From assembly GCF_020172685.1 (NCBI RefSeq), contig NZ_CP083986.1:4234158-4298157 (forward strand): a DNA stretch of 64,000 bases, given 5' to 3'. Each line of letters opens with the position of its first letter. The stretch's first letter is position 1. Of this stretch, positions 1-64,000 are shown one piece after another. Source of the DNA: [Mycobacterium] nativiensis. GTDB taxonomy: Bacteria; Actinomycetota; Actinomycetes; Mycobacteriales; Mycobacteriaceae. The notes under the pieces are model-generated. The model was not told the DNA's origin, searched no databases, and saw only the letters and a program-made list of their open reading frames with translations. The translations under genes were made by a program, and so were the position numbers.

Positions 1-649
1 TCCCCACCAGCCGGTTAAGGCTGTCGCTGGCGGCGATGATGTCACCGGTCTGATCGTTAAGGTTTGCGGCGAACGTGTCCAACTCGCCGATCAAGCTACG
101 GAGGTCTTGCTCGCGGCCGTGAAAGGCTGTGCTCAGCGCCTCGGTGATATCCCCCACTTGACCCAGGCCGCCGCCGTTGAGTACCAGCGACAACGCGGCC
201 AGCGTCTGCTCAACGGTCGGGAAGGCAGCTACCTGCGACTCCGGGATCAATGAGCCACGGTGCAGTTTTCCCTGCGGTTCAGCATCTTTCGGAGGTGCCA
301 GTTCGATGTGCAGCGAGCCGAAGATGGTGGTCTGGCCGATCTTCGCGGTGGCGTTGGCGGGTAGGTCGACGTTGCCGTCAAGGCGCATGGTCAGCAGCGC
401 ATGCCAGCCTTGAAGTTCGATTTTGGTCACGTGACCGACCGTCACATCGGCGACACGCACCCGCGAATTCTGTTGGATGTTCCTGACGTCGGGCATCTGC
501 GCCTGGATTTCAAAGGAGTCGGGGCCGTTACCCTCGGTGCCCGGTAACGGCAGCGAGTTCAGCCCGCGCCAACCACATCCAGAGATCCCGACCGCAACCG
601 CGATCAAAACTAGGCTCGCCGCTGCGCGACGGGACCAGCGGCGCCTCAT
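1..649 (-). CDS. mceE: MceE-type lipoprotein of an mce transporter (3' end outside window)
   Basis: Substrate-binding-tube protein of an Mce lipid importer, predicted to be anchored in the cell envelope as a lipoprotein. Translating the minus strand from the ATG at 649 gives an Arg-rich start, a hydrophobic stretch and the lipobox ISGC with Cys25, followed by the MlaD/Mce domain (motif VRVADVTVGHV and a Gly/Leu-rich helical region). The reading frame stays open to the window edge, so the C-terminal part is missing. The start overlaps the stop of the MceD gene by 4 bp (ATGA at 646-649), which fixes it. The lipoprotein signal and fifth position after YrbEB identify it as MceE; MceF should lie beyond the edge. 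Confidence 0.9.
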   Translation of the reverse strand, partial: MRRRWSRRAAASLVLIAVAVGISGCGWRGLNSLPLPGTEGNGPDSFEIQAQMPDVRNIQQNSRVRVADVTVGHVTKIELQGWHALLTMRLDGNVDLPANATAKIGQTTIFGSLHIELAPPKDAEPQGKLHRGSLIPESQVAAFPTVEQTLAALSLVLNGGGLGQVGDITEALSTAFHGREQDLRSLIGELDTFAANLNDQTGDIIAASDSLNRLVG

Positions 650-1935
650 GAGCCACCTCCCGGGGTAACCATCATGCCGGGTAGGCCGGCGGACGGGTCG
701 GTGGCGATCGCCTCAGTCGACGGCTCCGCGGGCGGCGGCGAATCCCCTGCCGGCGGAACGTAATCGGGCCGCATCCAGTTCTCGCTATAGGTCACTTCGT
801 TGGGCCTGGCCTGCGGTCCGACAAATAGGTTCTCGCCTAGCGGGAAGAAGTTGTACTGGCGATTCTTGACGATCGGCGCCAGGTACTGCACGCACAGCTT
901 CGCCGCTTGCTCGCCGCCCAACCGGGACGCGGCCTGCACGGCGCCGCAGAGGAAGGCGATCGGATTATTCATATTGGTGCCGGCCAGTGCACCGGTCAAT
1001 GAACCGTTTGCCGGCTCGTAGATGTTGATGAAGTTGGCGGCCGCCGTCGGGGCGAGGTGGAGAAGATCTTTGATGTCGTCGAGTCTTTCGACCACCGCGG
1101 TAGTGATCGACGCCAGTCGGTCCGACGTGGTGCCCAGCGTCTCGCGGTTGTCGGCGACAAAGCTCTGCACGTCGCCGACAACCGAGTTTAGGTCCTCGAG
1201 CGCTTGTCCAACCTTGTTCGGGTCGTCGGCCAACACCGACGACACGCTGGCCAGGTTACGGTTGAGTTGGCTGAGCAGACCGCTGCTGTCATGCAGCGCC
1301 GACACCAGTGTCGACAGGTTTTTGATGGTGCTGAAAATGTCATCGCTGTGGTCGCCGAGCACCGATACCGCTTGCGACAGCTTGATAATGGTGTTTCGGA
1401 TGGAGCCGCCTTGGCCGCGCAGGTTGTCAGCAGCAGTGTTGATCGCCTCACCCAGAGTGCTCACACCACCTGGTTCGGTCGGCTTCAGCAGTTCGGTCAG
1501 CCGGACAAGTTCAGCGCGTATGTCGTCCCATTCGACCGGCACCACAGTGCGATTCTGTGGGATCACCGCGCCGTTCTGCATCGTGGGCCCGCCGACGTAG
1601 GGCGGTGTCAACTGGATGGCCCGGCCAGTAACCAGCTGCGGTGACAGGATCGCCGCTTTGACGTCGGCGGGGACTTTGTATTTGCGGTCGAACCAGAACG
1701 TGATTTTGGATCGCAGCGGCTGCGGTTCGATCTTCGCAACCTCACCGACCCGCACGCCTCGGATGCGCACCTCGTCACCGGGGAACAGACCACTGCTGTT
1801 ATCGAAGTAGCCGACCACCGTGTTCCGGGTGATCCGTTGGAACCCCTGTACAGCGACCACCATCCCGGCACCGAGCATCAGTACCAGTACTGTCGCAATC
1901 ATCATGCGGGGATGTGTCCGCAGCTTCGTGATCAC
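646..1935 (-). CDS. mceD: MceD-family protein
   Basis: Mce-family component of a lipid importer, 429 aa. An N-terminal membrane segment (about residues 12-30) is followed by the MlaD domain with the typical RIRGVRVGEV motif (about residues 57-67), a long Leu/Val/Asp-rich helical region (about 150-300) and a Pro-rich acidic C-terminus. The start ATG at 1935 overlaps the MceC stop by 4 bp. It is the fourth mce gene after yrbEB, hence MceD by position. The substrate of this Mce system cannot be read from the sequence. Confidence 0.92.
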   Translation of the reverse strand: MITKLRTHPRMMIATVLVLMLGAGMVVAVQGFQRITRNTVVGYFDNSSGLFPGDEVRIRGVRVGEVAKIEPQPLRSKITFWFDRKYKVPADVKAAILSPQLVTGRAIQLTPPYVGGPTMQNGAVIPQNRTVVPVEWDDIRAELVRLTELLKPTEPGGVSTLGEAINTAADNLRGQGGSIRNTIIKLSQAVSVLGDHSDDIFSTIKNLSTLVSALHDSSGLLSQLNRNLASVSSVLADDPNKVGQALEDLNSVVGDVQSFVADNRETLGTTSDRLASITTAVVERLDDIKDLLHLAPTAAANFINIYEPANGSLTGALAGTNMNNPIAFLCGAVQAASRLGGEQAAKLCVQYLAPIVKNRQYNFFPLGENLFVGPQARPNEVTYSENWMRPDYVPPAGDSPPPAEPSTEAIATDPSAGLPGMMVTPGGGS

Positions 1936-3257
1936 GGTCGGCCTCCTGCCTGGCTCGAGGTCGGCACCTCACCCGGTGCCGGCACGTAGATCGGTGTCTG
2001 CGCTGGTGCGGGTATGGCTACCGCAGGGGGTCCCGGCGGCGGCCCGTCCGCCGCCGGCGCCGGCGGCGGCTCCCGGTACGGGTAGCAGCCGGTGCCCCAA
2101 CCGCAGGGCCTGTCGCCGGGGTTGCCGGTGATCGCGTCGGGCAGGTTCAGTCGCGGCTCACCGCCCTGGCCGGTTCGCGGATACGGCACCGGCAGCGGGG
2201 GAGTGCCGGGCTGGCCGGTTTCCGGATCGCTCAGCTGCGAGGGCAGCAACGTGGCAGGGTCCAGCCCCAAGTCGGAGAAGGCGGATTCGACATAGGGTTG
2301 CACGAATTGTCCCGGGAAGAGGTTGACCACGTAGGCACTGAAGAAGGGACCGGACGCCAGCGCCTCCCCCAGCGATGTGACGTGAGTGAGCAGCCCTTTG
2401 ATGGCCTGCTGCACGCGCTCTTTGCGATTGTCGACAACTTCCAGCACCCCGTTGAGCTTGTCCAGCGCGGGGCGCAGCTGCTGCCGGTTCTCGGCGATGA
2501 ATCCCTTCAACTGCCGTGACACCGCCGAGATATTGGTCGCAATCTGATCCAACGCCGCACTTTGCGTGCGTAGCTGGGCGAGCAGCGCATTGGTGTCCCG
2601 CACCAAACCGACCACCTGATCGGTGCGCTTGGCCAGCACTCCGGTGGCCTTGGCCGCGTTGTCCAGTAGGTTGCGCAGCTGGGCATCACGAGCATCCAGG
2701 GTTTCAGCAAACCGGGCCACGCCCTGCACGGCGATTTTCAGGTCGGGTGGCGTATCAGAAAATGTCTGCGCCAGGGTCGACAGCGAATCGGACAGCTGAT
2801 CGGTCTTCAGCCCGCTGATGGTGGTGGCTAAGTCACCGAGGGCGTCGGGCAGCTGGTAGGGGGATGTTGTCCGGTCGATCGGAATCGCACCCACCAGTTG
2901 GCCGTCGCCGTGCGGGGTGATGTCGAGCATCTTGGTGCCCAGCAGGCCCTTGGTCTTGATCCCCGCCTCTGATCGGTCGCCCAGGTGAATATTTTTGGCG
3001 ACGGTGAACCGCACCAGTACGCCAGGCCCGTCGAGTGTGATGCTGGATACCTTGCCCACCGGGTAGCCGGAGACCTCCACAGCGGCGCCGGTGAACAAAC
3101 CGCCGGCGTCCTCGAAATAGGCGGAGACATTCTTGTTCTGGTTGACGATCGGCAGCTTGTGGTACTGCAGTGCGATCAGCATCAGCAGGACTACAGCTGC
3201 GATACCCCCGGCGCCGATCGCCAAGGGACTGCGTTCAGCGAATGACTTCTTCCTCAT
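1932..3257 (-). CDS. mceC: MceC-family protein
   Basis: Mce-family component, 441 aa. One N-terminal transmembrane helix, an MlaD domain with motif VEVSGYPVGKV, then a helical region and a markedly Pro/Gly-rich C-terminal tail of about 100 residues, as usual for MceC. I chose the ATG at 3257 because it overlaps the MceB stop (ATGA, 3254-3257); a GTG at 3269 in the same frame is possible and would add four residues. Third mce gene in the operon. Confidence 0.9.
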   Translation of the reverse strand: MRKKSFAERSPLAIGAGGIAAVVLLMLIALQYHKLPIVNQNKNVSAYFEDAGGLFTGAAVEVSGYPVGKVSSITLDGPGVLVRFTVAKNIHLGDRSEAGIKTKGLLGTKMLDITPHGDGQLVGAIPIDRTTSPYQLPDALGDLATTISGLKTDQLSDSLSTLAQTFSDTPPDLKIAVQGVARFAETLDARDAQLRNLLDNAAKATGVLAKRTDQVVGLVRDTNALLAQLRTQSAALDQIATNISAVSRQLKGFIAENRQQLRPALDKLNGVLEVVDNRKERVQQAIKGLLTHVTSLGEALASGPFFSAYVVNLFPGQFVQPYVESAFSDLGLDPATLLPSQLSDPETGQPGTPPLPVPYPRTGQGGEPRLNLPDAITGNPGDRPCGWGTGCYPYREPPPAPAADGPPPGPPAVAIPAPAQTPIYVPAPGEVPTSSQAGGRP

Positions 3258-4282
3258 CTCGGCGCGCACCGCCCCGTGCTCTGGCCGACCACCTTCGTGT
3301 ACACCGGCTGTCCCCCTTTACCGTTCAGTTTGAGGACGACGTCGCAGAAGTAGAAGCTGAAGTAACCGCCGTTGAGCGCCTGTCGATTGATCGCTCGATA
3401 TTTGTCCGGCAGTACATTGAGCAATGCGTCGATGTCGTCGCGGTCCTCCATCAGGATTTCCGCAGTGCGGTCGGTCTCTTGAACCACCTTTTTGAATGGC
3501 TCTCGGCCCTGGCTGAGTAGGTCGGCAATGGAGCCGGCAGCGGCATTTGTGTAGGCCACCGCATTCGCGATTTCAGTTCTGCGGGCGGCCAGTCCGTGGG
3601 TCAACTCCGCCAGTGAGGTCACCGCTTTGTCGAGTTGATCGCTCTGGCCGCCGAGTGACCCCATCACCACGTTGAGGTTGTCGATGACCTGCCCAATCAG
3701 CAGATCGCGGTCGGCCAGCGTATTGGTCACGGCTGCAGCCTGATTCAAAAACGAGCTGATCGTCCCACCCTGGCCTTGAAGCGCCGACATCAGCTGGCCG
3801 CTGAGCGCGTTCACCTGATCCGGATCCAATGCACGAAACAGTGGCCGGAAGCCACCCGTCACCGAATCCAGATCGAGGGCGGGCGCGGTGCGGGAGACCG
3901 GGATCGTCTGGCCCGGATTAAGTATCCGGGTATCGCCGGTCCCTTCTTCTAGTGCCAGATAGCGCCCTCCGATCAAGTCGTCATAGCGGATCTGCGCACG
4001 GGTGCCTTCGGTGAGGACCACCGACGGGGCGGAGGCAAAGGTGACCCGCACCGTGGAGTCAGCCTTTACGGTTATGTCCTGTACCTTGCCGACCTCCACA
4101 CCGGCGATTCGGACCATCTGGCCCTTCCTCAATCCGGTGACGTTGGTGAACTCGGCGTTGTAGCTCTTCCCGCCGCCGAAACGAAACTGCCCAAAGATCA
4201 CCGCGGTTGCGGTTGCGGCTACCAGGGCGAGGGCCATGAAGATCGCAAGGCGCCAGATGACGCCTCTCATATGCGCCGTCAC
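3254..4282 (-). CDS. mceB: MceB-family protein
   Basis: Mce-family component, 342 aa. The protein starts with a short basic stretch and a membrane helix, then the MlaD domain (motif VRIAGVEVGKV) and a helical C-terminal half. The frame is open far upstream (to 4636), but that part overlaps MceA. The GTG at 4282 forms a GTGA overlap with the MceA stop (4279-4282) and is the likely start; ATG at 4270 is an alternative four codons downstream. Length fits the MceB class. Confidence 0.9.
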   Translation of the reverse strand: MTAHMRGVIWRLAIFMALALVAATATAVIFGQFRFGGGKSYNAEFTNVTGLRKGQMVRIAGVEVGKVQDITVKADSTVRVTFASAPSVVLTEGTRAQIRYDDLIGGRYLALEEGTGDTRILNPGQTIPVSRTAPALDLDSVTGGFRPLFRALDPDQVNALSGQLMSALQGQGGTISSFLNQAAAVTNTLADRDLLIGQVIDNLNVVMGSLGGQSDQLDKAVTSLAELTHGLAARRTEIANAVAYTNAAAGSIADLLSQGREPFKKVVQETDRTAEILMEDRDDIDALLNVLPDKYRAINRQALNGGYFSFYFCDVVLKLNGKGGQPVYTKVVGQSTGRCAPR

Positions 4283-5673
4283 GGGTGATCTCCTGACTCG
4301 GGCGACGTAGTCGCGCTTTGGGGTTCGACGGGCGCCGGACCGGGCTCTGCCGGCGGCACCCCCGGGAACAGCGGCACCCCACCCGGCCCGTACAGCCCCG
4401 TACCGTACGGCGGCGTGCCGAATCCGAGTTCCGGCTGCGGGCCCACCGCCGGTCCCGGCAAGCACTCCCGGGCGGCCGGCGGCAACGGCACCGCGCGGGT
4501 GACTCGGAAATAGTCGACATAGCAGTGCTGCCCGAGACCCGGGTTGGGCCGTACATCCAGGCCGGTTCCCCAGCCGGTGTTGGTAAGCAACTGGCGCACC
4601 GGGAAGTTCTGCGTCACATCCGGCAGCGACCCGCACCCCGGTTTGCCGCCGGGTCCGCCTTTGGCGGCGACGATGGGCAGGTTGTCGGGATAGATATAGG
4701 GTTCGTTACCCCCCAGCAACTGCACATCGAGCTGGATGGTCCGGCCGTCACCGCCCCAGACCCACGCCCCATTCTGGCGGAACCAGTCGGCCCCCTGCAG
4801 CGTGCAGGTAAGTTCCGGGTTGTACTCAAGCAGCAGGTCCGTCGTCGGCCCCAAGAGATTGGCCGTCGCGACGAAACTGTCCTTGCTTGCCCCCAGCAGA
4901 GTGGTTCCGGCCTCGGAGAATCCGAGGGTACTGAGCAGCAGGCCATCCAGTGCGTCTTTGTGTTTCACGACGGTGGCGCTGGTGGTGGTGGCAGCGTCTA
5001 AGACCGCGACGATGTTGTCTGCCGCGGCGGCATAGGTCTCGTTGAAGTCGTTGAGTGAACGCCAATCCTGGCGGATGGTCTCGCTGCGCGCGTTGAGTGC
5101 CACCAGCACCTCATTGAGTCCGGTGGTGGCTTCACCGATCCGTTGACCTCGCCCGCGCACACCTTCGGCAACCGCGGTCAATACGGCATTCAACTTTTCC
5201 GGTTCGACCATCTTGAGCAGGTCGACAACGTTCTCGAACACCGTGTTGACCTCGGTGGTGACATTGCTGGATTGCAGCACTGCATGGGCAGCCAACCGCT
5301 TCGGGCTGGGGTGCTCCGGATACTGCAGCTCGACGTACTTGGCACCGAACGCCGTGGTGACGTCGATCTTCGCTCCCACATTGGCCGGAATGTAGCGGAT
5401 TTGATCCGGGTCGATTTCGAGTCTGAGGGCGGCCCGTCCCAGCCCGTGCTCGATCTGGGCGACCTGTCCCACGTCCACGCCACGCAGCTTGACCTTGGCC
5501 CCGGTCTCCATGACCAGCCCGGAGCGATCCGACGCCAGCGTGACCGGCACATAGGATCGAAAAGTTCCGCTATACGCCGCCGATGTCGCGAAGATCCCCG
5601 CACCGATTATCGCCACCAGAACTAGTGGCCACCACGCGGTAGGGATGCGGTGTTCTTGTCGCCCGAATGCCAT
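4279..5673 (-). CDS. mceA: MceA-family protein
   Basis: First Mce protein of the operon, 464 aa, with an N-terminal hydrophobic helix, an MlaD domain (motif VKLRGVDVGQV), a long central helical region, and a Cys- and Pro-containing C-terminal region rich in Gly/Pro. Two starts are possible: GTG-free ATG at 5712 would overlap yrbEB by 35 bp, while ATG at 5673 lies 4 bp after the yrbEB stop. I prefer 5673 because it matches the tight spacing elsewhere in the operon. MceA proteins are exported or membrane-anchored and form part of the lipid-conducting tube. Confidence 0.9.
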   Translation of the reverse strand: MAFGRQEHRIPTAWWPLVLVAIIGAGIFATSAAYSGTFRSYVPVTLASDRSGLVMETGAKVKLRGVDVGQVAQIEHGLGRAALRLEIDPDQIRYIPANVGAKIDVTTAFGAKYVELQYPEHPSPKRLAAHAVLQSSNVTTEVNTVFENVVDLLKMVEPEKLNAVLTAVAEGVRGRGQRIGEATTGLNEVLVALNARSETIRQDWRSLNDFNETYAAAADNIVAVLDAATTTSATVVKHKDALDGLLLSTLGFSEAGTTLLGASKDSFVATANLLGPTTDLLLEYNPELTCTLQGADWFRQNGAWVWGGDGRTIQLDVQLLGGNEPYIYPDNLPIVAAKGGPGGKPGCGSLPDVTQNFPVRQLLTNTGWGTGLDVRPNPGLGQHCYVDYFRVTRAVPLPPAARECLPGPAVGPQPELGFGTPPYGTGLYGPGGVPLFPGVPPAEPGPAPVEPQSATTSPESGDHP

Positions 5674-5677
5674 GTCG

Positions 5678-6550
5678 CTAGCCCGCCAGGTGGAAGTTGG
5701 GGTTGTGGCCATAGATCGCCAATGTGACTGCCATGAGGACCACTGACCCGATCACCATCGATGCGCGTACCGCTCGGCCAACCGCCTCGCCGACCCCGGC
5801 CGGCCCACCGGAGGCATTGAAGCCGTAATACGTGCAGACCAGCATGACAACGATGACCTCCACAATTGTTTGGACGAACGACCACATCAGGTCGGTGGGG
5901 TTCAAGAACGTGTTGAAATAGTGGTCATAGACGCCGGTTGGCTGACCGTAGAAGACGGTTGTACCCAAACGAGCGGCGAAGAATCCCGCCATCAGCGCCA
6001 CGGCGTACAACGGGATGGTGACCACGGTCCCCGCAACAAGCCGGGCCGACGCCAGGTAGGTGATGCTTCGGATGCCCATCACCTCCAGCGCATCAATCTC
6101 CTCGTTGATCCGCATCGCTCCCATCTGCGCAGTGGCGCCGGCACCGATAGTCGCGGACAGGGTGACCTGGGCGGTTCCCGGGATGATGAGCCGGGGAATG
6201 AAAAACGCCGCCGCGAAACCGGTCAGTGCTTCGATCGCCACGGACTGGAATTCGGTGTATCCCTGCGTCGCCACGATGGCCCCGGTCATCATCGTCATGA
6301 AGCCGATGATCACGATCGTGCCGCCGATCAGTGCGAGGGCGCCGGTTCCCATACCCATCTGGGCAATAAGTCGCAACAGCTCAGAGCGATAGTTGAGCAG
6401 CACATCGGGTACCGCACCGAGGGTGGTGAAATAGAACCGCGTCTGTTCTCCGATCTGATTCCATCCATCAACCACCTTGCCCTTTGCCCGCGCCAGACGG
6501 GGCAACCAGGGTGAGGGAACTGAAATCGTCACGGTGTCAGTCGTTTTCAT
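5678..6550 (-). CDS. yrbEB: YrbEB-type ABC permease (MlaE family)
   Basis: Second integral-membrane permease of the Mce importer, 290 aa, with several hydrophobic helices and the MlaE-family motif INEEIDALEVMGI followed by PR/ASARL, and a GPAGVGEAVG segment near the C-terminus. It works with YrbEA and an ATPase (Mkl/MceG) that is not encoded here. The ATG at 6550 overlaps the yrbEA stop (ATGA at 6547-6550). The open frame extends 46 codons further upstream inside yrbEA, but that extension is Arg-rich and not family-like. Confidence 0.93.
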   Translation of the reverse strand: MKTTDTVTISVPSPWLPRLARAKGKVVDGWNQIGEQTRFYFTTLGAVPDVLLNYRSELLRLIAQMGMGTGALALIGGTIVIIGFMTMMTGAIVATQGYTEFQSVAIEALTGFAAAFFIPRLIIPGTAQVTLSATIGAGATAQMGAMRINEEIDALEVMGIRSITYLASARLVAGTVVTIPLYAVALMAGFFAARLGTTVFYGQPTGVYDHYFNTFLNPTDLMWSFVQTIVEVIVVMLVCTYYGFNASGGPAGVGEAVGRAVRASMVIGSVVLMAVTLAIYGHNPNFHLAG

Positions 6551-7461
6551 TTGAGCGTGAAGTGAACGCCGACGGCGGTCACGACGATGTTGGTGGCGAA
6601 CAGCGCCATGAAGGCAAACACCACGGTCTCGTTGACAGCGTTGCCGACGCCAGCCGGCCCGCCACCGACCGTGATCCCCTTGTAGCAAGCAATCAGGCCG
6701 GCCACTAGACCGAATAGCAGCGCCTTGATCTCCGAGACCACGAAATCCCCGAACCCGGCAAGCACTGTCATACCGAAGACGAAGGCGCCCGGGGAGACAT
6801 TCATGACGAAGACACTGAAAAAGAACGTCGCGATCATTCCCGACAAGATCACCATCGCGCCCAGGGCCAACGACACCGTGGTCATTGCGAGCACCCGCGG
6901 GATCACCAGTGCCTTGATCGGGTCGATGCCCATCACCCGTTGCGCGTCAAGTTCCTCGCGGATGGTCCGTGCACCCAGATCGGCGCAGGTGGCGGTGGCG
7001 GCCGCGCCGGAAATCACCAAGACGGTCACGATTGGGCCGATCTGGGTCAGGGTGAAGAACGCGGCGCCGGCACCGGAATAGTCCGCCGCTCCAAACTCGT
7101 TCAGCAAGATGTTGAAGCAGAAATTGCTGATCACCGAATACGGGATGCACATCAGTATCGCGGGCAGAAATGACACCCGCGCGACAAACCATGTTTGAGT
7201 GAGATACTCCTGCCACGACAGACGAGACGTGAACAGTCCAACGAAGACATCCAGCGTCATCGCGAAGAAGTCCCCCACTGCGATGACGGGCCCAGCGTAT
7301 CGACGCATGGAATACAGCGCGCTCATCACCTCGCGGCGACGTCCACTGGGTGCGGGCGTCAGGCTGGGAGGGGCCATCAGCGTGGAGTTACCTCCGGGCG
7401 CTTCTTGCTGCACATCGTCGTCGGCTGTTAGCACAACACGGGACGCTATCGAGGCGGTCAC
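6547..7461 (-). CDS. yrbEA: YrbEA-type ABC permease (MlaE family)
   Basis: First MlaE-type permease of the Mce importer, 304 aa. It has multiple membrane helices, the motif IREELDAQRVMGIDP (about residue 170) and the C-terminal GGPAGVGNAVN segment shared with YrbEB. The GTG at 7461 is the longest start; an internal ATG at 7377 follows a GGAGGT element and could be used instead, since the first 28 residues are low-complexity and not needed by the family. It lies 126 bp downstream of the acyl-CoA ligase gene on the same strand, so co-transcription with it is likely. Confidence 0.92.
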   Translation of the reverse strand: MTASIASRVVLTADDDVQQEAPGGNSTLMAPPSLTPAPSGRRREVMSALYSMRRYAGPVIAVGDFFAMTLDVFVGLFTSRLSWQEYLTQTWFVARVSFLPAILMCIPYSVISNFCFNILLNEFGAADYSGAGAAFFTLTQIGPIVTVLVISGAAATATCADLGARTIREELDAQRVMGIDPIKALVIPRVLAMTTVSLALGAMVILSGMIATFFFSVFVMNVSPGAFVFGMTVLAGFGDFVVSEIKALLFGLVAGLIACYKGITVGGGPAGVGNAVNETVVFAFMALFATNIVVTAVGVHFTLK

Positions 7462-7587
7462 CTCGCTGGCTACCTACTAACGGGGTACTTCGAGTCCTCC
7501 GAAGAGGTAATACACCGCAATCGAGGCGGCTCGCTCTGCGCGGTGCCGACCAACGCCCTCGGAGCGCAAGCGCGCGACGTTCGCAGA

Positions 7588-9267
7588 TTATCGATCACGA
7601 AACTCGTTCGCAAACCCGCCTGGCGGGCACGTGTTTTCGCGATGACGAAGCTCGATGCGTCGGATCTTTCCGGAGATCGTCTTGGGCAGCTCGGTGAACT
7701 CGATCCGCCGGATGCGTTGGTAGGGCGCAAGACTGCGCTGAGCATGCACAAAGATCGCGTCGGCCGTACTCCGATCGGGGGACCACCCTGCCGCCAGGCT
7801 GATGTAGGCCTTCGGCACAGCCAACCGGGTCGGGTCGGGCGCAGGCACCACCGCCGCCTCCGCCACCGCCGGATGCTCGATGAGCACGCTTTCCAGCTCA
7901 AACGGGGAGATCTTGTAGTCGGAGGCCTTGAACACGTCATCGGTGCGGCCGATATAGGTCAGGTAGCCATCAGCATCACGGCTGGCCACGTCCCCGGTGT
8001 GGTAGTAGCCGTCGGCGGTGACCTGGTCATTGAGCTCGCCGTCCCCGAAATAGCCGGCCATGAGGTTGACCGGTCGCGGATCCATCCGCAGACAGATCTC
8101 GCCCTCAGTCGCTGGCTGACCACTGACCGGGTCGACGATCTCCACTGCAACACCGGGCAACGGTCTCCCCATCGAACCGGGTTTGACCGGTGAACCCGGA
8201 GTATTGCCGACCAACGCCGTGGTCTCGGTTTGCCCGAACCCATCACGGATGGTCACCCCCCAGCGGTTCTGGACTCGCGCGATGATCTCCGGGTTCAGCG
8301 GCTCCCCCGCACCGACCACCTCCCGCAGCGTGGCCGGCCTGGCACCCAGGTCAGCCTGAATGAGCATGCGCCACACTGTTGGTGGTGCACACAGCGACGA
8401 GACACCGGCTTGCCGCAGCATGGTCAGGAATCGGGGTGGGTCGAAGCGGGTGTAGTTGTACACCAGGATCGTCGACTCGGCGATCCACGGCGCGAAGAAC
8501 GAACTCCACGCGTGCTTGGCCCATCCCGGGGAACTGATGTTGAGGTGGACGTCCCCGGGGCGCAGTCCAATGAAGTACATCGTCGACAGATGCCCGACCG
8601 GATAGGACCGGTGGGTGTGCTCCACGAGTTTGGGACGGCTGGTGGTGCCCGAGGTGAAGTAGATCAGCATCGGGTCATCCGCGCCGGTCCGAGCGCCGAG
8701 CTGCGGCGGCGGAGCCGCTTTGTCGGCCAGCTGGTAGGGCCGCCACGGAGGTTCCGCGTCGCCGATCACGATGCGGCCGAAATTCCCTGGTATTTCAGCG
8801 AATTTGTCCACCTGGTCGGCATTGGTGATGACATGGCGCACCGCGCCGCGGCCGATACGATCGGCGAGGTCGTTGGCCCCCAGAGCGGTTGTGGCCGGCA
8901 GGATCACCGCGCCCAGTTTCATGACCGCCAGCATCGACTCCCACAGCTCGACCTGGTTTCCCAACATGACCATGACGCGGTCGCCGGGCACGACACCGTC
9001 AGCAGCCAGGGATGTGGCGAGCCGGTCCGAGCGCGCAGCCATGTCGGCGAACGAATACGAGCGATCCGTCCCATCCTCACCGATGATGCGTAGCGCCGTT
9101 CGAGGGTTCCCCACAGCGATCGGGTCGAACCAGTCGAACGCCCAGTTGAATCGTTCCCCGACATCGGGCCAGCAAAAATTGGCGGCCGCAGCACCGTAGT
9201 CTCCGCGGTGTCGCACCAGGATGTCGCGGGCGGCGCGGTAGGCTGCACCCCCGGTTGTGCGATCCAT
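7588..9267 (-). CDS. Acyl-CoA ligase (AMP-forming, medium-chain/aryl type) leading the mce operon
   Basis: ANL-superfamily ligase, 559 aa, expected to adenylate a carboxylate and form its CoA thioester. Visible motifs are the P-loop-like FTSGTTSRPK, the A5 motif DGFGQTET, the hinge YHTGD and YIGRTDD, and the C-terminal Lys in TISGKIRR. The overall pattern (GWAKHAWSSFFAPW, PPTVWRM) resembles ACSM/benzoate-CoA-ligase-type enzymes more than classical FadD5. Start: ATG 9267 has a GAGGAG ribosome site at a proper distance; the open frame upstream (to 9585) runs into the divergent gene and is Arg-rich. Its place between a divergent GntR gene and yrbEA mirrors fadD5 in the mce1 locus. Confidence 0.88.
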   Translation of the reverse strand: MDRTTGGAAYRAARDILVRHRGDYGAAAANFCWPDVGERFNWAFDWFDPIAVGNPRTALRIIGEDGTDRSYSFADMAARSDRLATSLAADGVVPGDRVMVMLGNQVELWESMLAVMKLGAVILPATTALGANDLADRIGRGAVRHVITNADQVDKFAEIPGNFGRIVIGDAEPPWRPYQLADKAAPPPQLGARTGADDPMLIYFTSGTTSRPKLVEHTHRSYPVGHLSTMYFIGLRPGDVHLNISSPGWAKHAWSSFFAPWIAESTILVYNYTRFDPPRFLTMLRQAGVSSLCAPPTVWRMLIQADLGARPATLREVVGAGEPLNPEIIARVQNRWGVTIRDGFGQTETTALVGNTPGSPVKPGSMGRPLPGVAVEIVDPVSGQPATEGEICLRMDPRPVNLMAGYFGDGELNDQVTADGYYHTGDVASRDADGYLTYIGRTDDVFKASDYKISPFELESVLIEHPAVAEAAVVPAPDPTRLAVPKAYISLAAGWSPDRSTADAIFVHAQRSLAPYQRIRRIEFTELPKTISGKIRRIELRHRENTCPPGGFANEFRDR

Positions 9268-9358
9268 CGATCCGTACTCCTCACAATCGGCTCTGACTGG
9301 GAAACTTGTACTGCCGGCGCTACTGTGGCGCCGACGACGAACCCGAAGGAGGCTGCGT
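9268..9358. promoter_or_regulatory. Divergent promoter region between acyl-CoA ligase and GntR genes
   Basis: The 91-bp gap between two divergent starts must hold both promoters. It contains an inverted repeat GGCGC-N7-GCGCC at 9316-9332 and the ribosome site GAAGGAGG at 9345-9352 for the GntR gene. The repeat is a reasonable operator candidate for the GntR protein, by analogy with Mce1R acting on the mce1 promoter, but is short and GC-rich and could be chance. Confidence 0.4.
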
Positions 9359-10090
9359 ATGCAACCGCGCGAGCCTGCACTGCGCTCCTCTCGGGCTGAA
9401 CGCGTCGCTGCCGATCTGGAACACGAGATACTCAGCGCCCGACTGCCGGTCGGAGCGCACCTCGGGCGGCGGTCGGAGATCATGGACCGCTTCGGTATCA
9501 GCCCAACGGTGATGAATGAGACGTTGCGCATCCTGCGTGATCGCGACCTGGTGACCGTCCGCCCGGGACCGGGCGGTGGAATCACCGTGGCCAGCGCACC
9601 CCCCCAGGTTCATCTGGGAGCCCTGGATCTGTGGTTTCAGCCGTCCACCCCGCACCCCCTGGACCTGCTTGAAGCCCGGTTGTACCTTGAGTTCGGCCTG
9701 ACCAAAGCGGCGTTCGAGCGAGCGACGAGCGACGACATCGCCGCGATGCGTTCGGCTATGGCCACGATGCAGACCAGCACAGAACCCGCGCAGTTCTTCG
9801 ACGCGGTGCTGGCGTTCCACGGCGTGATCGCGGTTGCGGCCCACATCCCCGTGCTGGAGGGCATGCACCAGCTTGTCGTGACCAGCATCAAGGCCGTGTT
9901 GAGCCGGGTGGTGTTCGTCAGCGACCACGAGCCGCTCCTGACCAAGAGCCTGGAAGTTCACAACGACATAGTGGCCGCCATCGCACTGCACGATCAGCCG
10001 TCGTTCATCGATGCGCTCGACCGCCACGATCAAGACTTGATCCGCGGCGACGATCTGGACCGAACGCCCCACACCCCGCAGCAACCCTGA
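9359..10090 (+). CDS. GntR-family (FCD/FadR subfamily) regulator next to the mce operon
   Basis: Transcriptional regulator, 243 aa. An N-terminal winged helix (about residues 12-80; motif RSEIMDRFGISPTVMNETL, wing GGGITV) is followed by an all-helical FCD ligand domain with the characteristic metal-site pattern (E..L.L..G / FH..I / EVHNDI..AI). ATG 9359 has GAAGGAGG six bases upstream; the longer frame from 9257 lies inside the promoter. By position it is the analogue of Mce1R, a repressor divergent from fadD5-yrbE1A, and probably controls the ligase-mce operon and itself. The ligand is unknown, probably an acid or acyl-CoA. Confidence 0.87.
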   Translation: MQPREPALRSSRAERVAADLEHEILSARLPVGAHLGRRSEIMDRFGISPTVMNETLRILRDRDLVTVRPGPGGGITVASAPPQVHLGALDLWFQPSTPHPLDLLEARLYLEFGLTKAAFERATSDDIAAMRSAMATMQTSTEPAQFFDAVLAFHGVIAVAAHIPVLEGMHQLVVTSIKAVLSRVVFVSDHEPLLTKSLEVHNDIVAAIALHDQPSFIDALDRHDQDLIRGDDLDRTPHTPQQP

Positions 10091-10108
10091 CCCGACGCTG
10101 CCACTAGC

Positions 10109-10128
10109 CGGCCATAGCGGTCTGGCCG
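10109..10128. terminator. Hairpin after the GntR gene
   Basis: Inverted repeat CGGCCA-N8-TGGCCG starts 19 bp after the GntR stop codon. There is no T-run, which is common for mycobacterial terminators. A second weak CCCC/GGGG pairing follows at about 10135-10152. The role as terminator is inferred from position only. Confidence 0.35.
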
Positions 10129-10204
10129 CCACTTCCCCGCTCAACGCTGGGGTCGATCCTGCCTGCATACCGGTACTTCTACCACCACCGAGGTACCGCT
10201 CACA

Positions 10205-10275
10205 AGTATTGTGTATGCACATCTTGAATTATGGTGTCATATTAATTACTCTCGGACGCGACCGCCCCATACGAT
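10205..10275 (+). promoter_or_regulatory. AT-rich promoter region of the meta-cleavage operon
   Basis: A sharply AT-rich stretch within GC-rich surroundings precedes the catabolic operon. It contains the imperfect palindrome TGTG-TATG-CACA (10210-10221) and a second inverted repeat TATG-GTGT-CATA (10230-10241) followed by ATTAATTAC. Such sequences resemble operators of GntR/FCD regulators in general, so the neighbouring GntR protein or an unlinked regulator may bind here. It does not carry the GGTCNGACC core found before the beta-oxidation operons, suggesting separate control. No clear -35/-10 pair can be assigned. Confidence 0.4.
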
Positions 10276-11427
10276 TTGCTGGACGGAGGCACGACCATCG
10301 ACATTCACCGATCCGCCGGTACGGGCCTCTTCGATGTCCATACCCATGCCGTCAACGTCGACTTGCCAGATCTGCGACAGAGCTATCCGGCTGACAGCTG
10401 GCCCAGTATCGAGCGCACGGGCGCAGCCACCGCGAACCTGATGTTCGGCGGGCAGCGCTACCGCCAGATCGATCACCGGTGCTGGTCGCCAGACGCCAGG
10501 ATCGCCGATATGGATCATTACGGCGTTGCGGTACAGGTTCTTTCGCCTATTCCGGTCACGTTCTGTTATCGGGCGTCGGCGAGCGGGGCGGCGGAGCTGG
10601 CGTCGGCCCAGAACGAGTTCTTCGGCCGAATCGTGCAGCAACATCCCACCCGGTTCGCCGCGCTGGGCGCCGTCCCGCTGCAGGATCCCGACCTTGCCGT
10701 CGAGGAGATGCGCCGGTGTATGCGCCGTCCGGGATTCCTCGGAGTCGAGATCGGCACGCAGGTCGTCGAGACCGAACTGGGCGACCCGAGCCTGGACCGA
10801 TTCTTTGCTGTGGCGCATGAACTCGGCGCCATGGTGCTGGTCCACCCCAGCGACCAGGATCTATCGGTTCGGGTGACGACTCTGGGACTGGGTTTCGGCG
10901 CCGGGATGCCAATCGAGACGGCCCTCGCGGCAGCAGCACTGCTAACCGGCGGCGCACTCGCACGCCGACCCGAGGTGCGACTCTGTTTGGCGCACGGCGG
11001 CGGCGCATTGCCAGCGATGATCGGACGGCTCGACCAGGGTGCGAGGCTGGCCGGCAACGGCGCCGGATCACCGGACCTGCCGAGTCGGCTGGCCGGCAAC
11101 GGCGCCGGATCACCGGACCTGCCGAGTCGGCTGGCCGGCCGATTATGGTGCGACTCCCTGACATACGACCGCAGTGCGCTGAACGCGGTGGTCCAGCTCT
11201 TCGGCCACGACCACGTCGTGTTCGGATCCGACTACCCCTTCCCCGCGATGCCCGAACCCATCGATGACATCGTGGCTGACCTTCCCGCCGACCTGCGTCG
11301 CAGGATCAGCCGCACCAATCTGGAGGAACACTATGGCGTATTTCCTGGGGCTGGGCTTGACTCACTATCCGCTGCTGGCCGGGACCGACGACCACATGGC
11401 GGACCTCCTGCGCTGGACATTGACTGA
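10276..11427 (+). CDS. ACMSD-type amidohydrolase, probable decarboxylase of the meta-cleavage pathway
   Basis: Amidohydrolase-2 family metal enzyme, 383 aa in the longest frame. The metal/active-site set is complete: DVHTH near residue 20, His in LVHPSD, His in LAHGGGA and Asp in FGSDYPFP. Relatives (ACMSD, 5-carboxyvanillate and gamma-resorcylate decarboxylases) remove CO2 from semialdehydes or hydroxybenzoates; here it would decarboxylate the ring-fission product or catecholic acid. The start is unclear: TTG 10276 is the only standard start, while a good GGAGG (10284-10288) points at an ATC codon at 10297. Two 14-residue repeats interrupt the C-terminal third. The last 31 codons overlap the next gene. 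Confidence 0.82.
   Translation: MLDGGTTIDIHRSAGTGLFDVHTHAVNVDLPDLRQSYPADSWPSIERTGAATANLMFGGQRYRQIDHRCWSPDARIADMDHYGVAVQVLSPIPVTFCYRASASGAAELASAQNEFFGRIVQQHPTRFAALGAVPLQDPDLAVEEMRRCMRRPGFLGVEIGTQVVETELGDPSLDRFFAVAHELGAMVLVHPSDQDLSVRVTTLGLGFGAGMPIETALAAAALLTGGALARRPEVRLCLAHGGGALPAMIGRLDQGARLAGNGAGSPDLPSRLAGNGAGSPDLPSRLAGRLWCDSLTYDRSALNAVVQLFGHDHVVFGSDYPFPAMPEPIDDIVADLPADLRRRISRTNLEEHYGVFPGAGLDSLSAAGRDRRPHGGPPALDID
11047..11139 (+). repeat. 42-bp in-frame tandem duplication inside the amidohydrolase gene
   Basis: Two perfect 42-bp units (11047-11088 and 11089-11130) are followed by the first 9 bp of a third (11131-11139). Each unit encodes 14 residues beginning LAGNGAGSPDLPS. The insertion keeps the frame and sits between the His of LAHGGG and the Asp of FGSDYP, so it adds a surface loop near the active site. 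Confidence 0.9.
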
Positions 11428-12409
11428 TCCCGACATTCCCGCCGAGGCGAAGGATCCCGCTAACTGGACCGCGTCGATGCGCGCCGAGTGGGGCACGGAC
11501 GGCGGCGTCGCATCCGCGGCACAGCACCGCAAGTTGCTGGTGGACAACCTTTCTCGCTGCCGCGATGCCCTCGACGACTTCGCCCCCGATGTGGTGGTGG
11601 TGTGGGGCGACGATCAGTATGAGAACTTCCGGGAAGAGGTCGTCCCGCCGTTCTGCGTACTTGCCTACGACGACATCGACGTCAACCCATTCGAGCTGAT
11701 GAATCATCGGGGCAGCCCGAACGCCTGGGGGCTACCCGACGACTCCACCATCACTCTGCGCGGCGACGCCGAGCGCGCCCGTCAGCTGGCTGACGCGTTG
11801 ATTGTCCGCGGATTCGACATCGCCTACTCCTACCAAAAGCGCAGTAACGCACCGTTTCCGCATGCCATCGTCAACACTCAGTTGTTCCTGGACTACCACC
11901 ACGCCGGGGCGCGATTCGACTACCGGATCATCCCCATCACGGTGAACTGCTACGGGCAGCATGCAATCGCGCGCCGGGGCGGCCTGGCCCGATTCTCCGC
12001 AATCGCCGACGAACGGCTCGATCCGTCCGGGCCCACCCCAGCCCGTTGCTTCGCGCTGGGCCGCGCAGTCGCCCAGGCGTTCCGGGACACCGACCTGCGC
12101 GTGGCCCTGGTGGCGTCCTCGAGTTGGTCGCACGCTTTTTTGACCGACAAGACCTGGCACATCACGCCCGACTCCGACGCCGACCGCCGGCTCTATCAGC
12201 TGTTAGTAGACCGCGACTACTCCGCGTGGCAGGCCACTCCCAGCCGCGACATCGTCGAGGCGGGTCAGCACGAAATGCTCAACTGGTTCTGCCTGACCGG
12301 CGCGGCCGACGAGCTCGGCCTGGACCTGGCGTGGTCGAAGCTCGTCACCACCGATGTCTTCAACTCCAACAAGTGTTTTGCCGTATTCCAGGAAGGGAAC
12401 CCACGATGA
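11333..12409 (+). CDS. LigB-type (class III) extradiol ring-cleavage dioxygenase
   Basis: Fe(II)-dependent extradiol dioxygenase, 358 aa, expected to open a catecholic ring. The N-terminal GLGLTHYP supplies the first iron-ligand His, and VVVWGDDQYENF and the C-terminal SSSWSHAFL region fit the LigB/PCA-4,5-dioxygenase superfamily rather than the vicinal-oxygen-chelate type. ATG 11333 has GGAGG seven bases upstream; the frame from 11264 is longer but lies within the previous gene. It overlaps the amidohydrolase by 95 bp and the hydrolase by 4 bp (ATGA), so translation is probably coupled. Substrate inferred from context: a 2,3-dihydroxybenzoate-type acid. Confidence 0.85.
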   Translation: MAYFLGLGLTHYPLLAGTDDHMADLLRWTLTDPDIPAEAKDPANWTASMRAEWGTDGGVASAAQHRKLLVDNLSRCRDALDDFAPDVVVVWGDDQYENFREEVVPPFCVLAYDDIDVNPFELMNHRGSPNAWGLPDDSTITLRGDAERARQLADALIVRGFDIAYSYQKRSNAPFPHAIVNTQLFLDYHHAGARFDYRIIPITVNCYGQHAIARRGGLARFSAIADERLDPSGPTPARCFALGRAVAQAFRDTDLRVALVASSSWSHAFLTDKTWHITPDSDADRRLYQLLVDRDYSAWQATPSRDIVEAGQHEMLNWFCLTGAADELGLDLAWSKLVTTDVFNSNKCFAVFQEGNPR

Positions 12410-13245
12410 CGAAACCGACCGCGGTGGGGAAGGCGTTAGAACCGCATACCATCGATGCCGGAGGCATCAAAACCATCTACCTTGAGGCCGGCTCCGGCGA
12501 ACCGGTCATCATGCTGCACGGTTCCGGCCCCGGAGTTTCGGGACTGGCGAACTGGCAGTACAACATCGGGCCGTTATCGCAGAAATTTCACGCACTCGCC
12601 CCCGATATTGTCGGGTTCGGTGCAACCGAGCGGCTCGATGACATCATTTATTCGCTGCGCACCTGGACCGACCATGTCTGGGCGTTCCTCGACGCACATG
12701 ACATCAAGAGTGCCGCGGTGGTCGGTAACTCGCTGGGTGGGCGCATCGCGCTGCAGATGGCTACCGACCGGCCGGACCGGATCACCAAGATGGTGCTGAT
12801 GGGCACACCGGGAGTCGGTATGACGCTGACCGACGGCCTGGCCGCGCTGCGGGCCTATGAACCCTCTCATGATGCGATGCGCGAGCTACTGCGCACATAT
12901 TTCGCCGTCGATCCGACGATGATCACCGACGAACTCGTCGCGATCCGTCACGAAGCCAGCATCGCCGACGGCGTCTTCGAGGCGTACCGGGCCATGTTCT
13001 TCGATCCCAAACACGCCGGATCCGAACTGGCGATCACCGAATCCGAAGTGCGCGCGATCACCACCCCGACACTGCTCGTTCACGGCCGGGAGGACAAGGT
13101 GGTTCCGGTAGAAGTCTCGGTAACGATGATGCGGCTACTGCCCAAAGCCGATCTGCACGTGTTCAGTGCATGCGGACATTGGACCCAGATCGAGCGCGCC
13201 GGTGAGTTCTCCGCGCTGGTCGCCGACTACCTGGGCCAGCGATGA
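12406..13245 (+). CDS. Meta-cleavage product C-C hydrolase (alpha/beta fold)
   Basis: Alpha/beta hydrolase, 279 aa, of the BphD/CumD/CmtE/HsaD type that splits 2-hydroxy-6-oxo-dienoates into a carboxylic acid and 2-hydroxypenta-2,4-dienoate. The catalytic triad is visible: nucleophile Ser109 in VVGNSLGGR, Asp in HGREDKVVP, His in ACGHWTQIERA. The oxyanion loop is HGSGPGVSG near residue 40. ATG 12406 overlaps the dioxygenase stop by 4 bp. If the substrate is the p-cumate-derived fission product, the acid released would be isobutyrate. Confidence 0.9.
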   Translation: MTKPTAVGKALEPHTIDAGGIKTIYLEAGSGEPVIMLHGSGPGVSGLANWQYNIGPLSQKFHALAPDIVGFGATERLDDIIYSLRTWTDHVWAFLDAHDIKSAAVVGNSLGGRIALQMATDRPDRITKMVLMGTPGVGMTLTDGLAALRAYEPSHDAMRELLRTYFAVDPTMITDELVAIRHEASIADGVFEAYRAMFFDPKHAGSELAITESEVRAITTPTLLVHGREDKVVPVEVSVTMMRLLPKADLHVFSACGHWTQIERAGEFSALVADYLGQR

Positions 13246-14552
13246 GCGCCGGGGCCGGCCCCGGGGTGTCCCGGACCGTCGAGGATGAAGCGCAGTTGCC
13301 GCTGGTGGTCGATGACCCGGTGACCCAACGGTTCCGGGTGCACCGCTCGGCGTTGACCTCTCCGGAGGTACACCGGGCGGAAGTGGACCGGGTCTTCGGG
13401 AAGTCGTGGCTCTACGTCGGCCACGAATCGGAGATCACCGAACCCGGTGATTACGTGCGGCGTTCGGTCGGCGGTCGGCCGATGTTCATGGTCCGTGGGG
13501 TGAAGACCGGTAACGTCAACGTGTTCCACAACACCTGCACCCACCGCGGCGCGGTGGTATGTCGCCAGGACTCCGGCAACTCCAAAGTGTTCCAGTGTTT
13601 CTACCACGCATGGACCTTCGACTCCGAGGGAAAGCTCAAGGGAGTGCCGGGCCGCGATGCGTACGCCGGCGGCTTGGACTTCGACGAGCTTGGACTCAAG
13701 CGGGTACCCCGGCTGGAAACCTACCGCGGCTTCGTATTCGCGAGCTTTGATCCCAATATCGTGGATCTGCTGACCTATCTGGCGGGCGCCAAGGACTATC
13801 TCGATCTGGTCATCGACGGCTGCGGTGGATCGGCCGAGCTGGTCCGCGGCAGCCATCAGTACAGCTTCGGTGGGAACTGGAAGCTACTCGTGGAGAACAG
13901 CTTCGATGGATACCACGCCGAGTCCACTCACGACACCTACTTCAAGTACCTGGTGTCGCTCGGAACTGACCTGCGCGGTGGCGTCCTCGGGCGGGGCGTA
14001 GACCTAGGCAACGGTCACGCCGTGATCGAGTACTCCTCTCCGTGGGGGCGCCCGGTCGCCAAGTGGGAGGCTCTGTTCGGTGAGGATTCGCGTCCGGAAA
14101 TCGACCGGCTGCGAGCCGACCTCGCCGAAAAATACGGTGAGGAGCGCGCGCATGCGATGACCGAGGTGAATCGCAACCTGGTGATCTACCCGAACCTGGT
14201 CATCAACGACATCATGGCTGTGGTGGTCCGCACCTTCTATCCGCCCGCCCCCGATGTCGTCGACGTGTCCGCTTGGGAACTCGCTCCGCTCAACGAATCT
14301 CCTGCATTACGCCAACGACGGTTGGATAGCTTTCTGACGTTTCTGGGCCCGGGCGGCTTCGCCACCCCCGACGACGCCGAGGCACTGGAATCCTGCCAAC
14401 AGGGCTACACCAGTGGTGGAGTCGAATGGAATGACATCTCCCGGGGCATGGGACGAGATCCGGTTGCCAGCGACGAAGAACAGATGCGGGCCTTCTGGCG
14501 ACGCTGGCAGCAGCAAATGGGCACCGCCGCGGACCGGGCGGACGCGAAATGA
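13242..14552 (+). CDS. Rieske ring-hydroxylating dioxygenase, large (alpha) subunit
   Basis: Catalytic subunit, 436 aa. The Rieske [2Fe-2S] site is Cys99-x-His101 and Cys119-x2-His122. The mononuclear iron site shows Asp222, His225 and His230 in FDGYHAESTH. With the beta subunit next door it should form an alpha3beta3 enzyme making a cis-dihydrodiol. The neighbouring dehydrogenase, extradiol dioxygenase and decarboxylase suggest a benzoate-type carboxylic acid substrate, such as p-cumate or a phthalate. Start GTGA/ATGA overlap at 13242-13245. No ferredoxin or reductase gene is adjacent, so electron transfer must come from elsewhere. Confidence 0.92.
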   Translation: MSAGAGPGVSRTVEDEAQLPLVVDDPVTQRFRVHRSALTSPEVHRAEVDRVFGKSWLYVGHESEITEPGDYVRRSVGGRPMFMVRGVKTGNVNVFHNTCTHRGAVVCRQDSGNSKVFQCFYHAWTFDSEGKLKGVPGRDAYAGGLDFDELGLKRVPRLETYRGFVFASFDPNIVDLLTYLAGAKDYLDLVIDGCGGSAELVRGSHQYSFGGNWKLLVENSFDGYHAESTHDTYFKYLVSLGTDLRGGVLGRGVDLGNGHAVIEYSSPWGRPVAKWEALFGEDSRPEIDRLRADLAEKYGEERAHAMTEVNRNLVIYPNLVINDIMAVVVRTFYPPAPDVVDVSAWELAPLNESPALRQRRLDSFLTFLGPGGFATPDDAEALESCQQGYTSGGVEWNDISRGMGRDPVASDEEQMRAFWRRWQQQMGTAADRADAK

Positions 14553-15061
14553 CCGCGCCGACTGCCAAGGAAGCACCTGCGGTTGCCGCGGTAACCAGGG
14601 CCGAAGTTGAGGACTTCCTTTACGCCGAGGCGGCGTTGCTGGACGGGTGGCGACTCGACGACTGGCTGTTGCTGTTCGACCCGGACATCAAATATGAGGT
14701 GCCCTGCAACGACGCGGTCGACGCGGATCCGAATCAGGATCTGATGCTCATCGACGACAACTACACCCGGCTGGCGGCCAGGGTCACCCGGCTAAACAGT
14801 CGACATGCCCATCGCGAATTTCCCCACTCTCGCACCAACCACCAGGTGTTCAATGTGCAGCTGGAGACGTCGGGGGACGAGATTGCGGTGACAGCGTTGT
14901 TCACCGTGTGGCGGTTCCGGGCCGGACGTTCGGACTGCTATGTGGGCCGTTACCGCTACCGACTCCGCCGCCGAGATGGCCAGCTCCGGATCGCCTTCAA
15001 AAGGGCGGAACTGGCGATGACGGATCTACGTGCCGTTGCCGACGTGGCGATCATCCTATGA
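14549..15061 (+). CDS. Ring-hydroxylating dioxygenase, small (beta) subunit
   Basis: 170 aa NTF2-like fold protein of the ring-hydroxylating dioxygenase beta family: VEDFLYAEAALLDGWRLDDW at the N-terminus, the conserved R.NSRHAHREFPHSRTNH centre and the KRAELAMTDL C-terminus. It is structural and supports the alpha subunit. ATG 14549 overlaps the alpha stop by 4 bp. Confidence 0.92.
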   Translation: MTAPTAKEAPAVAAVTRAEVEDFLYAEAALLDGWRLDDWLLLFDPDIKYEVPCNDAVDADPNQDLMLIDDNYTRLAARVTRLNSRHAHREFPHSRTNHQVFNVQLETSGDEIAVTALFTVWRFRAGRSDCYVGRYRYRLRRRDGQLRIAFKRAELAMTDLRAVADVAIIL

Positions 15062-15822
15062 GCGGCGTGCTGAGCGGCCGGACAGCGGTCGTCACCGGCG
15101 CCGCCTCAGGTATCGGCCTGAGTATCGCCACGCGGCTGATCGCCGACGGCGCCACGGTTTTCGCTGCGGTCCGTAGCAATGAGAGCCTGGAGCGGCTGCG
15201 TGAGAAGGCCCTGATCGCAGGTGGCTTCGTCGGTCAACTCAATGAGCCCGGGGTGGCAGACAACCTGGTCGCTGCGGCGGTCCAGGCGCTGGGCCACGTC
15301 GATGTCGTGGTGAACAACGCGGGTGGCGGCGCAATCCTACCGACACTCGAGCACACTGAGGAGTCGCTGCGGGCCACCATCGACAACAACCTGTGGACGA
15401 CCATCTACTGCGTGAAAGCGGCACTGCCGCACATGGTCTCTCGGGGCCACGGTCGAATCATCAACATCGGTGCCGATTCAGTGCGTACCGGCTTGGTCGA
15501 CCATGCCATGTACAACGCCGCCAAAGGCGGTGTACATGCGATGGTCACCGGTCTCGCACGCGAGTTCGCCACCAGCGGCATCACGGCCAACACCGTGGCG
15601 CCATGTTACGTGCGCACGCCTGAGCTGGCGACCCTGCTTGACTCCGGTTGCGCACCATCACGCCTCGTGCATGTGATCGAGGAGGGAACCGCCATCGTGC
15701 CGCTAGGCCATCCGGGCGATCCCGCGGACGTGGCGGCTGCTGTCGCCTTTCTTGCCGGCGAGGACAGCAGATTCATCACCGGGCAAACGATTTATGTCAA
15801 CGGCGGCAGCAGCATGGGCTGA
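15058..15822 (+). CDS. Short-chain dehydrogenase, probable cis-dihydrodiol dehydrogenase
   Basis: Classical SDR, 254 aa: NAD-binding TGAASGIG, the NNAG motif, Ser in NIGADS, the catalytic YNAAK and a C-terminal ITGQTIYVNGG. Directly behind the dioxygenase genes it most likely rearomatises the cis-dihydrodiol to a catechol with NAD+. The ATG at 15058 overlaps the beta-subunit stop by 4 bp; the longer open frame upstream lies within that gene. Confidence 0.88.
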   Translation: MSGVLSGRTAVVTGAASGIGLSIATRLIADGATVFAAVRSNESLERLREKALIAGGFVGQLNEPGVADNLVAAAVQALGHVDVVVNNAGGGAILPTLEHTEESLRATIDNNLWTTIYCVKAALPHMVSRGHGRIINIGADSVRTGLVDHAMYNAAKGGVHAMVTGLAREFATSGITANTVAPCYVRTPELATLLDSGCAPSRLVHVIEEGTAIVPLGHPGDPADVAAAVAFLAGEDSRFITGQTIYVNGGSSMG

Positions 15823-15857
15823 TGCCTTGCTGCCCACAATCCGAAGGACTCAACTTC

Positions 15858-16655
15858 ATGGCCCTCACCACAACTGCCATGCGTGAGGCCGCAGATCGGC
15901 TGATCTCGGCCGCCGCTGCGCCGCTTCAATGCGACCCGGTCCGTGACATTCTGGGTGACCGGGACATCGCCTCGGCCTATGCGGTGCAACACCTGCTCAA
16001 CGAGGACGCGCTAGCACAGGGCCGCCGGATCGTCGGCTACAAGATCGGCCTGACCTCCCCTGCGGTGCAGCGACAATTGGGGGTCGAGCAACCCGATTCC
16101 GGGGTGCTCTTCGCCGACATGCAGGTGGAGTCAGGGGCGAGCGTCAAAACCGGAAAACTGCTGCAGCCCAAGGTCGAGGCCGAGATCGCCTTCATCCTGG
16201 CCGAGGATCTCGACGGTGAGCTTTCGGAGTCACGGATCAGGGCCGCCGCCGGCATCGCGGTACCGGCCATCGAGATCGTCGACTCACGGGTGCGGAACTG
16301 GTCGATCAGCATTGTCGATACTATCGCCGACAACGGTTCGTCGGCCCTCTTCGTGCTGGGCTCACCGGCGCGCGCCGCCTACGACCTCGACTTCGCCTCG
16401 CGCACCATGCAGCTGACACAAGACGGCGCAGTGGTCTCCACCGGCCGGGGCTCCGACTGCCTGGGCAACCCACTCAACGCACTGCGGTGGCTGGCCCACA
16501 CCGCCCAGGACAACGGCTCTCCGCTACAAGCCGGCCATATCGTGCTCTCCGGCGCGTTGGGGCCGATGGTTCCCATACTGCCGGGCAGCAGCTACGCGGC
16601 CGATATCGACGGAATCGGTTCGGTTGAAGTCTCTTTCACCGAGGCGACCCGATGA
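15858..16655 (+). CDS. 2-hydroxypenta-2,4-dienoate hydratase
   Basis: 265 aa member of the MhpD/BphH/HsaE family, adding water to 2-hydroxypenta-2,4-dienoate to give 4-hydroxy-2-oxovalerate. Family features are [17 protein letters not shown], the metal-site EAEIAF and the C-terminal [12 protein letters not shown] 15858 has AAGGA upstream (15844-15848); 35 bp separate it from the SDR, the only real gap inside this operon, and ATG 15822 is a less likely start. Confidence 0.9.
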
Positions 16656-17593
16656 CGCGCACGAAGGTAGCCGTCATCGGGTCCGGCAATATCGGCACCG
16701 ATCTGATGATCAAGGTGCTGCGGCTGTCGGACCGCCTCGAAATGGGCGCGATGGTCGGTATCGACCCGGACTCCGACGGGTTGCGCCGGGCACAACGTCT
16801 CGGCGTACCGACCACCGCAGACGGTGCGCAGGGCCTCTTAGGCATGCCGGACTTCGGTGACATCGCGGTGGTCTTCGACGCAACCTCGGCGGCCGCGCAC
16901 CACGACAACGCCCGGCTCCTGACGCCGCACGGTAAGACGCTGGTCGACCTCACACCTGCGGCGATTGGCCCATTCGTCGTACCGGCTGTCAACCTGCACG
17001 AACACCTCGACAGCCTGAATGTCAACATGGTGACCTGCGGCGGGCAGGCCACCATCCCCGTCGTCGCCGCGGTCAGCAGTTGCACACCGGTGCTCTACGC
17101 CGAGATCGTCGCCTCAATCGCGTCGAGGTCGGCGGGCCCGGGCACCCGGGCCAACATCGACGAGTTCACCGAGACCACTACCAAGGCATTGGAGGTCGTC
17201 GGCGGCGCGAATCGTGCGAAAGCGATCATCGTGCTCAATCCGGCCGAGCCACCGCTGATCATGCGCGACACCGTGCACTGCCTGATCGGCGACGGCGACC
17301 TGGACGCGATCGAAAGATCAGTGGCGGCGATGGTGGACACCGTCGCCACCTACGTCCCCGGCTACCGGCTGAAACAACGGGTGCAGTTCCGGGCAATCGA
17401 CGCGGACGACCCGGCCCATGACTTGGTCGAAGCCCAACAGGGCCGGCCCAGTTGGCAAGTGTCGGTGTATCTGGAAGTCGAGGGCGCCGCGCACTATCTG
17501 CCCGCCTACGCCGGGAACCTCGACATCATGACCTCGGCCGCCCTGCAAGTTGGTGAAAACCTGGCCGCACAGACACGGGAACCGGTGCAATGA
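16652..17593 (+). CDS. Acetaldehyde dehydrogenase (acylating)
   Basis: 313 aa MhpF/BphJ/HsaG-family enzyme converting acetaldehyde or propanal plus CoA to the acyl-CoA with NAD+. It shows the Rossmann GSGNIGTDL at the N-terminus, the catalytic Cys in [12 protein letters not shown] (about residue 130) and the dimerisation/aldolase-contact region near the C-terminus. It channels aldehyde from the aldolase encoded next, with which it forms a complex in known systems. Four-bp overlaps on both sides. Confidence 0.94.
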
Positions 17594-18693
17594 CGCAGCT
17601 TTACCTTCAGGATGTCACCCTCCGTGACGGCATGCACGCCGTCCGGCACCAGCTGCCGGTCGATCAACTGCGCCGCATTGCCGCCGCCCTGGACGCCGCC
17701 GGGGTCGCGGCGATCGAGGTCGCGCACGGCGACGGGCTGGCCGGCTCCAGCCTCACCTACGGACCGGGCAACTGCACCGACGGGCAGTGGATCCGCGCCG
17801 CGGCCGAGTCGATCACGAACGCCCGACTGACCACGTTGCTGCTGCCCGGGATCGGCACCATCCACGATCTGATGGCTGCTCACGACCTCGGCGTCACGTC
17901 GGTGCGGATCGCCACCCACGCCACCGAAGCCGACATTGCCGAGCAGCACATCGCCAAGGCGCGCGAGCTGGGCATGGACGTCTCCGGCTTCCTGATGATG
18001 TCGCACATGGCCGACCCGGATCGGCTGGCCCGCCAGGCGAAGCTCATGCAGGACGCCGGAGCCCATTGCGTCTATGTCACTGACTCGGGTGGACGTCTGA
18101 CGATGCGGGACGTTCGTGACCGGGTGCGCGCCTACCGTGACCTTCTCGACCCGGCCACCCAGATCGGAATCCACGCCCACGAGAACCTGTCATTATCGGT
18201 TGCCAACTCGGTGGTCGCGGTCGAAGAAGGCGTATTTCGTGTCGACGCGTCGTTGTGCGGCCATGGCGCCGGGGCAGGTAACTGCCCCATCGAGGCCTTT
18301 GTCGCCGTTGCCGAACTGCACGGTTGGTCGCATGGCTGTGATCTGTTCGCCCTGCAGGACGCCGCGGAAAACCTGGTCCGCCCGATGCAGGACCGGCCGG
18401 TCCGCGTCGACCGGGAAACCCTGACCCTCGGCTACGCCGGCGTGTACTCCAGCTTTCTGCGCCACGCCGAAAACGCCGCTCAGCATTACCGCCTCGACGT
18501 ACGAGACATTCTGCTCGAAGTCGGCCGCCGGGGCTTGGTCGGTGGCCAGGAGGACATGATCGCCGATATTGCGCTCGATTTGCTCACCGCGGGCGCCGAA
18601 AAGCTCCCGTTAGGGGGATGTCCCGCTGACGGAGACGGCCTAGCCTGGGTGCCGCGCCAACCACCGACCGTCGGGAAGGGATCTTCCGAATGA
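17590..18693 (+). CDS. 4-hydroxy-2-oxovalerate aldolase
   Basis: 367 aa DmpG/MhpE/HsaF-family class II aldolase giving pyruvate plus acetaldehyde. The N-terminal [14 protein letters not shown] supplies the catalytic Arg, metal-binding Asp and His20; the second metal motif is IGIHAHENL. The HMGL-like TIM barrel is followed by the C-terminal communication domain. It closes the lower pathway together with the hydratase and acylating dehydrogenase. Confidence 0.94.
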
Positions 18694-19110
18694 CCACCGC
18701 GACCAGCGGCCTCGCCGGATACCCGGCCCGATACTTCGCCGCATGGAATCAGCGGGACCCGGCCACCGCTCTCGCCGTGATCACCGCGACCGTGCACTGG
18801 GAAGACCCGCCGCTGCCGGACCCCATTACGAACCACGAACAGGTCAGCGAATTCTTCGCCGCGGGATGGACCGGTTTTCCCAACATGGCGTTTCATGCCG
18901 TTTGCAAGCCCCTTGTCGACTCCGCGAATCACCGCGTGGCACAGGAGCACCCACGCCGGGGAGGGATTCCCACCCGGCGTCGCGCCCGCCGGTCGCCCGT
19001 TCGGCGTTCCGGGGCTCGACGCATGGGAGATCGACAACGATGGCCCGGCGGTCTCGGTGCACGCCTACTGGAATGCCGCCGCCTTGTTGGCCCAACTCGG
19101 CTTGGCGTAA
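18690..19110 (+). pseudogene. SnoaL/NTF2-like gene disrupted by a frameshift
   Basis: The first part reads as a SnoaL-like (polyketide-cyclase-fold) protein from ATG 18690, which overlaps the aldolase stop by 4 bp: ARYFAAWNQRDP..., ending near NHRVAQEH. Family-like sequence then continues in the +1 frame from about 18945: THAGEGFPPGVAP, VPGLDAWEIDNDG, VSVHAYWNAAALLAQLGL, to the stop at 19110. A net loss of 2 mod 3 bases around 18945 explains both frames. The stated frame from 18690 runs on to 19133 as Arg-rich nonsense. Either a genuine pseudogene or a sequencing error; role of an intact form is unknown, possibly an isomerase or dehydratase. Confidence 0.72.
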
Positions 19111-19204
19111 CAACTGCAGCACACTCCGCCTGACGCAGCGGAAGCGCCGCTCATACCATCGCTTTTATTTCGACAACCACTCACTGAGGATGGAAATCTG
19201 CGCC

Positions 19205-20242
19205 ATGACAGGCGAATATGACGAGGTCTTGGCCGATATTGACAACGGGGTCGGTCTGCTGACCCTGAATCGCCCGAAGGCAATCAACTCGCTGACATGG
19301 CCGATGGTCACCGCGATGACCAAGGCACTGACCGCCTGGGCCGAGGATCCGGCGGTTGCCGCGGTGGTGCTGCGCGGGGCCGGCGAACGCGGGCTGTGCG
19401 CCGGTGGTGACGTGGTCGCGATCTATCACAGCGCGAAAGCCGACGGGGCCGACGCGCGGCGTTTCTGGTACGACGAGTACCTGCTCAATGCGCAGATCGG
19501 CCGGTACGCCAAGCCGTACGTGTCGCTGATGGACGGCATCGTGATGGGCGGCGGCGTCGGGGTCGGGGCGCATGCCAACACCCGGGTGGTCACCGACACC
19601 ACGAAGATGGCGATGCCCGAGGTGGGCATTGGGTTCATCCCCGATGTCGGCGGTACGTATCTGTTGTCGCGGGCGCCGGGCCGGTTGGGTCTGCACGCCG
19701 CGTTGACCGGCGCCCCCTTTACTGGGGCGGATGCGATCGAGTTGGGTTTCGCCGACCACTACGTCGCCCATGACGCCCTCGAGCAGTTCACCGCGGCCGT
19801 CATCGCCGACGGGGTCACCGCCGCACTGGACGCACACGCGGTCGCGCCGCCGCCCAGTTCTATTGCCGCACACCGCGACTGGATCGACGAGTGCTACGCC
19901 CACGACAGTGTCGGGCAGATCGTGGCGGCGCTGGCCGCACATGCCAGCGCCGACGCCAACGCCGCCGCCGAGCTGATCGGCACCCGTTCGCCGATCGCCT
20001 GCGCGGTGACTTTGGCCTCGGTGCGCCGGGCAGCGGAGCTGGCCACGTTGGAAGAGGTTCTGGTCCAGGAGTTCCGGGTGTCGGTCGCCTCGCTGCGCTC
20101 CCACGACCTGGTGGAGGGTATCCGCGCCCAGTTGGTCGACAAGGACCGCAACCCGCAATGGTCACCGGCGGCCCTGGCCGAGGTCAGCGACGCCGACATC
20201 GAAACCTATTTCGCCCCCGCCGACCCCGACCTGACCTTCTAA
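19205..20242 (+). CDS. 3-hydroxyisobutyryl-CoA hydrolase-like crotonase (EchA9-like)
   Basis: 345 aa crotonase-fold enzyme. The long C-terminal extension and the motifs [17 protein letters not shown] and [14 protein letters not shown] identify the 3-hydroxyisobutyryl-CoA hydrolase class (valine/isobutyrate breakdown). Length and its position directly before an EchA8-like gene match the echA9-echA8 pair of M. tuberculosis, so it may be a core gene rather than part of the island. Start ATG 19205 chosen; ATG 19190 in frame is possible. If the meta pathway releases isobutyrate this gene would fit its further catabolism. Confidence 0.85.
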
Positions 20243-20252
20243 GGAGCAGCGC

Positions 20253-21035
20253 ATGAGCCAGAACAACTACGAAACCATCCTGGTCGAGGCCGACGGCCGC
20301 GTCGGCACCATCACCTTGAACCGGCCCCAGGCGCTCAACGCGCTCAACAGCCAGGTGATGAACGAAGTCACCACCGCCGCAGCCGAATTCGACGCCGACC
20401 CCGGCATCGGCGCGATCATCATCACCGGCAGCGCCAAGGCGTTCGCCGCCGGCGCCGACATCAAGGAGATGGCCGACCTGTCGTTCGCCGAGGTGTTCGC
20501 CGCCGACTTCTTCGCCGCCTGGTCCAAACTGGCCGCGGTGCGCACCCCGACGATCGCCGCGGTGGCCGGACACGCCCTGGGCGGCGGGTGCGAACTGGCC
20601 ATGATGTGCGATCTGCTGATCGCCGCCGACACCGCCAAGTTCGGCCAGCCCGAGATCAAACTGGGCGTGCTGCCCGGCATGGGTGGTTCCCAGCGGCTGA
20701 CCCGGGCCATCGGCAAGGCCAAGGCGATGGATCTGATCCTGACCGGCCGCACCATCGACGCCGCCGAGGCCGAACGCGCCGGCCTGGTGTCACGCGTGGT
20801 GCCCGCCGATGACCTGCTGACGGAAGCGAACAAGGTCGCCGCCACCATCGCGGGAATGTCGCTGTCGGCGGCCCGGATGGCCAAGGAGGCGGTCAACCGG
20901 GCGTTCGAATCCACCCTGGCCGAAGGCCTGCTCTACGAGCGCCGGCTGTTCCACTCCGCCTTCGCCACCGACGACCAGACCGAGGGCATGGCGGCGTTCA
21001 CCGAGAAACGGAAGCCCAACTTCACCCACCGGTAA
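20253..21035 (+). CDS. echA8: Enoyl-CoA hydratase (EchA8-like)
   Basis: 260 aa crotonase. Both catalytic Glu are present ([11 protein letters not shown] and [11 protein letters not shown]), as is the oxyanion segment AGADIKEM. It should hydrate short trans-2-enoyl-CoAs in general beta-oxidation or valine catabolism. It sits 10 bp behind the hydrolase with an AAGGAG ribosome site. The sequence is very close to the mycobacterial EchA8 type. Confidence 0.88.
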
Positions 21036-21038
21036 CGA

Positions 21039-21053
21039 TCCCCCCGTCGGGGA
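21039..21053 (+). terminator. Hairpin after the EchA8-like gene
   Basis: Inverted repeat TCCCC-N5-GGGGA begins 4 bp after the stop at 21035. No T-run. It separates this pair from the regulated operon starting at 21160; terminator role inferred from position. Confidence 0.4.
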
Positions 21054-21120
21054 GTTCACCCTGAGCCTCGCCACGTAGTTGCAACTCATTGCCCTTGACA
21101 GTCAAAGCGTCCCCCACTTA

Positions 21121-21140
21121 TGGTCTGACCATTATATTAT
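21121..21140 (+). promoter_or_regulatory. FadR-type operator with -10 element before the first ligase operon
   Basis: Perfect palindrome TGGTCTGACCA at 21121-21131, followed five bases after its GGTCTGACC core by a -10-like TATTAT (21135-21140). The same core and spacing recur before the ligase at 34559. The start codon is 20 bp beyond the -10, so the leader would be short. A good -35 is not evident. The arrangement places a bound repressor over the core promoter. Confidence 0.75.
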
Positions 21141-21159
21141 TGACCGCAATGGAGTATTG

Positions 21160-22692
21160 ATGGTCGAGCTCGGTGCCTACTGTCTCCCTGACGTGGTCCG
21201 GGCTTGGGCGCGCGAAAGCCCCGGCAAGCCCGCACTTATCGATCCCGACCGCGTTGTCACCTACGCCCAACTCGACGACCGATCGAACCGCATCGCCATC
21301 GCGCTAGTCACCGCCGGCATTCGGCCCGGCTCCAACATCGGCTATCTGGGCAAGAATTCCGCGGCGTTCTTCGAGATATGGCTGGGTATTAACAAGACGG
21401 GATGTGCATTGACCCCGCTGAACTGGCGCAGCACCCCAGCAGAACTCGTCGAAGTCGTCCAAGACGCCAACCTCCCACTCATCTTCGCCGGTCCCGACTG
21501 CGTCGAACTCGCCGGCCAAGTGCGTGATGCGTTGGGAACGCCCGTTGACGTCATCCTGGAAGACACGTTGGCGGACTGGGCCGGGGATACCGGGGCGGAA
21601 GAGGCCGCCGTAGTTGTCACCGAGGACACCATTGCTCTGCTGGCCTACACCTCCGGCACCACGGCTGCGCCCAAGGGTGTGCCGATTTCGCATGGCGCCC
21701 TGTTGCGATGGTTCCGGGCCGCGTCAGCGGAGCCGTCGGTGAGCTGGGACTCCGATGACATCGGTTTGATGGTGATGCCGAATTTCCATCTGGCCGGCAC
21801 CTGGGTGTCGCTCTCGGCGCTCTATCACGGTGCCTCACTGGCGATCCTGCCGGCATTCGATCCGGCCACCTTCGCCTCCGCCGTCACCACACTGCGCCCA
21901 ACGATAACCTGTCTTGTTCCCACCGCGATACAGATGCTGCTCGACCGGACGCCGGCGCACGCCGATGAGTTCTCGTCGTTGCGCCGAATCCTCTACGCCG
22001 GTTCACCGATCGGACAGCACACCTTGCAGCAAGCACTGGAGGTGTTCGGCTGCGATTTCGTGCAGTTCTACGGAACCACCGAAACGTTCATCATCACCCT
22101 GCTGCGGCCCGATCAGCACCGCCTCGACGATGCCGATTTGCTGAAGTCCTGCGGCCAACCGATGCCAGCAGTAGAACTGCGAATCGTCGACGCGGCCGGA
22201 TGCGACGTAGTCCCGGGTCTAGCGGGCGAAGTCCTGGTGCGCTCACCATGGATGTTCAACGGTTATTGGAACAAACCAGACGCCACAGCCGCCGAGATCA
22301 CCGACGGCTGGTACCGCACCGGCGATGCCGGCATCCACGATGCGGACGGCAATATCCTCCTGATCGACCGACTGAAGGACATGATCGTCAGCGGCGGCGA
22401 GAACATCTACTCGGCCGAAGTCGAGCGGGCCCTGGCAGCCCACCCCTCGGTTGAATCGGTAGCCGTCGTCGGCACCCCCGATGACAGGTGGGGTGAACGC
22501 GTCGTGGCGTTCGTCGTCCCACGCGCAGATGCGCAGGTCGATGCCCCAGCCCTCATAGCGCATAGCCGGGGCCTCATCGCGGGATACAAGGTCCCCAAGG
22601 AGATTCATCTGACCTCTGCGCTGCCGTATACCGCGAGCGGAAAAGTGCAAAAAGGCACTCTGCGCAAAAAACTTCGGGAAGCCAAGAGTTAA
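21160..22692 (+). CDS. Acyl-CoA ligase (AMP-forming), FadD type
   Basis: 510 aa ANL-family ligase: YTSGTTAAPKGVP, QFYGTTET, YRTGD, DRLKDMIVSGGENIYSAEVE and the catalytic Lys in TASGKVQKGTLRK. It would activate a carboxylic acid for the CoA pathway encoded downstream. ATG 21160 has GGAG (21151-21154) five bases upstream; the longer frame from 21079 contains the operator and is excluded. First gene of a four-gene operon (ligase, PECR-like SDR, crotonase, flavoprotein). It may serve as the AliA-like activating step; the substrate is not readable from sequence. Confidence 0.88.
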   Translation: MVELGAYCLPDVVRAWARESPGKPALIDPDRVVTYAQLDDRSNRIAIALVTAGIRPGSNIGYLGKNSAAFFEIWLGINKTGCALTPLNWRSTPAELVEVVQDANLPLIFAGPDCVELAGQVRDALGTPVDVILEDTLADWAGDTGAEEAAVVVTEDTIALLAYTSGTTAAPKGVPISHGALLRWFRAASAEPSVSWDSDDIGLMVMPNFHLAGTWVSLSALYHGASLAILPAFDPATFASAVTTLRPTITCLVPTAIQMLLDRTPAHADEFSSLRRILYAGSPIGQHTLQQALEVFGCDFVQFYGTTETFIITLLRPDQHRLDDADLLKSCGQPMPAVELRIVDAAGCDVVPGLAGEVLVRSPWMFNGYWNKPDATAAEITDGWYRTGDAGIHDADGNILLIDRLKDMIVSGGENIYSAEVERALAAHPSVESVAVVGTPDDRWGERVVAFVVPRADAQVDAPALIAHSRGLIAGYKVPKEIHLTSALPYTASGKVQKGTLRKKLREAKS

Positions 22693-22701
22693 GGGAGCCT
22701 C

Positions 22702-23583
22702 ATGAGTTATCAGTCGGTCTTCACCAAGGACCTCTTCGCCGGACGAACGGTGGTCGTCACCGGCGGGGGTAGCGGGATCGGCCGCTGCACCGCCCACGAA
22801 CTCGCGGCGCTCGGTGCATCCGTGGCGATCGTCGGCCGCAATGAGGACAAACTCACCGCGGTAGCGGCCGAGATCCGCTCCGACGGAGGCCAAGCCAGCA
22901 CCCACAGCGCGGATATCCGCGACGAGGGCGCCGTCGGCGAGGTCATCGACGCGATCCTGACCAAACATGGCCGCATCGATGGATTGTTCAACAACGCCGG
23001 CGGCCAGTACCGCGCAGCCCTGGACACCGTCAGTACCAAGGGTTTTGAGGCAGTGGTGCGCAATAACCTGACTGGCGGCTTCATCGTCATGCGTGAGGTT
23101 TACACCAAGTGGATGAAGGACCATGGCGGCGCCATCGTGAACATGATCGCCGACATCTGGAACGGCTGGCCGCACTTCGCGCACTCGGCGGCCGCCCGCG
23201 GCGGCATGCTGACGCTGAGTGAATCGGCTGCGACCGAGTGGGCCGCGGCGGGCGTGCGGGTGAACACCATCGCACCCGGCTCAATCGCATCGAGCGGACT
23301 GGACACCTACGACAGTAAGGACACCGACTTCATCCGCAACCAGGTCACCCGCGAGATCCCGCTGCAGCGCTTCGGCACCGAGGCTGAGGTCTCCGCTGCC
23401 GTGGTGTTCCTGCTATCCCCTGCCGCCGGCTTCATCACCGGGACCTGCATTCGGGTCGACGGTGGCGCACCGAACGCCAAGCCAGGATGGTGGGAACTGC
23501 AACCGGCACAACACAACAGTCCGTTCGATGGGTTCCATCGCGCCAAACTCCCTACCATCCTCGACGCCAAACAGTCCAACTAG
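22702..23583 (+). CDS. SDR resembling peroxisomal trans-2-enoyl-CoA reductase (PECR)
   Basis: 293 aa SDR with TGGGSGIGR and LFNNAGGQY. In the place of the usual Tyr-x3-Lys it has FAHSAAARGG, which matches the HSGAARAG pattern I recall for mammalian PECR, and the C-terminal ASSGLDTY / SPAAGFITG region also fits that class. It therefore more likely reduces or oxidises an enoyl/3-oxo-acyl-CoA than acts as a classical alcohol dehydrogenase. ATG 22702 lies 9 bp after the ligase stop with AGGGAG upstream. Role in the operon: saturation of a ring or side-chain double bond (inference). Confidence 0.8.
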   Translation: MSYQSVFTKDLFAGRTVVVTGGGSGIGRCTAHELAALGASVAIVGRNEDKLTAVAAEIRSDGGQASTHSADIRDEGAVGEVIDAILTKHGRIDGLFNNAGGQYRAALDTVSTKGFEAVVRNNLTGGFIVMREVYTKWMKDHGGAIVNMIADIWNGWPHFAHSAAARGGMLTLSESAATEWAAAGVRVNTIAPGSIASSGLDTYDSKDTDFIRNQVTREIPLQRFGTEAEVSAAVVFLLSPAAGFITGTCIRVDGGAPNAKPGWWELQPAQHNSPFDGFHRAKLPTILDAKQSN

Positions 23584-23605
23584 CCACAGAACGGAAGGCC
23601 CAATC

Positions 23606-24418
23606 ATGACCGCAAAGGTCCTCTACGAAAAGCGCGGCGAGGTCGCGCACGTCACCCTCAACCGCCCGGAAGTCAAGAACGCAATCGACATCGAAACCCA
23701 CGAGTTGCTGTGTGAGATCTGGCGCGACTTTCGCGACGACTCGGCGCTGCGTGTTGCCGTGATCACCGGCGCCGGTGATGCGTTCACTTCCGGGGCCGAC
23801 CTGAAAACCCATGCGCCCGAGTGGCAGACCGTCGGGCCGATGGTCGGACGCGAACGGCTCGAGGACGGGGTCTCCGGGATCACCCGCGGACCGCTGTCGC
23901 GCATCAACAAGCCCATCGTCGCCGCGATCAACGGCTGGTGCGTCGGCCACGGCGTCGAGCTGGCGATGGCCTGCGACATCCGCATCGCCTCCGAGCGTGC
24001 CCAGTTCGGCACCTTCGAGGTGCGACGGGGGATGCACCCGGCCGACGGCGGGATCGTCCGCCTGGTCAACACCTGCGGGGTCGGGGTGGCGTTGGAGCTG
24101 CTGCTCACCGGGGAGCCGATCTCCGCGCAACGTGCACTGACCGCGAACATGGTCGCCCGAGTAGTACCGCACGACAAGCTCATGGAGGAGACCGATGCCG
24201 TAGTGCAGCGGATCCTGCGCTGCGATCAAGCTGCCATCGAATCGGCCAAGGAAACGGTTCTGGAGGTCATCGGCCGCCCCCTACACGACCAACTGCGGGT
24301 CGAAGCGATGTGGGGCTACGCATTGTGCGCCGGCAACGCCACCGTGATGGAGCGTTCCCAACAGTTTTTCGATAAGGCGGACCGCGGCCGCAACGGCGCC
24401 ACAGCTACCTCCATATAA
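23606..24418 (+). CDS. Enoyl-CoA hydratase with both catalytic Glu (BadK-like role)
   Basis: 270 aa crotonase. The glutamates are kept in VGHGVELAMACD and FGTFEVRRG, and SGADLKTH supplies the oxyanion hole, so true hydratase activity is expected. In the ring-opening scheme it could add water to a cyclohex-1-ene-carboxyl-CoA type intermediate. ATG 23606 is preceded by GGAAGG; the upstream frame overlaps the SDR gene. Third gene of the operator-controlled operon. Confidence 0.86.
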   Translation: MTAKVLYEKRGEVAHVTLNRPEVKNAIDIETHELLCEIWRDFRDDSALRVAVITGAGDAFTSGADLKTHAPEWQTVGPMVGRERLEDGVSGITRGPLSRINKPIVAAINGWCVGHGVELAMACDIRIASERAQFGTFEVRRGMHPADGGIVRLVNTCGVGVALELLLTGEPISAQRALTANMVARVVPHDKLMEETDAVVQRILRCDQAAIESAKETVLEVIGRPLHDQLRVEAMWGYALCAGNATVMERSQQFFDKADRGRNGATATSI

Positions 24419-24442
24419 CAACGAGACCCACAAGGAGCCGAG

Positions 24443-25747
24443 ATGAAGGCAGCGATAATCGGCGGCGGTCCCGCCGGGTGTGCAGCGGCGTACACATTGC
24501 GCAAGCACGGCCACGAGGTGGCGCTGTTCGAGGCGCAGGACCATGTGGGTGGGCGCACCAGCCAGGTGCTCAAGGATGGGTTCAATCTGGGCTCCGGCGC
24601 ACTGTTCCTGATGGGTGGGATCTATCCGCGCACCAACGCCATCCTCAAGGAGTTAGGACACTACCGCGAATTGGTGCGCTGGGACGCCGACACCGAAGTG
24701 CTCGATGCCGACGGCCGGCGTTACACCGCGAGATTCGACCAGGTGTTGAGCTTTCTAGGCATGTCGGCGCTGTCGTGGAAAGACAAGCTGCGGATCGCCG
24801 CCGGGGTGGCCAAACAGTTGGTGACCCCGGGGCCGAAGCTGTGCTTCGACGGCGCCGAGCTGGCCCGCCATGACTCTGGGGAGAGTCTGGAGACCTGGTC
24901 GCGGCGAGTGCTGGGCAATAAGGGCCACGACTACATCACGGTGCCCTACATGGGTTTTCTGTACGCGGTGCCGATGAGCTGGCTGTCCCCGGCGCTGTTT
25001 CACGCGGTGCTCAAACAGTTTTACCGGCTGTCGTTATCAGTGCCGCCGGAGGGCGTGGGGCAGATCTGCGACTGGCTGATCGAAGGCAGCCCCGGATTGG
25101 ACCTACGACTCTCCGCCCCGGTCGAGCGAATCACCAAGGCCGATGTCGGCTACGAAGTGTCCGCCGGCGGCGAGATGCACGCGGTGGACGCGGTGATCGT
25201 GGCACCGGAGCCTGGAGTGGCGGCCGATCTGCTCAGCGGCCTGGTCTCGGAGGCCTCGATAACGAAGCTTCGCGAGTGCCTGTATTCCGACTACGCCCAC
25301 GTGCAGGTCTGTTACAGACGCAACCCCTGGCCCAGGCATCGCGCCAGTGTTGCCCTGCCCGCCAACATGGAACGGGACTGGGGCGCCTGTGTTTTGCTGA
25401 GCAAGCGCCAGCCCACCGCCGTCCCGGCCAGCGGGGAGGCCGTCGGGGTGTACTTCTACACTCCCCCGCTGGAGCATCTGAGCGACGACGCCATCATCAA
25501 GTCCGCGCTCGACGCGGTGCACGAGGTGTACGGGCCCGCCCCGGAGCCGGACTTCGTTGAGCTGTTTCATTACCGACGCGGGCTGTCGATCGCCAACCCC
25601 GGCCACTACGGACGGCTCGACTCGCTGCACGCCGAGATGCCGCCCGGTATCTACCTGGCCGGCGACTACTTCGCTCACGCCGGCGTGGAGGCCGCCATCT
25701 TCAGCGGCGAACTGGCCGCCAACCGGCTCGCCAAGGCGCAACTGTAG
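24443..25747 (+). CDS. FAD-dependent oxidoreductase, amine-oxidase/phytoene-desaturase fold
   Basis: 434 aa flavoprotein. The N-terminal dinucleotide-binding motif is IIGGGPAGCAAAYTL with the following GGRTS, and a C-terminal GIYLAGDYFAHAGVEAA closes the FAD site. No transmembrane signal. The NAD(P)-binding-8/amine-oxidase family contains desaturases and oxidases; here a ring-desaturating step on an alicyclic acid is plausible but not proven. ATG 24443 has AAGGAG upstream. Last gene before a hairpin. Confidence 0.8.
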   Translation: MKAAIIGGGPAGCAAAYTLRKHGHEVALFEAQDHVGGRTSQVLKDGFNLGSGALFLMGGIYPRTNAILKELGHYRELVRWDADTEVLDADGRRYTARFDQVLSFLGMSALSWKDKLRIAAGVAKQLVTPGPKLCFDGAELARHDSGESLETWSRRVLGNKGHDYITVPYMGFLYAVPMSWLSPALFHAVLKQFYRLSLSVPPEGVGQICDWLIEGSPGLDLRLSAPVERITKADVGYEVSAGGEMHAVDAVIVAPEPGVAADLLSGLVSEASITKLRECLYSDYAHVQVCYRRNPWPRHRASVALPANMERDWGACVLLSKRQPTAVPASGEAVGVYFYTPPLEHLSDDAIIKSALDAVHEVYGPAPEPDFVELFHYRRGLSIANPGHYGRLDSLHAEMPPGIYLAGDYFAHAGVEAAIFSGELAANRLAKAQL

Positions 25748-25754
25748 AGAACCT

Positions 25755-25769
25755 TCGCAGGTCCTGCGA
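25755..25769 (+). terminator. Hairpin after the flavoprotein gene
   Basis: Inverted repeat TCGCAG-GTC-CTGCGA, 6-bp stem and 3-base loop, eight bases after the stop. No T-run follows. Position supports a terminator for the operon begun at 21160. Confidence 0.45.
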
Positions 25770-25898
25770 TCCGTGCAAACTCGGTGGTGCGGCTTGGTAC
25801 GCAACTCATGTAGAGCAAGCAGATGTTGGCCGACCCCTTCTATCGACAACACCCCCGTGGGGACTCACCGTCGAAAAATTGCTCACCGGCACACGGGG

Positions 25899-25928
25899 TT
25901 GACTATTTCGGTCTGACCATTTTAATCT
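25899..25928 (+). promoter_or_regulatory. Promoter with embedded FadR-type operator before the SDR at 26140
   Basis: -35 TTGACT (25899-25904), 18-bp spacer, -10-like TAATCT (25923-25928). The spacer contains CGGTCTGACCA (25909-25919). The -10 begins five bases after the GGTCTGACC core, as in the copies at 21121 and 34473. The leader to the SDR start would be about 200 bases. The rest of the 390-bp gap shows no convincing gene; an 18-codon frame at 25972 has no support. Confidence 0.72.
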
Positions 25929-26139
25929 TTCGGTGTGGGACTGTTCGACTCCGCTTCAGCCGGGATCCAGTGATGGCTCCCGAGAAGCTGTCCTACCGCT
26001 CTGCAAACGGTAGGCCGCTGGCCGGCTAGTCGGGTCGGAAGACCAACCGCGCCGACGTGATCGATGACCTGTTGCAATGGCTGCATCGGGTGACAGTGAC
26101 CGCTCCATCCGAGATGTCGACAACCCTAAGGACGAATCA

Positions 26140-26940
26140 ATGGCCGACAACGCCGGCATCGACCTGCCCACCCCCAAGGACCTCACCGCATCGTCTGCGC
26201 TGATCGTCGGCGGCACCGCCGGCATCGGGCTGGCATCAGCCCGCGCGCTCGCCGCAGCCGGCGTACCGCGGATCGCGGTTGTTGGCCGCAACGCCGAACG
26301 GGGCCGGCTGGCCGCCAAGTCACTTGCCGAATTCGGGGCGGACGCGCACTTCGTTGCCGGTGACGCCGCCGATCCGACGGCCGCGGCCTATGTCGCTGAG
26401 AAAGCAGATGGGCTGTTGTCGGGGATCGACATCCTGATGTGCAGCACCGCCGCCGACGTCCGACCGGAACTGTTTATCAATATCCCGATTACCAACATCG
26501 CTCACGGGATCACCCAACTGGCGCTGCCATCGATGCATATGGCCAGCGCGGTGCTACCGGGCATGCGCAGCCGCCGCGGCGGCGTCATCGTGAACGTGGC
26601 CTCCGACGCTGCCAAGACGGCCACGCCGGGCGAAGCGGTGATAGGAGCCGCCAAAGCCGCCATCGTGATGTTCACCCGAACGATCGCCATCGAGGAGAAG
26701 CGCTACGGAATCCGCGCCAACGCGCTCACGCCGTCACTGGTCTTCGGCACCGCCTCCACCGAACGCATCACCACCGATGGATTCAGCGCCAAACTCTTCG
26801 CTCGAGCGGCGCAGGCGGCTTCGCTGGGCGTACCGACGGCTGACGATATCGCCGAGTTGGCGGTGTTCCTGTGCAGCCCAGCCGCCGCTCGGCTAACCGG
26901 ACAGGCGATCAGCGTCAACGGCGGCATCTCCGCGGCCTAA
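26140..26940 (+). CDS. SDR-family protein lacking the catalytic tyrosine
   Basis: 266 aa Rossmann protein with GGTAGIGLASARAL and a C-terminal RLTGQAISVNGG typical of SDRs. The active-site line reads NVASDAAKTA then VIGAAKAA: Ser and Lys are there but Ile stands where Tyr is expected. It may act on CoA thioesters by another mechanism or be inactive. ATG 26140 has AAGGA at 26127-26131; the in-frame ATG at 26077 has no ribosome site. Single-gene unit behind its own operator promoter. BadH-like 2-hydroxyacyl-CoA dehydrogenase would be the tempting role, but the missing Tyr speaks against a simple assignment. Confidence 0.78.
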   Translation: MADNAGIDLPTPKDLTASSALIVGGTAGIGLASARALAAAGVPRIAVVGRNAERGRLAAKSLAEFGADAHFVAGDAADPTAAAYVAEKADGLLSGIDILMCSTAADVRPELFINIPITNIAHGITQLALPSMHMASAVLPGMRSRRGGVIVNVASDAAKTATPGEAVIGAAKAAIVMFTRTIAIEEKRYGIRANALTPSLVFGTASTERITTDGFSAKLFARAAQAASLGVPTADDIAELAVFLCSPAAARLTGQAISVNGGISAA

Positions 26941-27022
26941 TACGCGGCGCAAGTCGTGCGAAAGTCCCGCAGCGCCGTCGCGTCTTGGCGATGACCAGGC
27001 TGGGGGCGTCTCAGTAACGGGT

Positions 27023-27268
27023 ATGAGTGCGGGCCGGTTCCGGCCTACCTTCGGCCGCGGCCGATACGCCAGAGTGGCTGCTCGGCATGCGGTGCTCGAC
27101 GACAGCACACCGTCGGCAGCTGCGGCGTTTCGCCACGGCGATTTGTACACGGTCATGGCTATCGAGGCGACCGGCCGCGTGGGGGTGCTGTTCGTGGGAC
27201 CAGACCCGCCGACCGTGCCCAAACAACGGGGGGTTTGCACCCCTAATGACATCTTCCGACTCTCCTGA
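27023..27268 (+). CDS. Doubtful small ORF
   Basis: 81 codons with strong G/C preference in third positions, but no recognisable domain and no good ribosome site; an antisense frame is also open. It lies in a 440-bp gap between the SDR and the DUF2834 gene. The gap otherwise shows only a weak GGGG-TTTGCA-CCCC pairing at 27230-27243. Confidence 0.2.
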   Translation: MSAGRFRPTFGRGRYARVAARHAVLDDSTPSAAAAFRHGDLYTVMAIEATGRVGVLFVGPDPPTVPKQRGVCTPNDIFRLS

Positions 27269-27384
27269 ACGGGGGATGCCAAACACGGCCGGGCGATCTA
27301 GCGTTACAGGTCATCGACGACTATCTGCGCCCAGCCCACAGGTGGCACGTGCACGACTTGACCTCCGACGAACAAGGAACTTTC

Positions 27385-27768
27385 ATGGTTTCCCCGCTTT
27401 CCGCCAACATTCGCCATGCGTTTTACATTGCCGCAGGTATCGCAGCATTACTCCTGACGTGGCCGCATGCCTTCGACTGGATGGCAAACGGCGGAAACAT
27501 TCTCAATCCTTTCGATTTTTTTGGAGACGCAATAGCCGCCGGCGGTACAGCCGCATTCCTCAGTATCGACATGGCCATCGCATGGGCGATCTTCATGGTG
27601 TGGGCCGTCACCGACAGCAAGAGAATCGGAGCGGGACAGAAATGGGGCTGGGCGTTCGTAGCACTGTCATACATCGGCGTTTCGATGGCCTTCCCGTTTT
27701 ATCTCGTGTTCAGAGAGCGCTATATCGCCAATCGCGACCGCGTTGCCTCGCCCGTAGCGACCGCTTAG
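27385..27768 (+). CDS. DUF2834-type small membrane protein
   Basis: 127 aa with three hydrophobic helices (about residues 10-30, 55-75 and 90-110) and the motif DSKRIGAGQKWGW before the last helix, matching the DUF2834 family of unknown function. ATG 27385 is preceded by AAGGAA at 27374-27379; the upstream in-frame ATG at 27349 lacks one. Base composition from here to about 28870 is visibly less GC-rich than the neighbours, suggesting a different origin. Confidence 0.65.
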   Translation: MVSPLSANIRHAFYIAAGIAALLLTWPHAFDWMANGGNILNPFDFFGDAIAAGGTAAFLSIDMAIAWAIFMVWAVTDSKRIGAGQKWGWAFVALSYIGVSMAFPFYLVFRERYIANRDRVASPVATA

Positions 27769-28038
27769 GCCAGCAGCTCAGGCAGGAAATCCCAGATGCA
27801 GCGGAGTCGCGAGAACAGTATTTGGCCTACCCGATATCCCCAACGCGCGATATGAAGCCCTCCATGGTCACCCCTGATCGACGAACAGGAACCGGTCTAC
27901 CTCCTCAGTGACAGCCCCTCCCCCTCCTCGGGGTGATGCGCCGAAGCGATGCGACGGCAAGACTTGAATCAACATGCCGTTGCCGAAGTATTCCCGATGC
28001 AAGTGCGGCATAATCCCACCAGTGAAGGGGATCGAGAA

Positions 28039-28872
28039 TTGAAAATCCGCAACATTGATATCGACTTTTCGACAGCAAAGATTCTCTGGACCCCAGAAAC
28101 GCCGGAGTTCGCTCAGTTTTGGAACGCCACTTCTACCTTCCTTCCCTACCTGGAGCCCTTTCTGAATGCGGCTGTCCGTAAAGGAATGGGTACGTTATCG
28201 AACGATGAATGCGATCGTCAGCTCCGCGACGATTGCCGAATCTTCATGGCGCAGGAGGGGCTCCACTACCGCAACCACGAGAAGTTCAACAAGAAGCTGA
28301 GAGAGTCGGGTTATCCCGAACTAGCCTCCCGCGAAGCGGTCATCAAGGCCGACTATGACGGCTATATGGAGAAAAGGGGCCTCAAGTTCTGCCTTGCATA
28401 CGCCGAGGGCTTCGAGACGTTAGGCCCCATCCTTGCGTGCTATTTTTTGGAAGCAGCGCGAGAACTCCAAGATCCGCGCGTCGATGATCCGACGGCTGAT
28501 TTGTGGCGATGGCACCTCGCCGAGGAATACGAGCATCGTCACGTATGCAACTATTTATTCCATCGCCTGTATCCCGGGTATTGGTATCGCCTCTACGGCA
28601 TGGCCTATGCGGGCCGGCACATGCTTTCGTACATGCTTAGAACAGCGCTGTACTTGATCAATGAGGATTATCGAACAGGGCGGATCACCGATCCGTGGCG
28701 CAGCCGACTTCGGTTGATTGGCGTGTGTGGACGAATGCTCGGCTATGCCATTCCACGTTGGATCAAGTCGGCCCACCCAAACTATGACCCAATCGACATC
28801 CCGCCGCCAGCAAGGTCGATGGAGGTTCTCGAGAGAACTGAGTTGCAGTGGCAGCGAAAGCGGGGAAACTGA
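28039..28872 (+). CDS. Predicted metal-dependent hydrolase-family protein (PF10118 type)
   Basis: 277 aa helical protein with ferritin-like metal ligands: MAQEGLHYRNHEKF, EGFETLGP and WHLAEEYEHRHVCNYLFH. The family is annotated as metal-dependent hydrolase, but members have no settled function. Start: TTG 28039 follows GAAGGGG with good spacing and gives the usual short N-terminus (LKIRNIDIDF); ATG 27997 and 27949 in the same frame are alternatives. The 270-bp gap to the DUF2834 gene holds nothing recognisable. GC content is lower than in the neighbouring catabolic genes. Confidence 0.7.
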   Translation: MKIRNIDIDFSTAKILWTPETPEFAQFWNATSTFLPYLEPFLNAAVRKGMGTLSNDECDRQLRDDCRIFMAQEGLHYRNHEKFNKKLRESGYPELASREAVIKADYDGYMEKRGLKFCLAYAEGFETLGPILACYFLEAARELQDPRVDDPTADLWRWHLAEEYEHRHVCNYLFHRLYPGYWYRLYGMAYAGRHMLSYMLRTALYLINEDYRTGRITDPWRSRLRLIGVCGRMLGYAIPRWIKSAHPNYDPIDIPPPARSMEVLERTELQWQRKRGN

Positions 28873-28987
28873 CAGCAGTGATTAGCTGCTGAGTAGGAGC
28901 CGGAAACCCCGGGGACGAGCTACACAGATGAAGCCGTTGGCCATGCCGAAGTCCCATCATCGCATATACCGATAAAAGCCGTAGCCG

Positions 28988-29027
28988 CGCCCAACTCCCT
29001 CCGGACGGCCTCCGGCCGGATTGGGCG
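28988..29027. terminator. Two-step hairpin in the gap before menB
   Basis: Outer arms CGCCCAA (28988-28994) and TTGGGCG (29021-29027) and inner arms TCCGG (29000-29004) and CCGGA (29016-29020), with a one-sided 5-base bulge. It lies between the converging hydrolase-family gene (ends 28872) and menB (ends 29249), so it may end either transcript. The rest of the gap has only one doubtful Cys-rich frame from 29095. Confidence 0.4.
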
Positions 29028-29248
29028 GGCATAGGGCCTAGCAGTGATCGCGCCGCCGGCACCGTCACGTTCGTGCGGCCGCAACAGCACGGCGATGGCC
29101 TACCTGTTCTGCGGAGAGTGCAGTTGCGTCTTGGCTTCGGACGATGTGTCCACCGCCGATAAGGGCCGACTGTACATCCAGTGCACCACCTCTGACGTGT
29201 CCAAATGCGAGAGAACCCACGAGATCTCGAACCGGCGATCTTCCGCGT

Positions 29249-30178
29249 TCAGAAGTAACGCGGAAACTGCCCGTATTCCGGCGCACGCTTTTCCAGGAAG
29301 GCGTCGCGCCCCTCGACAGCCTCATCAGTCATGTATGCCAGCCGGGTCGCCTCCCCGGCGAACAGTTGCTGACCCACCAGGCCGTCATCGAGAAGGTTGA
29401 AGGCGTACTTCAGCATCCGCTGCGCCTGAGGTGATTTCGCATTGATCGCCGCGGCCCACTCCAGCCCGACAGTCTCCAGATCAGCGTGGTCGACGACTTC
29501 GTTGACCGCACCCATCCGATGCATCTGCTCGGCGCTGTAGGTCTTGCCCAGGAAGAAGATCTCCCGGGCGAACTTCTGGCCGACCTGGCGGGCCAGGTAC
29601 GCGCTGCCGAAACTGCCGTCGAAACTGCCGACGTCGGCGTCGGTCTGCTTGAACCGGGCATGCTCGCGGCTAGCCAACGTGAGGTCGCAGGTCGAGTGCA
29701 GGCTATGCCCACCGCCGGCGGCCCACCCGTTGACCAGGCAGATCACCACCTTGGGCATGAACCGGATCAGTCGCTGCACCTCCAGGATGTGCAGCCGCCC
29801 CGCGCGCGCCACATCGACGGTGTCAGCGGTCTCGCCAGAGGCGTACTGGTAGCCGGTGCGTCCGCGGATACGCTGGTCACCGCCGGAGCAGAACGCCCAC
29901 ACACCATCCCGCGGGCTGGGCCCGTTGCCGGTCAGCAGCACCACCCCGACATCGGGCGACATCCGCGCATGCTCAAGTACGCGAAACAGCTCATCGACGC
30001 CATGCGGCCGAAAAGCGTTGCGCACCTCGGGCCGGTTGAACGCAACCCGCACCGTCGGCTGCAGTGCGCCGTCGGCGGCGACATGGCGGTGATAGGTAAT
30101 GTCGGTCAGATCGGCGAACCCGGCGGAGATCTCCGAGACGGGACACCACGCCGTTGCGTGAAACGGATTGTCGGTCAA
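29249..30178 (-). CDS. menB: MenB-like 1,4-dihydroxy-2-naphthoyl-CoA synthase
   Basis: 309 aa crotonase very close to mycobacterial MenB: VRVAFNRPEVRNAFRPH, CSGGDQRIRGR, KQTDADVGSFDG and the C-terminal RYF. These are the MenB signature segments (Asp/Ser of DADVGSFDG), and length agrees with the roughly 314-residue family member of M. tuberculosis. Normal role: Dieckmann-type ring closure in menaquinone synthesis. The location is odd: no other men gene is near, and it is translationally coupled (ATGA 30175-30178) to a LuxR regulator. It may be a paralogue recruited to catabolism or simply the displaced housekeeping copy. Confidence 0.85.
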   Translation of the reverse strand: MTDNPFHATAWCPVSEISAGFADLTDITYHRHVAADGALQPTVRVAFNRPEVRNAFRPHGVDELFRVLEHARMSPDVGVVLLTGNGPSPRDGVWAFCSGGDQRIRGRTGYQYASGETADTVDVARAGRLHILEVQRLIRFMPKVVICLVNGWAAGGGHSLHSTCDLTLASREHARFKQTDADVGSFDGSFGSAYLARQVGQKFAREIFFLGKTYSAEQMHRMGAVNEVVDHADLETVGLEWAAAINAKSPQAQRMLKYAFNLLDDGLVGQQLFAGEATRLAYMTDEAVEGRDAFLEKRAPEYGQFPRYF

Positions 30179-31257
30179 CGGATCGGCCGCCTAGGCTTGG
30201 TCTCGTCCAGGTACAGGGCGATCGCCTCCGATCGATTGATGGCGCCGATTTTGCGCAGGATTCTCTTCACGTGTGTCTTGACGGTTTCTACCGTGACGAC
30301 GAGGTCATCGGCGATGTCTGCGTTGGAGGCGCCTCGTACCAGCCTTTCGAATACTTCGCGTTCACGGTCCGACAACGCGGCGCCCAGTGCGGAGTCCGCG
30401 GCGATGGTCGCGGGCTCGACCCCGCCGTCGTCGTGTTCGACATCCAGGCTGATGGCTGCCGTGGCGATGCGGTCGGCTTCTTCGGCGAGCCGGGACGCCG
30501 CGCGGGCGATGGAGGCCCGCTGGTGTTGCACCCGCTCGAAATTCAGCATCCGTTCGTAGAGCAGTGAAAATGCGGAGGCGAACGCATCAAGCACGTCACA
30601 GTCACCGATCGTGACACGACCGCGACTACGGCGACCGACGTGCAGCAGTGCGACCACCTCGGATTTCGCCACGACCGGCGCGACGAGGTACTCCCCGGAG
30701 TCGAGCAACTCCCGATACCCGGGCGTAGCGGGCACGTCGCGGTCGTCGGCCCGGACAGTTTCGCGCAGACGAATACACCTCGCCTCGGATTCACAATCCT
30801 GACGAGGGATCACAGTGGGACCGCCTAGGCCGTGATCCGATTCCTCGACGACGAACCCATCGTCTTCAAGGAACGACAACAGGGAATGATCGAAATCGAG
30901 TGTGTCGCAAAGTTCAGTGCAGGCCTGACGGCCGAGCCGGTGCAGCGATTCGGCCTTCCTCATACGACGGATGACCGCCGTCAGCGACCGCACCACACCG
31001 ACCCGATCGTTGGCTCTCAACTCGCGGGCTTCCACCTGCGCCTGCAGGAACACAGCGAACAGGCCCTCCTGGATTGGTGCAGCCGTGCCGTCGTGGGCGA
31101 TGTGCCCGGACTTCGCCAGACGATCCGTCGTGGCGTCAGCCATCGTGATGGCCTCGTCGAGGGTCGTCGCATCGCCAGATCGAGCGATACCGTGTGCGCC
31201 ACACAACTGTTGGTCGAGTTCGTTGAGTCGGGACACCATCCCCCGGGAGGTAGTCAC
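30175..31257 (-). CDS. LuxR-type regulator with GAF-like sensor (second of pair)
   Basis: 360 aa. A central GAF-like region (about residues 100-240; VAPVVAKSEVVALLHVGR) precedes a C-terminal LuxR HTH: LSDREREVFERLVRGASNA and TVKTHVKRILRKIGA. The start is one of two adjacent GTG codons (31260 or 31257); I prefer 31257 because it forms a GTGA overlap with the upstream regulator and has GGAGG at better spacing. Likely senses a small molecule; target genes unknown, probably including its own operon with menB. Confidence 0.83.
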   Translation of the reverse strand: MTTSRGMVSRLNELDQQLCGAHGIARSGDATTLDEAITMADATTDRLAKSGHIAHDGTAAPIQEGLFAVFLQAQVEARELRANDRVGVVRSLTAVIRRMRKAESLHRLGRQACTELCDTLDFDHSLLSFLEDDGFVVEESDHGLGGPTVIPRQDCESEARCIRLRETVRADDRDVPATPGYRELLDSGEYLVAPVVAKSEVVALLHVGRRSRGRVTIGDCDVLDAFASAFSLLYERMLNFERVQHQRASIARAASRLAEEADRIATAAISLDVEHDDGGVEPATIAADSALGAALSDREREVFERLVRGASNADIADDLVVTVETVKTHVKRILRKIGAINRSEAIALYLDETKPRRPIR

Positions 31258-32399
31258 CACGCACCTCCGGCGTTGGCGGTTGCCATCCCGGAATAGACCG
31301 CGACCGCCGCGGCGCGACTCGGCGTATTGAGCTTCTTGGCAATCCGCTTCAGATGGGACTTCACCGTCCCCTCCGAGATCACCAGCGACCGGGCGATCTG
31401 GCCGTTAGTAGCCCCGGTGGCCACATGTGCCATGATTTCGCGTTCGCGGGTGGTCAGCGTGGCAGCAGCGGTTTCGTCGCGGCGATGGCACGGGTCGTCA
31501 TGTCCGTCGATCGCTGTCCGAATCGCGGATTGGGCTGATCCGCTGAGCAGCCCATCGACATTGCCGCACAGGTTATTCACTTCGGTCCGTTGTTGGGCTG
31601 CCTTCTCCTCAAGCACGGCGCTCTCGAAGGCCACGGACAGGCATTCGGCGAAGGTCTCCAACTGGTCGAGATGGTCCATCGACACCGTTCCACGGGGTCC
31701 GGGACGATCAGCGTGCAGCATCCCGATTGCTCTGCCGCGGATAGTGATGGGCGCGGCGATATAGCCGAAGCAGCCGGAGATCCGGACAATCTCCTTGAAG
31801 GTGCGCTTGTCATCGGTCGGGGCCGGCACGAGGGCTCCGGCCCGCTTGCGGACAAGCTCCGTCTCCAGTGGAGCAACCGACAGGGGAATCCGGGCGCCGT
31901 CGACGTACTCACGGAACTGTCGAGCGTGGCGGTCTGATTCGTCTGCGATATAGAGGCGCTGCGGAAGCCACAGCGAACCACGCACCGTAGAGATCATCGT
32001 CCGGGTGAAAGCCAACTCCCGGCTCAGCACCTCCGGGGCAGCGTAGATCATGTCGCGCGGCGGCAGGCCACGCAGATCCCCCAGCGCGTTGCGGATCTCC
32101 GACAACGAGCTCACCCGTCGAGCCAGGTCGCGATCGATGAGCTCGCAGCGCAACTTCATCACCGCAATCAAGAGTTCTGAAGTTGCCACAGTGTCATCGG
32201 TCGGCTCAGCCGAATGTTCGATGCGCTGCTGCAGACGCTGCCGCAGATCATCCAACCGCGTCCCCCACGCGTCCGCCGGCATGTCTGGTGGCGACAACGC
32301 AAGATGGTCGGTAACGGCTGCAACGAGAGCCCCCACCCGCTCAGCCAGGTACGGATCCTCCGGACTGTGAACCGTTGATATTCGCGTGCCCATGACCAT
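31254..32399 (-). CDS. LuxR-type regulator with GAF-like sensor (first of pair)
   Basis: 381 aa, same architecture as its neighbour: N-terminal helical region, GAF-like middle (FGYIAAPITIRGRAIGMLHAD) and C-terminal LuxR HTH (LTTREREIMAHVATGATNG, GTVKSHLKRIAKKL). ATG 32399 has GGGGGAGAG directly upstream. Arrangement as two tandem GAF-LuxR genes followed by menB suggests one operon of about 3.1 kb. A FadR-type operator at 32422-32432 lies in front of it, so the pair seems to be under the FadR-like regulator too. Confidence 0.83.
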   Translation of the reverse strand: MVMGTRISTVHSPEDPYLAERVGALVAAVTDHLALSPPDMPADAWGTRLDDLRQRLQQRIEHSAEPTDDTVATSELLIAVMKLRCELIDRDLARRVSSLSEIRNALGDLRGLPPRDMIYAAPEVLSRELAFTRTMISTVRGSLWLPQRLYIADESDRHARQFREYVDGARIPLSVAPLETELVRKRAGALVPAPTDDKRTFKEIVRISGCFGYIAAPITIRGRAIGMLHADRPGPRGTVSMDHLDQLETFAECLSVAFESAVLEEKAAQQRTEVNNLCGNVDGLLSGSAQSAIRTAIDGHDDPCHRRDETAAATLTTREREIMAHVATGATNGQIARSLVISEGTVKSHLKRIAKKLNTPSRAAAVAVYSGMATANAGGAW

Positions 32400-32421
32400 G
32401 TCTCTCCCCCATTCCGAGTTG

Positions 32422-32432
32422 CGGTCAGACCA
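32422..32432 (-). promoter_or_regulatory. FadR-type operator before the LuxR operon
   Basis: CGGTCAGACCA on the plus strand, exact GGTCNGACC core, 23 bp upstream of the LuxR start codon. On the minus strand it is preceded by a further half-site TGGTCCA. No convincing -35/-10 pair was found around it. Confidence 0.65.
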
Positions 32433-32522
32433 TTGGACCAAACCTTACCCAAGTGTCGCGTGGATCACAACCTTCGGGCAATACCTCACCGCATCACGGC
32501 CAAACCCATGCGCTCGGCATCT

Positions 32523-32562
32523 TTGCATCCGGCCCCCGACAAATGGTCTAATGGTCAGTCCA
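32523..32562 (+). promoter_or_regulatory. Promoter and degenerate FadR-type operator before the MDR oxidoreductase
   Basis: -35 TTGCAT (32523-32528), 18-bp spacer, -10-like TCTAAT (32547-32552), overlapping TGGTCAGTCCA (32552-32562), one mismatch from a perfect palindrome. The ribosome site GAGGAGG follows at 32565-32571. Together with the site at 32422 it frames a 177-bp divergent control region. Confidence 0.5.
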
Positions 32563-32576
32563 TAGAGGAGGTTGCC

Positions 32577-33557
32577 ATGCACGCTGTGGTCATGCAGGAA
32601 TATGGCGCATCGGCGGTGTTGCGCCCCGGTGAATTTCCAGACCCGGCCACGCGTCCGGGCTGGGTTACCGTGGCGCTGCGTGCTAGCGCACTTAACTGGC
32701 ATGACGTCCTGGTGCGACAGGGCCGCTACGGCTCGCCGCTGCCCCATATCATCGGCGCCGACGGAGCCGGTGTACGTACCGACACCGGCGAGCAGGTGGT
32801 GGTGCTGCCATCGCTGAACTGGGGCAACAGCGACGACGCGCCCGGCGCCCGCTTCGAAATCTTGGGCGACCACACCCCGGGGACGTATGCCGAATTGGTC
32901 AGCGTGCCCGCCGAGTGCCTGGCGCCAAAACCCGCGGGACTGAGCTGGGTCGAGGCGGCGGCGCTGCCGCTGGTGGGGGTAACGACCTACCGGGCCCTGT
33001 TCACCCGCGGACGCCTGCAAGCAGGTGAGTCGATGTTGGTGATAGGCGCCGGTGGGGGGATCTCCACGATGGCGATCGCCCTTGCAACGGCCGCCGGTGC
33101 CGACGTCACAGTGACCTCCTCGTCCCCCGACACGATCGAGCGGGCAGTGTCCGCGGGAGCGCGCGCCGGGGTGCTACACACCGAAAGCGGTTGGCCCGAC
33201 CAGGCCCGCGCCCTGTCACCGGGTAAAGCCGGATTCGATCTGATCCTCGACCCGGTCGGCCGCTGGACCGAATCGGTGCGTGCTCTGCGCCCCGGTGGCC
33301 GGCTGGTGGTCCTCGGCGCTAACGCGGCACAGACGGCCGATATGGACATCCGGAGTTTCTACTTCGGCCAATTCGATCTGCTCGGAACAACCATGGGCAG
33401 CAACAGGGATTTCGCCGGCTTGCTCGCCATGATGGATCAGTACTCGGTGCGCCCACCGGTGATAGACCGCGAGTTCCCCCTGGACCGGGCCGCCGAAGCA
33501 CACGAGTACCTCGAGCATGGCCGTGCATTCGGCAAATGCGTGTTAACCCATGGCTAG
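32577..33557 (+). CDS. MDR-family oxidoreductase (quinone/enoyl reductase-like)
   Basis: 326 aa medium-chain reductase: GroES-like N-terminal domain with NWHDVLVRQG, Rossmann domain with VIGAGGGISTMAIALA, C-terminal AAEAHEYLEHGRAFGKCVL. The four-Cys structural zinc loop is absent, so it belongs to the zinc-poor quinone oxidoreductase/enoyl reductase branch rather than to classical alcohol dehydrogenases. ATG 32577 is preceded by GAGGAGG. Likely a redox step in the CoA pathway; exact substrate unknown. A crotonase follows after 72 bp. Confidence 0.8.
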   Translation: MHAVVMQEYGASAVLRPGEFPDPATRPGWVTVALRASALNWHDVLVRQGRYGSPLPHIIGADGAGVRTDTGEQVVVLPSLNWGNSDDAPGARFEILGDHTPGTYAELVSVPAECLAPKPAGLSWVEAAALPLVGVTTYRALFTRGRLQAGESMLVIGAGGGISTMAIALATAAGADVTVTSSSPDTIERAVSAGARAGVLHTESGWPDQARALSPGKAGFDLILDPVGRWTESVRALRPGGRLVVLGANAAQTADMDIRSFYFGQFDLLGTTMGSNRDFAGLLAMMDQYSVRPPVIDREFPLDRAAEAHEYLEHGRAFGKCVLTHG

Positions 33558-33629
33558 GGCGGCGAGACGACGTAGCGCGCGCCAGCACGACGACGACAAG
33601 CCGGACAACCAAAATTTAGGAGACACCCC

Positions 33630-34445
33630 GTGAGCGAGTCCCCCGAGCTGGTGAACTACCGACTCGAAACCACCGCGCCCAACACCCCCGACGACGTGCT
33701 GGCGGCCTTCCTGACCCTGGACGACCCCGCCCGGCGCAACGCGCTATCCGATGCCCTGTTAGACCAGCTCAGCGCATTGCTACAGCAGGCCGCATCAGAT
33801 CCCCGGGTCCGGGTCATCGTGCTGACGTCGTCGCATCCGCGGATCTTCTCCGCCGGCGGCAACCTCGACGCGTTCGCCGACGATCGAGCGACCATCGAAA
33901 AATACGCTGGCCTTTCGAGGTTCCCGGCTCTGTTTCGCACCCTGACCGGAATCGACAAACCCATCGTGTGCGCGGCCAACGGCGACGTGCTGGCCGGTGC
34001 GTTGGGCATCGCGTTGGCCTGTGACCTGATCATCGCCAAGGATTCGATTCGGCTGGGCTGTCCCGAGATCAATGTGGGCGCTTTTCCATTCATGATCTCG
34101 GCGTTGATCTTCCGTGCCACCGGGCGGCTGGTCGCCAACGAGCTGATGATGACCGGCCGGCTGATCAGCACCGCTGAGGCGGCCGCCGCGGGATTGATCA
34201 ACAAGGTGGTGCCCGACGACGAATTCGACGACGCCCTGCGCCGGTGGATCTCCGAGATAGCCGCCAAATCACCGTTGCTACTCGGTATGGGCAAGCGGGC
34301 ACTTGCGGCGACGCGGGACCTGCCGCTGGAGTCGGCGCTGGACTACCTGCAGGCCCAACTCGCGTTGGCGTTCACCACCGACGACCTACCCGAAGGCGTG
34401 CGAGCCTTCAAGGAGAAGCGCCCCCCACAATGGCGCGGCAGGTGA
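33630..34445 (+). CDS. Crotonase-family protein with one catalytic Glu lost
   Basis: 271 aa. FSAGGNLDAF supplies the oxyanion hole and GCPEINVG keeps the second Glu, but the first reads LAGALGIALACD, with Gly where hydratases carry Glu. Isomerase, hydrolase or dehydratase chemistry is therefore more likely than simple hydration. GTG 33630 has TTAGGAGA upstream. It is probably co-transcribed with the MDR gene and precedes the next operator promoter. Confidence 0.8.
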   Translation: MSESPELVNYRLETTAPNTPDDVLAAFLTLDDPARRNALSDALLDQLSALLQQAASDPRVRVIVLTSSHPRIFSAGGNLDAFADDRATIEKYAGLSRFPALFRTLTGIDKPIVCAANGDVLAGALGIALACDLIIAKDSIRLGCPEINVGAFPFMISALIFRATGRLVANELMMTGRLISTAEAAAAGLINKVVPDDEFDDALRRWISEIAAKSPLLLGMGKRALAATRDLPLESALDYLQAQLALAFTTDDLPEGVRAFKEKRPPQWRGR

Positions 34446-34463
34446 GCGATGCGGGCCAACCCG

Positions 34464-34492
34464 TTGCACTTTCGGTCTGACCATTCTATTAT
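34464..34492 (+). promoter_or_regulatory. Promoter with embedded FadR-type operator before the second ligase operon
   Basis: -35 TTGCAC (34464-34469), 17-bp spacer, -10 TATTAT (34487-34492). CGGTCTGACCA (34473-34483) fills the spacer and the -10 starts five bases after the core, exactly as at 21121. This is the clearest promoter of the window and implies repression by occlusion. Confidence 0.78.
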
Positions 34493-34558
34493 TCGACTGA
34501 TTGGAGCTGCGGGTGTGCGCTCCGGACGGCGGATCGAAGGGAACCGAGGAATATCGCG

Positions 34559-36265
34559 ATGAAGCCCAGCCCGTACACCGATCGCTATAGCCCGCAGGAG
34601 ATCCGCGACTACTACGAGACGGGGCTGTGGTCGACAGAGACCTTCCATGACCTGCTGCACCGGAACGCCGAAAGCGCCCCCGACAAAGTGTTCGCCACAG
34701 ACGGCACGCGGTCGATGACATTCCGGCAGCTCTTCGACGCTGCCCAACGGTTGGCTGTCGGCCTGCATCGGAAAGGCTGGCGTGCCGGCGACACCGCCGC
34801 CGTGCAGCTGCCGAATTGGGTGGAGTTCATCCAGGTACTGGCCGCACTGTCGCGCCTGGGGGTCACCGCGGTACCTATTATGCCGATCTATCGGCACGAC
34901 GAGGTCGGTCACGTGTTGTCCAACGCCGGAATCCGGGCAGTGTTCACCCCGGCCAGTTTCAAGAAGTTCAACTATCTCGACATGTACCGCGGCCTGCGCC
35001 AGGATCATCCGCAACTCACCATCGTCATCGTCCGGCCCGATGACCCCCAAACCGGCACAGGCACGGACGACAATGTGTTCAGCCTGCACGAACTGGAGAC
35101 CGACACCGACACCGACGACGACAGCGCCCGCGCCGAGCTGGGCACCCCGCCGGGCCCGGACGAGCCATTCGTCATCGTCTACACCTCCGGAACCACGTCA
35201 CGGTCCAAAGGGTGCGCACACACCTTCAACACCTACTGTTCCGGGGCACGCCAGTTGACCACGGCGTTTGGCTACACCCAAGGCGACGTACAGTTCGGCC
35301 CCTCGCCAATCGCGCACACCACCGGACTGGTCACCAGCGTGCTGCTACCGCTGTTGGCTGGGGCATCGACACACCTGATGGCGGATTGGGATCCCGCCCG
35401 AGCAGTCGAGGAGATCCAGCGCTTCGGCTGCACCGCCGCGGTGACAGCCACGACGTTCTTACATACCCTGCTGTCCGCCTACGACACCGAGCGTCACGAT
35501 CTGACCACGTTGCGGTTGTGGACATGCGCGGGTGCGCCGATCCCCACCGCGATCGTCGAACACGCCCACGCGACGCTGCCCGACCTCCGGGTCCTGAGTC
35601 TTTATGGTCGCAGCGAAAACCTTGTTACCACTACATGTTCCATCGACGACGACCCTTCCCGGGCGCTGACCTCCGACGGCAAGGCGCTGCCCGGCGCTCA
35701 GATCCAGGTCGTCGACGCCGACGGCAATGCACTGCCCCCCGGCACCGAAGGCGACATCGCATACCGCGGCCCGTCCCACATGATCGAATATCTCGGTAAT
35801 CCCGAGGAGACCAACGCCCTGTTCACCGCCGACGGTTTCTCCCGCTCAGGCGATCTGGGAGTGATGACCGACGATGGCTTCGTCCGCGTTACCGGCAGGC
35901 TCAAGGACATCGTGATCCGCGGCGGCATGAACATCAGCGTCCGCGAGATCGAGGAGAATCTGGCCCACCACCCCGCACTGCAGGTGTCCTCATGCGTCGC
36001 TATGCCTGACGAGCGGCTCGGCGAAAAGGTGTGCTGCTACGTGGTGACCAAGCCTGGTCACGCCGCCCCGACCGTCGAGGAGTTGCGTAACTTCTTGCTG
36101 GGGCACGGCATGGCGATCCAAAAAACACCGGAACGCGTTATCGCCGTCGACGCGCTCCCGATGACGGCGACCGGCAAGGTCCTCAAACAGGACCTACGCA
36201 AAGACATCAAACAACGCATCGAGGCCGAGCTCGACGCTACTAACAGAATGGCGGATCCCCGCTGA
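34559..36265 (+). CDS. Acyl-CoA ligase (AMP-forming), second of the regulon
   Basis: 568 aa ANL ligase: YTSGTTSRSKGCAHT, SLYGRSE, FSRSGDLG, RLKDIVIRGGMNISVREIEE and Lys in TATGKVLKQDLRK. It resembles cyclohexanecarboxylate/long-chain-type ligases of the AliA/FadD group. ATG 34559 has GAGGA eight bases upstream. It heads an operon with an acyl-CoA dehydrogenase and the two subunits of a CoA-transferase, so it can activate an acid for immediate alpha,beta-desaturation. The A5 region SLYGRSE deviates from the common GxTE, which may reflect an unusual substrate. Confidence 0.87.
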   Translation: MKPSPYTDRYSPQEIRDYYETGLWSTETFHDLLHRNAESAPDKVFATDGTRSMTFRQLFDAAQRLAVGLHRKGWRAGDTAAVQLPNWVEFIQVLAALSRLGVTAVPIMPIYRHDEVGHVLSNAGIRAVFTPASFKKFNYLDMYRGLRQDHPQLTIVIVRPDDPQTGTGTDDNVFSLHELETDTDTDDDSARAELGTPPGPDEPFVIVYTSGTTSRSKGCAHTFNTYCSGARQLTTAFGYTQGDVQFGPSPIAHTTGLVTSVLLPLLAGASTHLMADWDPARAVEEIQRFGCTAAVTATTFLHTLLSAYDTERHDLTTLRLWTCAGAPIPTAIVEHAHATLPDLRVLSLYGRSENLVTTTCSIDDDPSRALTSDGKALPGAQIQVVDADGNALPPGTEGDIAYRGPSHMIEYLGNPEETNALFTADGFSRSGDLGVMTDDGFVRVTGRLKDIVIRGGMNISVREIEENLAHHPALQVSSCVAMPDERLGEKVCCYVVTKPGHAAPTVEELRNFLLGHGMAIQKTPERVIAVDALPMTATGKVLKQDLRKDIKQRIEAELDATNRMADPR

Positions 36266-37455
36266 TGGAGCTCAAGGACAGTGCCCACGAGGCGGAATTC
36301 CGGGCCAAGGCCCGCGCGTGGCTGCAGAACACGTTGCCGCAACTGGGCGGACCCGAACCCGCCCGCTTGGAGGACAAGCTCGGCTATTGGCGCACCTGGC
36401 AACGGCTGCTCTACGACGCCGGGTATGCCGGGCTGTCCTGGCCGAGCCAGTACGGCGGGGGCGGAGCGAACGCAAAGTTACGCGCAGTGTTCAACGAGGA
36501 ACTCGACCGGGCCGGCGCCCCGGAGCGCCTCAACATCGTCGGCGAGGATTTCGCCGGACCCACAATCATCGAGTTCGGCACCCCGGCCCAACAGGAACGG
36601 TATCTGCGACCGATTCTCACCGGCGACGAGCTGTGGTGCCAGTTGTTCTCCGAGCCGGAGGCAGGCTCGGATCTGGCTTCGCTGCGCACCACCGCCACCA
36701 AGGTTGACGGTGGCTGGCGCATCCAGGGCCAGAAGATCTGGACCAGTCGCGCTCAGCTCGCCGCGCACGCTATTCTGCTGGCCCGCACCGGCGGCGGACC
36801 TCGGCACAAGGGAATCACCTATTTCCTGCTCCCGATGGACAGCCCCGGTGTTGACGTCCGACCGCTGACCCACATGCTGGGCGAGTCGGAGTTCAACGAG
36901 GTGTTTCTGGATCAGGTATTCATCCCCGATGAGGGTGTGCTCGGTGAGGTCGATGGCGGCTGGGCGGTCGCGATGGGCACCTTGGCGTTCGAGCGGGTCG
37001 CTATCGCCACCGGTCGGGTCAACACCACCGGCGCGGTCAATGATCTGATCCGTCAGATCGCGGCCCGCACCACCGATGACGGCACCGCGCTGGGCGCTGA
37101 TCCGCTTGTACGACAACGTATCGCCGACCTGTACGGACGCGCGATGGTGCACTACCTGATCGGCCAGCGGGTCATCACCGGAGCGGCCGGCGACGGGCCG
37201 CCCGGCCCGGTCACCTCAATTGGAAAGCTGTTCTTCTGTCCACTGGTGGAGGACATCGCCGATTTCGGGTTGGAGCTCGAAGAGATGGGCGGACAGTTCG
37301 ACTTGCCCCAGAAGGCCGATGACTCCACCTCGGCCGACCACCAGCGCTGGCTGCGGCTGGCCTATCAAGCTCGCGGCACCGCCATCGCCGGTGGGTCGAC
37401 ATTCATCCAGCGAAACATCGTCGCCGAGCGCATCCTCGGTATGCCCAGAAGCTGA
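36265..37455 (+). CDS. Acyl-CoA dehydrogenase
   Basis: 396 aa flavoenzyme: CQLFSEPEAGSDLASL, GWRIQGQKIWTSRAQ and C-terminal GGSTFIQRNIVAERILGMPR are family motifs. A Glu in GTLAFERVAIA lies where isovaleryl/long-chain enzymes place the catalytic base. The ATG overlaps the ligase stop by one base (TGATG). An AliB-like desaturation of a ring carboxyl-CoA is a reasonable role given the ligase upstream. Confidence 0.87.
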   Translation: MELKDSAHEAEFRAKARAWLQNTLPQLGGPEPARLEDKLGYWRTWQRLLYDAGYAGLSWPSQYGGGGANAKLRAVFNEELDRAGAPERLNIVGEDFAGPTIIEFGTPAQQERYLRPILTGDELWCQLFSEPEAGSDLASLRTTATKVDGGWRIQGQKIWTSRAQLAAHAILLARTGGGPRHKGITYFLLPMDSPGVDVRPLTHMLGESEFNEVFLDQVFIPDEGVLGEVDGGWAVAMGTLAFERVAIATGRVNTTGAVNDLIRQIAARTTDDGTALGADPLVRQRIADLYGRAMVHYLIGQRVITGAAGDGPPGPVTSIGKLFFCPLVEDIADFGLELEEMGGQFDLPQKADDSTSADHQRWLRLAYQARGTAIAGGSTFIQRNIVAERILGMPRS

Positions 37456-37478
37456 CAGCCCGGCCTAGGAGGCATCTG

Positions 37479-38228
37479 ATGTTGAACAAAGTCGTGGCGA
37501 CGGCGGCGGAGGCCGTGGCCGACGTGACCGACGGGTCGTCGCTCGCGGTCGGCGGATTCGGGCTGAGCGGTATCCCCGAGGCGCTGATCGATGCGGTGCT
37601 GGAGCTTGGCGTCACCGATCTGGAGACGGTGTCGAACAACCTGGGAATCGACGGGATCGGGTTGGGAGTACTGCTGCAGCACAAGCGTATCCGGCGCACC
37701 GTCAACTCCTACGTGGGGGAGAACAAGGAATTCGCCCGGCAGTACCTGTCCGGTGAGCTTGAGCTGGAGCTGACCCCCCAGGGCACACTCGCCGAGCGGT
37801 TACGCGCCGGCGGCGCCGGGATCCCGGCTTTCTACACACCGACCGGGGTAGGGACACAAGTGGCTGACGGCGGCCTGGCGTGGCGTTACGACCCGTCCGG
37901 TGCGATCGCGGTGGCCTCACCGCCCAAGGAGACCCGCGAATTCGATGGGCGCACCTACGTGTTGGAACGCGCCATCCGAACCGATTTCGCCCTGGTGCAC
38001 GCCTTCAAAGGCGATCGACACGGCAACCTCGTCTACCACGCGGCCGCCGGAAACTTCAACGCGGACTGCGCCGTCGCGGGCCGCATCACCATCGCCCAGG
38101 TTGAGCATCTTGTCGAACCGGGCGAGATCCACCCCGCCCAGGTACACACTCCGGGGATTTACGTGCACCGCGTGGTCCACGTGCCGAACCCGGTGAAACG
38201 AATCGAGAAGGAAACGGTGCGCTCATGA
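37479..38228 (+). CDS. scoA: 3-oxoacid CoA-transferase, subunit A
   Basis: 249 aa SCOT-type alpha subunit: [34 protein letters not shown] and [16 protein letters not shown] are the family segments. It moves CoA between succinyl-CoA and a 3-oxo or dicarboxylic acid, depending on the system. AGGAGG precedes ATG 37479. It may activate or release an acid product of ring opening. Confidence 0.9.
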
Positions 38229-38887
38229 GCGTTGGCTGGAGCCGCGACGAGCTGGCGGCCCGGGTAGCTGCCGAATTCTCCAACGGGCAGTATGTCAACC
38301 TCGGGATCGGGCTACCCACCTTGATCCCCAACCACATTCCCGCCGAGATCACCGTCGTCTTGCATTCGGAGAATGGAATCCTCGGGGTCGGACCGTACCC
38401 TCGACGCGAAGATTTGGATGCCGATCTGATCAACGCCGGCAAGGAAACCGTCACGACGTTGCCGGGTGCGGCGTTCTTCCCATCCTCGGCGTCGTTCGGG
38501 GTCATCCGCGGCGGGCATCTCGATGTGGCGGTGCTGGGCGCCATGCAGGTCTCGGCCGCCGGGGATCTGGCCAACTGGACGGTCCCAGGCAAGGTGATCA
38601 AAGGCATGGGCGGGGCGATGGACCTGGTGCATGGGGCGCGTCGGGTGATGGTGATGATGGACCACACCGCCAAGGACGGCAGCGCGAAGATCGTCGAGCG
38701 CTGCACGCTGCCGCTCACCGGTGCGCGCTGTGTGAACCGGATCTTCACCGATCTCGCCGTCATTGACGTCAACGACAACGGTCTGCGACTGGTGGAGACC
38801 GCACCCGGGGTCAGCGCCGACGAGGTCGTCGCGAAAACCGCAGCACCGGTATCACTTCCGGCGCGGATGCGAAGGTCTGACGCCTGA
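38225..38887 (+). CDS. scoB: 3-oxoacid CoA-transferase, subunit B
   Basis: 220 aa beta subunit with the catalytic Glu in [12 protein letters not shown] and the typical [14 protein letters not shown] and GAMDLV segments. ATG overlaps subunit A by 4 bp. The stop is only 10 bp from the converging GntR stop, leaving no room for a separate terminator. Confidence 0.9.
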
Positions 38888-38897
38888 CAGTCGCCAT

Positions 38898-39671
38898 TCA
38901 GTCCTCGACCCTGATGGCACCACGCTTGTCCATCGCCAACGCGGCCTTGGCGTAGCTGTGCACATGCCGTCCCATGCGCCTACCGGCCGCCTCGGCGTCG
39001 CGGTTGCGGATCGCGGTGGTGATCGACCGGTGCGCACGCTGAGTGATCGCGCGCACGTTCTCGTCAACGAACGTGGGGTTCTCGGTACCCGCATAGATGG
39101 CGTGCGACAACGCGGTCATGAACCCGATCAACAACTCGTTATGGCCGGCGGCAGCCACCCCGACGTGCCAGTCCAGGTTGGCCTGTAGGAACGCCGGCAG
39201 GTCGGCATCCGGGTCGGCGATAGCGTCGTTGGCGGCGTCGAGCACCGCCAGGTCGTCGTCGGTACGGTTCCGGGCCGCCAGCTCCGCGCAGAACGGTTCC
39301 AGCGCCTCGCGGGTCTGCAGCAGATCGGCTAGTTTGATCCGCTGACCACGGATCAACATGCTAACCGAGTTGGCCATCGACTTCGTCGTTGGGCGCTGCA
39401 CAAATGCCCCGCCAGCCCTACCGGCCCGGACCCGAATCAGGTTCTGCACCTCCAGGATGCGCAACGCCTCACGCACCGTGGCCCGGCTCATCTGAGTCTG
39501 TTTGACCAGTTCACGCTCCGCGGGCAGCGCCACCCCCACGGCCAGTTCACCGGACAGAATCCGTTCACGCAGTTCGCGGGCAAGCACATCGGAGGCTTTG
39601 GGCACATCCACCGGCTTGAGGATGACGTTCGAACGTGTCGAAGTCGATGCTGACCCGTCTGGTTCCGTCAA
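38898..39671 (-). CDS. GntR/FadR-type regulator, probable repressor of the island's beta-oxidation regulon
   Basis: 257 aa. The winged-helix domain (about residues 22-90) contains LPAERELVKQTQMSRATVREALRILE in two adjoining parts, resembling the recognition helix of FadR (SRATVREAL), and the wing RAGRAGGAFV. The FCD domain carries FLQANLDWHVGVAAA and the metal-site His residues. A stop precedes the TTG at 39671, which has GGTGGAG upstream and is the likely start. FadR-type proteins bind TGGTCNGACCA, and that motif lies 30 bp upstream and before five other units here, so it probably represses them and itself until an acyl-CoA or acid ligand binds. Confidence 0.88.
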   Translation of the reverse strand: MTEPDGSASTSTRSNVILKPVDVPKASDVLARELRERILSGELAVGVALPAERELVKQTQMSRATVREALRILEVQNLIRVRAGRAGGAFVQRPTTKSMANSVSMLIRGQRIKLADLLQTREALEPFCAELAARNRTDDDLAVLDAANDAIADPDADLPAFLQANLDWHVGVAAAGHNELLIGFMTALSHAIYAGTENPTFVDENVRAITQRAHRSITTAIRNRDAEAAGRRMGRHVHSYAKAALAMDKRGAIRVED

Positions 39672-39700
39672 CGCTCCACCCGTCTACGTTTCGGGCCGAA

Positions 39701-39726
39701 TGGTCCGACCTAAGTTATTCAACTTA
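39701..39726 (-). promoter_or_regulatory. FadR-type operator plus AT-rich inverted repeat upstream of the GntR gene
   Basis: TGGTCCGACCT (39701-39711) carries the exact GGTCNGACC core. Abutting it is a perfect inverted repeat TAAGTT-ATTC-AACTTA (39711-39726). A -10-like TATACT lies upstream on the minus strand (39739-39734), which would put the operator just behind the transcription start. Autoregulation is the simplest reading; the AT-rich repeat may bind a second regulator. Confidence 0.65.
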
Positions 39727-39780
39727 ATGTCAGAGTATATGACTCGGGCACTCTGGCGTGCGGCGCGCGGTTGACCAGGC

Positions 39781-40239
39781 TTAGAAGATCATGCGCGCGA
39801 TCATCTCCGCCACCGCGGCCGGCTTCGCCGAACCGTCGAGTTCGACGGTGTGCCGCACGATCAGGTCCACCGTGGTGTCGTTGACCTTCGTGGCGTCCAC
39901 AAGCTCGGATCGGACCCGGACACGGCTGCCCGCAGGGACCGGCGCGAGGAATCGCACCCGGTTGAGTCCGTAGTTGATGCCCATTTTCGCGTTGTCGACG
40001 CGGTAATTGTCTTTGCTCAGCGCCGGAATGAGGGACAGCGTCAGCAAACCGTGTGCAATCGGCCCGCCGAAGGGACTTTCCATCCGGGCCCGCTCGACGT
40101 CGACGTGAATCCACTGCTGATCGCCGGTGGCATCGGCGAACGCATTAATGCGCTGCTGATCCACGGTGATCCAGCCGGAAGCGCCGAAGTCATGGCCGAC
40201 AGCCTCGATGGCCTCGCCGATAGATGAGATGACTCGCAC
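39781..40239 (-). CDS. MaoC-like hydratase/dehydratase
   Basis: 152 aa hot-dog fold protein of the NodN/MaoC type. The hydratase-2 motif is present: FADATGDQQWIHVD and GGPIAHGLLTLSL supply the Asp and His. It can hydrate enoyl-CoAs to (R)-3-hydroxyacyl-CoAs. GTG 40239 follows AAAGGTAAGC. It is the last gene of the BadI operon, separated from it by a gene remnant. Confidence 0.87.
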   Translation of the reverse strand: MRVISSIGEAIEAVGHDFGASGWITVDQQRINAFADATGDQQWIHVDVERARMESPFGGPIAHGLLTLSLIPALSKDNYRVDNAKMGINYGLNRVRFLAPVPAGSRVRVRSELVDATKVNDTTVDLIVRHTVELDGSAKPAAVAEMIARMIF

Positions 40240-40253
40240 CGCTTACCTTTCTG

Positions 40254-40514
40254 CTACCCGACGGTTCCGCGCCTGCCGGCGGGATGACGGCGTCGCCGGC
40301 ACCATTGCATCGCCCTGGCCAACAGATTGATCGAGATCGAACCGGAACCGCCGACAACCATAGCCGCGACGATCACCGCCGAGCTGCCCAGAACCACACC
40401 CACCACCGCGAAACACATTGCCGTCAGCACATTGAGAAGAGAGATGACAACCCACTGTGGCGACGCTACGGGGGCATCGCCCCCACAGTCGATGTACATC
40501 ACCATCTTCGGCAC
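40254..40514 (-). pseudogene. Fragment resembling NAD(P) transhydrogenase subunit beta (PntB)
   Basis: An open frame of 86 codons with two hydrophobic helices. The run GGDAPV...VVISLLNVLTA, then GVVLGSSAVIV, VVGGSGSISI and LARAMQ follows, in order, the membrane segment of PntB (GGADMPVV.S.LN ... VG.SG.I ... KAMN) that I know from the family. Everything else of PntB, including the NADP-binding domain, is missing, and the C-terminus turns Arg-rich. I read it as a remnant wedged between the DECR-like SDR and MaoC genes. A short expressed membrane peptide cannot be excluded. Confidence 0.5.
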
Positions 40515-40529
40515 CGAATTGACCGGCCC

Positions 40530-41426
40530 CTACACCGAGCGCTCTGCTTTGGCGGCCTCTGACGCTGTCTTGCTCCGCTCCCGTGCAGCCGCCCAATCCT
40601 CATCGGTCAACGCCGAGAGCCCAGCGAAGGTGTTGGGCCCGGCCAGCCGTTGTCCGCCGTCCATAGCGATGGTTTCCCCGGTCAGGTAGTCGCACGCGTC
40701 GGAGAACGCGAAGATGGTGAGGTTCGCCAGTTCGCCGATGGTGCCCGGCCGGCCGAGTGGAATCTGGTCGGACTGCGTCGCACCCACGGAACTCTTATCC
40801 GTCGGGTTGAGCATCTCCCAGGCGTACTCGGTCGGGATCGGCCCGGGCGCAAGGGCATTGAGTCGAATTCCGTACTGGCCCCACTCAACGGCCAGTGACA
40901 TCGTCATGGCGTGCACCGCCGCCTTGGCCATCGCTGACGGGACGACGAAGGCCGACCCGCTCCACACCCAGGTCGTCAGGTTCGACAACACCGAGCCGGG
41001 CAGTCCGTCCGCGATCCAGCGTCGGCCGACAGCCAGCGTGGTATTGAATGAGCCGGTCATCACCGTCGAGGTGACCGCCTCGAACGCACGCTGGCTCAAG
41101 CTCACGGTAGGGGCAATGAAGTTCGCCGCTGCGTTGTTGAGCACACCGGTCAACGGCCCGTGCCGGTCCCAGATCTCGGCCACCGCCGCGTCGACCAGGT
41201 CGTACTCGCGCACGTTGACCGCTTGATGGGCCACCCGGCCGCGGTGGCCGGCCCCGATCTCGGCGGCGGCCTCGGCGAGCACAGCCTCCCGACGGCCCCA
41301 CAGATGCACGTGAGCGCCGTGAGCCACCAATTGTGCCGCCACACCACGCCCCAGCCCGGTGCCGCCGCCGGTGATCAGGATTCGTTTGCCCGCCAGCACG
41401 TCCGGCGCGAATATGGTGCGGCTCAC
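40530..41426 (-). CDS. SDR resembling mitochondrial-type 2,4-dienoyl-CoA reductase (DECR1)
   Basis: 298 aa SDR with TGGGTGLGRG, a GSAFVVPSAMAKAAVHAM segment and APGPIPTEYAW, closely following the pattern I recall for mammalian DECR1 (GSGFVVPSASAKAG; QPGPI). The canonical Tyr of Tyr-x3-Lys is Ser here, as in that family. It would reduce conjugated dienoyl-CoAs with NADPH, useful for unsaturated side chains or rings. ATGA overlap with the dehydrogenase stop. Third gene of the BadI operon. Confidence 0.83.
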   Translation of the reverse strand: MSRTIFAPDVLAGKRILITGGGTGLGRGVAAQLVAHGAHVHLWGRREAVLAEAAAEIGAGHRGRVAHQAVNVREYDLVDAAVAEIWDRHGPLTGVLNNAAANFIAPTVSLSQRAFEAVTSTVMTGSFNTTLAVGRRWIADGLPGSVLSNLTTWVWSGSAFVVPSAMAKAAVHAMTMSLAVEWGQYGIRLNALAPGPIPTEYAWEMLNPTDKSSVGATQSDQIPLGRPGTIGELANLTIFAFSDACDYLTGETIAMDGGQRLAGPNTFAGLSALTDEDWAAARERSKTASEAAKAERSV

Positions 41427-42568
41427 AGCGCCAGGCTCTTCGCGATGATGTCGCGTTGAATCTCGTTGGCACCGCCGTAGATCGGTGGCGCCAAGGCCTT
41501 GCGCAGCTGCGCTTCCATGCCGAACTCGACCGTGTATCCGTTGCCACCCATCAGTTGGATCCCTTCCAGCGCAGCATGTTTAGCGACCTCGGTGCATTTG
41601 AGCTTCGCGATCGAGCCCGCGCGCGCCAGCTGATTTTCCAGCCCGGCATCGATCTGAGCGGCAACCTGATACGTGAAGGCACGGCAACATTCGATCTCGG
41701 CGACCAGATCGGCCAATCGATGCCGGACGGCCTGAAAGCTGCCGACGGAATGCCCGAAGACTTCGCGCTGGCGGACATAGTCGAGCGTGTCCTCCAGGGA
41801 GCGTCGCGCGGCGCCGAGCGACATAGCGGCAATGATCAGCCGCTCCACATTGAGGCCACGCATCAGCCGGTGCCAGGCGTCGCCGATCCCGCCGACGACG
41901 TTGTCGACGGGAACGGCTACATCCGTGAAGAACACTTCATTGACGGTATGACCATCCATGGTCTGTATCGGCTTGATGTCGAGTCCGGGCGTCGAAGTGG
42001 ACAGGTACATCAGCGTGAGGCCATGGTGTTTGCCGACATTAGGGTCGGTGCGGGTAAGCACCAGCAAGTGGTCGGCCAGGTGCGCGGCGGTGATCCAGGT
42101 CTTCTGGCCGTTGACCACGAACCGGTCGCCGTCACGCACCGCCCGGGTGCAGACCGCACCCAGATCGGATCCGGCGCCCGGCTCGGACAACGCGATCGCC
42201 TCGAACCGCCCGGCGCACAGATTGCTCAGCACCTCGATTTTCTGCGGTTCGGTGCCGTGCCGTAGATAGGTCTGGGCGGCGGTCAGGCCGGTGCCGTACG
42301 CGTGAATCGGCGCCTGACCCCGTGCGGTCTCCTCTAGGAAGATGCACTCCTCGACCATGCCCGCTCCGCCGCCGCCGTACTCCGCAGGTATCGACACACC
42401 CAGCCAGCCGAGTTCGGCCAACTGCCGCAACACCGCCGGGCTGTTCGACAGCTTCCCACCATCGGTCAATTGCGCCCGCTGCTCGGCAGTCCCGCAGGTG
42501 TCGGCACAAAATTTCTCGATGGCGTCAGCGAACTCACGCTGCTCCTCGGTGAACAACCCGGCCGTCAC
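41423..42568 (-). CDS. Acyl-CoA dehydrogenase with IVD-type catalytic base
   Basis: 381 aa. Family motifs: LSEPGAGSDLGAV, GQKTWITAAHLA, LMGGNGYTVEFGME and IYGGANEIQRDII. The position used as base by medium-chain enzymes is Gly (IYGGAN), but Glu in GLNVERLIIA matches the isovaleryl/long-chain location, so activity is expected on a branched or ring substrate. GTG 42568 lies 4 bp after the BadI stop. Good candidate for an AliB-like or post-ring-opening desaturation. Confidence 0.87.
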   Translation of the reverse strand: MTAGLFTEEQREFADAIEKFCADTCGTAEQRAQLTDGGKLSNSPAVLRQLAELGWLGVSIPAEYGGGGAGMVEECIFLEETARGQAPIHAYGTGLTAAQTYLRHGTEPQKIEVLSNLCAGRFEAIALSEPGAGSDLGAVCTRAVRDGDRFVVNGQKTWITAAHLADHLLVLTRTDPNVGKHHGLTLMYLSTSTPGLDIKPIQTMDGHTVNEVFFTDVAVPVDNVVGGIGDAWHRLMRGLNVERLIIAAMSLGAARRSLEDTLDYVRQREVFGHSVGSFQAVRHRLADLVAEIECCRAFTYQVAAQIDAGLENQLARAGSIAKLKCTEVAKHAALEGIQLMGGNGYTVEFGMEAQLRKALAPPIYGGANEIQRDIIAKSLAL

Positions 42569-42571
42569 GGG

Positions 42572-43366
42572 TCAGTTGCCCCGGTAGGCGGCGAACTCGG
42601 GGGCGCGCTTCTCGTTGAAGGCGGCTACACCCTCCTGCGCCTCCGGCGTGTCGCCGAACATCTTCAGGCTCGAGTACGCCATCTGCCCCATCGACGCGAA
42701 CTGTTCGGTGTCGGTGTTGAACGACTGCTTGAGCACCTTCAACGCCGTCGGCGAGAGCTGCAGAATCTCGTCTGCCCAAACCCGCACCTCGGCCTTCAGC
42801 TGATCGGCCGGTACCACCTTGTTGACCAGACCCCACTCGGCGGCCTGCTGCGCCGAGTACCGCCGACACAGGAACCAGATTTCACGGGCGCGCTTCTCTC
42901 CGACTATCCGCGCCAGGAATCCGGTGCCGAAGCCTGCATCGAACGACCCGACCCGGGGGCCGTTCTGGCCGAATATCGCGGTGTCGGCAGCGATCGTCAG
43001 GTCGCACAGCACGTGCAGCACATGGCCACCACCGATGGCGAACCCGTTGACCGCGGCAATCACCGGCTTGGGTACGTCGCGGATGACCCGGTGCAGCGAA
43101 TCCACCTCGAACAGGCCTGTTTCGGACGGCCCGTAGTCGCCGGTCTCCGCCCGTTGTTTCTGGTCACCACCGGTACAGAACGCCTTCTCGCCCGCCCCGG
43201 TCAGACAGATCACCCCAACATCCGCGCTTCCCCACGCCAATTTGAACGCTCGGATCAGCTCATCGAGGGTGCGCGCCCGAAACGCGTTGTACCGCTCGGG
43301 CCTATTGATGGTGATCCAGGCCAGGCCGTTGTCGACCTGGTAAGTGATGTCGGTGAATTCGGTCAT
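42572..43366 (-). CDS. badI: BadI-like 2-ketocyclohexane-1-carboxyl-CoA hydrolase (ring opening)
   Basis: 264 aa MenB-branch crotonase. Its segments NRPERYNAFRARTLDELI, FCTGGDQ, IRDVPKPVIAAVNGFAIGGG, GPRVGSFDAGFGT and KRAREIWFLCRRYS track BadI of Rhodopseudomonas palustris (about 260 aa) much better than MenB or hydratases. BadI hydrolytically opens 2-ketocyclohexanecarboxyl-CoA to pimelyl-CoA. ATG 43366 is preceded by AGAGGGG. First gene of an operon with acyl-CoA dehydrogenase, dienoyl reductase and MaoC, controlled by a FadR-type operator. The ring substituent, if any, is unknown. Confidence 0.82.
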   Translation of the reverse strand: MTEFTDITYQVDNGLAWITINRPERYNAFRARTLDELIRAFKLAWGSADVGVICLTGAGEKAFCTGGDQKQRAETGDYGPSETGLFEVDSLHRVIRDVPKPVIAAVNGFAIGGGHVLHVLCDLTIAADTAIFGQNGPRVGSFDAGFGTGFLARIVGEKRAREIWFLCRRYSAQQAAEWGLVNKVVPADQLKAEVRVWADEILQLSPTALKVLKQSFNTDTEQFASMGQMAYSSLKMFGDTPEAQEGVAAFNEKRAPEFAAYRGN

Positions 43367-43416
43367 CGGTTGCCCCTCTTCGTTGAAAGTCGCAGTTACT
43401 GCCCACCCACAGGCTT

Positions 43417-43432
43417 TGGTCTTACCATATTA
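43417..43432 (-). promoter_or_regulatory. FadR-type operator and -10 before the BadI operon
   Basis: TGGTCTTACCA (43417-43427), a perfect arm palindrome with one changed centre base, overlapping a -10-like TAATAT on the minus strand (43432-43427). It is 51 bp before the BadI start codon. No strong -35 is visible. Confidence 0.6.
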
Positions 43433-43470
43433 CCAAACGAGGTAGCCCTCGGGAAGCCCCGATTCCGCAC

Positions 43471-45315
43471 TCATTCCGCCTCCAGGTCCCGCCGCATGCG
43501 GGCCAGTTCCCCGATTGACCGCTGCAGCTCATCGAGCTCGGCAGCCAGGGCCGCCCGACGATCCGCAATATCGCCTGCCTCGGCATCCGGGCCGATCAGA
43601 CCCCGGTGACGCGCCATCTTCACGGCGGTGGCGAACATTTCCCCAGACACTGACTCCTCGGTGATGCGCCGTTGCAGCGCCCATTGCCGACCCAGGCGCA
43701 AGCACCTCGTCAGCAGCTCCCGTTCGTCGATATCGCGACGGGGCCCCAGGTTCACCAATTCCTCAGCCGCCACCCGGTAGGCGTCGACGAACGGGCGGAG
43801 CACCAGATGCGCTACCAGCAAGTCGGTTTCGTGCAGGCTCCGGGCTGCGTCTTCGGCATCGAGCGGTGCACTCGGGTCATGGCTACGTCCGCTGATGATC
43901 GCGAACTCATCCCACAACTCGTCGGCGAATTCCGCGCGTGCGGCGAAGAAGAAGTCGAACTTGAGCAATTCGCGAACCGCGAGGGCCTTCTCCCACCCCA
44001 TGCGCTTGGTCGCGCCCGGTGTCCGCACCACCGTCAACAGGGCCAGCTCCGCGATAGCTCTCATCACCAGGACGTGGATCGCGCTGTTCCGATACACCCC
44101 AGCGATCAAGTGCTGGTCATTACCGATTCCCCACACTGTTTTCGGGCCGCCGGAGTAGCAAGTCAACACACCGGAGCCGACCAGATCATGCAGCGTCTGC
44201 GACACCGTCGCGCGGTCAGTGAGATCGGCACCTCCGGCTACCGGCCAGCCACGGGCGCGCAAGTACCCGGCCAACGGCGCAACGGTGGCGCATACTTCGC
44301 CAAGAGTCAGGGCACGATCTTCGCCGAGCACCGCCACACACACGGCAGCCGTCGCCGTAACGGGCGTGGTCTGGTTGATACGGTGGCAGATCTCGAGCGC
44401 GACACGTTCCACCACCTGCCGGCCGGACAGGCCTTCAGCGCGCAATGCGGCCATTCGGTCATGGAGGGGCACCGGCGGCCCGAAGTCGATGTAGATGCGG
44501 CCCAGGCGATACCGCAGGCCTCGTGCGTAACTGAGCAGCCAGCGAATGTTCTCGGGCTTCTTGGGGAGTCCCCGCGACTCCGCTGTCATCAGTTTGACCT
44601 CATGCAGCGGCAACTGGTCGAAGAGTATTGAGACAGGGACAGCGACGATCTGCTGTGACCCCGAGGATTCGACGGCGTCGGTCACATAACGTAGCAGCCC
44701 GTACCGCGGTGGCCGCAGTTTCCCGCTGCGCGTCCGGCCTCCCTCGATCGACCAGGCCAGATTGTGGCCGCTGGCCACCATCTGGCCTACGAGCGCGCGC
44801 AAGGCCAGCCGGTATACCGGGATGTCCCCGGTGGAGCGCCGCAACGGGATGAACCCGTTACGTCTGGCCAATGTGCCCAACGGAAAGAAGTTGAGGTTAG
44901 CGCCAGCGAGTCCGAACGTCGGCGAGATTCCCCCCTGGGCAAGACGTAGCGGAAACGAGAACTGATCCAGATAAGAGCGGTGTGAGATCAAGAAGATCAA
45001 CGCATTTTCGCGGTCGAGTTCGCGCAACGTGGACAACTCGTCGTCGTCGATGACTATTTGGAATCCACGGACCATCCACGCCGACCACGCCTGCCAGGCA
45101 CGCACGACGGAGGGCACGTGGGTCGCCGTCATCTCGCGCATGTAATCGGTAATTTCGGCCCGGACGTCAGCCACATCACGACCCAGATGCGATGCCAACT
45201 GGACAGTAGCCCTTAGCATTTCATCGGTTGACAGCAGCGCATCAGTCTCATCCACGGACTGCGCGACGGTGAGACTTTTCAATCGCAGCAGGCGTAACAG
45301 GCGGTCCGGCAGCAT
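43471..45315 (-). CDS. plsB2: Glycerol-3-phosphate acyltransferase (PlsB2-like)
   Basis: 614 aa. The acyltransferase motifs are intact: SHRSYLDQF (H-x4-D), FIPLRRS, EGGRTRSGK and VPVSILFDQLP. It acylates sn-glycerol-3-phosphate at the membrane in phospholipid and triacylglycerol synthesis. ATG 45315 sits just inside the end of the PlsC-like gene; GTG 45321 (GTGA overlap) is possible. Order and overlap with the HAD-PlsC gene resemble Rv2482c/Rv2483c, so this looks like core genome. Confidence 0.88.
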   Translation of the reverse strand: MLPDRLLRLLRLKSLTVAQSVDETDALLSTDEMLRATVQLASHLGRDVADVRAEITDYMREMTATHVPSVVRAWQAWSAWMVRGFQIVIDDDELSTLRELDRENALIFLISHRSYLDQFSFPLRLAQGGISPTFGLAGANLNFFPLGTLARRNGFIPLRRSTGDIPVYRLALRALVGQMVASGHNLAWSIEGGRTRSGKLRPPRYGLLRYVTDAVESSGSQQIVAVPVSILFDQLPLHEVKLMTAESRGLPKKPENIRWLLSYARGLRYRLGRIYIDFGPPVPLHDRMAALRAEGLSGRQVVERVALEICHRINQTTPVTATAAVCVAVLGEDRALTLGEVCATVAPLAGYLRARGWPVAGGADLTDRATVSQTLHDLVGSGVLTCYSGGPKTVWGIGNDQHLIAGVYRNSAIHVLVMRAIAELALLTVVRTPGATKRMGWEKALAVRELLKFDFFFAARAEFADELWDEFAIISGRSHDPSAPLDAEDAARSLHETDLLVAHLVLRPFVDAYRVAAEELVNLGPRRDIDERELLTRCLRLGRQWALQRRITEESVSGEMFATAVKMARHRGLIGPDAEAGDIADRRAALAAELDELQRSIGELARMRRDLEAE

Positions 45316-45317
45316 GG

Positions 45318-46823
45318 TCACCGCCGCACCGATGCCTGCGCGATCGCCTCCGACCACCGCTGTCTGGCCTCGACGCCCGGCCAATCGTCGAGGGTGTCGA
45401 TGTAGAGCCGTCGCGTTCGCGGTACCCACTCGTCAAGGTCGGCTTTGGTCCAGTTGGCGGTCGGAACCGGTTCATGGACTACGACCTCGATCGTGCCTTC
45501 CTGAACCACCTTCGCGTTGCGCCACATGATCTCGCCGGCGTTTCGGATGACGATGGGGACGATCGGGACGCCCGCGTCGCGAGCCAGGTGGAAGCCGCCT
45601 TTCTTGAAAGCGCCAACCCGCGGACTCAGCGACCGGGTGCCTTCGGGCGATATAGCGATCGAAATTCCCCTGCGCAGCCTATCCACCGCGGGCTGCAGTG
45701 CCGACACGGCATTCGCGGTGCTTGTCCGATCCACGAATGCGACGTCGGCCAGTCCGAGCAGCTGCCCAAGCAACGGTATTTGCTGTACCTCGGACTTGGC
45801 GACCACCGTGAAGCCGCGTTGGACAACCCGTGATGTGACCAGCGCGTCGATGAGAGTGCTCTGATGATTGATGAAGAACACCGCCGGCCGGTTGGCGGTG
45901 TGGTGTTGTCCGCTGATTTCAAACCGGATATTGCTCAACTGCCCGGCTATCCGGCCGAATATGGATGTGGTCAAGTCCATTCCACCGCGGCTGTCCTTCG
46001 TCAACGCCCCGACGACCGCGCCTGCGCCCACCGCCGCGGCGAAACTGCCGACCAGGGCGGTGGTCCGGGCCAGTGCCATCGGATGCAGTTGGTTACGTTT
46101 GGTCGGGAAGCGCACCACATGCCACTGACGCTCGGTGGCGTGGCGGGCCAGGACCGACGCCGGGTTGACCGGGTGCGGGAACCCGACCCCCTCGAGCAGC
46201 GGCACGTCTTCGTCACCGTTGGCGTAGGCGTGGCTATCCCCCAGTCGAATCCGCTTGCTCCGGGCGAATTCCCGGACGGCGGCGATTTTCCCCGGCCCCC
46301 AGAGCGACCGACCAGCGAGGCTACCGGTGAACACCCCGTTGTTCATCTCCAGCTCGGTGCACAGCACGTGCTCGATGCCCAGCTCGCGGGCCATCGGCTC
46401 GGCCTGCAACCGGGTCGCCGACGTCGCGATGACCACGGTGTGGCCTCGGTTCTGATGGGCGCGCACCAGCCGCCACGCCCCATGGAACAGTGACCCGGCG
46501 ACATGCCGGGTGAACAGCTGCTCGCCGAGTTCCATCAACTCGTCATCGGTGCGGCCCACCCAGCCGTGGAGTCCCCGCTGCATCAGATCGGTGAACGTGT
46601 CCTCATCGAGCGGGCCGGCCAGCGCAGCACGCAGAGTCCGCACCAACTCATCGGGCCCCAGTTCGAAGTTGCGAGCGCGGTGCGCATAGAGCGCACCGGC
46701 CGAATACCCCTCGATCAGGGTCCCATCGAAGTCGAAGAACGCCGCGATTCTCGGCCCGCCCGGCCCCGCCTTGATATCGGCGATGACATCTTCGACCGAG
46801 ACCGCCGACGGTGATGATGTCAT
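45318..46823 (-). CDS. plsC: HAD-IB phosphatase / 1-acylglycerol-3-phosphate acyltransferase fusion (PlsC)
   Basis: 501 aa with two domains. Residues about 25-240 are a HAD phosphatase (FFDFDGTL, IATSATRLQ, YANGDEDVPLL); residues about 290-480 are a PlsC acyltransferase (NHQSTLID, FVDRTST, SPEGTRS, VPIVPIVIRN). The His-to-Asp spacing in NHQSTLID is five rather than four. The fusion is typical of mycobacterial PlsC proteins. Its ATG faces the divergent alcohol dehydrogenase gene. Confidence 0.88.
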   Translation of the reverse strand: MTSSPSAVSVEDVIADIKAGPGGPRIAAFFDFDGTLIEGYSAGALYAHRARNFELGPDELVRTLRAALAGPLDEDTFTDLMQRGLHGWVGRTDDELMELGEQLFTRHVAGSLFHGAWRLVRAHQNRGHTVVIATSATRLQAEPMARELGIEHVLCTELEMNNGVFTGSLAGRSLWGPGKIAAVREFARSKRIRLGDSHAYANGDEDVPLLEGVGFPHPVNPASVLARHATERQWHVVRFPTKRNQLHPMALARTTALVGSFAAAVGAGAVVGALTKDSRGGMDLTTSIFGRIAGQLSNIRFEISGQHHTANRPAVFFINHQSTLIDALVTSRVVQRGFTVVAKSEVQQIPLLGQLLGLADVAFVDRTSTANAVSALQPAVDRLRRGISIAISPEGTRSLSPRVGAFKKGGFHLARDAGVPIVPIVIRNAGEIMWRNAKVVQEGTIEVVVHEPVPTANWTKADLDEWVPRTRRLYIDTLDDWPGVEARQRWSEAIAQASVRR

Positions 46824-47102
46824 TGCGTCTCCTCGTTGGTGTCAGCGGCAGGGTGCCCGACCCCGACACCGGCGTGCCCGTCCTAATGGGGGTGACGTGC
46901 CCCGCGCGGTGCCGGGGTGGGTGGATTGTGGCGGTCACGGCCCCGGCCAATCCCACTATGAAGAGCCGACTCAGCGCGGCCAAGTGCCTGGGCACGAAAT
47001 ACCTCTAGTGAGGCGTATAAACCTCCCCACGTGGTGACGCGGCAGTGCAGCCGTGTCGGTCACACTCGCAGCACAAGCAGTCAGCGCAGGAAGGGGTAAC
47101 GG
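46824..47102. promoter_or_regulatory. Divergent intergenic region between plsC and alcohol dehydrogenase
   Basis: 279 bp without a gene. It holds an inverted repeat CCTC-TAGT-GAGG (47002-47013) followed directly by a -10-like TATAAA (47016-47021) and the palindrome CCACGTGG (47027-47034), all oriented toward the dehydrogenase. A CCTAATGGGGGTGACG element lies at 46887-46902. No GGTCNGACC core. Operator function of the repeats is a guess. Confidence 0.35.
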
Positions 47103-48203
47103 ATGCAGATTTCAGCCGCGGTGGTGCAGGAGGTGGGCGCGCCATTCACCCTCACCGACGTCGACCTACAAGACCCGGCCCCCGGTGAAGTCGTGGTGCA
47201 GATCGCCGGGGTCGGCATCTGTCACACCGATATCGCAGTCAAAGAGGGGCACATGCCATTCCCCTTTCCCGGCGTCCTGGGCCATGAGGGCAGCGGGACC
47301 GTAGTGTCCGTCGGCGCCGATGTGACGACCGTCGGTGTCGGCGATCATGTCGCGATCAGCTTCAACAGCTGCAACGCATGCCCCCGTTGCGCAACGAACG
47401 AACCGGCTTATTGCCACAACTTTCTTGAATACAACTTCGGCGGGGCCCGTCAGGATGGTTCCTCCGGGCTCACCGCCGGCGGCACCAAAGTGGCGGCCAA
47501 TTTCTTCGGCCAGTCATCGTTGGCGACCCATGCACTGGCGCACGAACGCAACGTGGTCAAGCTCCCCCCGGGCGCTCCACTCGAACTGGTCGGACCGCTG
47601 GGATGCGGGATCCAGACCGGAGCCGGCGCGGTGCTCAACTCACTCGACGTCCAGCCCGGATCCACGGTCGTGATCGCCGGTGCCGGACCGGTTGGACTTT
47701 CGGCGGTACTGGCCGCCGTGGTGCGTGAAGCCGCGTCGATCATCGTGGTCGAGCCCCACCAGAACAGGCGGGACCTGGCCACCGAGCTGGGCGCCACCCA
47801 CGTCGTTGACCCGCAAGCCGGCGAGCTTTCCGAGCAGATTCGACAAATCGTGCCCACCGGCACCGATTACGCCATCGACACCACCGCGGCGGGTCCCGTG
47901 GTTGAGCAGCTGCTTGCCTCGCTCGGGATGCGGGGGGTACTGGGGATGCTCGGCGTGCCCGCCGATCCGCAGGCCGCCTTTTCGGTCGGGCTGTTCCAGC
48001 CGCCGATGCTCGGCCTGACCATCCGCGGCATCGTCGAAGGCGACGCCGACCCACAGACGTTCATCCCTTATTTGCTGGATCTGCATGCTCAGGGGAAGTT
48101 TCCGTTCGACAAGCTGATCACCACCATGCCGATGACACAGATCAACGAGGCGGTGGCCGCCCAGCTCCGTGGTGAGATCCTCAAGGTCGTACTGACTCCG
48201 TGA
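47103..48203 (+). CDS. Zinc-dependent alcohol dehydrogenase (aryl/geraniol type)
   Basis: 366 aa MDR enzyme. Catalytic zinc ligands are seen in GICHTDI and GHEGSG; the structural zinc loop is CNACPRCATNEPAYC; Rossmann motif GAGPVGLSAVL. The wording GVGICHTDIAVKEG is typical of benzyl alcohol/geraniol-type dehydrogenases. It could oxidise the primary alcohol made by the CYP108-like P450 3 kb downstream. ATG 47103 has GGAAGGGG upstream. Confidence 0.88.
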   Translation: MQISAAVVQEVGAPFTLTDVDLQDPAPGEVVVQIAGVGICHTDIAVKEGHMPFPFPGVLGHEGSGTVVSVGADVTTVGVGDHVAISFNSCNACPRCATNEPAYCHNFLEYNFGGARQDGSSGLTAGGTKVAANFFGQSSLATHALAHERNVVKLPPGAPLELVGPLGCGIQTGAGAVLNSLDVQPGSTVVIAGAGPVGLSAVLAAVVREAASIIVVEPHQNRRDLATELGATHVVDPQAGELSEQIRQIVPTGTDYAIDTTAAGPVVEQLLASLGMRGVLGMLGVPADPQAAFSVGLFQPPMLGLTIRGIVEGDADPQTFIPYLLDLHAQGKFPFDKLITTMPMTQINEAVAAQLRGEILKVVLTP

Positions 48204-49138
48204 CCGTCACGAACGATCCGGGACGGCGCAAGACGGCCGTGGCTACGGCGGTCCTCGCCGGAAGTGCCCTTGCCACCACGCGCGCTTGGCGCAAACGAGG
48301 CAGGCCACGCGGCGAGCTCCCGCACCTGGAGCTCACCGCCGGCCACCGCGCCGGAATCGGTACGCCACTGCTACTGCTGCACGGCATCACGGCTTTCTGG
48401 CATGTGTGGTCGCCGGTGCTGCCGTATCTGGAACCACACCATGACGTCATCGCACCGACACTGCCGGGCCACGCCGGTGGACCGCCCGTGGACCCCCAGG
48501 TTGCGCCATCAGTTGACGCCCTGGCTGACGCCATCGAAGACGAGCTGGACCGACTGGGTTTGCAGACGGTCCACATCGCCGGGAACTCCCTGGGCGGGTG
48601 GCTCGGCATCGAACTGGCACGTCGCGGCCGGGCCCGGTCCCTGGTGCTGCTCAGTCCGGCGGGGGCATGGAAGTCACAGCGCCGCATCGAGTTACTCGCA
48701 GCCACCATACGACGTTCCGCCGGTACGCTCAGTCGCTACACTGCGCACGCCGACACCATCGCCACCAACCCCGCGCTGCGCTGGCTGCTGTTGTCCAGCC
48801 AGGTTGCCCACCCCGACCACGTAGCACCCGAATTGGTAGCGGCCACCGTCCGGGCCAGTGCCGCGTCGCCGGTCGTCGCGCCGCTGGCCCGAGTCCTGCC
48901 GCACGCCCAGGTGCAGCCACTACCGGCCGATCACGATTATCCGGTGCGGGTCGTCTGGGGCGATCGCGATCGGGTGTTGCCGTTCAAGCATTTCGGCGCG
49001 CCGATGCTCGAACGCATACCCGGAGCGGAATCGGTCCGGCTGGCCGGTGTCGGGCACGTACCGATGTCCGACGAGCCGGCCGCAGTGGCCAACCTGATCC
49101 TGGAAGTAACCCGTGAAGTCGACAAGACAGCCGTCTGA
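48200..49138 (+). CDS. Alpha/beta hydrolase
   Basis: 312 aa. Catalytic triad: Ser in IAGNSLGGWLG, Asp in WGDRDRVLP, His in GVGHVPMSD; HGITAFWHVW forms the oxyanion region. The Ala-rich N-terminus (AVATAVLAGSALATTRA) may be a membrane anchor. GTG 48200 overlaps the dehydrogenase stop by 4 bp. Esterase or lipase activity is likely; the link to the WS/DGAT gene it overlaps suggests lipid turnover. Confidence 0.82.
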   Translation: MTVTNDPGRRKTAVATAVLAGSALATTRAWRKRGRPRGELPHLELTAGHRAGIGTPLLLLHGITAFWHVWSPVLPYLEPHHDVIAPTLPGHAGGPPVDPQVAPSVDALADAIEDELDRLGLQTVHIAGNSLGGWLGIELARRGRARSLVLLSPAGAWKSQRRIELLAATIRRSAGTLSRYTAHADTIATNPALRWLLLSSQVAHPDHVAPELVAATVRASAASPVVAPLARVLPHAQVQPLPADHDYPVRVVWGDRDRVLPFKHFGAPMLERIPGAESVRLAGVGHVPMSDEPAAVANLILEVTREVDKTAV

Positions 49139-50567
49139 AATGCCCATCCTCGACGATGACGGACTGGCCTCATGGGGTGGTGGCCAGGATCTCAGCGCCT
49201 GGGAAGCCTTGATGTGGCGTGTTTCTGGCGACTATCGCGCCCGCTCGACCGGCGTAATAATCGAATTGCTCGACACCGAGCCGGACTGGGATCGGCTGGT
49301 CGCCGGGCATAGTCGTTTGACCCAGCAGGTTCCGCGCTTGCGGGAACGCGTCATCGAGCCACCCCTGCCGTTGGTTGCTCCGGCGTGGTCTCCCGACCCG
49401 CATTTCGACCTCGACTATCACTTGCAACGGGTGCGGTTGCCCGGAGACGGGTCGATGGCGGAACTGTATTCCCTGGCAGCCCAGTTCGCCGCGCGTCCGC
49501 TCGACCCGGAGCGTCCGCCTTGGGAGGCCCTGCTCGTGCTCGGCGTCGTGGGGGGTCAAGCCGCCTACCTGTTCAAACCTCATCACAGCCTCAGCGACGG
49601 GATCGGTCTGCTCCAACTGCTGGACCTCGCCCATGGACACCGCCGGGACCACAGTCCGGCCGACGATCGGCCGATACCCCGACCTCGACGTCGGGAATCA
49701 CCCGAGGGACTGCTGGCGAATCGGCTGGCCGCCACGATCGTCGGCCTTCCTGGAAGGGCACTTCGCGACACCGTCCGCCTCGCCGGCAGGTTTGTCGACG
49801 ACCCCATCGGAACAACCACCGACGCCATGAAATTCGCCGCTTCACTGCGGCGTGTGCTCACACCTCCGGACGCACCCCACTCCCCCGCCCTGAGCGGCAG
49901 CGGATCCGGTTACCGATTGGACGCCTTCGACGTACCGTTGGACGGCCTGAAATCCGCCGGACGGGCAGGCGGAGGTTCAGTCAACGACGCATTCCTGGCA
50001 GGCCTAATGGGCGGGCTCCGCCGCTACCACGAAAAGCTCTCCATCACTGTGGATTCCATGCCCATTGCATTCCCGGTCAGCCTACGCACCGACACCGATC
50101 CAATGGGCGCCAACAAGTTCGCCGGCGCCCGGTTCGTCGCACCGGTCGGCGAAGCCGATCCCAAGGCACGCATCGCCGCCATCCACAACCTCATCGTGGA
50201 TGCACGTATGGAGCCCGCGCTCGGATTTCTCGACCTTCTCGCGCCGGTACTCAGTCGCCTGCCGGGGATAGTACTCACTCGGATCACCGGCGAGATGACC
50301 GGACTGTCTGACCTACAGGCGTCAAACCTCGGGGCGATCGGCCGTCCGCTGTACCTGGCGGGTGCACGGGTGACCCGCATCTACCCGATGGGACCGCGAC
50401 CGGGTATCCCCGCCATGGCGACGATGCTGACTTATCAGGGAACCTGTTGTATCGCGGTCAACTTCGACCCGGAAGCCATCGCCGACGCCACAGCATTCGC
50501 AACTTGCCTCCGTGAGGGATTCCAGGAAGTGATCGCGCTGGTCGACGCGGTGTTACCCCCAAAGTAG
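49113..50567 (+). CDS. WS/DGAT-family O-acyltransferase
   Basis: 484 aa wax-ester synthase/diacylglycerol acyltransferase. The acyl-transfer motif is PHHSLSDGIGL (HHxxxDG), and the C-terminal domain carries ANKFAGARFV and the SNLGAIGRPLY segment. It makes storage triacylglycerol or wax esters from acyl-CoA. GTG 49113 has GGAAG at good spacing and overlaps the hydrolase by 26 bp; ATG 49140 is the alternative. Closest in arrangement to Rv2484c, which follows plsC in M. tuberculosis. Confidence 0.88.
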   Translation: MKSTRQPSEMPILDDDGLASWGGGQDLSAWEALMWRVSGDYRARSTGVIIELLDTEPDWDRLVAGHSRLTQQVPRLRERVIEPPLPLVAPAWSPDPHFDLDYHLQRVRLPGDGSMAELYSLAAQFAARPLDPERPPWEALLVLGVVGGQAAYLFKPHHSLSDGIGLLQLLDLAHGHRRDHSPADDRPIPRPRRRESPEGLLANRLAATIVGLPGRALRDTVRLAGRFVDDPIGTTTDAMKFAASLRRVLTPPDAPHSPALSGSGSGYRLDAFDVPLDGLKSAGRAGGGSVNDAFLAGLMGGLRRYHEKLSITVDSMPIAFPVSLRTDTDPMGANKFAGARFVAPVGEADPKARIAAIHNLIVDARMEPALGFLDLLAPVLSRLPGIVLTRITGEMTGLSDLQASNLGAIGRPLYLAGARVTRIYPMGPRPGIPAMATMLTYQGTCCIAVNFDPEAIADATAFATCLREGFQEVIALVDAVLPPK

Positions 50568-50679
50568 GAACGACAACCCCCCCTAATGGTGACGCGCTGG
50601 TCCGCCGGCGCGGTGAGACTTGAGTTACTAAATCCTCGCCCCACGAACTCTCGCACCAGACAGCAGAAAGAGGACACTC
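50568..50679 (+). promoter_or_regulatory. Leader region of the P450 operon
   Basis: 112 bp between two plus-strand genes. It contains CCCCCCTAATGGTGACGC (50579-50596), similar to the element upstream of the alcohol dehydrogenase, and the ribosome site AAAGAGGA at 50667-50674. No hairpin and no GGTCNGACC core were seen, so the P450 operon may be controlled apart from the FadR-type regulon. Confidence 0.3.
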
Positions 50680-52014
50680 GTGACGACCGCCCAGCACACC
50701 GAAGCAGCAATCCTGCCCGACGAGATCGCCCGACAGATCGTGCTCCCCGAGGGCCACGCCGACCTTGACGCGCTTTTCGCCGCCTACAAATGGGCGCGGA
50801 ACAACATGCCGGTGGGCAAGGCCATCGTGGAGGGGTACGACCCGCTGTGGCTGATCACCAAGCACGCTGACATCCAGGAGGTCGAAACCCTCTCTGAGGT
50901 CTTCTGTGCCGGCGGCGGCGAGGAGAACCCGGGTTCGCACAACCCGATCCTGACGAATCAGGCCGGCGACGAGTTCACCAAGAGTCTCCTCGGCGGAAGC
51001 CTGCGCATCCTCGATGCGCTGCCCTACATCGACCCACCAGAGCACAGCGAGGCCAAAAACGCGGTGTTCGACTCGCTGCGGCCGGTCAACCTCAAACAGT
51101 ACGAAGAACGGATTCGCGGACTCGCCGGGGACTCCATTGCGCATCTCGTCGACATCACCGCGGCCGGGAAGACGATCGAGGTCATCGACGACTTCGCCAT
51201 GGCCTACCCGCTGCGCGCGCTGATGTCACTGGTCGGCATACCGCAGCAGGAATACCCACGGATGCTCAAGCTGACCCAAGAGTTCTTCGGCGCCGCAGAC
51301 CCGGAACACCAGCGTAGCGATATCGTGGTGACCCCGCAGCAAATGGCAGAGCAGTTTGCCGCCACTATCCAGGACTATTACGGCTACTTCGACACCATCG
51401 TCGAAGACCGCCGCGCTCATCCCACTGAGGATCTGGCCACCGTGATCGCCTGCGCCAAGAAATCCAATGGCGAGCACTTCTCGAAGACGGAATGCTACGG
51501 CCGCTACATCGAATTCGCCACCGCCGGGCATGACACCACCTCCGCGACTTTGGCTGGCACACTTCGGCTACTGGCCGAACACCCCGATGTTTTGGCCCGG
51601 GTCAAGGCGGACATGAAGTTGCTGCCCAACCTCATCAATGAGGCGCTGCGGTTGGTGTCGCCGGTCAAACACTTCATGCGCCTCGCGCTGTCGGACTACA
51701 CATTGCGCGGACAGACCATCAAGGCCGGGGACAGGCTGATGCCGTTGTTCCAGTCGGGCAACCGCGACGAAGACGTGTTCGCCGACGCCGACACGTTCAA
51801 CATCGACCGCAAGCCCAACCCGCACCTCGGGTTCGGCTTCGGCACACACACCTGCCCGGGCCAGCACGTCGCCAAGATGGAACTGAGGGTGATGTTCGAG
51901 GAGTTGCTGCCGCGCCTGGAATCCATCGAGTCGGCTGGACCAGGCCAAGTGACCCAGACCAATTTCGTTGGCGGACTCAAGCACTGGCCCGCCAAGTTCA
52001 CCTTCACCTCCTAG
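50680..52014 (+). CDS. Cytochrome P450, CYP108 (P450terp)-like
   Basis: 444 aa soluble P450. Heme loop [15 protein letters not shown] with Cys392 as iron ligand, I-helix [10 protein letters not shown], and the ExxR motif in NEALR. Segments such as [36 protein letters not shown] and TNFVGGLKH follow the pattern of P450terp (CYP108A1, alpha-terpineol hydroxylase); CYP108N enzymes of Rhodococcus hydroxylate p-cymene and limonene. GTG 50680 has AGAGGA upstream. No ferredoxin gene is adjacent. C7 hydroxylation of a monoterpene is a fair hypothesis. Confidence 0.85.
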
Positions 52015-52025
52015 GCGGATCAGCA

Positions 52026-53480
52026 ATGACGACGATCGATTACCCGCAGCTCTACATCGGTGGCAAGTGGGTTACTCCCGTCAGCCACGAAACCATCAAG
52101 GTCCATTCCGCGACCACCGAGGACCGCATCGGCTCGGTGCCGCGCGGCAGCGAAGCCGATATCGACGCCGCTGTCGTTGCGGCGCGAGCCGCATTCGACG
52201 CCACCGACGGGTGGGCAACCTGGCACCCCAAGGAACGCGCCGAAGTCCTTGAGCGGTTCGCGGTGGAGCTGGAAGCACGCGGGGCTGAGACGGCCCGCCG
52301 GGTCTCCATGCAGAACGGCATGCCGATCTGGGTCGCGGAACAGTTCGAGGCCGGCTTCCCAGCGCTGCTGCTGCGCTACTACAGCGGCCTGATGACCAAT
52401 GCTCCCGTTGAGGAAGCCCGCCCCGGCATGATGGGCGGCACATCATTGGTGTCGAAGCAGCCGGTGGGCGTTGTCGGTGCGATCGTTCCCTGGAATGTCC
52501 CACAAGGGATTACGTTCCTCAAACTTGCACCCGCGCTGGCCGCTGGTTGCACCTTTATCCTCAAGCCAGCCGAAGAGACTGTGCTCGACGCATTCCTGAT
52601 GGCCGAAGCCGCCGCTGCAGCGGGACTACCAGACGGGGTGCTCAACGTGGTCCCCGGTGGCCGCGACGTCGGCGCCTACCTTGTCGCACACCCGGGTATC
52701 GACAAGGTTTCGTTCACCGGATCCACCACTGCCGGGCGGTGGATCGCCGAGACATGCGGGCGCCTCCTTCGACCTGTGACCCTTGAACTCGGCGGCAAGT
52801 CCGCTGCCATCATCCTCGACGACGCTGACCTATCCGGCATGATCGAGCCATTCTTCGGATGCACTCTGCTTAACAACGGCCAAATCTGTTGGCTCAACAC
52901 CCGAGTGTTGGCTCCTCGTAGCCGATACTCGGAAATTGTCGACACCATAACCGATTTGGCGAGTTCTCTGGCCATCGGTGACCCGTTGGATCCCGCCACA
53001 AAGATCGGCCCCCTGGTGTCGAAGCAGCAGCGCGACCGTGTCGAAGGCTACATCGCCAAAGGCAAGAGTGAAGGTGCCCGGCTCACCACCGGTGGTTCGC
53101 GGCCGGCAGGCCTTGACCGTGGCTGGTTTCTGGAGCCCACCATCTTCGCCGACTTGGACAATGAGGCGACGATATCGCGGGAAGAGATCTTCGGACCGGT
53201 GCTCTCGGTGATCCCTTATTCCGACGAAGCCGAAGCCGTCGCACTGGCCAACGACAGTGTCTACGGATTGGGTGGCAGTGTGTGGTCATCAGATCCCGAA
53301 CGCGCGACCGACATCGCACGGCGCGTTCGTTCCGGCACGGTGGGGGTCAATCACTACGTCAATGATCCCGTCGCCCCGTTCGGCGGCATCAAACAAAGTG
53401 GGATGGGTCGCGAGCTCGGCCCCGAAGGGCTGCACGGATTCCAGGTGTACAAGTCCATCTATCTGCCGCCGACAGCCTGA
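52026..53480 (+). CDS. Aldehyde dehydrogenase
   Basis: 484 aa NAD(P)-dependent aldehyde dehydrogenase. Catalytic Glu in VTLELGGKSA, Cys in NNGQICWLNTR, oxyanion Asn in VPWNVPQ and coenzyme motif FTGSTTAG. Starts 11 bp after the P450. It should oxidise the aldehyde arising from the hydroxylated product to the acid that enters CoA activation or dioxygenation. Confidence 0.9.
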   Translation: MTTIDYPQLYIGGKWVTPVSHETIKVHSATTEDRIGSVPRGSEADIDAAVVAARAAFDATDGWATWHPKERAEVLERFAVELEARGAETARRVSMQNGMPIWVAEQFEAGFPALLLRYYSGLMTNAPVEEARPGMMGGTSLVSKQPVGVVGAIVPWNVPQGITFLKLAPALAAGCTFILKPAEETVLDAFLMAEAAAAAGLPDGVLNVVPGGRDVGAYLVAHPGIDKVSFTGSTTAGRWIAETCGRLLRPVTLELGGKSAAIILDDADLSGMIEPFFGCTLLNNGQICWLNTRVLAPRSRYSEIVDTITDLASSLAIGDPLDPATKIGPLVSKQQRDRVEGYIAKGKSEGARLTTGGSRPAGLDRGWFLEPTIFADLDNEATISREEIFGPVLSVIPYSDEAEAVALANDSVYGLGGSVWSSDPERATDIARRVRSGTVGVNHYVNDPVAPFGGIKQSGMGRELGPEGLHGFQVYKSIYLPPTA

Positions 53481-53507
53481 CACCTGTCGCGGATGGAGCC
53501 CGAAGAC

Positions 53508-54503
53508 ATGTCTGCACCTGCCGTCACCAAGCCCACAGCCAGCGTACGTGAGTTCACGGCCGATCTGGTCGTGCAACGACGCACTACGCCCGCCGATGGC
53601 GTGGTGGTCTTGGACCTGGGTGCTCCTGGAGGCCAGGATCTGCCGCGCTGGGAACCCGGTGCCCACATCGATCTCATTGTGAGTGACGGATTAACCCGGC
53701 AATACTCGCTATGCGGTGATCCACACAGTCCTGCTACGTGGCGCGTCGGGGTGCTCCTCGACCCCAACAGTCGCGGTGGTTCACGCTACGTCCACGAGAA
53801 GCTCAGCGAGGGCGCCATCGTGCGAGTACGTGGCCCCCGCAACAATTTTCCGCTTGTCGATACAGCGAGCTATCGGTTTATCGCCGGGGGTATCGGTATC
53901 ACCCCGATCTTGACGATGATCGAATCTGCGGAGCGCGGAGGCAACGACTGGACCTTGCTATACGGCGGACGCACCCGGGCGTCCATGGCCTTCGCGGAAG
54001 AGCTGGCCGCCCGCCATCCGGAACGAGTCACGGTGTGGCCGCAGGATGAGTGCGGGCTCCTCGATCTGGAGACGCTACTGAAGGATCCACCGCTCGACGC
54101 CCTGGTGTATTGCTGTGGGCCGGAGCCGCTGCTGGCGGCGGTCGAACAGCACTGCGCCCACTGGCCGGCCGGTGCGCTGCACATCGAACGATTCGCCGCC
54201 AAGGCGTCGCCTGTCGAGCAAGCCGGTGAGGCGCTGGAGTGTTTCGAGGTGGTGTGCCAGCGGTCGGGGGTCACCTTGCAGGTGGAAGCGAACCAGTCGA
54301 TCTTGGAAGTCCTTGAAGCGAACGGTGTTCCCACACTTTCCGCCTGCTATGAAGGAATCTGCGGAACCTGTCAGACTCGGGTCCTGGAAGGTGCCGTCGA
54401 TCACCGCGACTCGGTACTCAGCGAAGCCGAGCAGGCGTCCGGCGAAGTCATCATGACATGCGTATCCCGATCCCGTACTGAGAAGCTGGTGCTGGACCTG
54501 TGA
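53508..54503 (+). CDS. Phthalate-dioxygenase-reductase-type flavin/ferredoxin reductase
   Basis: 331 aa electron-transfer protein in the order FMN domain (RQYSLCG, about residue 75), NAD domain (GGIGITPILTM) and C-terminal plant-type [2Fe-2S] domain (CYEGICGTCQTRV then MTC). It passes electrons from NADH to the Rieske oxygenase encoded next (GTGA overlap at 54500-54503). It may also serve other oxygenases of the window. ATG 53508 preferred; ATG 53493 adds five residues. Confidence 0.9.
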   Translation: MSAPAVTKPTASVREFTADLVVQRRTTPADGVVVLDLGAPGGQDLPRWEPGAHIDLIVSDGLTRQYSLCGDPHSPATWRVGVLLDPNSRGGSRYVHEKLSEGAIVRVRGPRNNFPLVDTASYRFIAGGIGITPILTMIESAERGGNDWTLLYGGRTRASMAFAEELAARHPERVTVWPQDECGLLDLETLLKDPPLDALVYCCGPEPLLAAVEQHCAHWPAGALHIERFAAKASPVEQAGEALECFEVVCQRSGVTLQVEANQSILEVLEANGVPTLSACYEGICGTCQTRVLEGAVDHRDSVLSEAEQASGEVIMTCVSRSRTEKLVLDL

Positions 54504-55582
54504 GCAACTACCCGAAGAATTGCTGGTACGTTGCGGCGACCTCCGACGAAATCACCGACTCACCGCTGGGTCGACGCCTGCTCGGCGAAGACGTCGTATT
54601 GTGGCGCGGCGCGAGCGGCGTCGTCACGGCGTTCGAGAACCGCTGCGCACACCGGGCATTCCCGTTGTCACACAGCCGTGTCGACGGAGACCGGTTGGTG
54701 TGTGGCTATCACGGATGCACCTATGCCGCCGATGGGGCTTGCGTACATATCCCGTCGCAGCCCCGCGTTCCGATCGGGATGAACGTCCCGGTATTCCCGC
54801 TCATTGAGGAACCACCATTCGTCTGGATCTGGACGGGATCGCCGGCCGCCGCTGCCAGCAGCCAACCGCCCAGCGCAGTCTGGGTCAACGACGCCGGATG
54901 GACCACGTTCGCAGATTCCTGGCGGGTGAACGCGAACTACATGATGATCCACGAGCACTACCTGGACTTCAGCTATGCCACCGTCGTGCACGCAAACGAT
55001 ATCCCCAAGGAAATCGGGAGTATGCCAGCCTTCAGCGACGTCGAGATATCCGAAACCACCGTGACCTACACCCGAATCATGCCGGAAGCCTCCCTCACCG
55101 ACTGGCAAGCCGACGCCACGGGACTCGACCAAGACCGCAAGTACAAACACCGTGAGAGCGGTACATTCGTCTCACCCGCTATGCACCGCCAATATTGGGA
55201 TGTCGAGACCTCCGCCGGCAAGGACTACACCACTACCCGAACCCACGCGATAACACCCGAGACTGCTTGCACCACTCACGTGTTCATGCAATCGTCTCGG
55301 AACTACTCAACGGATCGCCACGAGGCGACCAGCCGGCTCAGGTCATTCCTCGCCCAGGTCGCCGAACGCGACACGGCCATTCTGGAGATGGCAGCGCGCC
55401 ATTCAGGGTACGACGCATGGCGCGGCGGCGTTGAGTTCCAAGCCGACCTGGCTTCCCTCAGGGCACGACGCATTGTCGGAGTGATGCTGGCCAAGGAAGC
55501 GGGTCCACACGCACTGCGTCCCGGTCTTGCGCCCAACACCCGCGAAGATTCGCTCAGTCCCCTGCAACCCCTCACGAGTTAG
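54500..55582 (+). CDS. VanA-type Rieske monooxygenase with altered iron site
   Basis: 360 aa single-component Rieske oxygenase of the vanillate-demethylase class. The [2Fe-2S] site is Cys49-x-His51 and Cys68-x2-His71. The mononuclear iron site, normally Asp-x2-His-x4-His, reads Asp156-x2-Tyr159-x4-His164 (YLDFSYATVVH); His151 and His153 lie just before it. Activity may depend on another ligand set or be lost. Paired with its reductase in the P450 operon, so O- or C-oxidation of a related ring compound is expected. Confidence 0.84.
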   Translation: MSNYPKNCWYVAATSDEITDSPLGRRLLGEDVVLWRGASGVVTAFENRCAHRAFPLSHSRVDGDRLVCGYHGCTYAADGACVHIPSQPRVPIGMNVPVFPLIEEPPFVWIWTGSPAAAASSQPPSAVWVNDAGWTTFADSWRVNANYMMIHEHYLDFSYATVVHANDIPKEIGSMPAFSDVEISETTVTYTRIMPEASLTDWQADATGLDQDRKYKHRESGTFVSPAMHRQYWDVETSAGKDYTTTRTHAITPETACTTHVFMQSSRNYSTDRHEATSRLRSFLAQVAERDTAILEMAARHSGYDAWRGGVEFQADLASLRARRIVGVMLAKEAGPHALRPGLAPNTREDSLSPLQPLTS

Positions 55583-55596
55583 GAACACCTGACGGC

Positions 55597-55923
55597 ATGA
55601 ACTTTCACGATGTGGTCAAGATCCTGGATGAGTCGGTCGGCGGCCCCGATGCCGATGTCGCCTCGCATGGACCGTTTTGGCGCGACGTCACCCGGGACCA
55701 ATTCGTCGCCATGAAGGTGGGCGGACGGATGCTTGTGGCCCTGGGCGATGGGGCGCGCTCCAATCTGGTGCTGTCACTGAAAGGTGAGGCACCGTTCGGT
55801 TCGGATCTTCCAGAACGCACCAAAGGTGCGGTCACGCCCCGCATGCCGTCTTATCTTCCCCCAGTGCCGGCCGAGTCCATCGATGTGATCGAACAGTGGA
55901 TCAACCAGGGATGCCCGGAGTGA
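55597..55923 (+). CDS. Small conserved protein of unknown function
   Basis: 108 aa, no signal peptide or membrane helix. It has FWRDVTRDQFVAMKVGG, a central LVLSLKGEAPFG and a C-terminal IDVIEQWINQGCPE; the last is reminiscent of the ends of some planctomycete-type cytochrome-like domains, but no heme motif is present. It follows the Rieske gene by 14 bp and probably belongs to the same operon. I do not recognise the function. Confidence 0.65.
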   Translation: MNFHDVVKILDESVGGPDADVASHGPFWRDVTRDQFVAMKVGGRMLVALGDGARSNLVLSLKGEAPFGSDLPERTKGAVTPRMPSYLPPVPAESIDVIEQWINQGCPE

Positions 55924-55960
55924 AGTACCCAGGGGCGAGGGGCACACGAAGGAGTCGGAA

Positions 55961-56863
55961 ATGCGGAATCTGCTGAATCTTTTGCGGCCGTTAATCTCCG
56001 CGGTACTGACGCTGGGATTGCTAAGCACTACAACCGTCGTCGGTGCCGGCGGCACTGCTCATGCAGCCCACGAGACCTTGATGGTGCCATCGGCGGCGAT
56101 GGGCCGCGACATACCGGTGGCTTTCCTGCCCGGCGGCCCGCATACGGTGTATCTGCTCGACGCGTTCGACGCCGGCCCCGATGTGAGCAACTGGGTTACC
56201 GCCGGTAACGCGATGAACACGCTTGCCGGTAAAGGGGTCTCGGTGGTTGCTCCCGCGGGCGGCGCCTACAGCATGTACGCCGACTGGGAGCGGGACGGCA
56301 GCAAGCAGTGGAACACATTCCTATCCAGCGAGCTGCCGGACTGGTTGGCAGCCAACAAGGGACTGGCGCCAGGCGGCCACGCCGTCGTGGGCGCCGCACA
56401 GGGCGGATACGCAGCGGTGGCGCTAGCGGCGTTCCACCCCGAGCGATTCCGCTACGCGGGCTCGATGTCAGGCTTCCTATATCCATCTGAAACCGCGATG
56501 AGCGGCGCGATAAACAACGGCTTGTCGAATTTCGGCGGGGTGAACTCCGACGACATGTGGGGAATGCCCCAACTCGGCCGGTGGAAGTGGCATGACCCCT
56601 ACGCGCACGCAGCATTGCTGGCGCAGAACAACACCCGGCTGTGGATCTTCAGCCCGCAGACCTTGACTGCCAGCAACCCAGCCGCGATGTTGGGTGTCGC
56701 CGACCTCGCACAGAGCACCAACAAGATGTTCTACGCCCAATACCGGGGCGTCAGCGGGAGCAACGGCCACTTCGACTTCCCGGTCAGCGGTGACCACGGC
56801 TGGACGACCTGGGGCCCGCAACTAAGTGCCATGTCCGGTGATATGACCAGGGCCATCCGCTAA
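55961..56863 (+). CDS. fbpD: MPT51/FbpD-like secreted antigen-85 relative, non-catalytic
   Basis: 300 aa. N-terminal signal peptide (cleavage predicted after AHA, about residue 35) and an alpha/beta-hydrolase fold closely following MPT51: VPSAAMGRDIPVAFL, AGPDVSNWVTAGNAMNTLAG, PQLGRWKWHDP and GHFDFP. The nucleophile elbow is GAAQGG instead of GxSxG, as in MPT51, so mycolyltransferase activity is not expected; fibronectin binding has been reported for MPT51. GGAG precedes ATG 55961. It stands alone here, not beside fbpA. Confidence 0.88.
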   Translation: MRNLLNLLRPLISAVLTLGLLSTTTVVGAGGTAHAAHETLMVPSAAMGRDIPVAFLPGGPHTVYLLDAFDAGPDVSNWVTAGNAMNTLAGKGVSVVAPAGGAYSMYADWERDGSKQWNTFLSSELPDWLAANKGLAPGGHAVVGAAQGGYAAVALAAFHPERFRYAGSMSGFLYPSETAMSGAINNGLSNFGGVNSDDMWGMPQLGRWKWHDPYAHAALLAQNNTRLWIFSPQTLTASNPAAMLGVADLAQSTNKMFYAQYRGVSGSNGHFDFPVSGDHGWTTWGPQLSAMSGDMTRAIR

Positions 56864-57270
56864 TGCCCGTGTTGAGAAGTCAAGTTGAGCCTGATCATGC
56901 CGCCGTGTGGAATGACGCGTCTGTGTTGACCCCGGTAGCGGATACGGACGGTCACAATCGCCGATCTACCCGGGACAGAGCGCGGAGAACACCGGAGTGC
57001 TGGAAATCTTTCGAGGTGTTGTTGCCAGTTGACCTGACCGCGGAGCAGGTCATCGACCGGATCAATACGCAAATTCGGCTCAATGCGGCCGACGCAGGCG
57101 ACTTCGTCCAGCGCACCCGCATCGATTCGCTGGAGCATCATTCAGATGGCTGGTGTCGATGGTTGGCCGCTTATCTACCTGGACCTCCTGGCACATTTCC
57201 GACGGCAATAACCGAGACACAACAGCATCGCGATCAGCTGTCAGACCGGACCGCCCCGCTGAAAACCTAG
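56863..57270 (+). CDS. Hypothetical protein
   Basis: 135 codons, starting at the last base of the MPT51 stop region. The middle (CWKSFEVLLPVDLTAEQVIDRINTQ in parts) looks protein-like, but the ends are low in family signal and no domain is recognised. No ribosome site is evident. It may be a remnant of a larger gene. Confidence 0.3.
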   Translation: MPVLRSQVEPDHAAVWNDASVLTPVADTDGHNRRSTRDRARRTPECWKSFEVLLPVDLTAEQVIDRINTQIRLNAADAGDFVQRTRIDSLEHHSDGWCRWLAAYLPGPPGTFPTAITETQQHRDQLSDRTAPLKT

Positions 57271-57360
57271 GTGCTGGCGTTACCCCATTCGACGACGTAG
57301 GAACAGACGGCGTGCGGGGGGATCCGGGGGACATCGCGAGCTTCTTCTCCTGACACCCGC

Positions 57361-59745
57361 TTAGCCCGGCGCGCTGCCGATCACCCCGTCGGCCTCCAAC
57401 GCCGCGATCTCGGCGTCGGACAGGCCCAGCTCGCGCAGCAGTTCGTGGTTGTGCTCACCGAGCAGCGGAGCGGGCCGGCGGTGGAATTGTTTGGGCCCAT
57501 GCGTCGACCGCACCGGCAGGGTGCTGTGCCGCACGGCGGGGTTGACCGGATGGGCCACCTCTTCGAAGAAGCCGCGGTGCGCCAACTGCTCCAACTCGGC
57601 CTGCCGGTGCGGCTGCAGCGCTTTGGCCACCGGTACCCCGACCGGCCACAGCGCCTCGACGATCGCGTCGCCGCTGCGTTCCGCGCACCAGGCACCGAGT
57701 CGGGCATCGATGGCGTCGTGCTGTTCGCGGCGCCCCGCAGCAGTCGCCAGTGCCGGGTCGCTCGCCCAGTCCGGCGCACCCAGCGCGTCACGAAGCGCCT
57801 CCCACTGCCGATCGGTGGCGACCGCGATCGCCACCCAACAGTCCAGGCGGCCGAACTCGTCGATATCGGCGGTGCGGTAAAGGTTCTGCGGGGCCGCAGT
57901 CGGTCCACGGTTGCCATCGCGCTGCAGCAGCGCACCGTACGCCGAGTACTCGATCACCTGCTCGGCGGCGATGCTGAGTGCGGCGTCGACCATCGCCGCC
58001 TCCACCAGCACGCCCTCGCCGGTGCGGTCGCGGTGCTCCAGCGCCAGCAGCAGGGCGTTGAGGGCGTGCACCCCGGCGTTCGGGTCGCCCACCGAGTACG
58101 GCTCGTACGGATTGCGTTCGGGGAATCCGGTCAACCAGCTCACCCCCGACGCGGCCTCGATGACATAGGCGAACGCCGGGTTGTCGCGCCACGGGCCGTC
58201 CAGCCCGAATCCGGGCATACGCACCATGATTGCGCCGGGTTGCAGCGCTCGGACGGAGTCGAAGTCCAGCCCGATCTGCTCGAGGACCCGCGGGGTGAAG
58301 TTCTCCACGATCACGTCGGCCGTCGCGATCAGCTTCCGCAGCACGGCACGGCCCGCCGCGTGCTGCAGGTCGACGGTGAGGCCCGACTTGTTGGTGTTCA
58401 GCGCGGAGAAGATCGGCGAACGCTCCCACCACTGTGGTTCGCTGACCGGGATTCCGGCGATCAACCGGGTTCCGTCCGGTCTGCGGGCGGACTCCACGTG
58501 GATGACCTCGGCGCCGAGCATCGCCAGCGGATGCGTGCAGCTCGGACCGGCCCAGAATGTGGTCAGGTCCAGTACCCGCAGGCCGCTGAACGGCAGGGCT
58601 TCGGCGCGGTAATCGTCGGCGGGCTCCGGCCGGGCCGCCGGCGCCGATGACCGGTAGCGCTCGGTGTGTTCACCGAGGCGCGGCGCGGGCCCCGGCGGCC
58701 GAAGCTCCACCGGGTGCAGACGGTAGGGCCGGTCGGGCTGGGTGAATCCGTCGCGAGGGTTGGTGACGAACGATTTCCGCTCCACGAAGTGGTCGAGTTC
58801 GGTGACGTTGGCGCCGTTGGCAACCGGGGCGTTGGGGATACGGAAGGCGGTGGCCAGGTCGCGGATCTCCTCGACCGTCTGCTCTTTCACCCAGGCGTAG
58901 ATCTCCTCGGCCTTCTCGTTGGCCTGTTGGGTGATCGACAGCGGCGAGTCCTCGTCGATCCACTCCGGATGGCCCGTCATCGCGCACAGGTCGAACCACT
59001 GCTGGGCGGTGCCGCAGCCGACATCGACCAGGCCGTCCTTGGCCGAGGCGATACCGGGGACGGTGACCTTGCGGGCGTCACGCCAGGGCCGGCCGAGCAT
59101 CTCGAAGTAGGTGACCGGGTAGTAGGTCAACCCCAGGATCTGGGTTTCGAGCATCGACAGGTCCAGCAGGTCCCCGGCCGCGCCGTTGCGCCGGGCGAAC
59201 CAGGAGGTCAGCGTCATCGCGCTGGCATACGCACCCGTCAGGTATTCCCCGACCTGGCCACCCACGAATGCCGGTGGCAGATCGGGTGATCCGCGCCCGA
59301 TCCCGAACACACCGCCCGACCAGGCCTGCAGTGTGAACTCGGTGGCGGCCCGGTCATGCCACGGCCCGTGAAGCCCGAACGGGGTGATGGCGGTGACGAT
59401 CAGGCGCGGGTGGTCGCGGCGAATCCGCTCGGGCGCGAAATGTTCGGCCACCGCCGAACCGCCCGACCACACCACCGCATCCGCTCCGGCCAGCAGTGTG
59501 TGCACGAACTCGGTGTCAGTGTCCGGGTCAGCGACAACACTGTGCTTGGCACCGGCCAGGAAGCTGAACAGCGCGCCGTCCTGCCCGGTGTCGGCCCCCG
59601 ACGCTGACCAGTGCCGCAACGAATCCCCCTGCGGCGGCTCCACTTTGATGACGTGGGCGCCGCCGTCGGACAGCAGCCTGGTGCAGTAGGCACCGGCGAT
59701 TCCGGTGGACAGATCGACGACGGTGAAACCGTCCAGCGGCATCAC
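57361..59745 (-). CDS. Two-domain family III (CaiB/BaiF) CoA-transferase
   Basis: 794 aa, about twice the family length. Residues 1-370 and about 385-794 are each a CaiB domain: first VVDLSTGIAGAYCTRLLSDGG, second VLDLTTFWAGPSCTHPLAMLG with PYSVGDPNAG carrying the probable catalytic Asp. Such enzymes move CoA between an acyl-CoA and a free acid, here perhaps as a fused dimer. ATG 59745 lies 3 bp after the crotonase stop. Last gene of the minus-strand operon. Confidence 0.87.
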   Translation of the reverse strand: MMPLDGFTVVDLSTGIAGAYCTRLLSDGGAHVIKVEPPQGDSLRHWSASGADTGQDGALFSFLAGAKHSVVADPDTDTEFVHTLLAGADAVVWSGGSAVAEHFAPERIRRDHPRLIVTAITPFGLHGPWHDRAATEFTLQAWSGGVFGIGRGSPDLPPAFVGGQVGEYLTGAYASAMTLTSWFARRNGAAGDLLDLSMLETQILGLTYYPVTYFEMLGRPWRDARKVTVPGIASAKDGLVDVGCGTAQQWFDLCAMTGHPEWIDEDSPLSITQQANEKAEEIYAWVKEQTVEEIRDLATAFRIPNAPVANGANVTELDHFVERKSFVTNPRDGFTQPDRPYRLHPVELRPPGPAPRLGEHTERYRSSAPAARPEPADDYRAEALPFSGLRVLDLTTFWAGPSCTHPLAMLGAEVIHVESARRPDGTRLIAGIPVSEPQWWERSPIFSALNTNKSGLTVDLQHAAGRAVLRKLIATADVIVENFTPRVLEQIGLDFDSVRALQPGAIMVRMPGFGLDGPWRDNPAFAYVIEAASGVSWLTGFPERNPYEPYSVGDPNAGVHALNALLLALEHRDRTGEGVLVEAAMVDAALSIAAEQVIEYSAYGALLQRDGNRGPTAAPQNLYRTADIDEFGRLDCWVAIAVATDRQWEALRDALGAPDWASDPALATAAGRREQHDAIDARLGAWCAERSGDAIVEALWPVGVPVAKALQPHRQAELEQLAHRGFFEEVAHPVNPAVRHSTLPVRSTHGPKQFHRRPAPLLGEHNHELLRELGLSDAEIAALEADGVIGSAPG

Positions 59746-59748
59746 CGG

Positions 59749-60711
59749 CTAGTTGTCCTTGTTACGACTGGACTTGCTCAACCGGAAGTCCGGGGGGAAT
59801 TTGGCGTCGTTGTCCTTGACCGCGCCGGACAGGCCGGCGTCGATGGCCTCGTCGAGCATCAGGTCGTCGGTGTCCGGGGCGACTCCGGAGCCCATCGATT
59901 CGAAGAACGCCGACAGCAGGCTGCCCATGTACTCGCCCTGGTGCTGCTTGTAGACCTCGAAGAACATCTTCTGCATGAACACCGTGTCCACCGGGCGGTT
60001 GCGGGCACAGGCAAGCGCGTATTTGGCCACTTCGTCTTCGAGCTGATCGCGGGGCACGACCCTGTTGAGGAAGTTGCACTTGTCCATGTCGGCGGCGGTG
60101 AACGGGCGCCCGGTGAACACCATCTCGGAGAACTTGCGCAGGCCCATCATCTGCACCCAGGTCCACATCCGCGGGCCCCAGCCGTAGTAGCGGAACGACG
60201 GATGGCCGAACAGTGCGTCATCGGAGGAGATCACCAGGTCGGCATCGGCGGCCTGGTAGAAGTGCCAGCCGTAGCAGTAGCCCTTGGCCTCGACGATGCT
60301 GATCTTCTTGAGTTCCTGCAGCGGCCGGTTACCGGCTTGAACGTTGGCGTACCACGCGCTGATCGTGGCACCGTTGCGAAAGGTGCCCTTGGGTGGATAG
60401 GTGACGTCTTCCCCCAGTGCGCCCTCCAGCTTCAGCTCGGCCAGCCGCAGATCCGGGTTGTCGACGCCTTCCATGAATTCGGGCAGGTCGGCTCCACTGC
60501 CCAGATCGGCGCCGACACCGCGGATCACCACCACCTTGACGTCGTTGTCGACACTGGCGCCGCGCAGCAGATCCGCGTATCGCAGCCGCGCGGCCGACGT
60601 CGGCGCGTTCAGGTACTCCGGCCGGTCGAAGGTGATCGTCGCGATCTTGGTGTCCGGGTCCTTGTGGTAGCGGATGATCTCTTCGGCCGACGGCCGTGCG
60701 GATTCGCCCAT
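59749..60711 (-). CDS. Atypical crotonase-family protein lacking both hydratase glutamates
   Basis: 320 aa. The fold is recognisable (TITFDRPEYLNAP, oxyanion LGSGADLPEF), but the two active-site lines read YCYGWHFYQAADADL and FGHPSFRYYGWGP, with no Glu at either expected site. A long C-terminal tail is rich in charged residues. It is more likely a hydrolase, decarboxylase or other crotonase-type enzyme than an enoyl-CoA hydratase. Starts 1 bp after the M24 stop; within an operon with a CoA-transferase. Confidence 0.8.
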   Translation of the reverse strand: MGESARPSAEEIIRYHKDPDTKIATITFDRPEYLNAPTSAARLRYADLLRGASVDNDVKVVVIRGVGADLGSGADLPEFMEGVDNPDLRLAELKLEGALGEDVTYPPKGTFRNGATISAWYANVQAGNRPLQELKKISIVEAKGYCYGWHFYQAADADLVISSDDALFGHPSFRYYGWGPRMWTWVQMMGLRKFSEMVFTGRPFTAADMDKCNFLNRVVPRDQLEDEVAKYALACARNRPVDTVFMQKMFFEVYKQHQGEYMGSLLSAFFESMGSGVAPDTDDLMLDEAIDAGLSGAVKDNDAKFPPDFRLSKSSRNKDN

Positions 60712-60712
60712 G

Positions 60713-61846
60713 TCACTTCACTTCCGGCCGGAGCGGACTGCTGGACAGCACTTCGTGGCCGCCCTCGGTGATCAACACCGCTTCGCGGGCGAACACCGCA
60801 CCCACACCGGGCTCGAAGACGTATCCGGTGACGGCCAGCGCCATGCCCGCCTCCAGCTGTTCGGCGGCTGCGGTCGCCGGGAGTTGCGCCGACACCACCG
60901 GTGGATCGAACCCGAGCCCGAGCCCGTGCGCCACCGGCACCGGTGGGAGCGGTTCGCCGGCCGCGGCGTAGGCGTCCAACAGCTCGCTGCTGGCCACGCC
61001 CGGCCGTATCCGCTCGGCAAGGTTGCGCCACAGTGAATCCCACCGCTGATACAACGCGTCGGTGGCGGCCGTGGGCGGTCCGACGGGGTAGGTCCGGCCC
61101 ACCTCACCGACGTAGCCGCAGGCCAGCACTCCGGCCGAAAACGCCACCAGGTCCCCGGACTGCACTCTGCCGCTGCCCGCCACGCGTCGCCACGGGTGCT
61201 CCCGGGAGGTCACCCAGGCGACGTCCTGGGTGGCCGGGGTGCTGTAGCCGCCGGCGGTCATCGCCTCCAGCAGCACACCGGTCAGGGTCTGCTCGCTGAC
61301 GCCGGGCTCCAACGCGGCCACTGCGACCGCCATGGCCGACTCGGCGACCTGCACGGAGGTTCGCAGTGCGGCCACCTCGTCCGGTGTCTTGATGCGGCGG
61401 GCGGCTCGCATCGCCAGTTCCCCGTCGACCAGTTCCGCCTTCGGGAAGGCCATCGGCAGCAGTTGGGCGAACAGCGGTGACATCGCGTCGGTGCCCACCC
61501 GCCGGGCGGTGGCCGCACCGTCGATACGCGCCAGGTTCGCGATGGTGTTGGTGGGATTCCAGGAGATGCCGTAGAGATTCTCGTGCGGAATGTCTTCGGG
61601 CACACCCTCATCCCAGGTGCTGAGCAGGTGGATCGCCCCGGTGGCGCGCACCAGCACGCAGGACGGCCCGAACGGGCGGGTGCCCGCCACCCAGAGCTGC
61701 GGCGCCCCGGTGATGTAGCGGATATTGGCCTGCCGGCCCAGCACCAGCACGTCCAGGTCGTGGGCTTCCATCTGCGCCAGCGCCCGCTCGCGCCGCCCAC
61801 CGCGCAGCGCGACGGAGTCCGGCAGAACCTCGGCGGTCATCGTCAT
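60713..61846 (-). CDS. M24 (creatinase/Xaa-Pro peptidase fold) paralogue with degraded metal site
   Basis: 377 aa pita-bread-fold protein with N-terminal creatinase domain (LVLGRQANIRYITG) and C-terminal M24 domain. Compared with its neighbour the metal ligands are partly lost: the first two Asp positions read LVAFSAGVLACGYVGEVGRT (Ser and Glu), His remains in VAHGLGLG, one Glu position is Thr (ALAVTGYVFEPG) and the last Glu is kept (AREAVLI). ATG 61846 overlaps the previous stop by 4 bp. Probably inactive alone and a partner of the upstream paralogue. Confidence 0.85.
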   Translation of the reverse strand: MTMTAEVLPDSVALRGGRRERALAQMEAHDLDVLVLGRQANIRYITGAPQLWVAGTRPFGPSCVLVRATGAIHLLSTWDEGVPEDIPHENLYGISWNPTNTIANLARIDGAATARRVGTDAMSPLFAQLLPMAFPKAELVDGELAMRAARRIKTPDEVAALRTSVQVAESAMAVAVAALEPGVSEQTLTGVLLEAMTAGGYSTPATQDVAWVTSREHPWRRVAGSGRVQSGDLVAFSAGVLACGYVGEVGRTYPVGPPTAATDALYQRWDSLWRNLAERIRPGVASSELLDAYAAAGEPLPPVPVAHGLGLGFDPPVVSAQLPATAAAEQLEAGMALAVTGYVFEPGVGAVFAREAVLITEGGHEVLSSSPLRPEVK

Positions 61847-63090
61847 GATCCTTCCCCGTAGGGCGTATACGGGTAGTCGGTCAACGCAATCCAGCCTTCC
61901 TCGGTGACGACCACCACTTCTTCGCCGCGGTAGCCGCCGGTGCCGTCCTCCCACACCACCGGCTCGAGCACCAGCACCATCCCGGGCTCGAAGGCGAAGT
62001 TGTTGTCGAACTCGTCGCCCAGATCGGTGCCGATCATCGGCATCTCCGCGGCGTTCACCCCGATGCCGTGGCCGAGGTAGAAGTGCGGCAGCCAGGGCCG
62101 GGTTCCACCGTTGGCCGCGATCGCCGCCCGGGCCAGGTCACCGGAGGTCACTCCGGCCCGCAGCACCCCGCGCACGGCGTCGAGGATCTCCCGCCACCGC
62201 CGGTACTGCGCCTGCTGCCGGGGATTCGGGTCGGCCCCGACCACCCAGGTGCGGCCGAAGTCCGAGCAGTAGCCCCCGTAGGTGATCGAGACGTCGGTCC
62301 ACAGCACGTCACCGGCCTTCAGTTCGCGCTCGGTGGACAGCAGCGGCAGTGCCAGATCGCCGTGGGTTGTCCAGACCCCGGATTCGCGGGTGTCGGGCAT
62401 GACCTGCCAGATCGGTTCCAGCATGCTGGCGCTGGCACCCAATTCGAAGGCGTGCCGCAGGAATTGGGCCGACAGGTCGATCTGGCGGATGCCCGGCGCC
62501 AATGCGGCCTGCACGTCAACCATGGCCTCGTCGGTGATCCGGCAGGCGGTGCGGATGCAGGCCAGCTCGTCGACGGTTTTGATCATCTTGGCGGCGCTGA
62601 CGACCTGGGACGCATCCACCGGCCGGCCGGCCGGAAAGAGCCGATCGGAGGCGCGGCGCATCGCCCCGGTGCACTCGTCGATCCCGATCACCGCGTTGCC
62701 GGGGATCAGGCCGGCCAGCACTCGCGCGAAATGCTCGACCCCTTCGTCGAATTCGAGGTACACCGGGCCGTGCAGATGGTCTCCGGGCAGGTCGGACTCG
62801 CCGGATGCACCCTCCCGGAACGGCAGGAACAGGTGCGGCCACTCATCGCCGGCGAGCACGATCGCCACTGGACGTTCGACGTGCGACAGCCCGGCATCGC
62901 CGAGCCGCCAGCTGGTTCCGGTGGCGTAGGTGACGGCGTTGTTTCCCAGCAGGATCAGCGCGTCGACGCCGCGGTCGGCCATCGCCGCCCGCAGTCGCGC
63001 CCCGGTCTCCCGGCGCAGCCGGGCCCGGTCCGGGACCTCGGGTATCTCGATCCCGCCGGTGGTTGCCGATAGTGATGTGGGCGCGCTCAT
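61843..63090 (-). CDS. M24-family metallohydrolase (creatinase/Xaa-Pro peptidase fold)
   Basis: 415 aa. The dinuclear metal site is complete: Asp in WTDVSITYGG and CSDFGRT, His in YLGHGIGVNAAE, Glu in LVLEPVVW and GYRGEEVVVV. The N-terminal creatinase domain begins near residue 30 (LILLGNNAVTYATGT). The family includes prolidases, creatinase and the DMSP lyase DddP, so C-N or C-S cleavage is possible. ATG 63090 overlaps the amidohydrolase stop by one base; the longer upstream frame is antisense-like and Arg-rich. Confidence 0.87.
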   Translation of the reverse strand: MSAPTSLSATTGGIEIPEVPDRARLRRETGARLRAAMADRGVDALILLGNNAVTYATGTSWRLGDAGLSHVERPVAIVLAGDEWPHLFLPFREGASGESDLPGDHLHGPVYLEFDEGVEHFARVLAGLIPGNAVIGIDECTGAMRRASDRLFPAGRPVDASQVVSAAKMIKTVDELACIRTACRITDEAMVDVQAALAPGIRQIDLSAQFLRHAFELGASASMLEPIWQVMPDTRESGVWTTHGDLALPLLSTERELKAGDVLWTDVSITYGGYCSDFGRTWVVGADPNPRQQAQYRRWREILDAVRGVLRAGVTSGDLARAAIAANGGTRPWLPHFYLGHGIGVNAAEMPMIGTDLGDEFDNNFAFEPGMVLVLEPVVWEDGTGGYRGEEVVVVTEEGWIALTDYPYTPYGEGS

Positions 63091-64000
63091 CACAACCCCA
63101 GGAAGGTTTTGACGTTGCCGCTGACCACCTTCGCCGCGTCCTGCGGTCCGAGCGCTGCCACGACGTTGGCCAGTGATTTCTCCGAGTAGCCGAAGGTGCT
63201 CTCGTTGTGCGGGTAGTCCGACGACCACATCACCTTGTCCACCCCGATCTGGTCGATCAGCCGCAGGCCGAGCGGGTCGACCATGAACGACGCGCTCATG
63301 TGGGTGTCCCAGTAGTGCCGGATGTCGTGCTGCAGCTGGTGGGTGAACATGTGCTGGTAGGACGCGAGCAGATGTTCGGCGTCCTGCAAGGCCGTAGGCA
63401 CCCAGGCGATCCCACCTTCGAACCAGCCGACCCGCAGTCCCGGATGACGGTCCAGGATGCCGGAGAAGATGTATTTGGCGAACTGCTCGCGGAACGAGTC
63501 GACATTGACCATCATGCCCACCACGACACTGTTGACCTCGCACGGCGTCTTCGGCGGGGTTTCACCGATGTGGTGGGTGATCGGCAGCCCGGCCTGCTCG
63601 ATCTCATCCCACACCGGATCCATCACCCGGGCACCGAAGTCGATGATGTTGCCGTCGTCATCCTTGCCGGGGTTCAGCGGCAGCAGGAACGTCTTGAGCC
63701 CCAAGGACTTCAGCTCTTCCAGGGTGCGCCTGGTGCCGGCGGGGTCCCACCAGTTGATGAGACCCACCCCGTAGAAGTGGCCGTTCGACCGCTCCTGCAG
63801 CTCGGCCATGTACTCGTTGTAGATGCGGAAGACCCGCTCCCGCAGCTCCTTGTCGGGGAAGTGGAACAGTGCCAGCACCGCGTTGGGGAAGGCCAGTTCC
63901 CTGTCCACGCCGTCGGTGGCCAGCTCGGCGATGCGGGCCTCGATGTTGCTGCTGGCGGCGCCGGCCAGGTCGTCGTACTGCATGAGTACCGCCGAGAAGT
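63090..64000 (-). CDS. Amidohydrolase-2 (ACMSD-like) family protein, 5' end outside window
   Basis: At least 303 residues. Motifs: His in LPITHHIGETPP, GWFEGGIAWVP, and the active-site Asp in WSSDYPHNES. The N-terminal HxH metal motif is missing and the frame stays open across the window edge upstream of the internal ATG at 63983, so the true start lies beyond 64000. Relatives act as decarboxylases or hydratases on carboxylic acids. It is the first visible gene of the operon with M24, crotonase and CoA-transferase. Confidence 0.85.
   Translation of the reverse strand, partial: FSAVLMQYDDLAGAASSNIEARIAELATDGVDRELAFPNAVLALFHFPDKELRERVFRIYNEYMAELQERSNGHFYGVGLINWWDPAGTRRTLEELKSLGLKTFLLPLNPGKDDDGNIIDFGARVMDPVWDEIEQAGLPITHHIGETPPKTPCEVNSVVVGMMVNVDSFREQFAKYIFSGILDRHPGLRVGWFEGGIAWVPTALQDAEHLLASYQHMFTHQLQHDIRHYWDTHMSASFMVDPLGLRLIDQIGVDKVMWSSDYPHNESTFGYSEKSLANVVAALGPQDAAKVVSGNVKTFLGL

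Follow-up and report, generated by a model that had tools for sequence, protein, structure and literature searches.

Seven conserved operator-like sites and an FCD-type GntR candidate repressor in a predicted mycobacterial ring-compound catabolic locus

The window, a 64,000-nucleotide stretch of [Mycobacterium] nativiensis DNA, contains seven operator-like sites that are confirmed by computation, as are the way they sit in promoters, the extent to which they are conserved and the fact that they occur together with a GntR-family regulator. An FCD-type GntR regulator, GntR-A, possibly together with a paralog, GntR-B, probably acts as a ligand-released repressor of operators shared across the locus. 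A preliminary description had proposed one GntR-family regulon over both CoA ligase operons, an SDR operon, a LuxR/MDR gap, a BadI-like operon and gntR itself, and this is supported: the degenerate pattern TWNGGTCNNACCNWW occurs at eight places in the whole genome, and six of these are promoter sites of one 62-kb catabolic locus.

Scanning the window recovered the five exact cores and two near-copies described earlier, with GGTCNGACC at 21122, 25910, 32423, 34474 and 39702, TGGTCAGTCCA at 32552-32562 and TGGTCTTACCA at 43417-43427. Two more exact cores are both intragenic, at 38386 (CoA-transferase B) and 47588 (alcohol dehydrogenase). The first operator (TGGTCTGACCA, 21121..21131, matrix score 23.1) precedes acyl-CoA ligase 1 (AMP-binding; 21160..22692, plus strand, start approximate), with SDR, enoyl-CoA hydratase and FAD amine-oxidase-like genes lying 3′ of it (22702..25747, plus). 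The second (25909..25919, score 20.8) is 5′ of an SDR oxidoreductase gene (26077..26940, plus). The divergent gap between tandem LuxR-type regulators (GAF-GerE and GerE; 30175..32411, minus, the start of the upstream one being estimated) and genes for a zinc-binding (MDR) dehydrogenase and an enoyl-CoA hydratase (32577..34445, plus) holds an operator at 32422..32432 (score 14.8) and a variant operator at 32552..32562 (score 14.9), the latter directly 5′ of the MDR gene. The remaining three are 5′ of the ligase-2 operon (34473..34483, score 20.8), which encodes an acyl-CoA ligase, a pimeloyl-CoA-dehydrogenase-like ACAD and CoA-transferase A and B (34559..38887, plus); 5′ of gntR-A (39701..39711, score 21.0; gene at 38898..39671, minus, start 39671 or 39611), a position that suggests autoregulation; and 5′ of the BadI-like gene (43417..43427, score 23.1) in a set of MaoC-like, SDR, ACAD and BadI/MenB-like crotonase genes (39781..43366, minus). 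The claim that all sites are intergenic holds with the likelier gene starts (21160 for ligase 1, 32282 or 32411 for LuxR, 32577 for MDR), but fails if the ligase-1, LuxR and MDR genes are each given their longest ORF, since these take in 21121, 32422 and 32552, respectively.

The sites are significant because of their position, and their raw count alone is weak. The exact core occurs seven times in the window against 2.9 expected, a number reached in one of 100 shuffles, while the 11-mer with up to two mismatches occurs 41 times against 38.7 expected, and this loose enrichment, being at chance level, was dropped as evidence. Such modest counts favor a reading of the sites as chance palindromes or promoter composition, as does the occurrence of GGTCNGACCAT 6-18 times in each of 10 relatives that have no close GntR. 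That reading is contradicted by non-coding location: five of the seven exact cores fall within the 7.4% of the window called non-coding, where 12 palindromes of the same composition have zero or one match each. The split was made with a purpose-made simple codon-usage gene caller, which wrongly called a gene on the strand opposite gntR-B; the gntR-B site is therefore tallied as coding. Across 28 ortholog loci the exact core has a density of 1.16 per kb in non-coding DNA (41/57 cores) versus 0.033 per kb in coding DNA, and 12 permuted palindromes have 0-5 non-coding matches; the equal density in coding DNA that the preliminary description had named as refuting the regulon is thus not what these loci contain.

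A matrix scan contradicts the chance reading as well. A matrix of 51 distinct operators drawn from other genomes only, yet built after the window sites were known and from operators selected for a full core (76/84 candidates, eight coreless gntR promoters being excluded), places exactly the seven sites on top (ranks 1-7: 23.1, 23.1, 21.0, 20.8, 20.8, 14.9, 14.8), while the hit at rank 8 (13.8) falls within a called gene. Scores reach at most 10.1 in the reversed window and 17.3 in 20 block shuffles, so that five sites are clear of chance by score and the two in the LuxR/MDR gap are within shuffle range on score alone. Relatives also have sites at the promoters of this gap, and at the LUXR promoter a site scoring 14.5 or more is found in 11/11 loci, this genome included.

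Two further lines of evidence argue against chance. The clustering of six of eight genome-wide degenerate sites in one locus is the first; the pattern occurs at just two places beyond it, one of them inside a gene resembling an acyl-CoA dehydrogenase by eye, and a global fatty-acid regulon was rejected on this count. The second is that operators are retained as the sequence upstream of them diverges: mean identity is 0.97 for the operator versus 0.46 and 0.55 for the upstream flanks, in rows that the operator pattern itself had served to select. One promoter has kept a weaker operator variant in 22/23 loci. The chance reading can therefore be given almost no credence. Counts of GGTCNGACCAT strand matches are higher in the 16 genomes having a close GntR (14-43), but a 16-versus-3 count is not enrichment, because relatives lacking a close GntR show their 6-18 against 0-4 per direction for the reversed pattern; the whole-genome reversed-pattern control was rejected on this ground. 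Nine exact GGTCNGACCAT places lie beyond the window; one is the gntR-B promoter, and eight have a covering or abutting ORF in crude ORF lists.

The geometry of the promoters is regular. By eye, the operator fills the promoter spacer at 25909 and 34473, as had been described, with 17-bp spacers between TTGACT and TTAATC and between TTGCAC and TATTAT, respectively. The fixed distance to TAnnnT noted earlier at three sites also holds by eye, and the spacing generalizes: among 48 ligase-2 promoters, 19 of which had been selected for the exact core, the TAnnnT (-10) begins four bases past the core in every one, and TTG stands 10-11 bp before it in 45. For the gntR and BadI-like operators, inspection by eye shows a -10-like sequence immediately upstream.

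Operator and regulator travel together. Of 30 genomes compared, 28 encode a ligase 2 that is ≥55% identical, and all of these have both a GntR (61-69% identical) and the operator; the other two have ligases of 38-39% identity and no close GntR. The full core is found 5′ of ligase 2 in 28/28 relatives chosen independently of the site, and GGTNNNACC is found 5′ of gntR in 48/56 orthologs; across the 76 promoters collected for GGTNNNACC, T occurs at -3 in 72 and at -2 in 69. The locus occurs in mycobacteria, in genera of the family that are further removed (by genome kinship), in MAGs labelled Pseudonocardia or Pseudonocardiales, and on two plasmids, of M. paragordonae and R. ruber. It is very unlikely that another regulator of the locus, such as the tandem LuxR pair, uses the motif. 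In its favor, the divergent sites here do have the pair as a neighbor, and the plasmid loci of M. paragordonae and R. ruber carry annotated LuxR pairs. Against this, several genera have the motif in front of gntR itself, the operator published for the FadR subfamily accommodates the core (PMC2230225), and eight single-copy operator-bearing loci of ∼18-21 kb contain no ortholog of these two LuxR genes (≥40% identity, E up to 1e-20).

Conservation differs from promoter to promoter. Close ligase-1 orthologs (69-71% identical) have a site about 52-55 bp upstream in 2/2 cases (23.1 and 15.1), and remote ones (44%) have no upstream site (0/2). All four window-type genomes in which the SDR was found have a strong site 903-959 bp upstream of it, an alpha/beta hydrolase gene lying between site and SDR in M. 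paragordonae, and seven SDR loci in five other genomes have no counterpart of the 25909 site before the SDR. The MDR promoter has a site in 14/24 loci, with 1/9 in the single-copy group, while 14 of 16 orthologous BadI-like promoters reach 14.5 and the remaining two score 14.4. Operon-internal genes have no sites (CTA, 0/8; B_SDR1, B_THIO and B_SDR2, each 0/22). Individual promoters also seem to keep their own operator versions over long evolution. Across genera this applies to the B-operon dehydrogenase, whose TTTGGTCTGTCCATT has a broken half-site, and to the in-spacer operator of ligase 2; within mycobacterial window-type loci it applies to the BadI-like operator (TATGGTnAGACCATA). The weaker variant kept while its flanks drift suggests graded operators. 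We tentatively entertain the possibility, at somewhat less than even probability, that operators are graded, so that increasing ligand would open the operons one after another in a fixed sequence, and that the halves of a split cluster each took a repressor copy while sharing operators.

GntR-A has the domains PF00392 (57 bits) and PF07729 (FCD, 90 bits), both above cut-off, and by these domains and the TNGTNNNACNA-type operator found at the gntR and ligase-2 promoters it is classed as an FCD-type GntR regulator of the broad-sense FadR subfamily. The FCD residues N165, H169, H214 and H236 are invariant. The closest solved structure by profile is a GntR protein (PDB 2di3, E 1.8e-22), which we take to be from C. 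glutamicum. PdhR gives the best curated family score (equivalog model, 101.8 bits versus a cut-off of 330), far too low for membership; E. coli PdhR is 31% identical and has other neighboring genes, and no pyruvate dehydrogenase subunit was seen among the scanned window genes, a part of the whole.

The label “FadR-type” used in the preliminary description does not stand as a statement of membership, although the identity of the core with that of the E. coli FadR operator is real (published as aaCTGGTCnGACC(T/A)Gtt; PMC9329746). FadR_C (PF07840) is absent from the domain matches of GntR-A and GntR-B at E up to 1, compared with 252 bits in E. coli FadR; a distant ortholog has a sub-threshold match (L018, 19.7 bits versus 23.6), and the precomputed domains of one relative (P0082) include it. 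GntR-A also falls below the FadR equivalog cut-offs (32.4 bits versus 189; 28.3 versus 249.2) and is 20% identical to E. coli FadR, so FadR proper is ruled out. The two share a GntR winged helix, the core TGGTCnGACC and, as predicted here, control of acyl-CoA ligase and beta-oxidation genes by a single repressor, whereas FadR is described as having FadR_C and binding acyl-CoA (PMC9329746), where GntR-A has FCD. By alignment reading, four of seven listed FadR DNA-contact residues are identical in GntR-A (R35, R45, T47 and R49; PMC4259882). The predicted GntR-A regulon is local, and its operator flanks are T-rich rather than CTG/CAG. Since GGTNNNACC fits the general FadR-subfamily operator, given as TNGTNNNACNA (PMC2230225), the core alone is no pointer to fatty acids, and a FadR-like operator core should not be misread as a fatty-acid FadR.

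A second GntR, GntR-B, lies 18.7 kb beyond the window, about 58 kb from GntR-A; it is 73-75% identical to GntR-A, and its promoter bears the same operator. In related mycobacteria a single GntR lies between the two operon sets or, more usually, there are two copies that are split (matches in other loci were found with GntR-A as query). Some of the sites, or even all of them, may in fact be regulated by the paralog. The earlier statement that the GntR at 38898 represses the operons is therefore kept in part: GntR-A is the best candidate repressor, but with an operator in common, repression may be by one or both paralogs. That GntR-B is the main repressor, with GntR-A diverging from it and having either a separate function or hardly any, seems unlikely, yet several observations are in its favor: the sites at 21121, 25909 and 34473 read GGTCTGACCAT, as gntR promoters of the B-type and single-copy groups commonly do; the helix-turn-helix is near-identical in the two proteins; and the core is kept at 6/6 B-type versus 5/11 window-type (A) gntR promoters. 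The A-type promoters are losing the core, this genome excepted, and on the M. paragordonae plasmid no site before gntR reaches 14.5. Weighing against a lesser role of GntR-A, its orthologs form a well-supported clade (in a tree that omits the truncated loci L128 and L136) and adjoin ligase-2 and BadI-like genes in 11/11 window-type loci, and in one A-type genome, G154, no second copy was seen.

Under the preferred reading, GntR-A, possibly sharing the job with GntR-B, would bind as a dimer to (A/T)nGGTC-n-GACCn(A/T). At the catabolic promoters 25909 and 34473 the operator occupies the -35/-10 spacer. Bound repressor would exclude RNA polymerase until released by an acid of the pathway or by the corresponding CoA thioester, a compound that the two CoA ligases would produce or use up. 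The targets had been described as beta-oxidation operons, and beta-oxidation enzymes are indeed present, but the term is too narrow; the locus also encodes ring-hydroxylating, ring-cleaving and BadI/MenB-like enzymes, and its targets look like ring cleavage plus beta-oxidation rather than general fatty-acid degradation. We infer a ring-bearing carboxylic acid as substrate. A p-cumate-like or p-menthane acid was considered because genes at 11-20 kb (Rieske alpha, 275 bits to BenA; HsaD/BphD-like hydrolase; hydratase; aldolase; 3-hydroxyisobutyryl-CoA hydrolase) are similar to those of the p-cumate pathway as published, whose steps terminate in isobutyrate (PMC5224996), and cyclohexanecarboxylate because of the AliA/BadI-like enzymes (PMC4591350). 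Both are candidates at most: the aldolase and 3-hydroxyisobutyryl-CoA hydrolase models are above cut-offs, while Rieske, hydrolase and hydratase fall below theirs and the extradiol enzyme matches no NCBIfam model.

Among described regulators, C. glutamicum GntR1 and GntR2 (FadR subfamily, FCD) are likewise paralogs, reported as functionally redundant, with operators that agree with TNGTNNNACNA; they control gluconate and glucose genes (PMC2230225), in contrast to the ring-compound catabolic locus and the two copies here, each in one half of a split cluster. M. tuberculosis Rv0494 is also a mycobacterial GntR/FadR-family regulator but a weak sequence match (E 2.2e-7), and it is reported to bind at 77 places, just two of which showed changed expression (PMC4301838), in contrast to the compact local set here. 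GntR genes are described in other catabolic settings, namely narR1 of the Rhodococcus naphthalene cluster (PMC4591350) and a FadR/GntR gene on the Mycolicibacterium ELW1 isobutylene plasmid, whose pathway genes differ from the present locus (PMC13188929). No such regulon is named in the literature surveyed, mostly short of full texts.

The predicted circuit is well supported; as local control it is of an ordinary kind, though its duplicated repressor is unusual. The analysis provides a testable set of regulator, operator and promoters for a widely shared catabolic locus. If operators are indeed graded, operons would open in a set order with rising ligand, step in step. Because the paralogs have an operator in common and a sister group has just one copy, they lend themselves to studying how a regulon is divided between duplicated repressors.

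The seven operator-like sites claimed in the preliminary description (21121, 25909, 32422, 32552, 34473, 39701 and 43417) are all present in the window sequence, and such sites exceed chance by position, though only weakly by count. The window holds seven exact cores against 2.9 expected and 41 two-mismatch matches against 38.7 expected; five of the seven exact cores fall in the 7.4% of the window called non-coding, while the extra ones at 38386 and 47588 both lie within genes. Across 28 ortholog loci (520,388 bases), 41 of 57 exact cores are non-coding, a density of 1.16 per kb compared to 0.033 in coding DNA, so the motif is not equally dense inside genes; equal density there had been named as evidence against a regulon. 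Permuted-palindrome controls (n = 12) gave 0–5 non-coding matches each in these loci. The matrix scan that had been proposed as a check, here with 15 columns made from 51 distinct operators, all of other genomes, ranks exactly these sites first to seventh in the window. In the genome of the host, a mycobacterium-like actinobacterium, which is a single contig of 5,276,002 bp with the window at C1:4234158-4298157, the pattern TWNGGTCNNACCNWW occurs at eight distinct places: window 21121, 25909, 34473, 39701 and 43417, the promoter of gntR-B (a second GntR gene), and 311677 and 5138781 elsewhere, the last within an acyl-CoA-dehydrogenase-like ORF. Simple arithmetic puts about 0.1 of the eight in the 62-kb locus under uniform spread, for a pattern picked with the external operators and the window already known.

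The promoter of ligase 2, the acyl-CoA ligase that begins the operon at 34559-38887 (+), shows the most detail. Forty-eight such promoters were laid out, from the window, 28 relatives and 19 ortholog loci selected for the exact core. TAnnnT lies exactly 4 bases past the core in 48/48, a count made partly circular by those 19, and TTG starts 10–11 bp upstream of the core in 45/48. With these spacings, the operator fills the 17–18-bp spacer between the TTG and TAnnnT elements, as had been proposed. The full GGTNNNACC core precedes ligase 2 in all 28 relatives, which were selected independently of the site, and in a separate count of partly overlapping loci, own genome included, 27/27 ligase-2 genes whose upstream stretch was long enough reach at least 14.5. 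By the same cut, again with the own genome, sites precede LUXR in 11/11 loci, the BadI-like gene in 14/16 (the other two at 14.4), the dehydrogenase of the operon near gntR-B in 18/23 (four more at 13.2–14.4, one at 5.1), MDR in 14/24, ACAD_36265 in 7/28, ECH_33630 in 3/25, B_ECH in 2/21, SDR_26077 in 1/3 and ligase 1 (21160-22692, +) in 1/1. No site of at least 14.5 was found before SDR_40530 (0/7 loci), MAOC (0/13), PLSB (0/12), CTA (0/8), MENB (0/6), or B_SDR1, B_THIO and B_SDR2 (0/22 each). Immediately ahead of the operator of the BadI-like gene stands a half-site-like TTTGGTA stretch (window 43427-43434 and orthologs, 12/12 distinct rows).

GntR-A, the candidate repressor at 38898-39671 (-), belongs to the FCD-type GntR regulators, and its putative operator has a core like that of FadR. 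Of the “FadR-type” regulon described earlier, the operator core stands and membership in FadR was dropped, as GntR-A is without FadR_C, is 20% identical to E. coli FadR and scores far below the FadR cut-off; its sequence points to a putative local repressor in the style of FadR, not a FadR. A FadR study (PMC4259882) names seven residues as DNA contacts; in an alignment GntR-A is identical at four of them, which fits a core common to both, and Ala83 stands at the position of FadR His65, which would fit differing operator flanks.

Close relatives of GntR-A occur in Mycolicibacterium vulneris and other mycobacteria. Ligase 2 was found at E up to 1e-100 in 35/401 family genomes, 30 of which were tested for GntR (omitting the window genome and four with 36–37% ligases). 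GntR is present at 61–69% identity in 28/30, namely those with a best ligase of at least 55% identity; it was not found in the other two, whose ligases reach only 38–39%. The gntR promoter itself carries the full core in 48/56 orthologs. By our own grouping of that list, it is present in 10/10 of the single-copy group, 6/6 of the B group, 5/11 of the window-type A group and 27/28 more distant relatives, where the lone exception is a short locus with a core visible further upstream; it is absent in L078.

The second regulator, GntR-B (genome 4214728-4215471), is about 73–75% identical to GntR-A and lies outside the window (L048:4729-5472, -). Its own promoter carries the operator TATGGTCAGACCGAA, with a score of 21.9, and a variant, TTTGGTCTGTCCATT, precedes the acyl-CoA dehydrogenase of the nearby operon. 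This B operon (acyl-CoA dehydrogenase, SDR, thiolase, CoA-transferase-like and HMG-CoA-lyase-like genes) is on the other side of gntR-B, with one gene between. Among 14 related genomes, drafts in which a copy may be missed, all eight with single-copy-group proteins have one GntR, while of six with window-type proteins five have two and one has one. In eight single-copy loci the GntR sits between the dehydrogenase-thiolase and ligase-2 operons; genomes with two copies have one GntR for each operon set. In a tree of 56 GntR proteins, the A, B and single-copy groups are each set apart by a branch with good support (99/95, 99/94, 97/95), and their joining is weakly supported (81/31). The B-operon site reads GGTCnGTCC in 21 of the 22 loci having a site and GGTCTGGCC in one. 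Compared across 21 distinct rows, the 15 bp of this site have a mean identity of 0.97, biased upward by retrieval with a GGTCnGTCC-type pattern, versus 0.46 upstream and 0.69 downstream, where the flank contains a -10. We see no better explanation than selection, which would maintain the variant as an operator that departs from the consensus and is presumably weaker.

Window genes adjacent to sites include two CoA ligases, SDRs, crotonases, two acyl-CoA dehydrogenases, a CoA-transferase pair, a MaoC-like protein and a BadI/MenB-like crotonase. Upstream lie Mce/YrbE-type transport genes together with a third CoA ligase (646-9585) and, at 11333-21035, genes for a Rieske alpha subunit, LigB-type extradiol dioxygenase, C-C hydrolase, hydratase, acetaldehyde dehydrogenase, aldolase and 3-hydroxyisobutyryl-CoA hydrolase, a set that resembles the one for breaking p-cumate down to isobutyrate; the matrix scan of the window gave no strong operator at these upstream genes. 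We read the locus as degrading a ring-bearing carboxylic acid, a substrate that we only infer. Of the two MenB proteins of the genome that score over the curated cut-off, the one in the locus at 29249-30178 (-), with 552 bits, is possibly a ring-opening crotonase; the other is at C1:692553-693452 (591 bits). The GntR cluster is also found on large plasmids of M. paragordonae (NZ_CP025547.1) and R. ruber (NZ_CP145320.1), with P450 and dehydrogenase genes nearby, and this plasmid location suggests that the pathway may move between strains.
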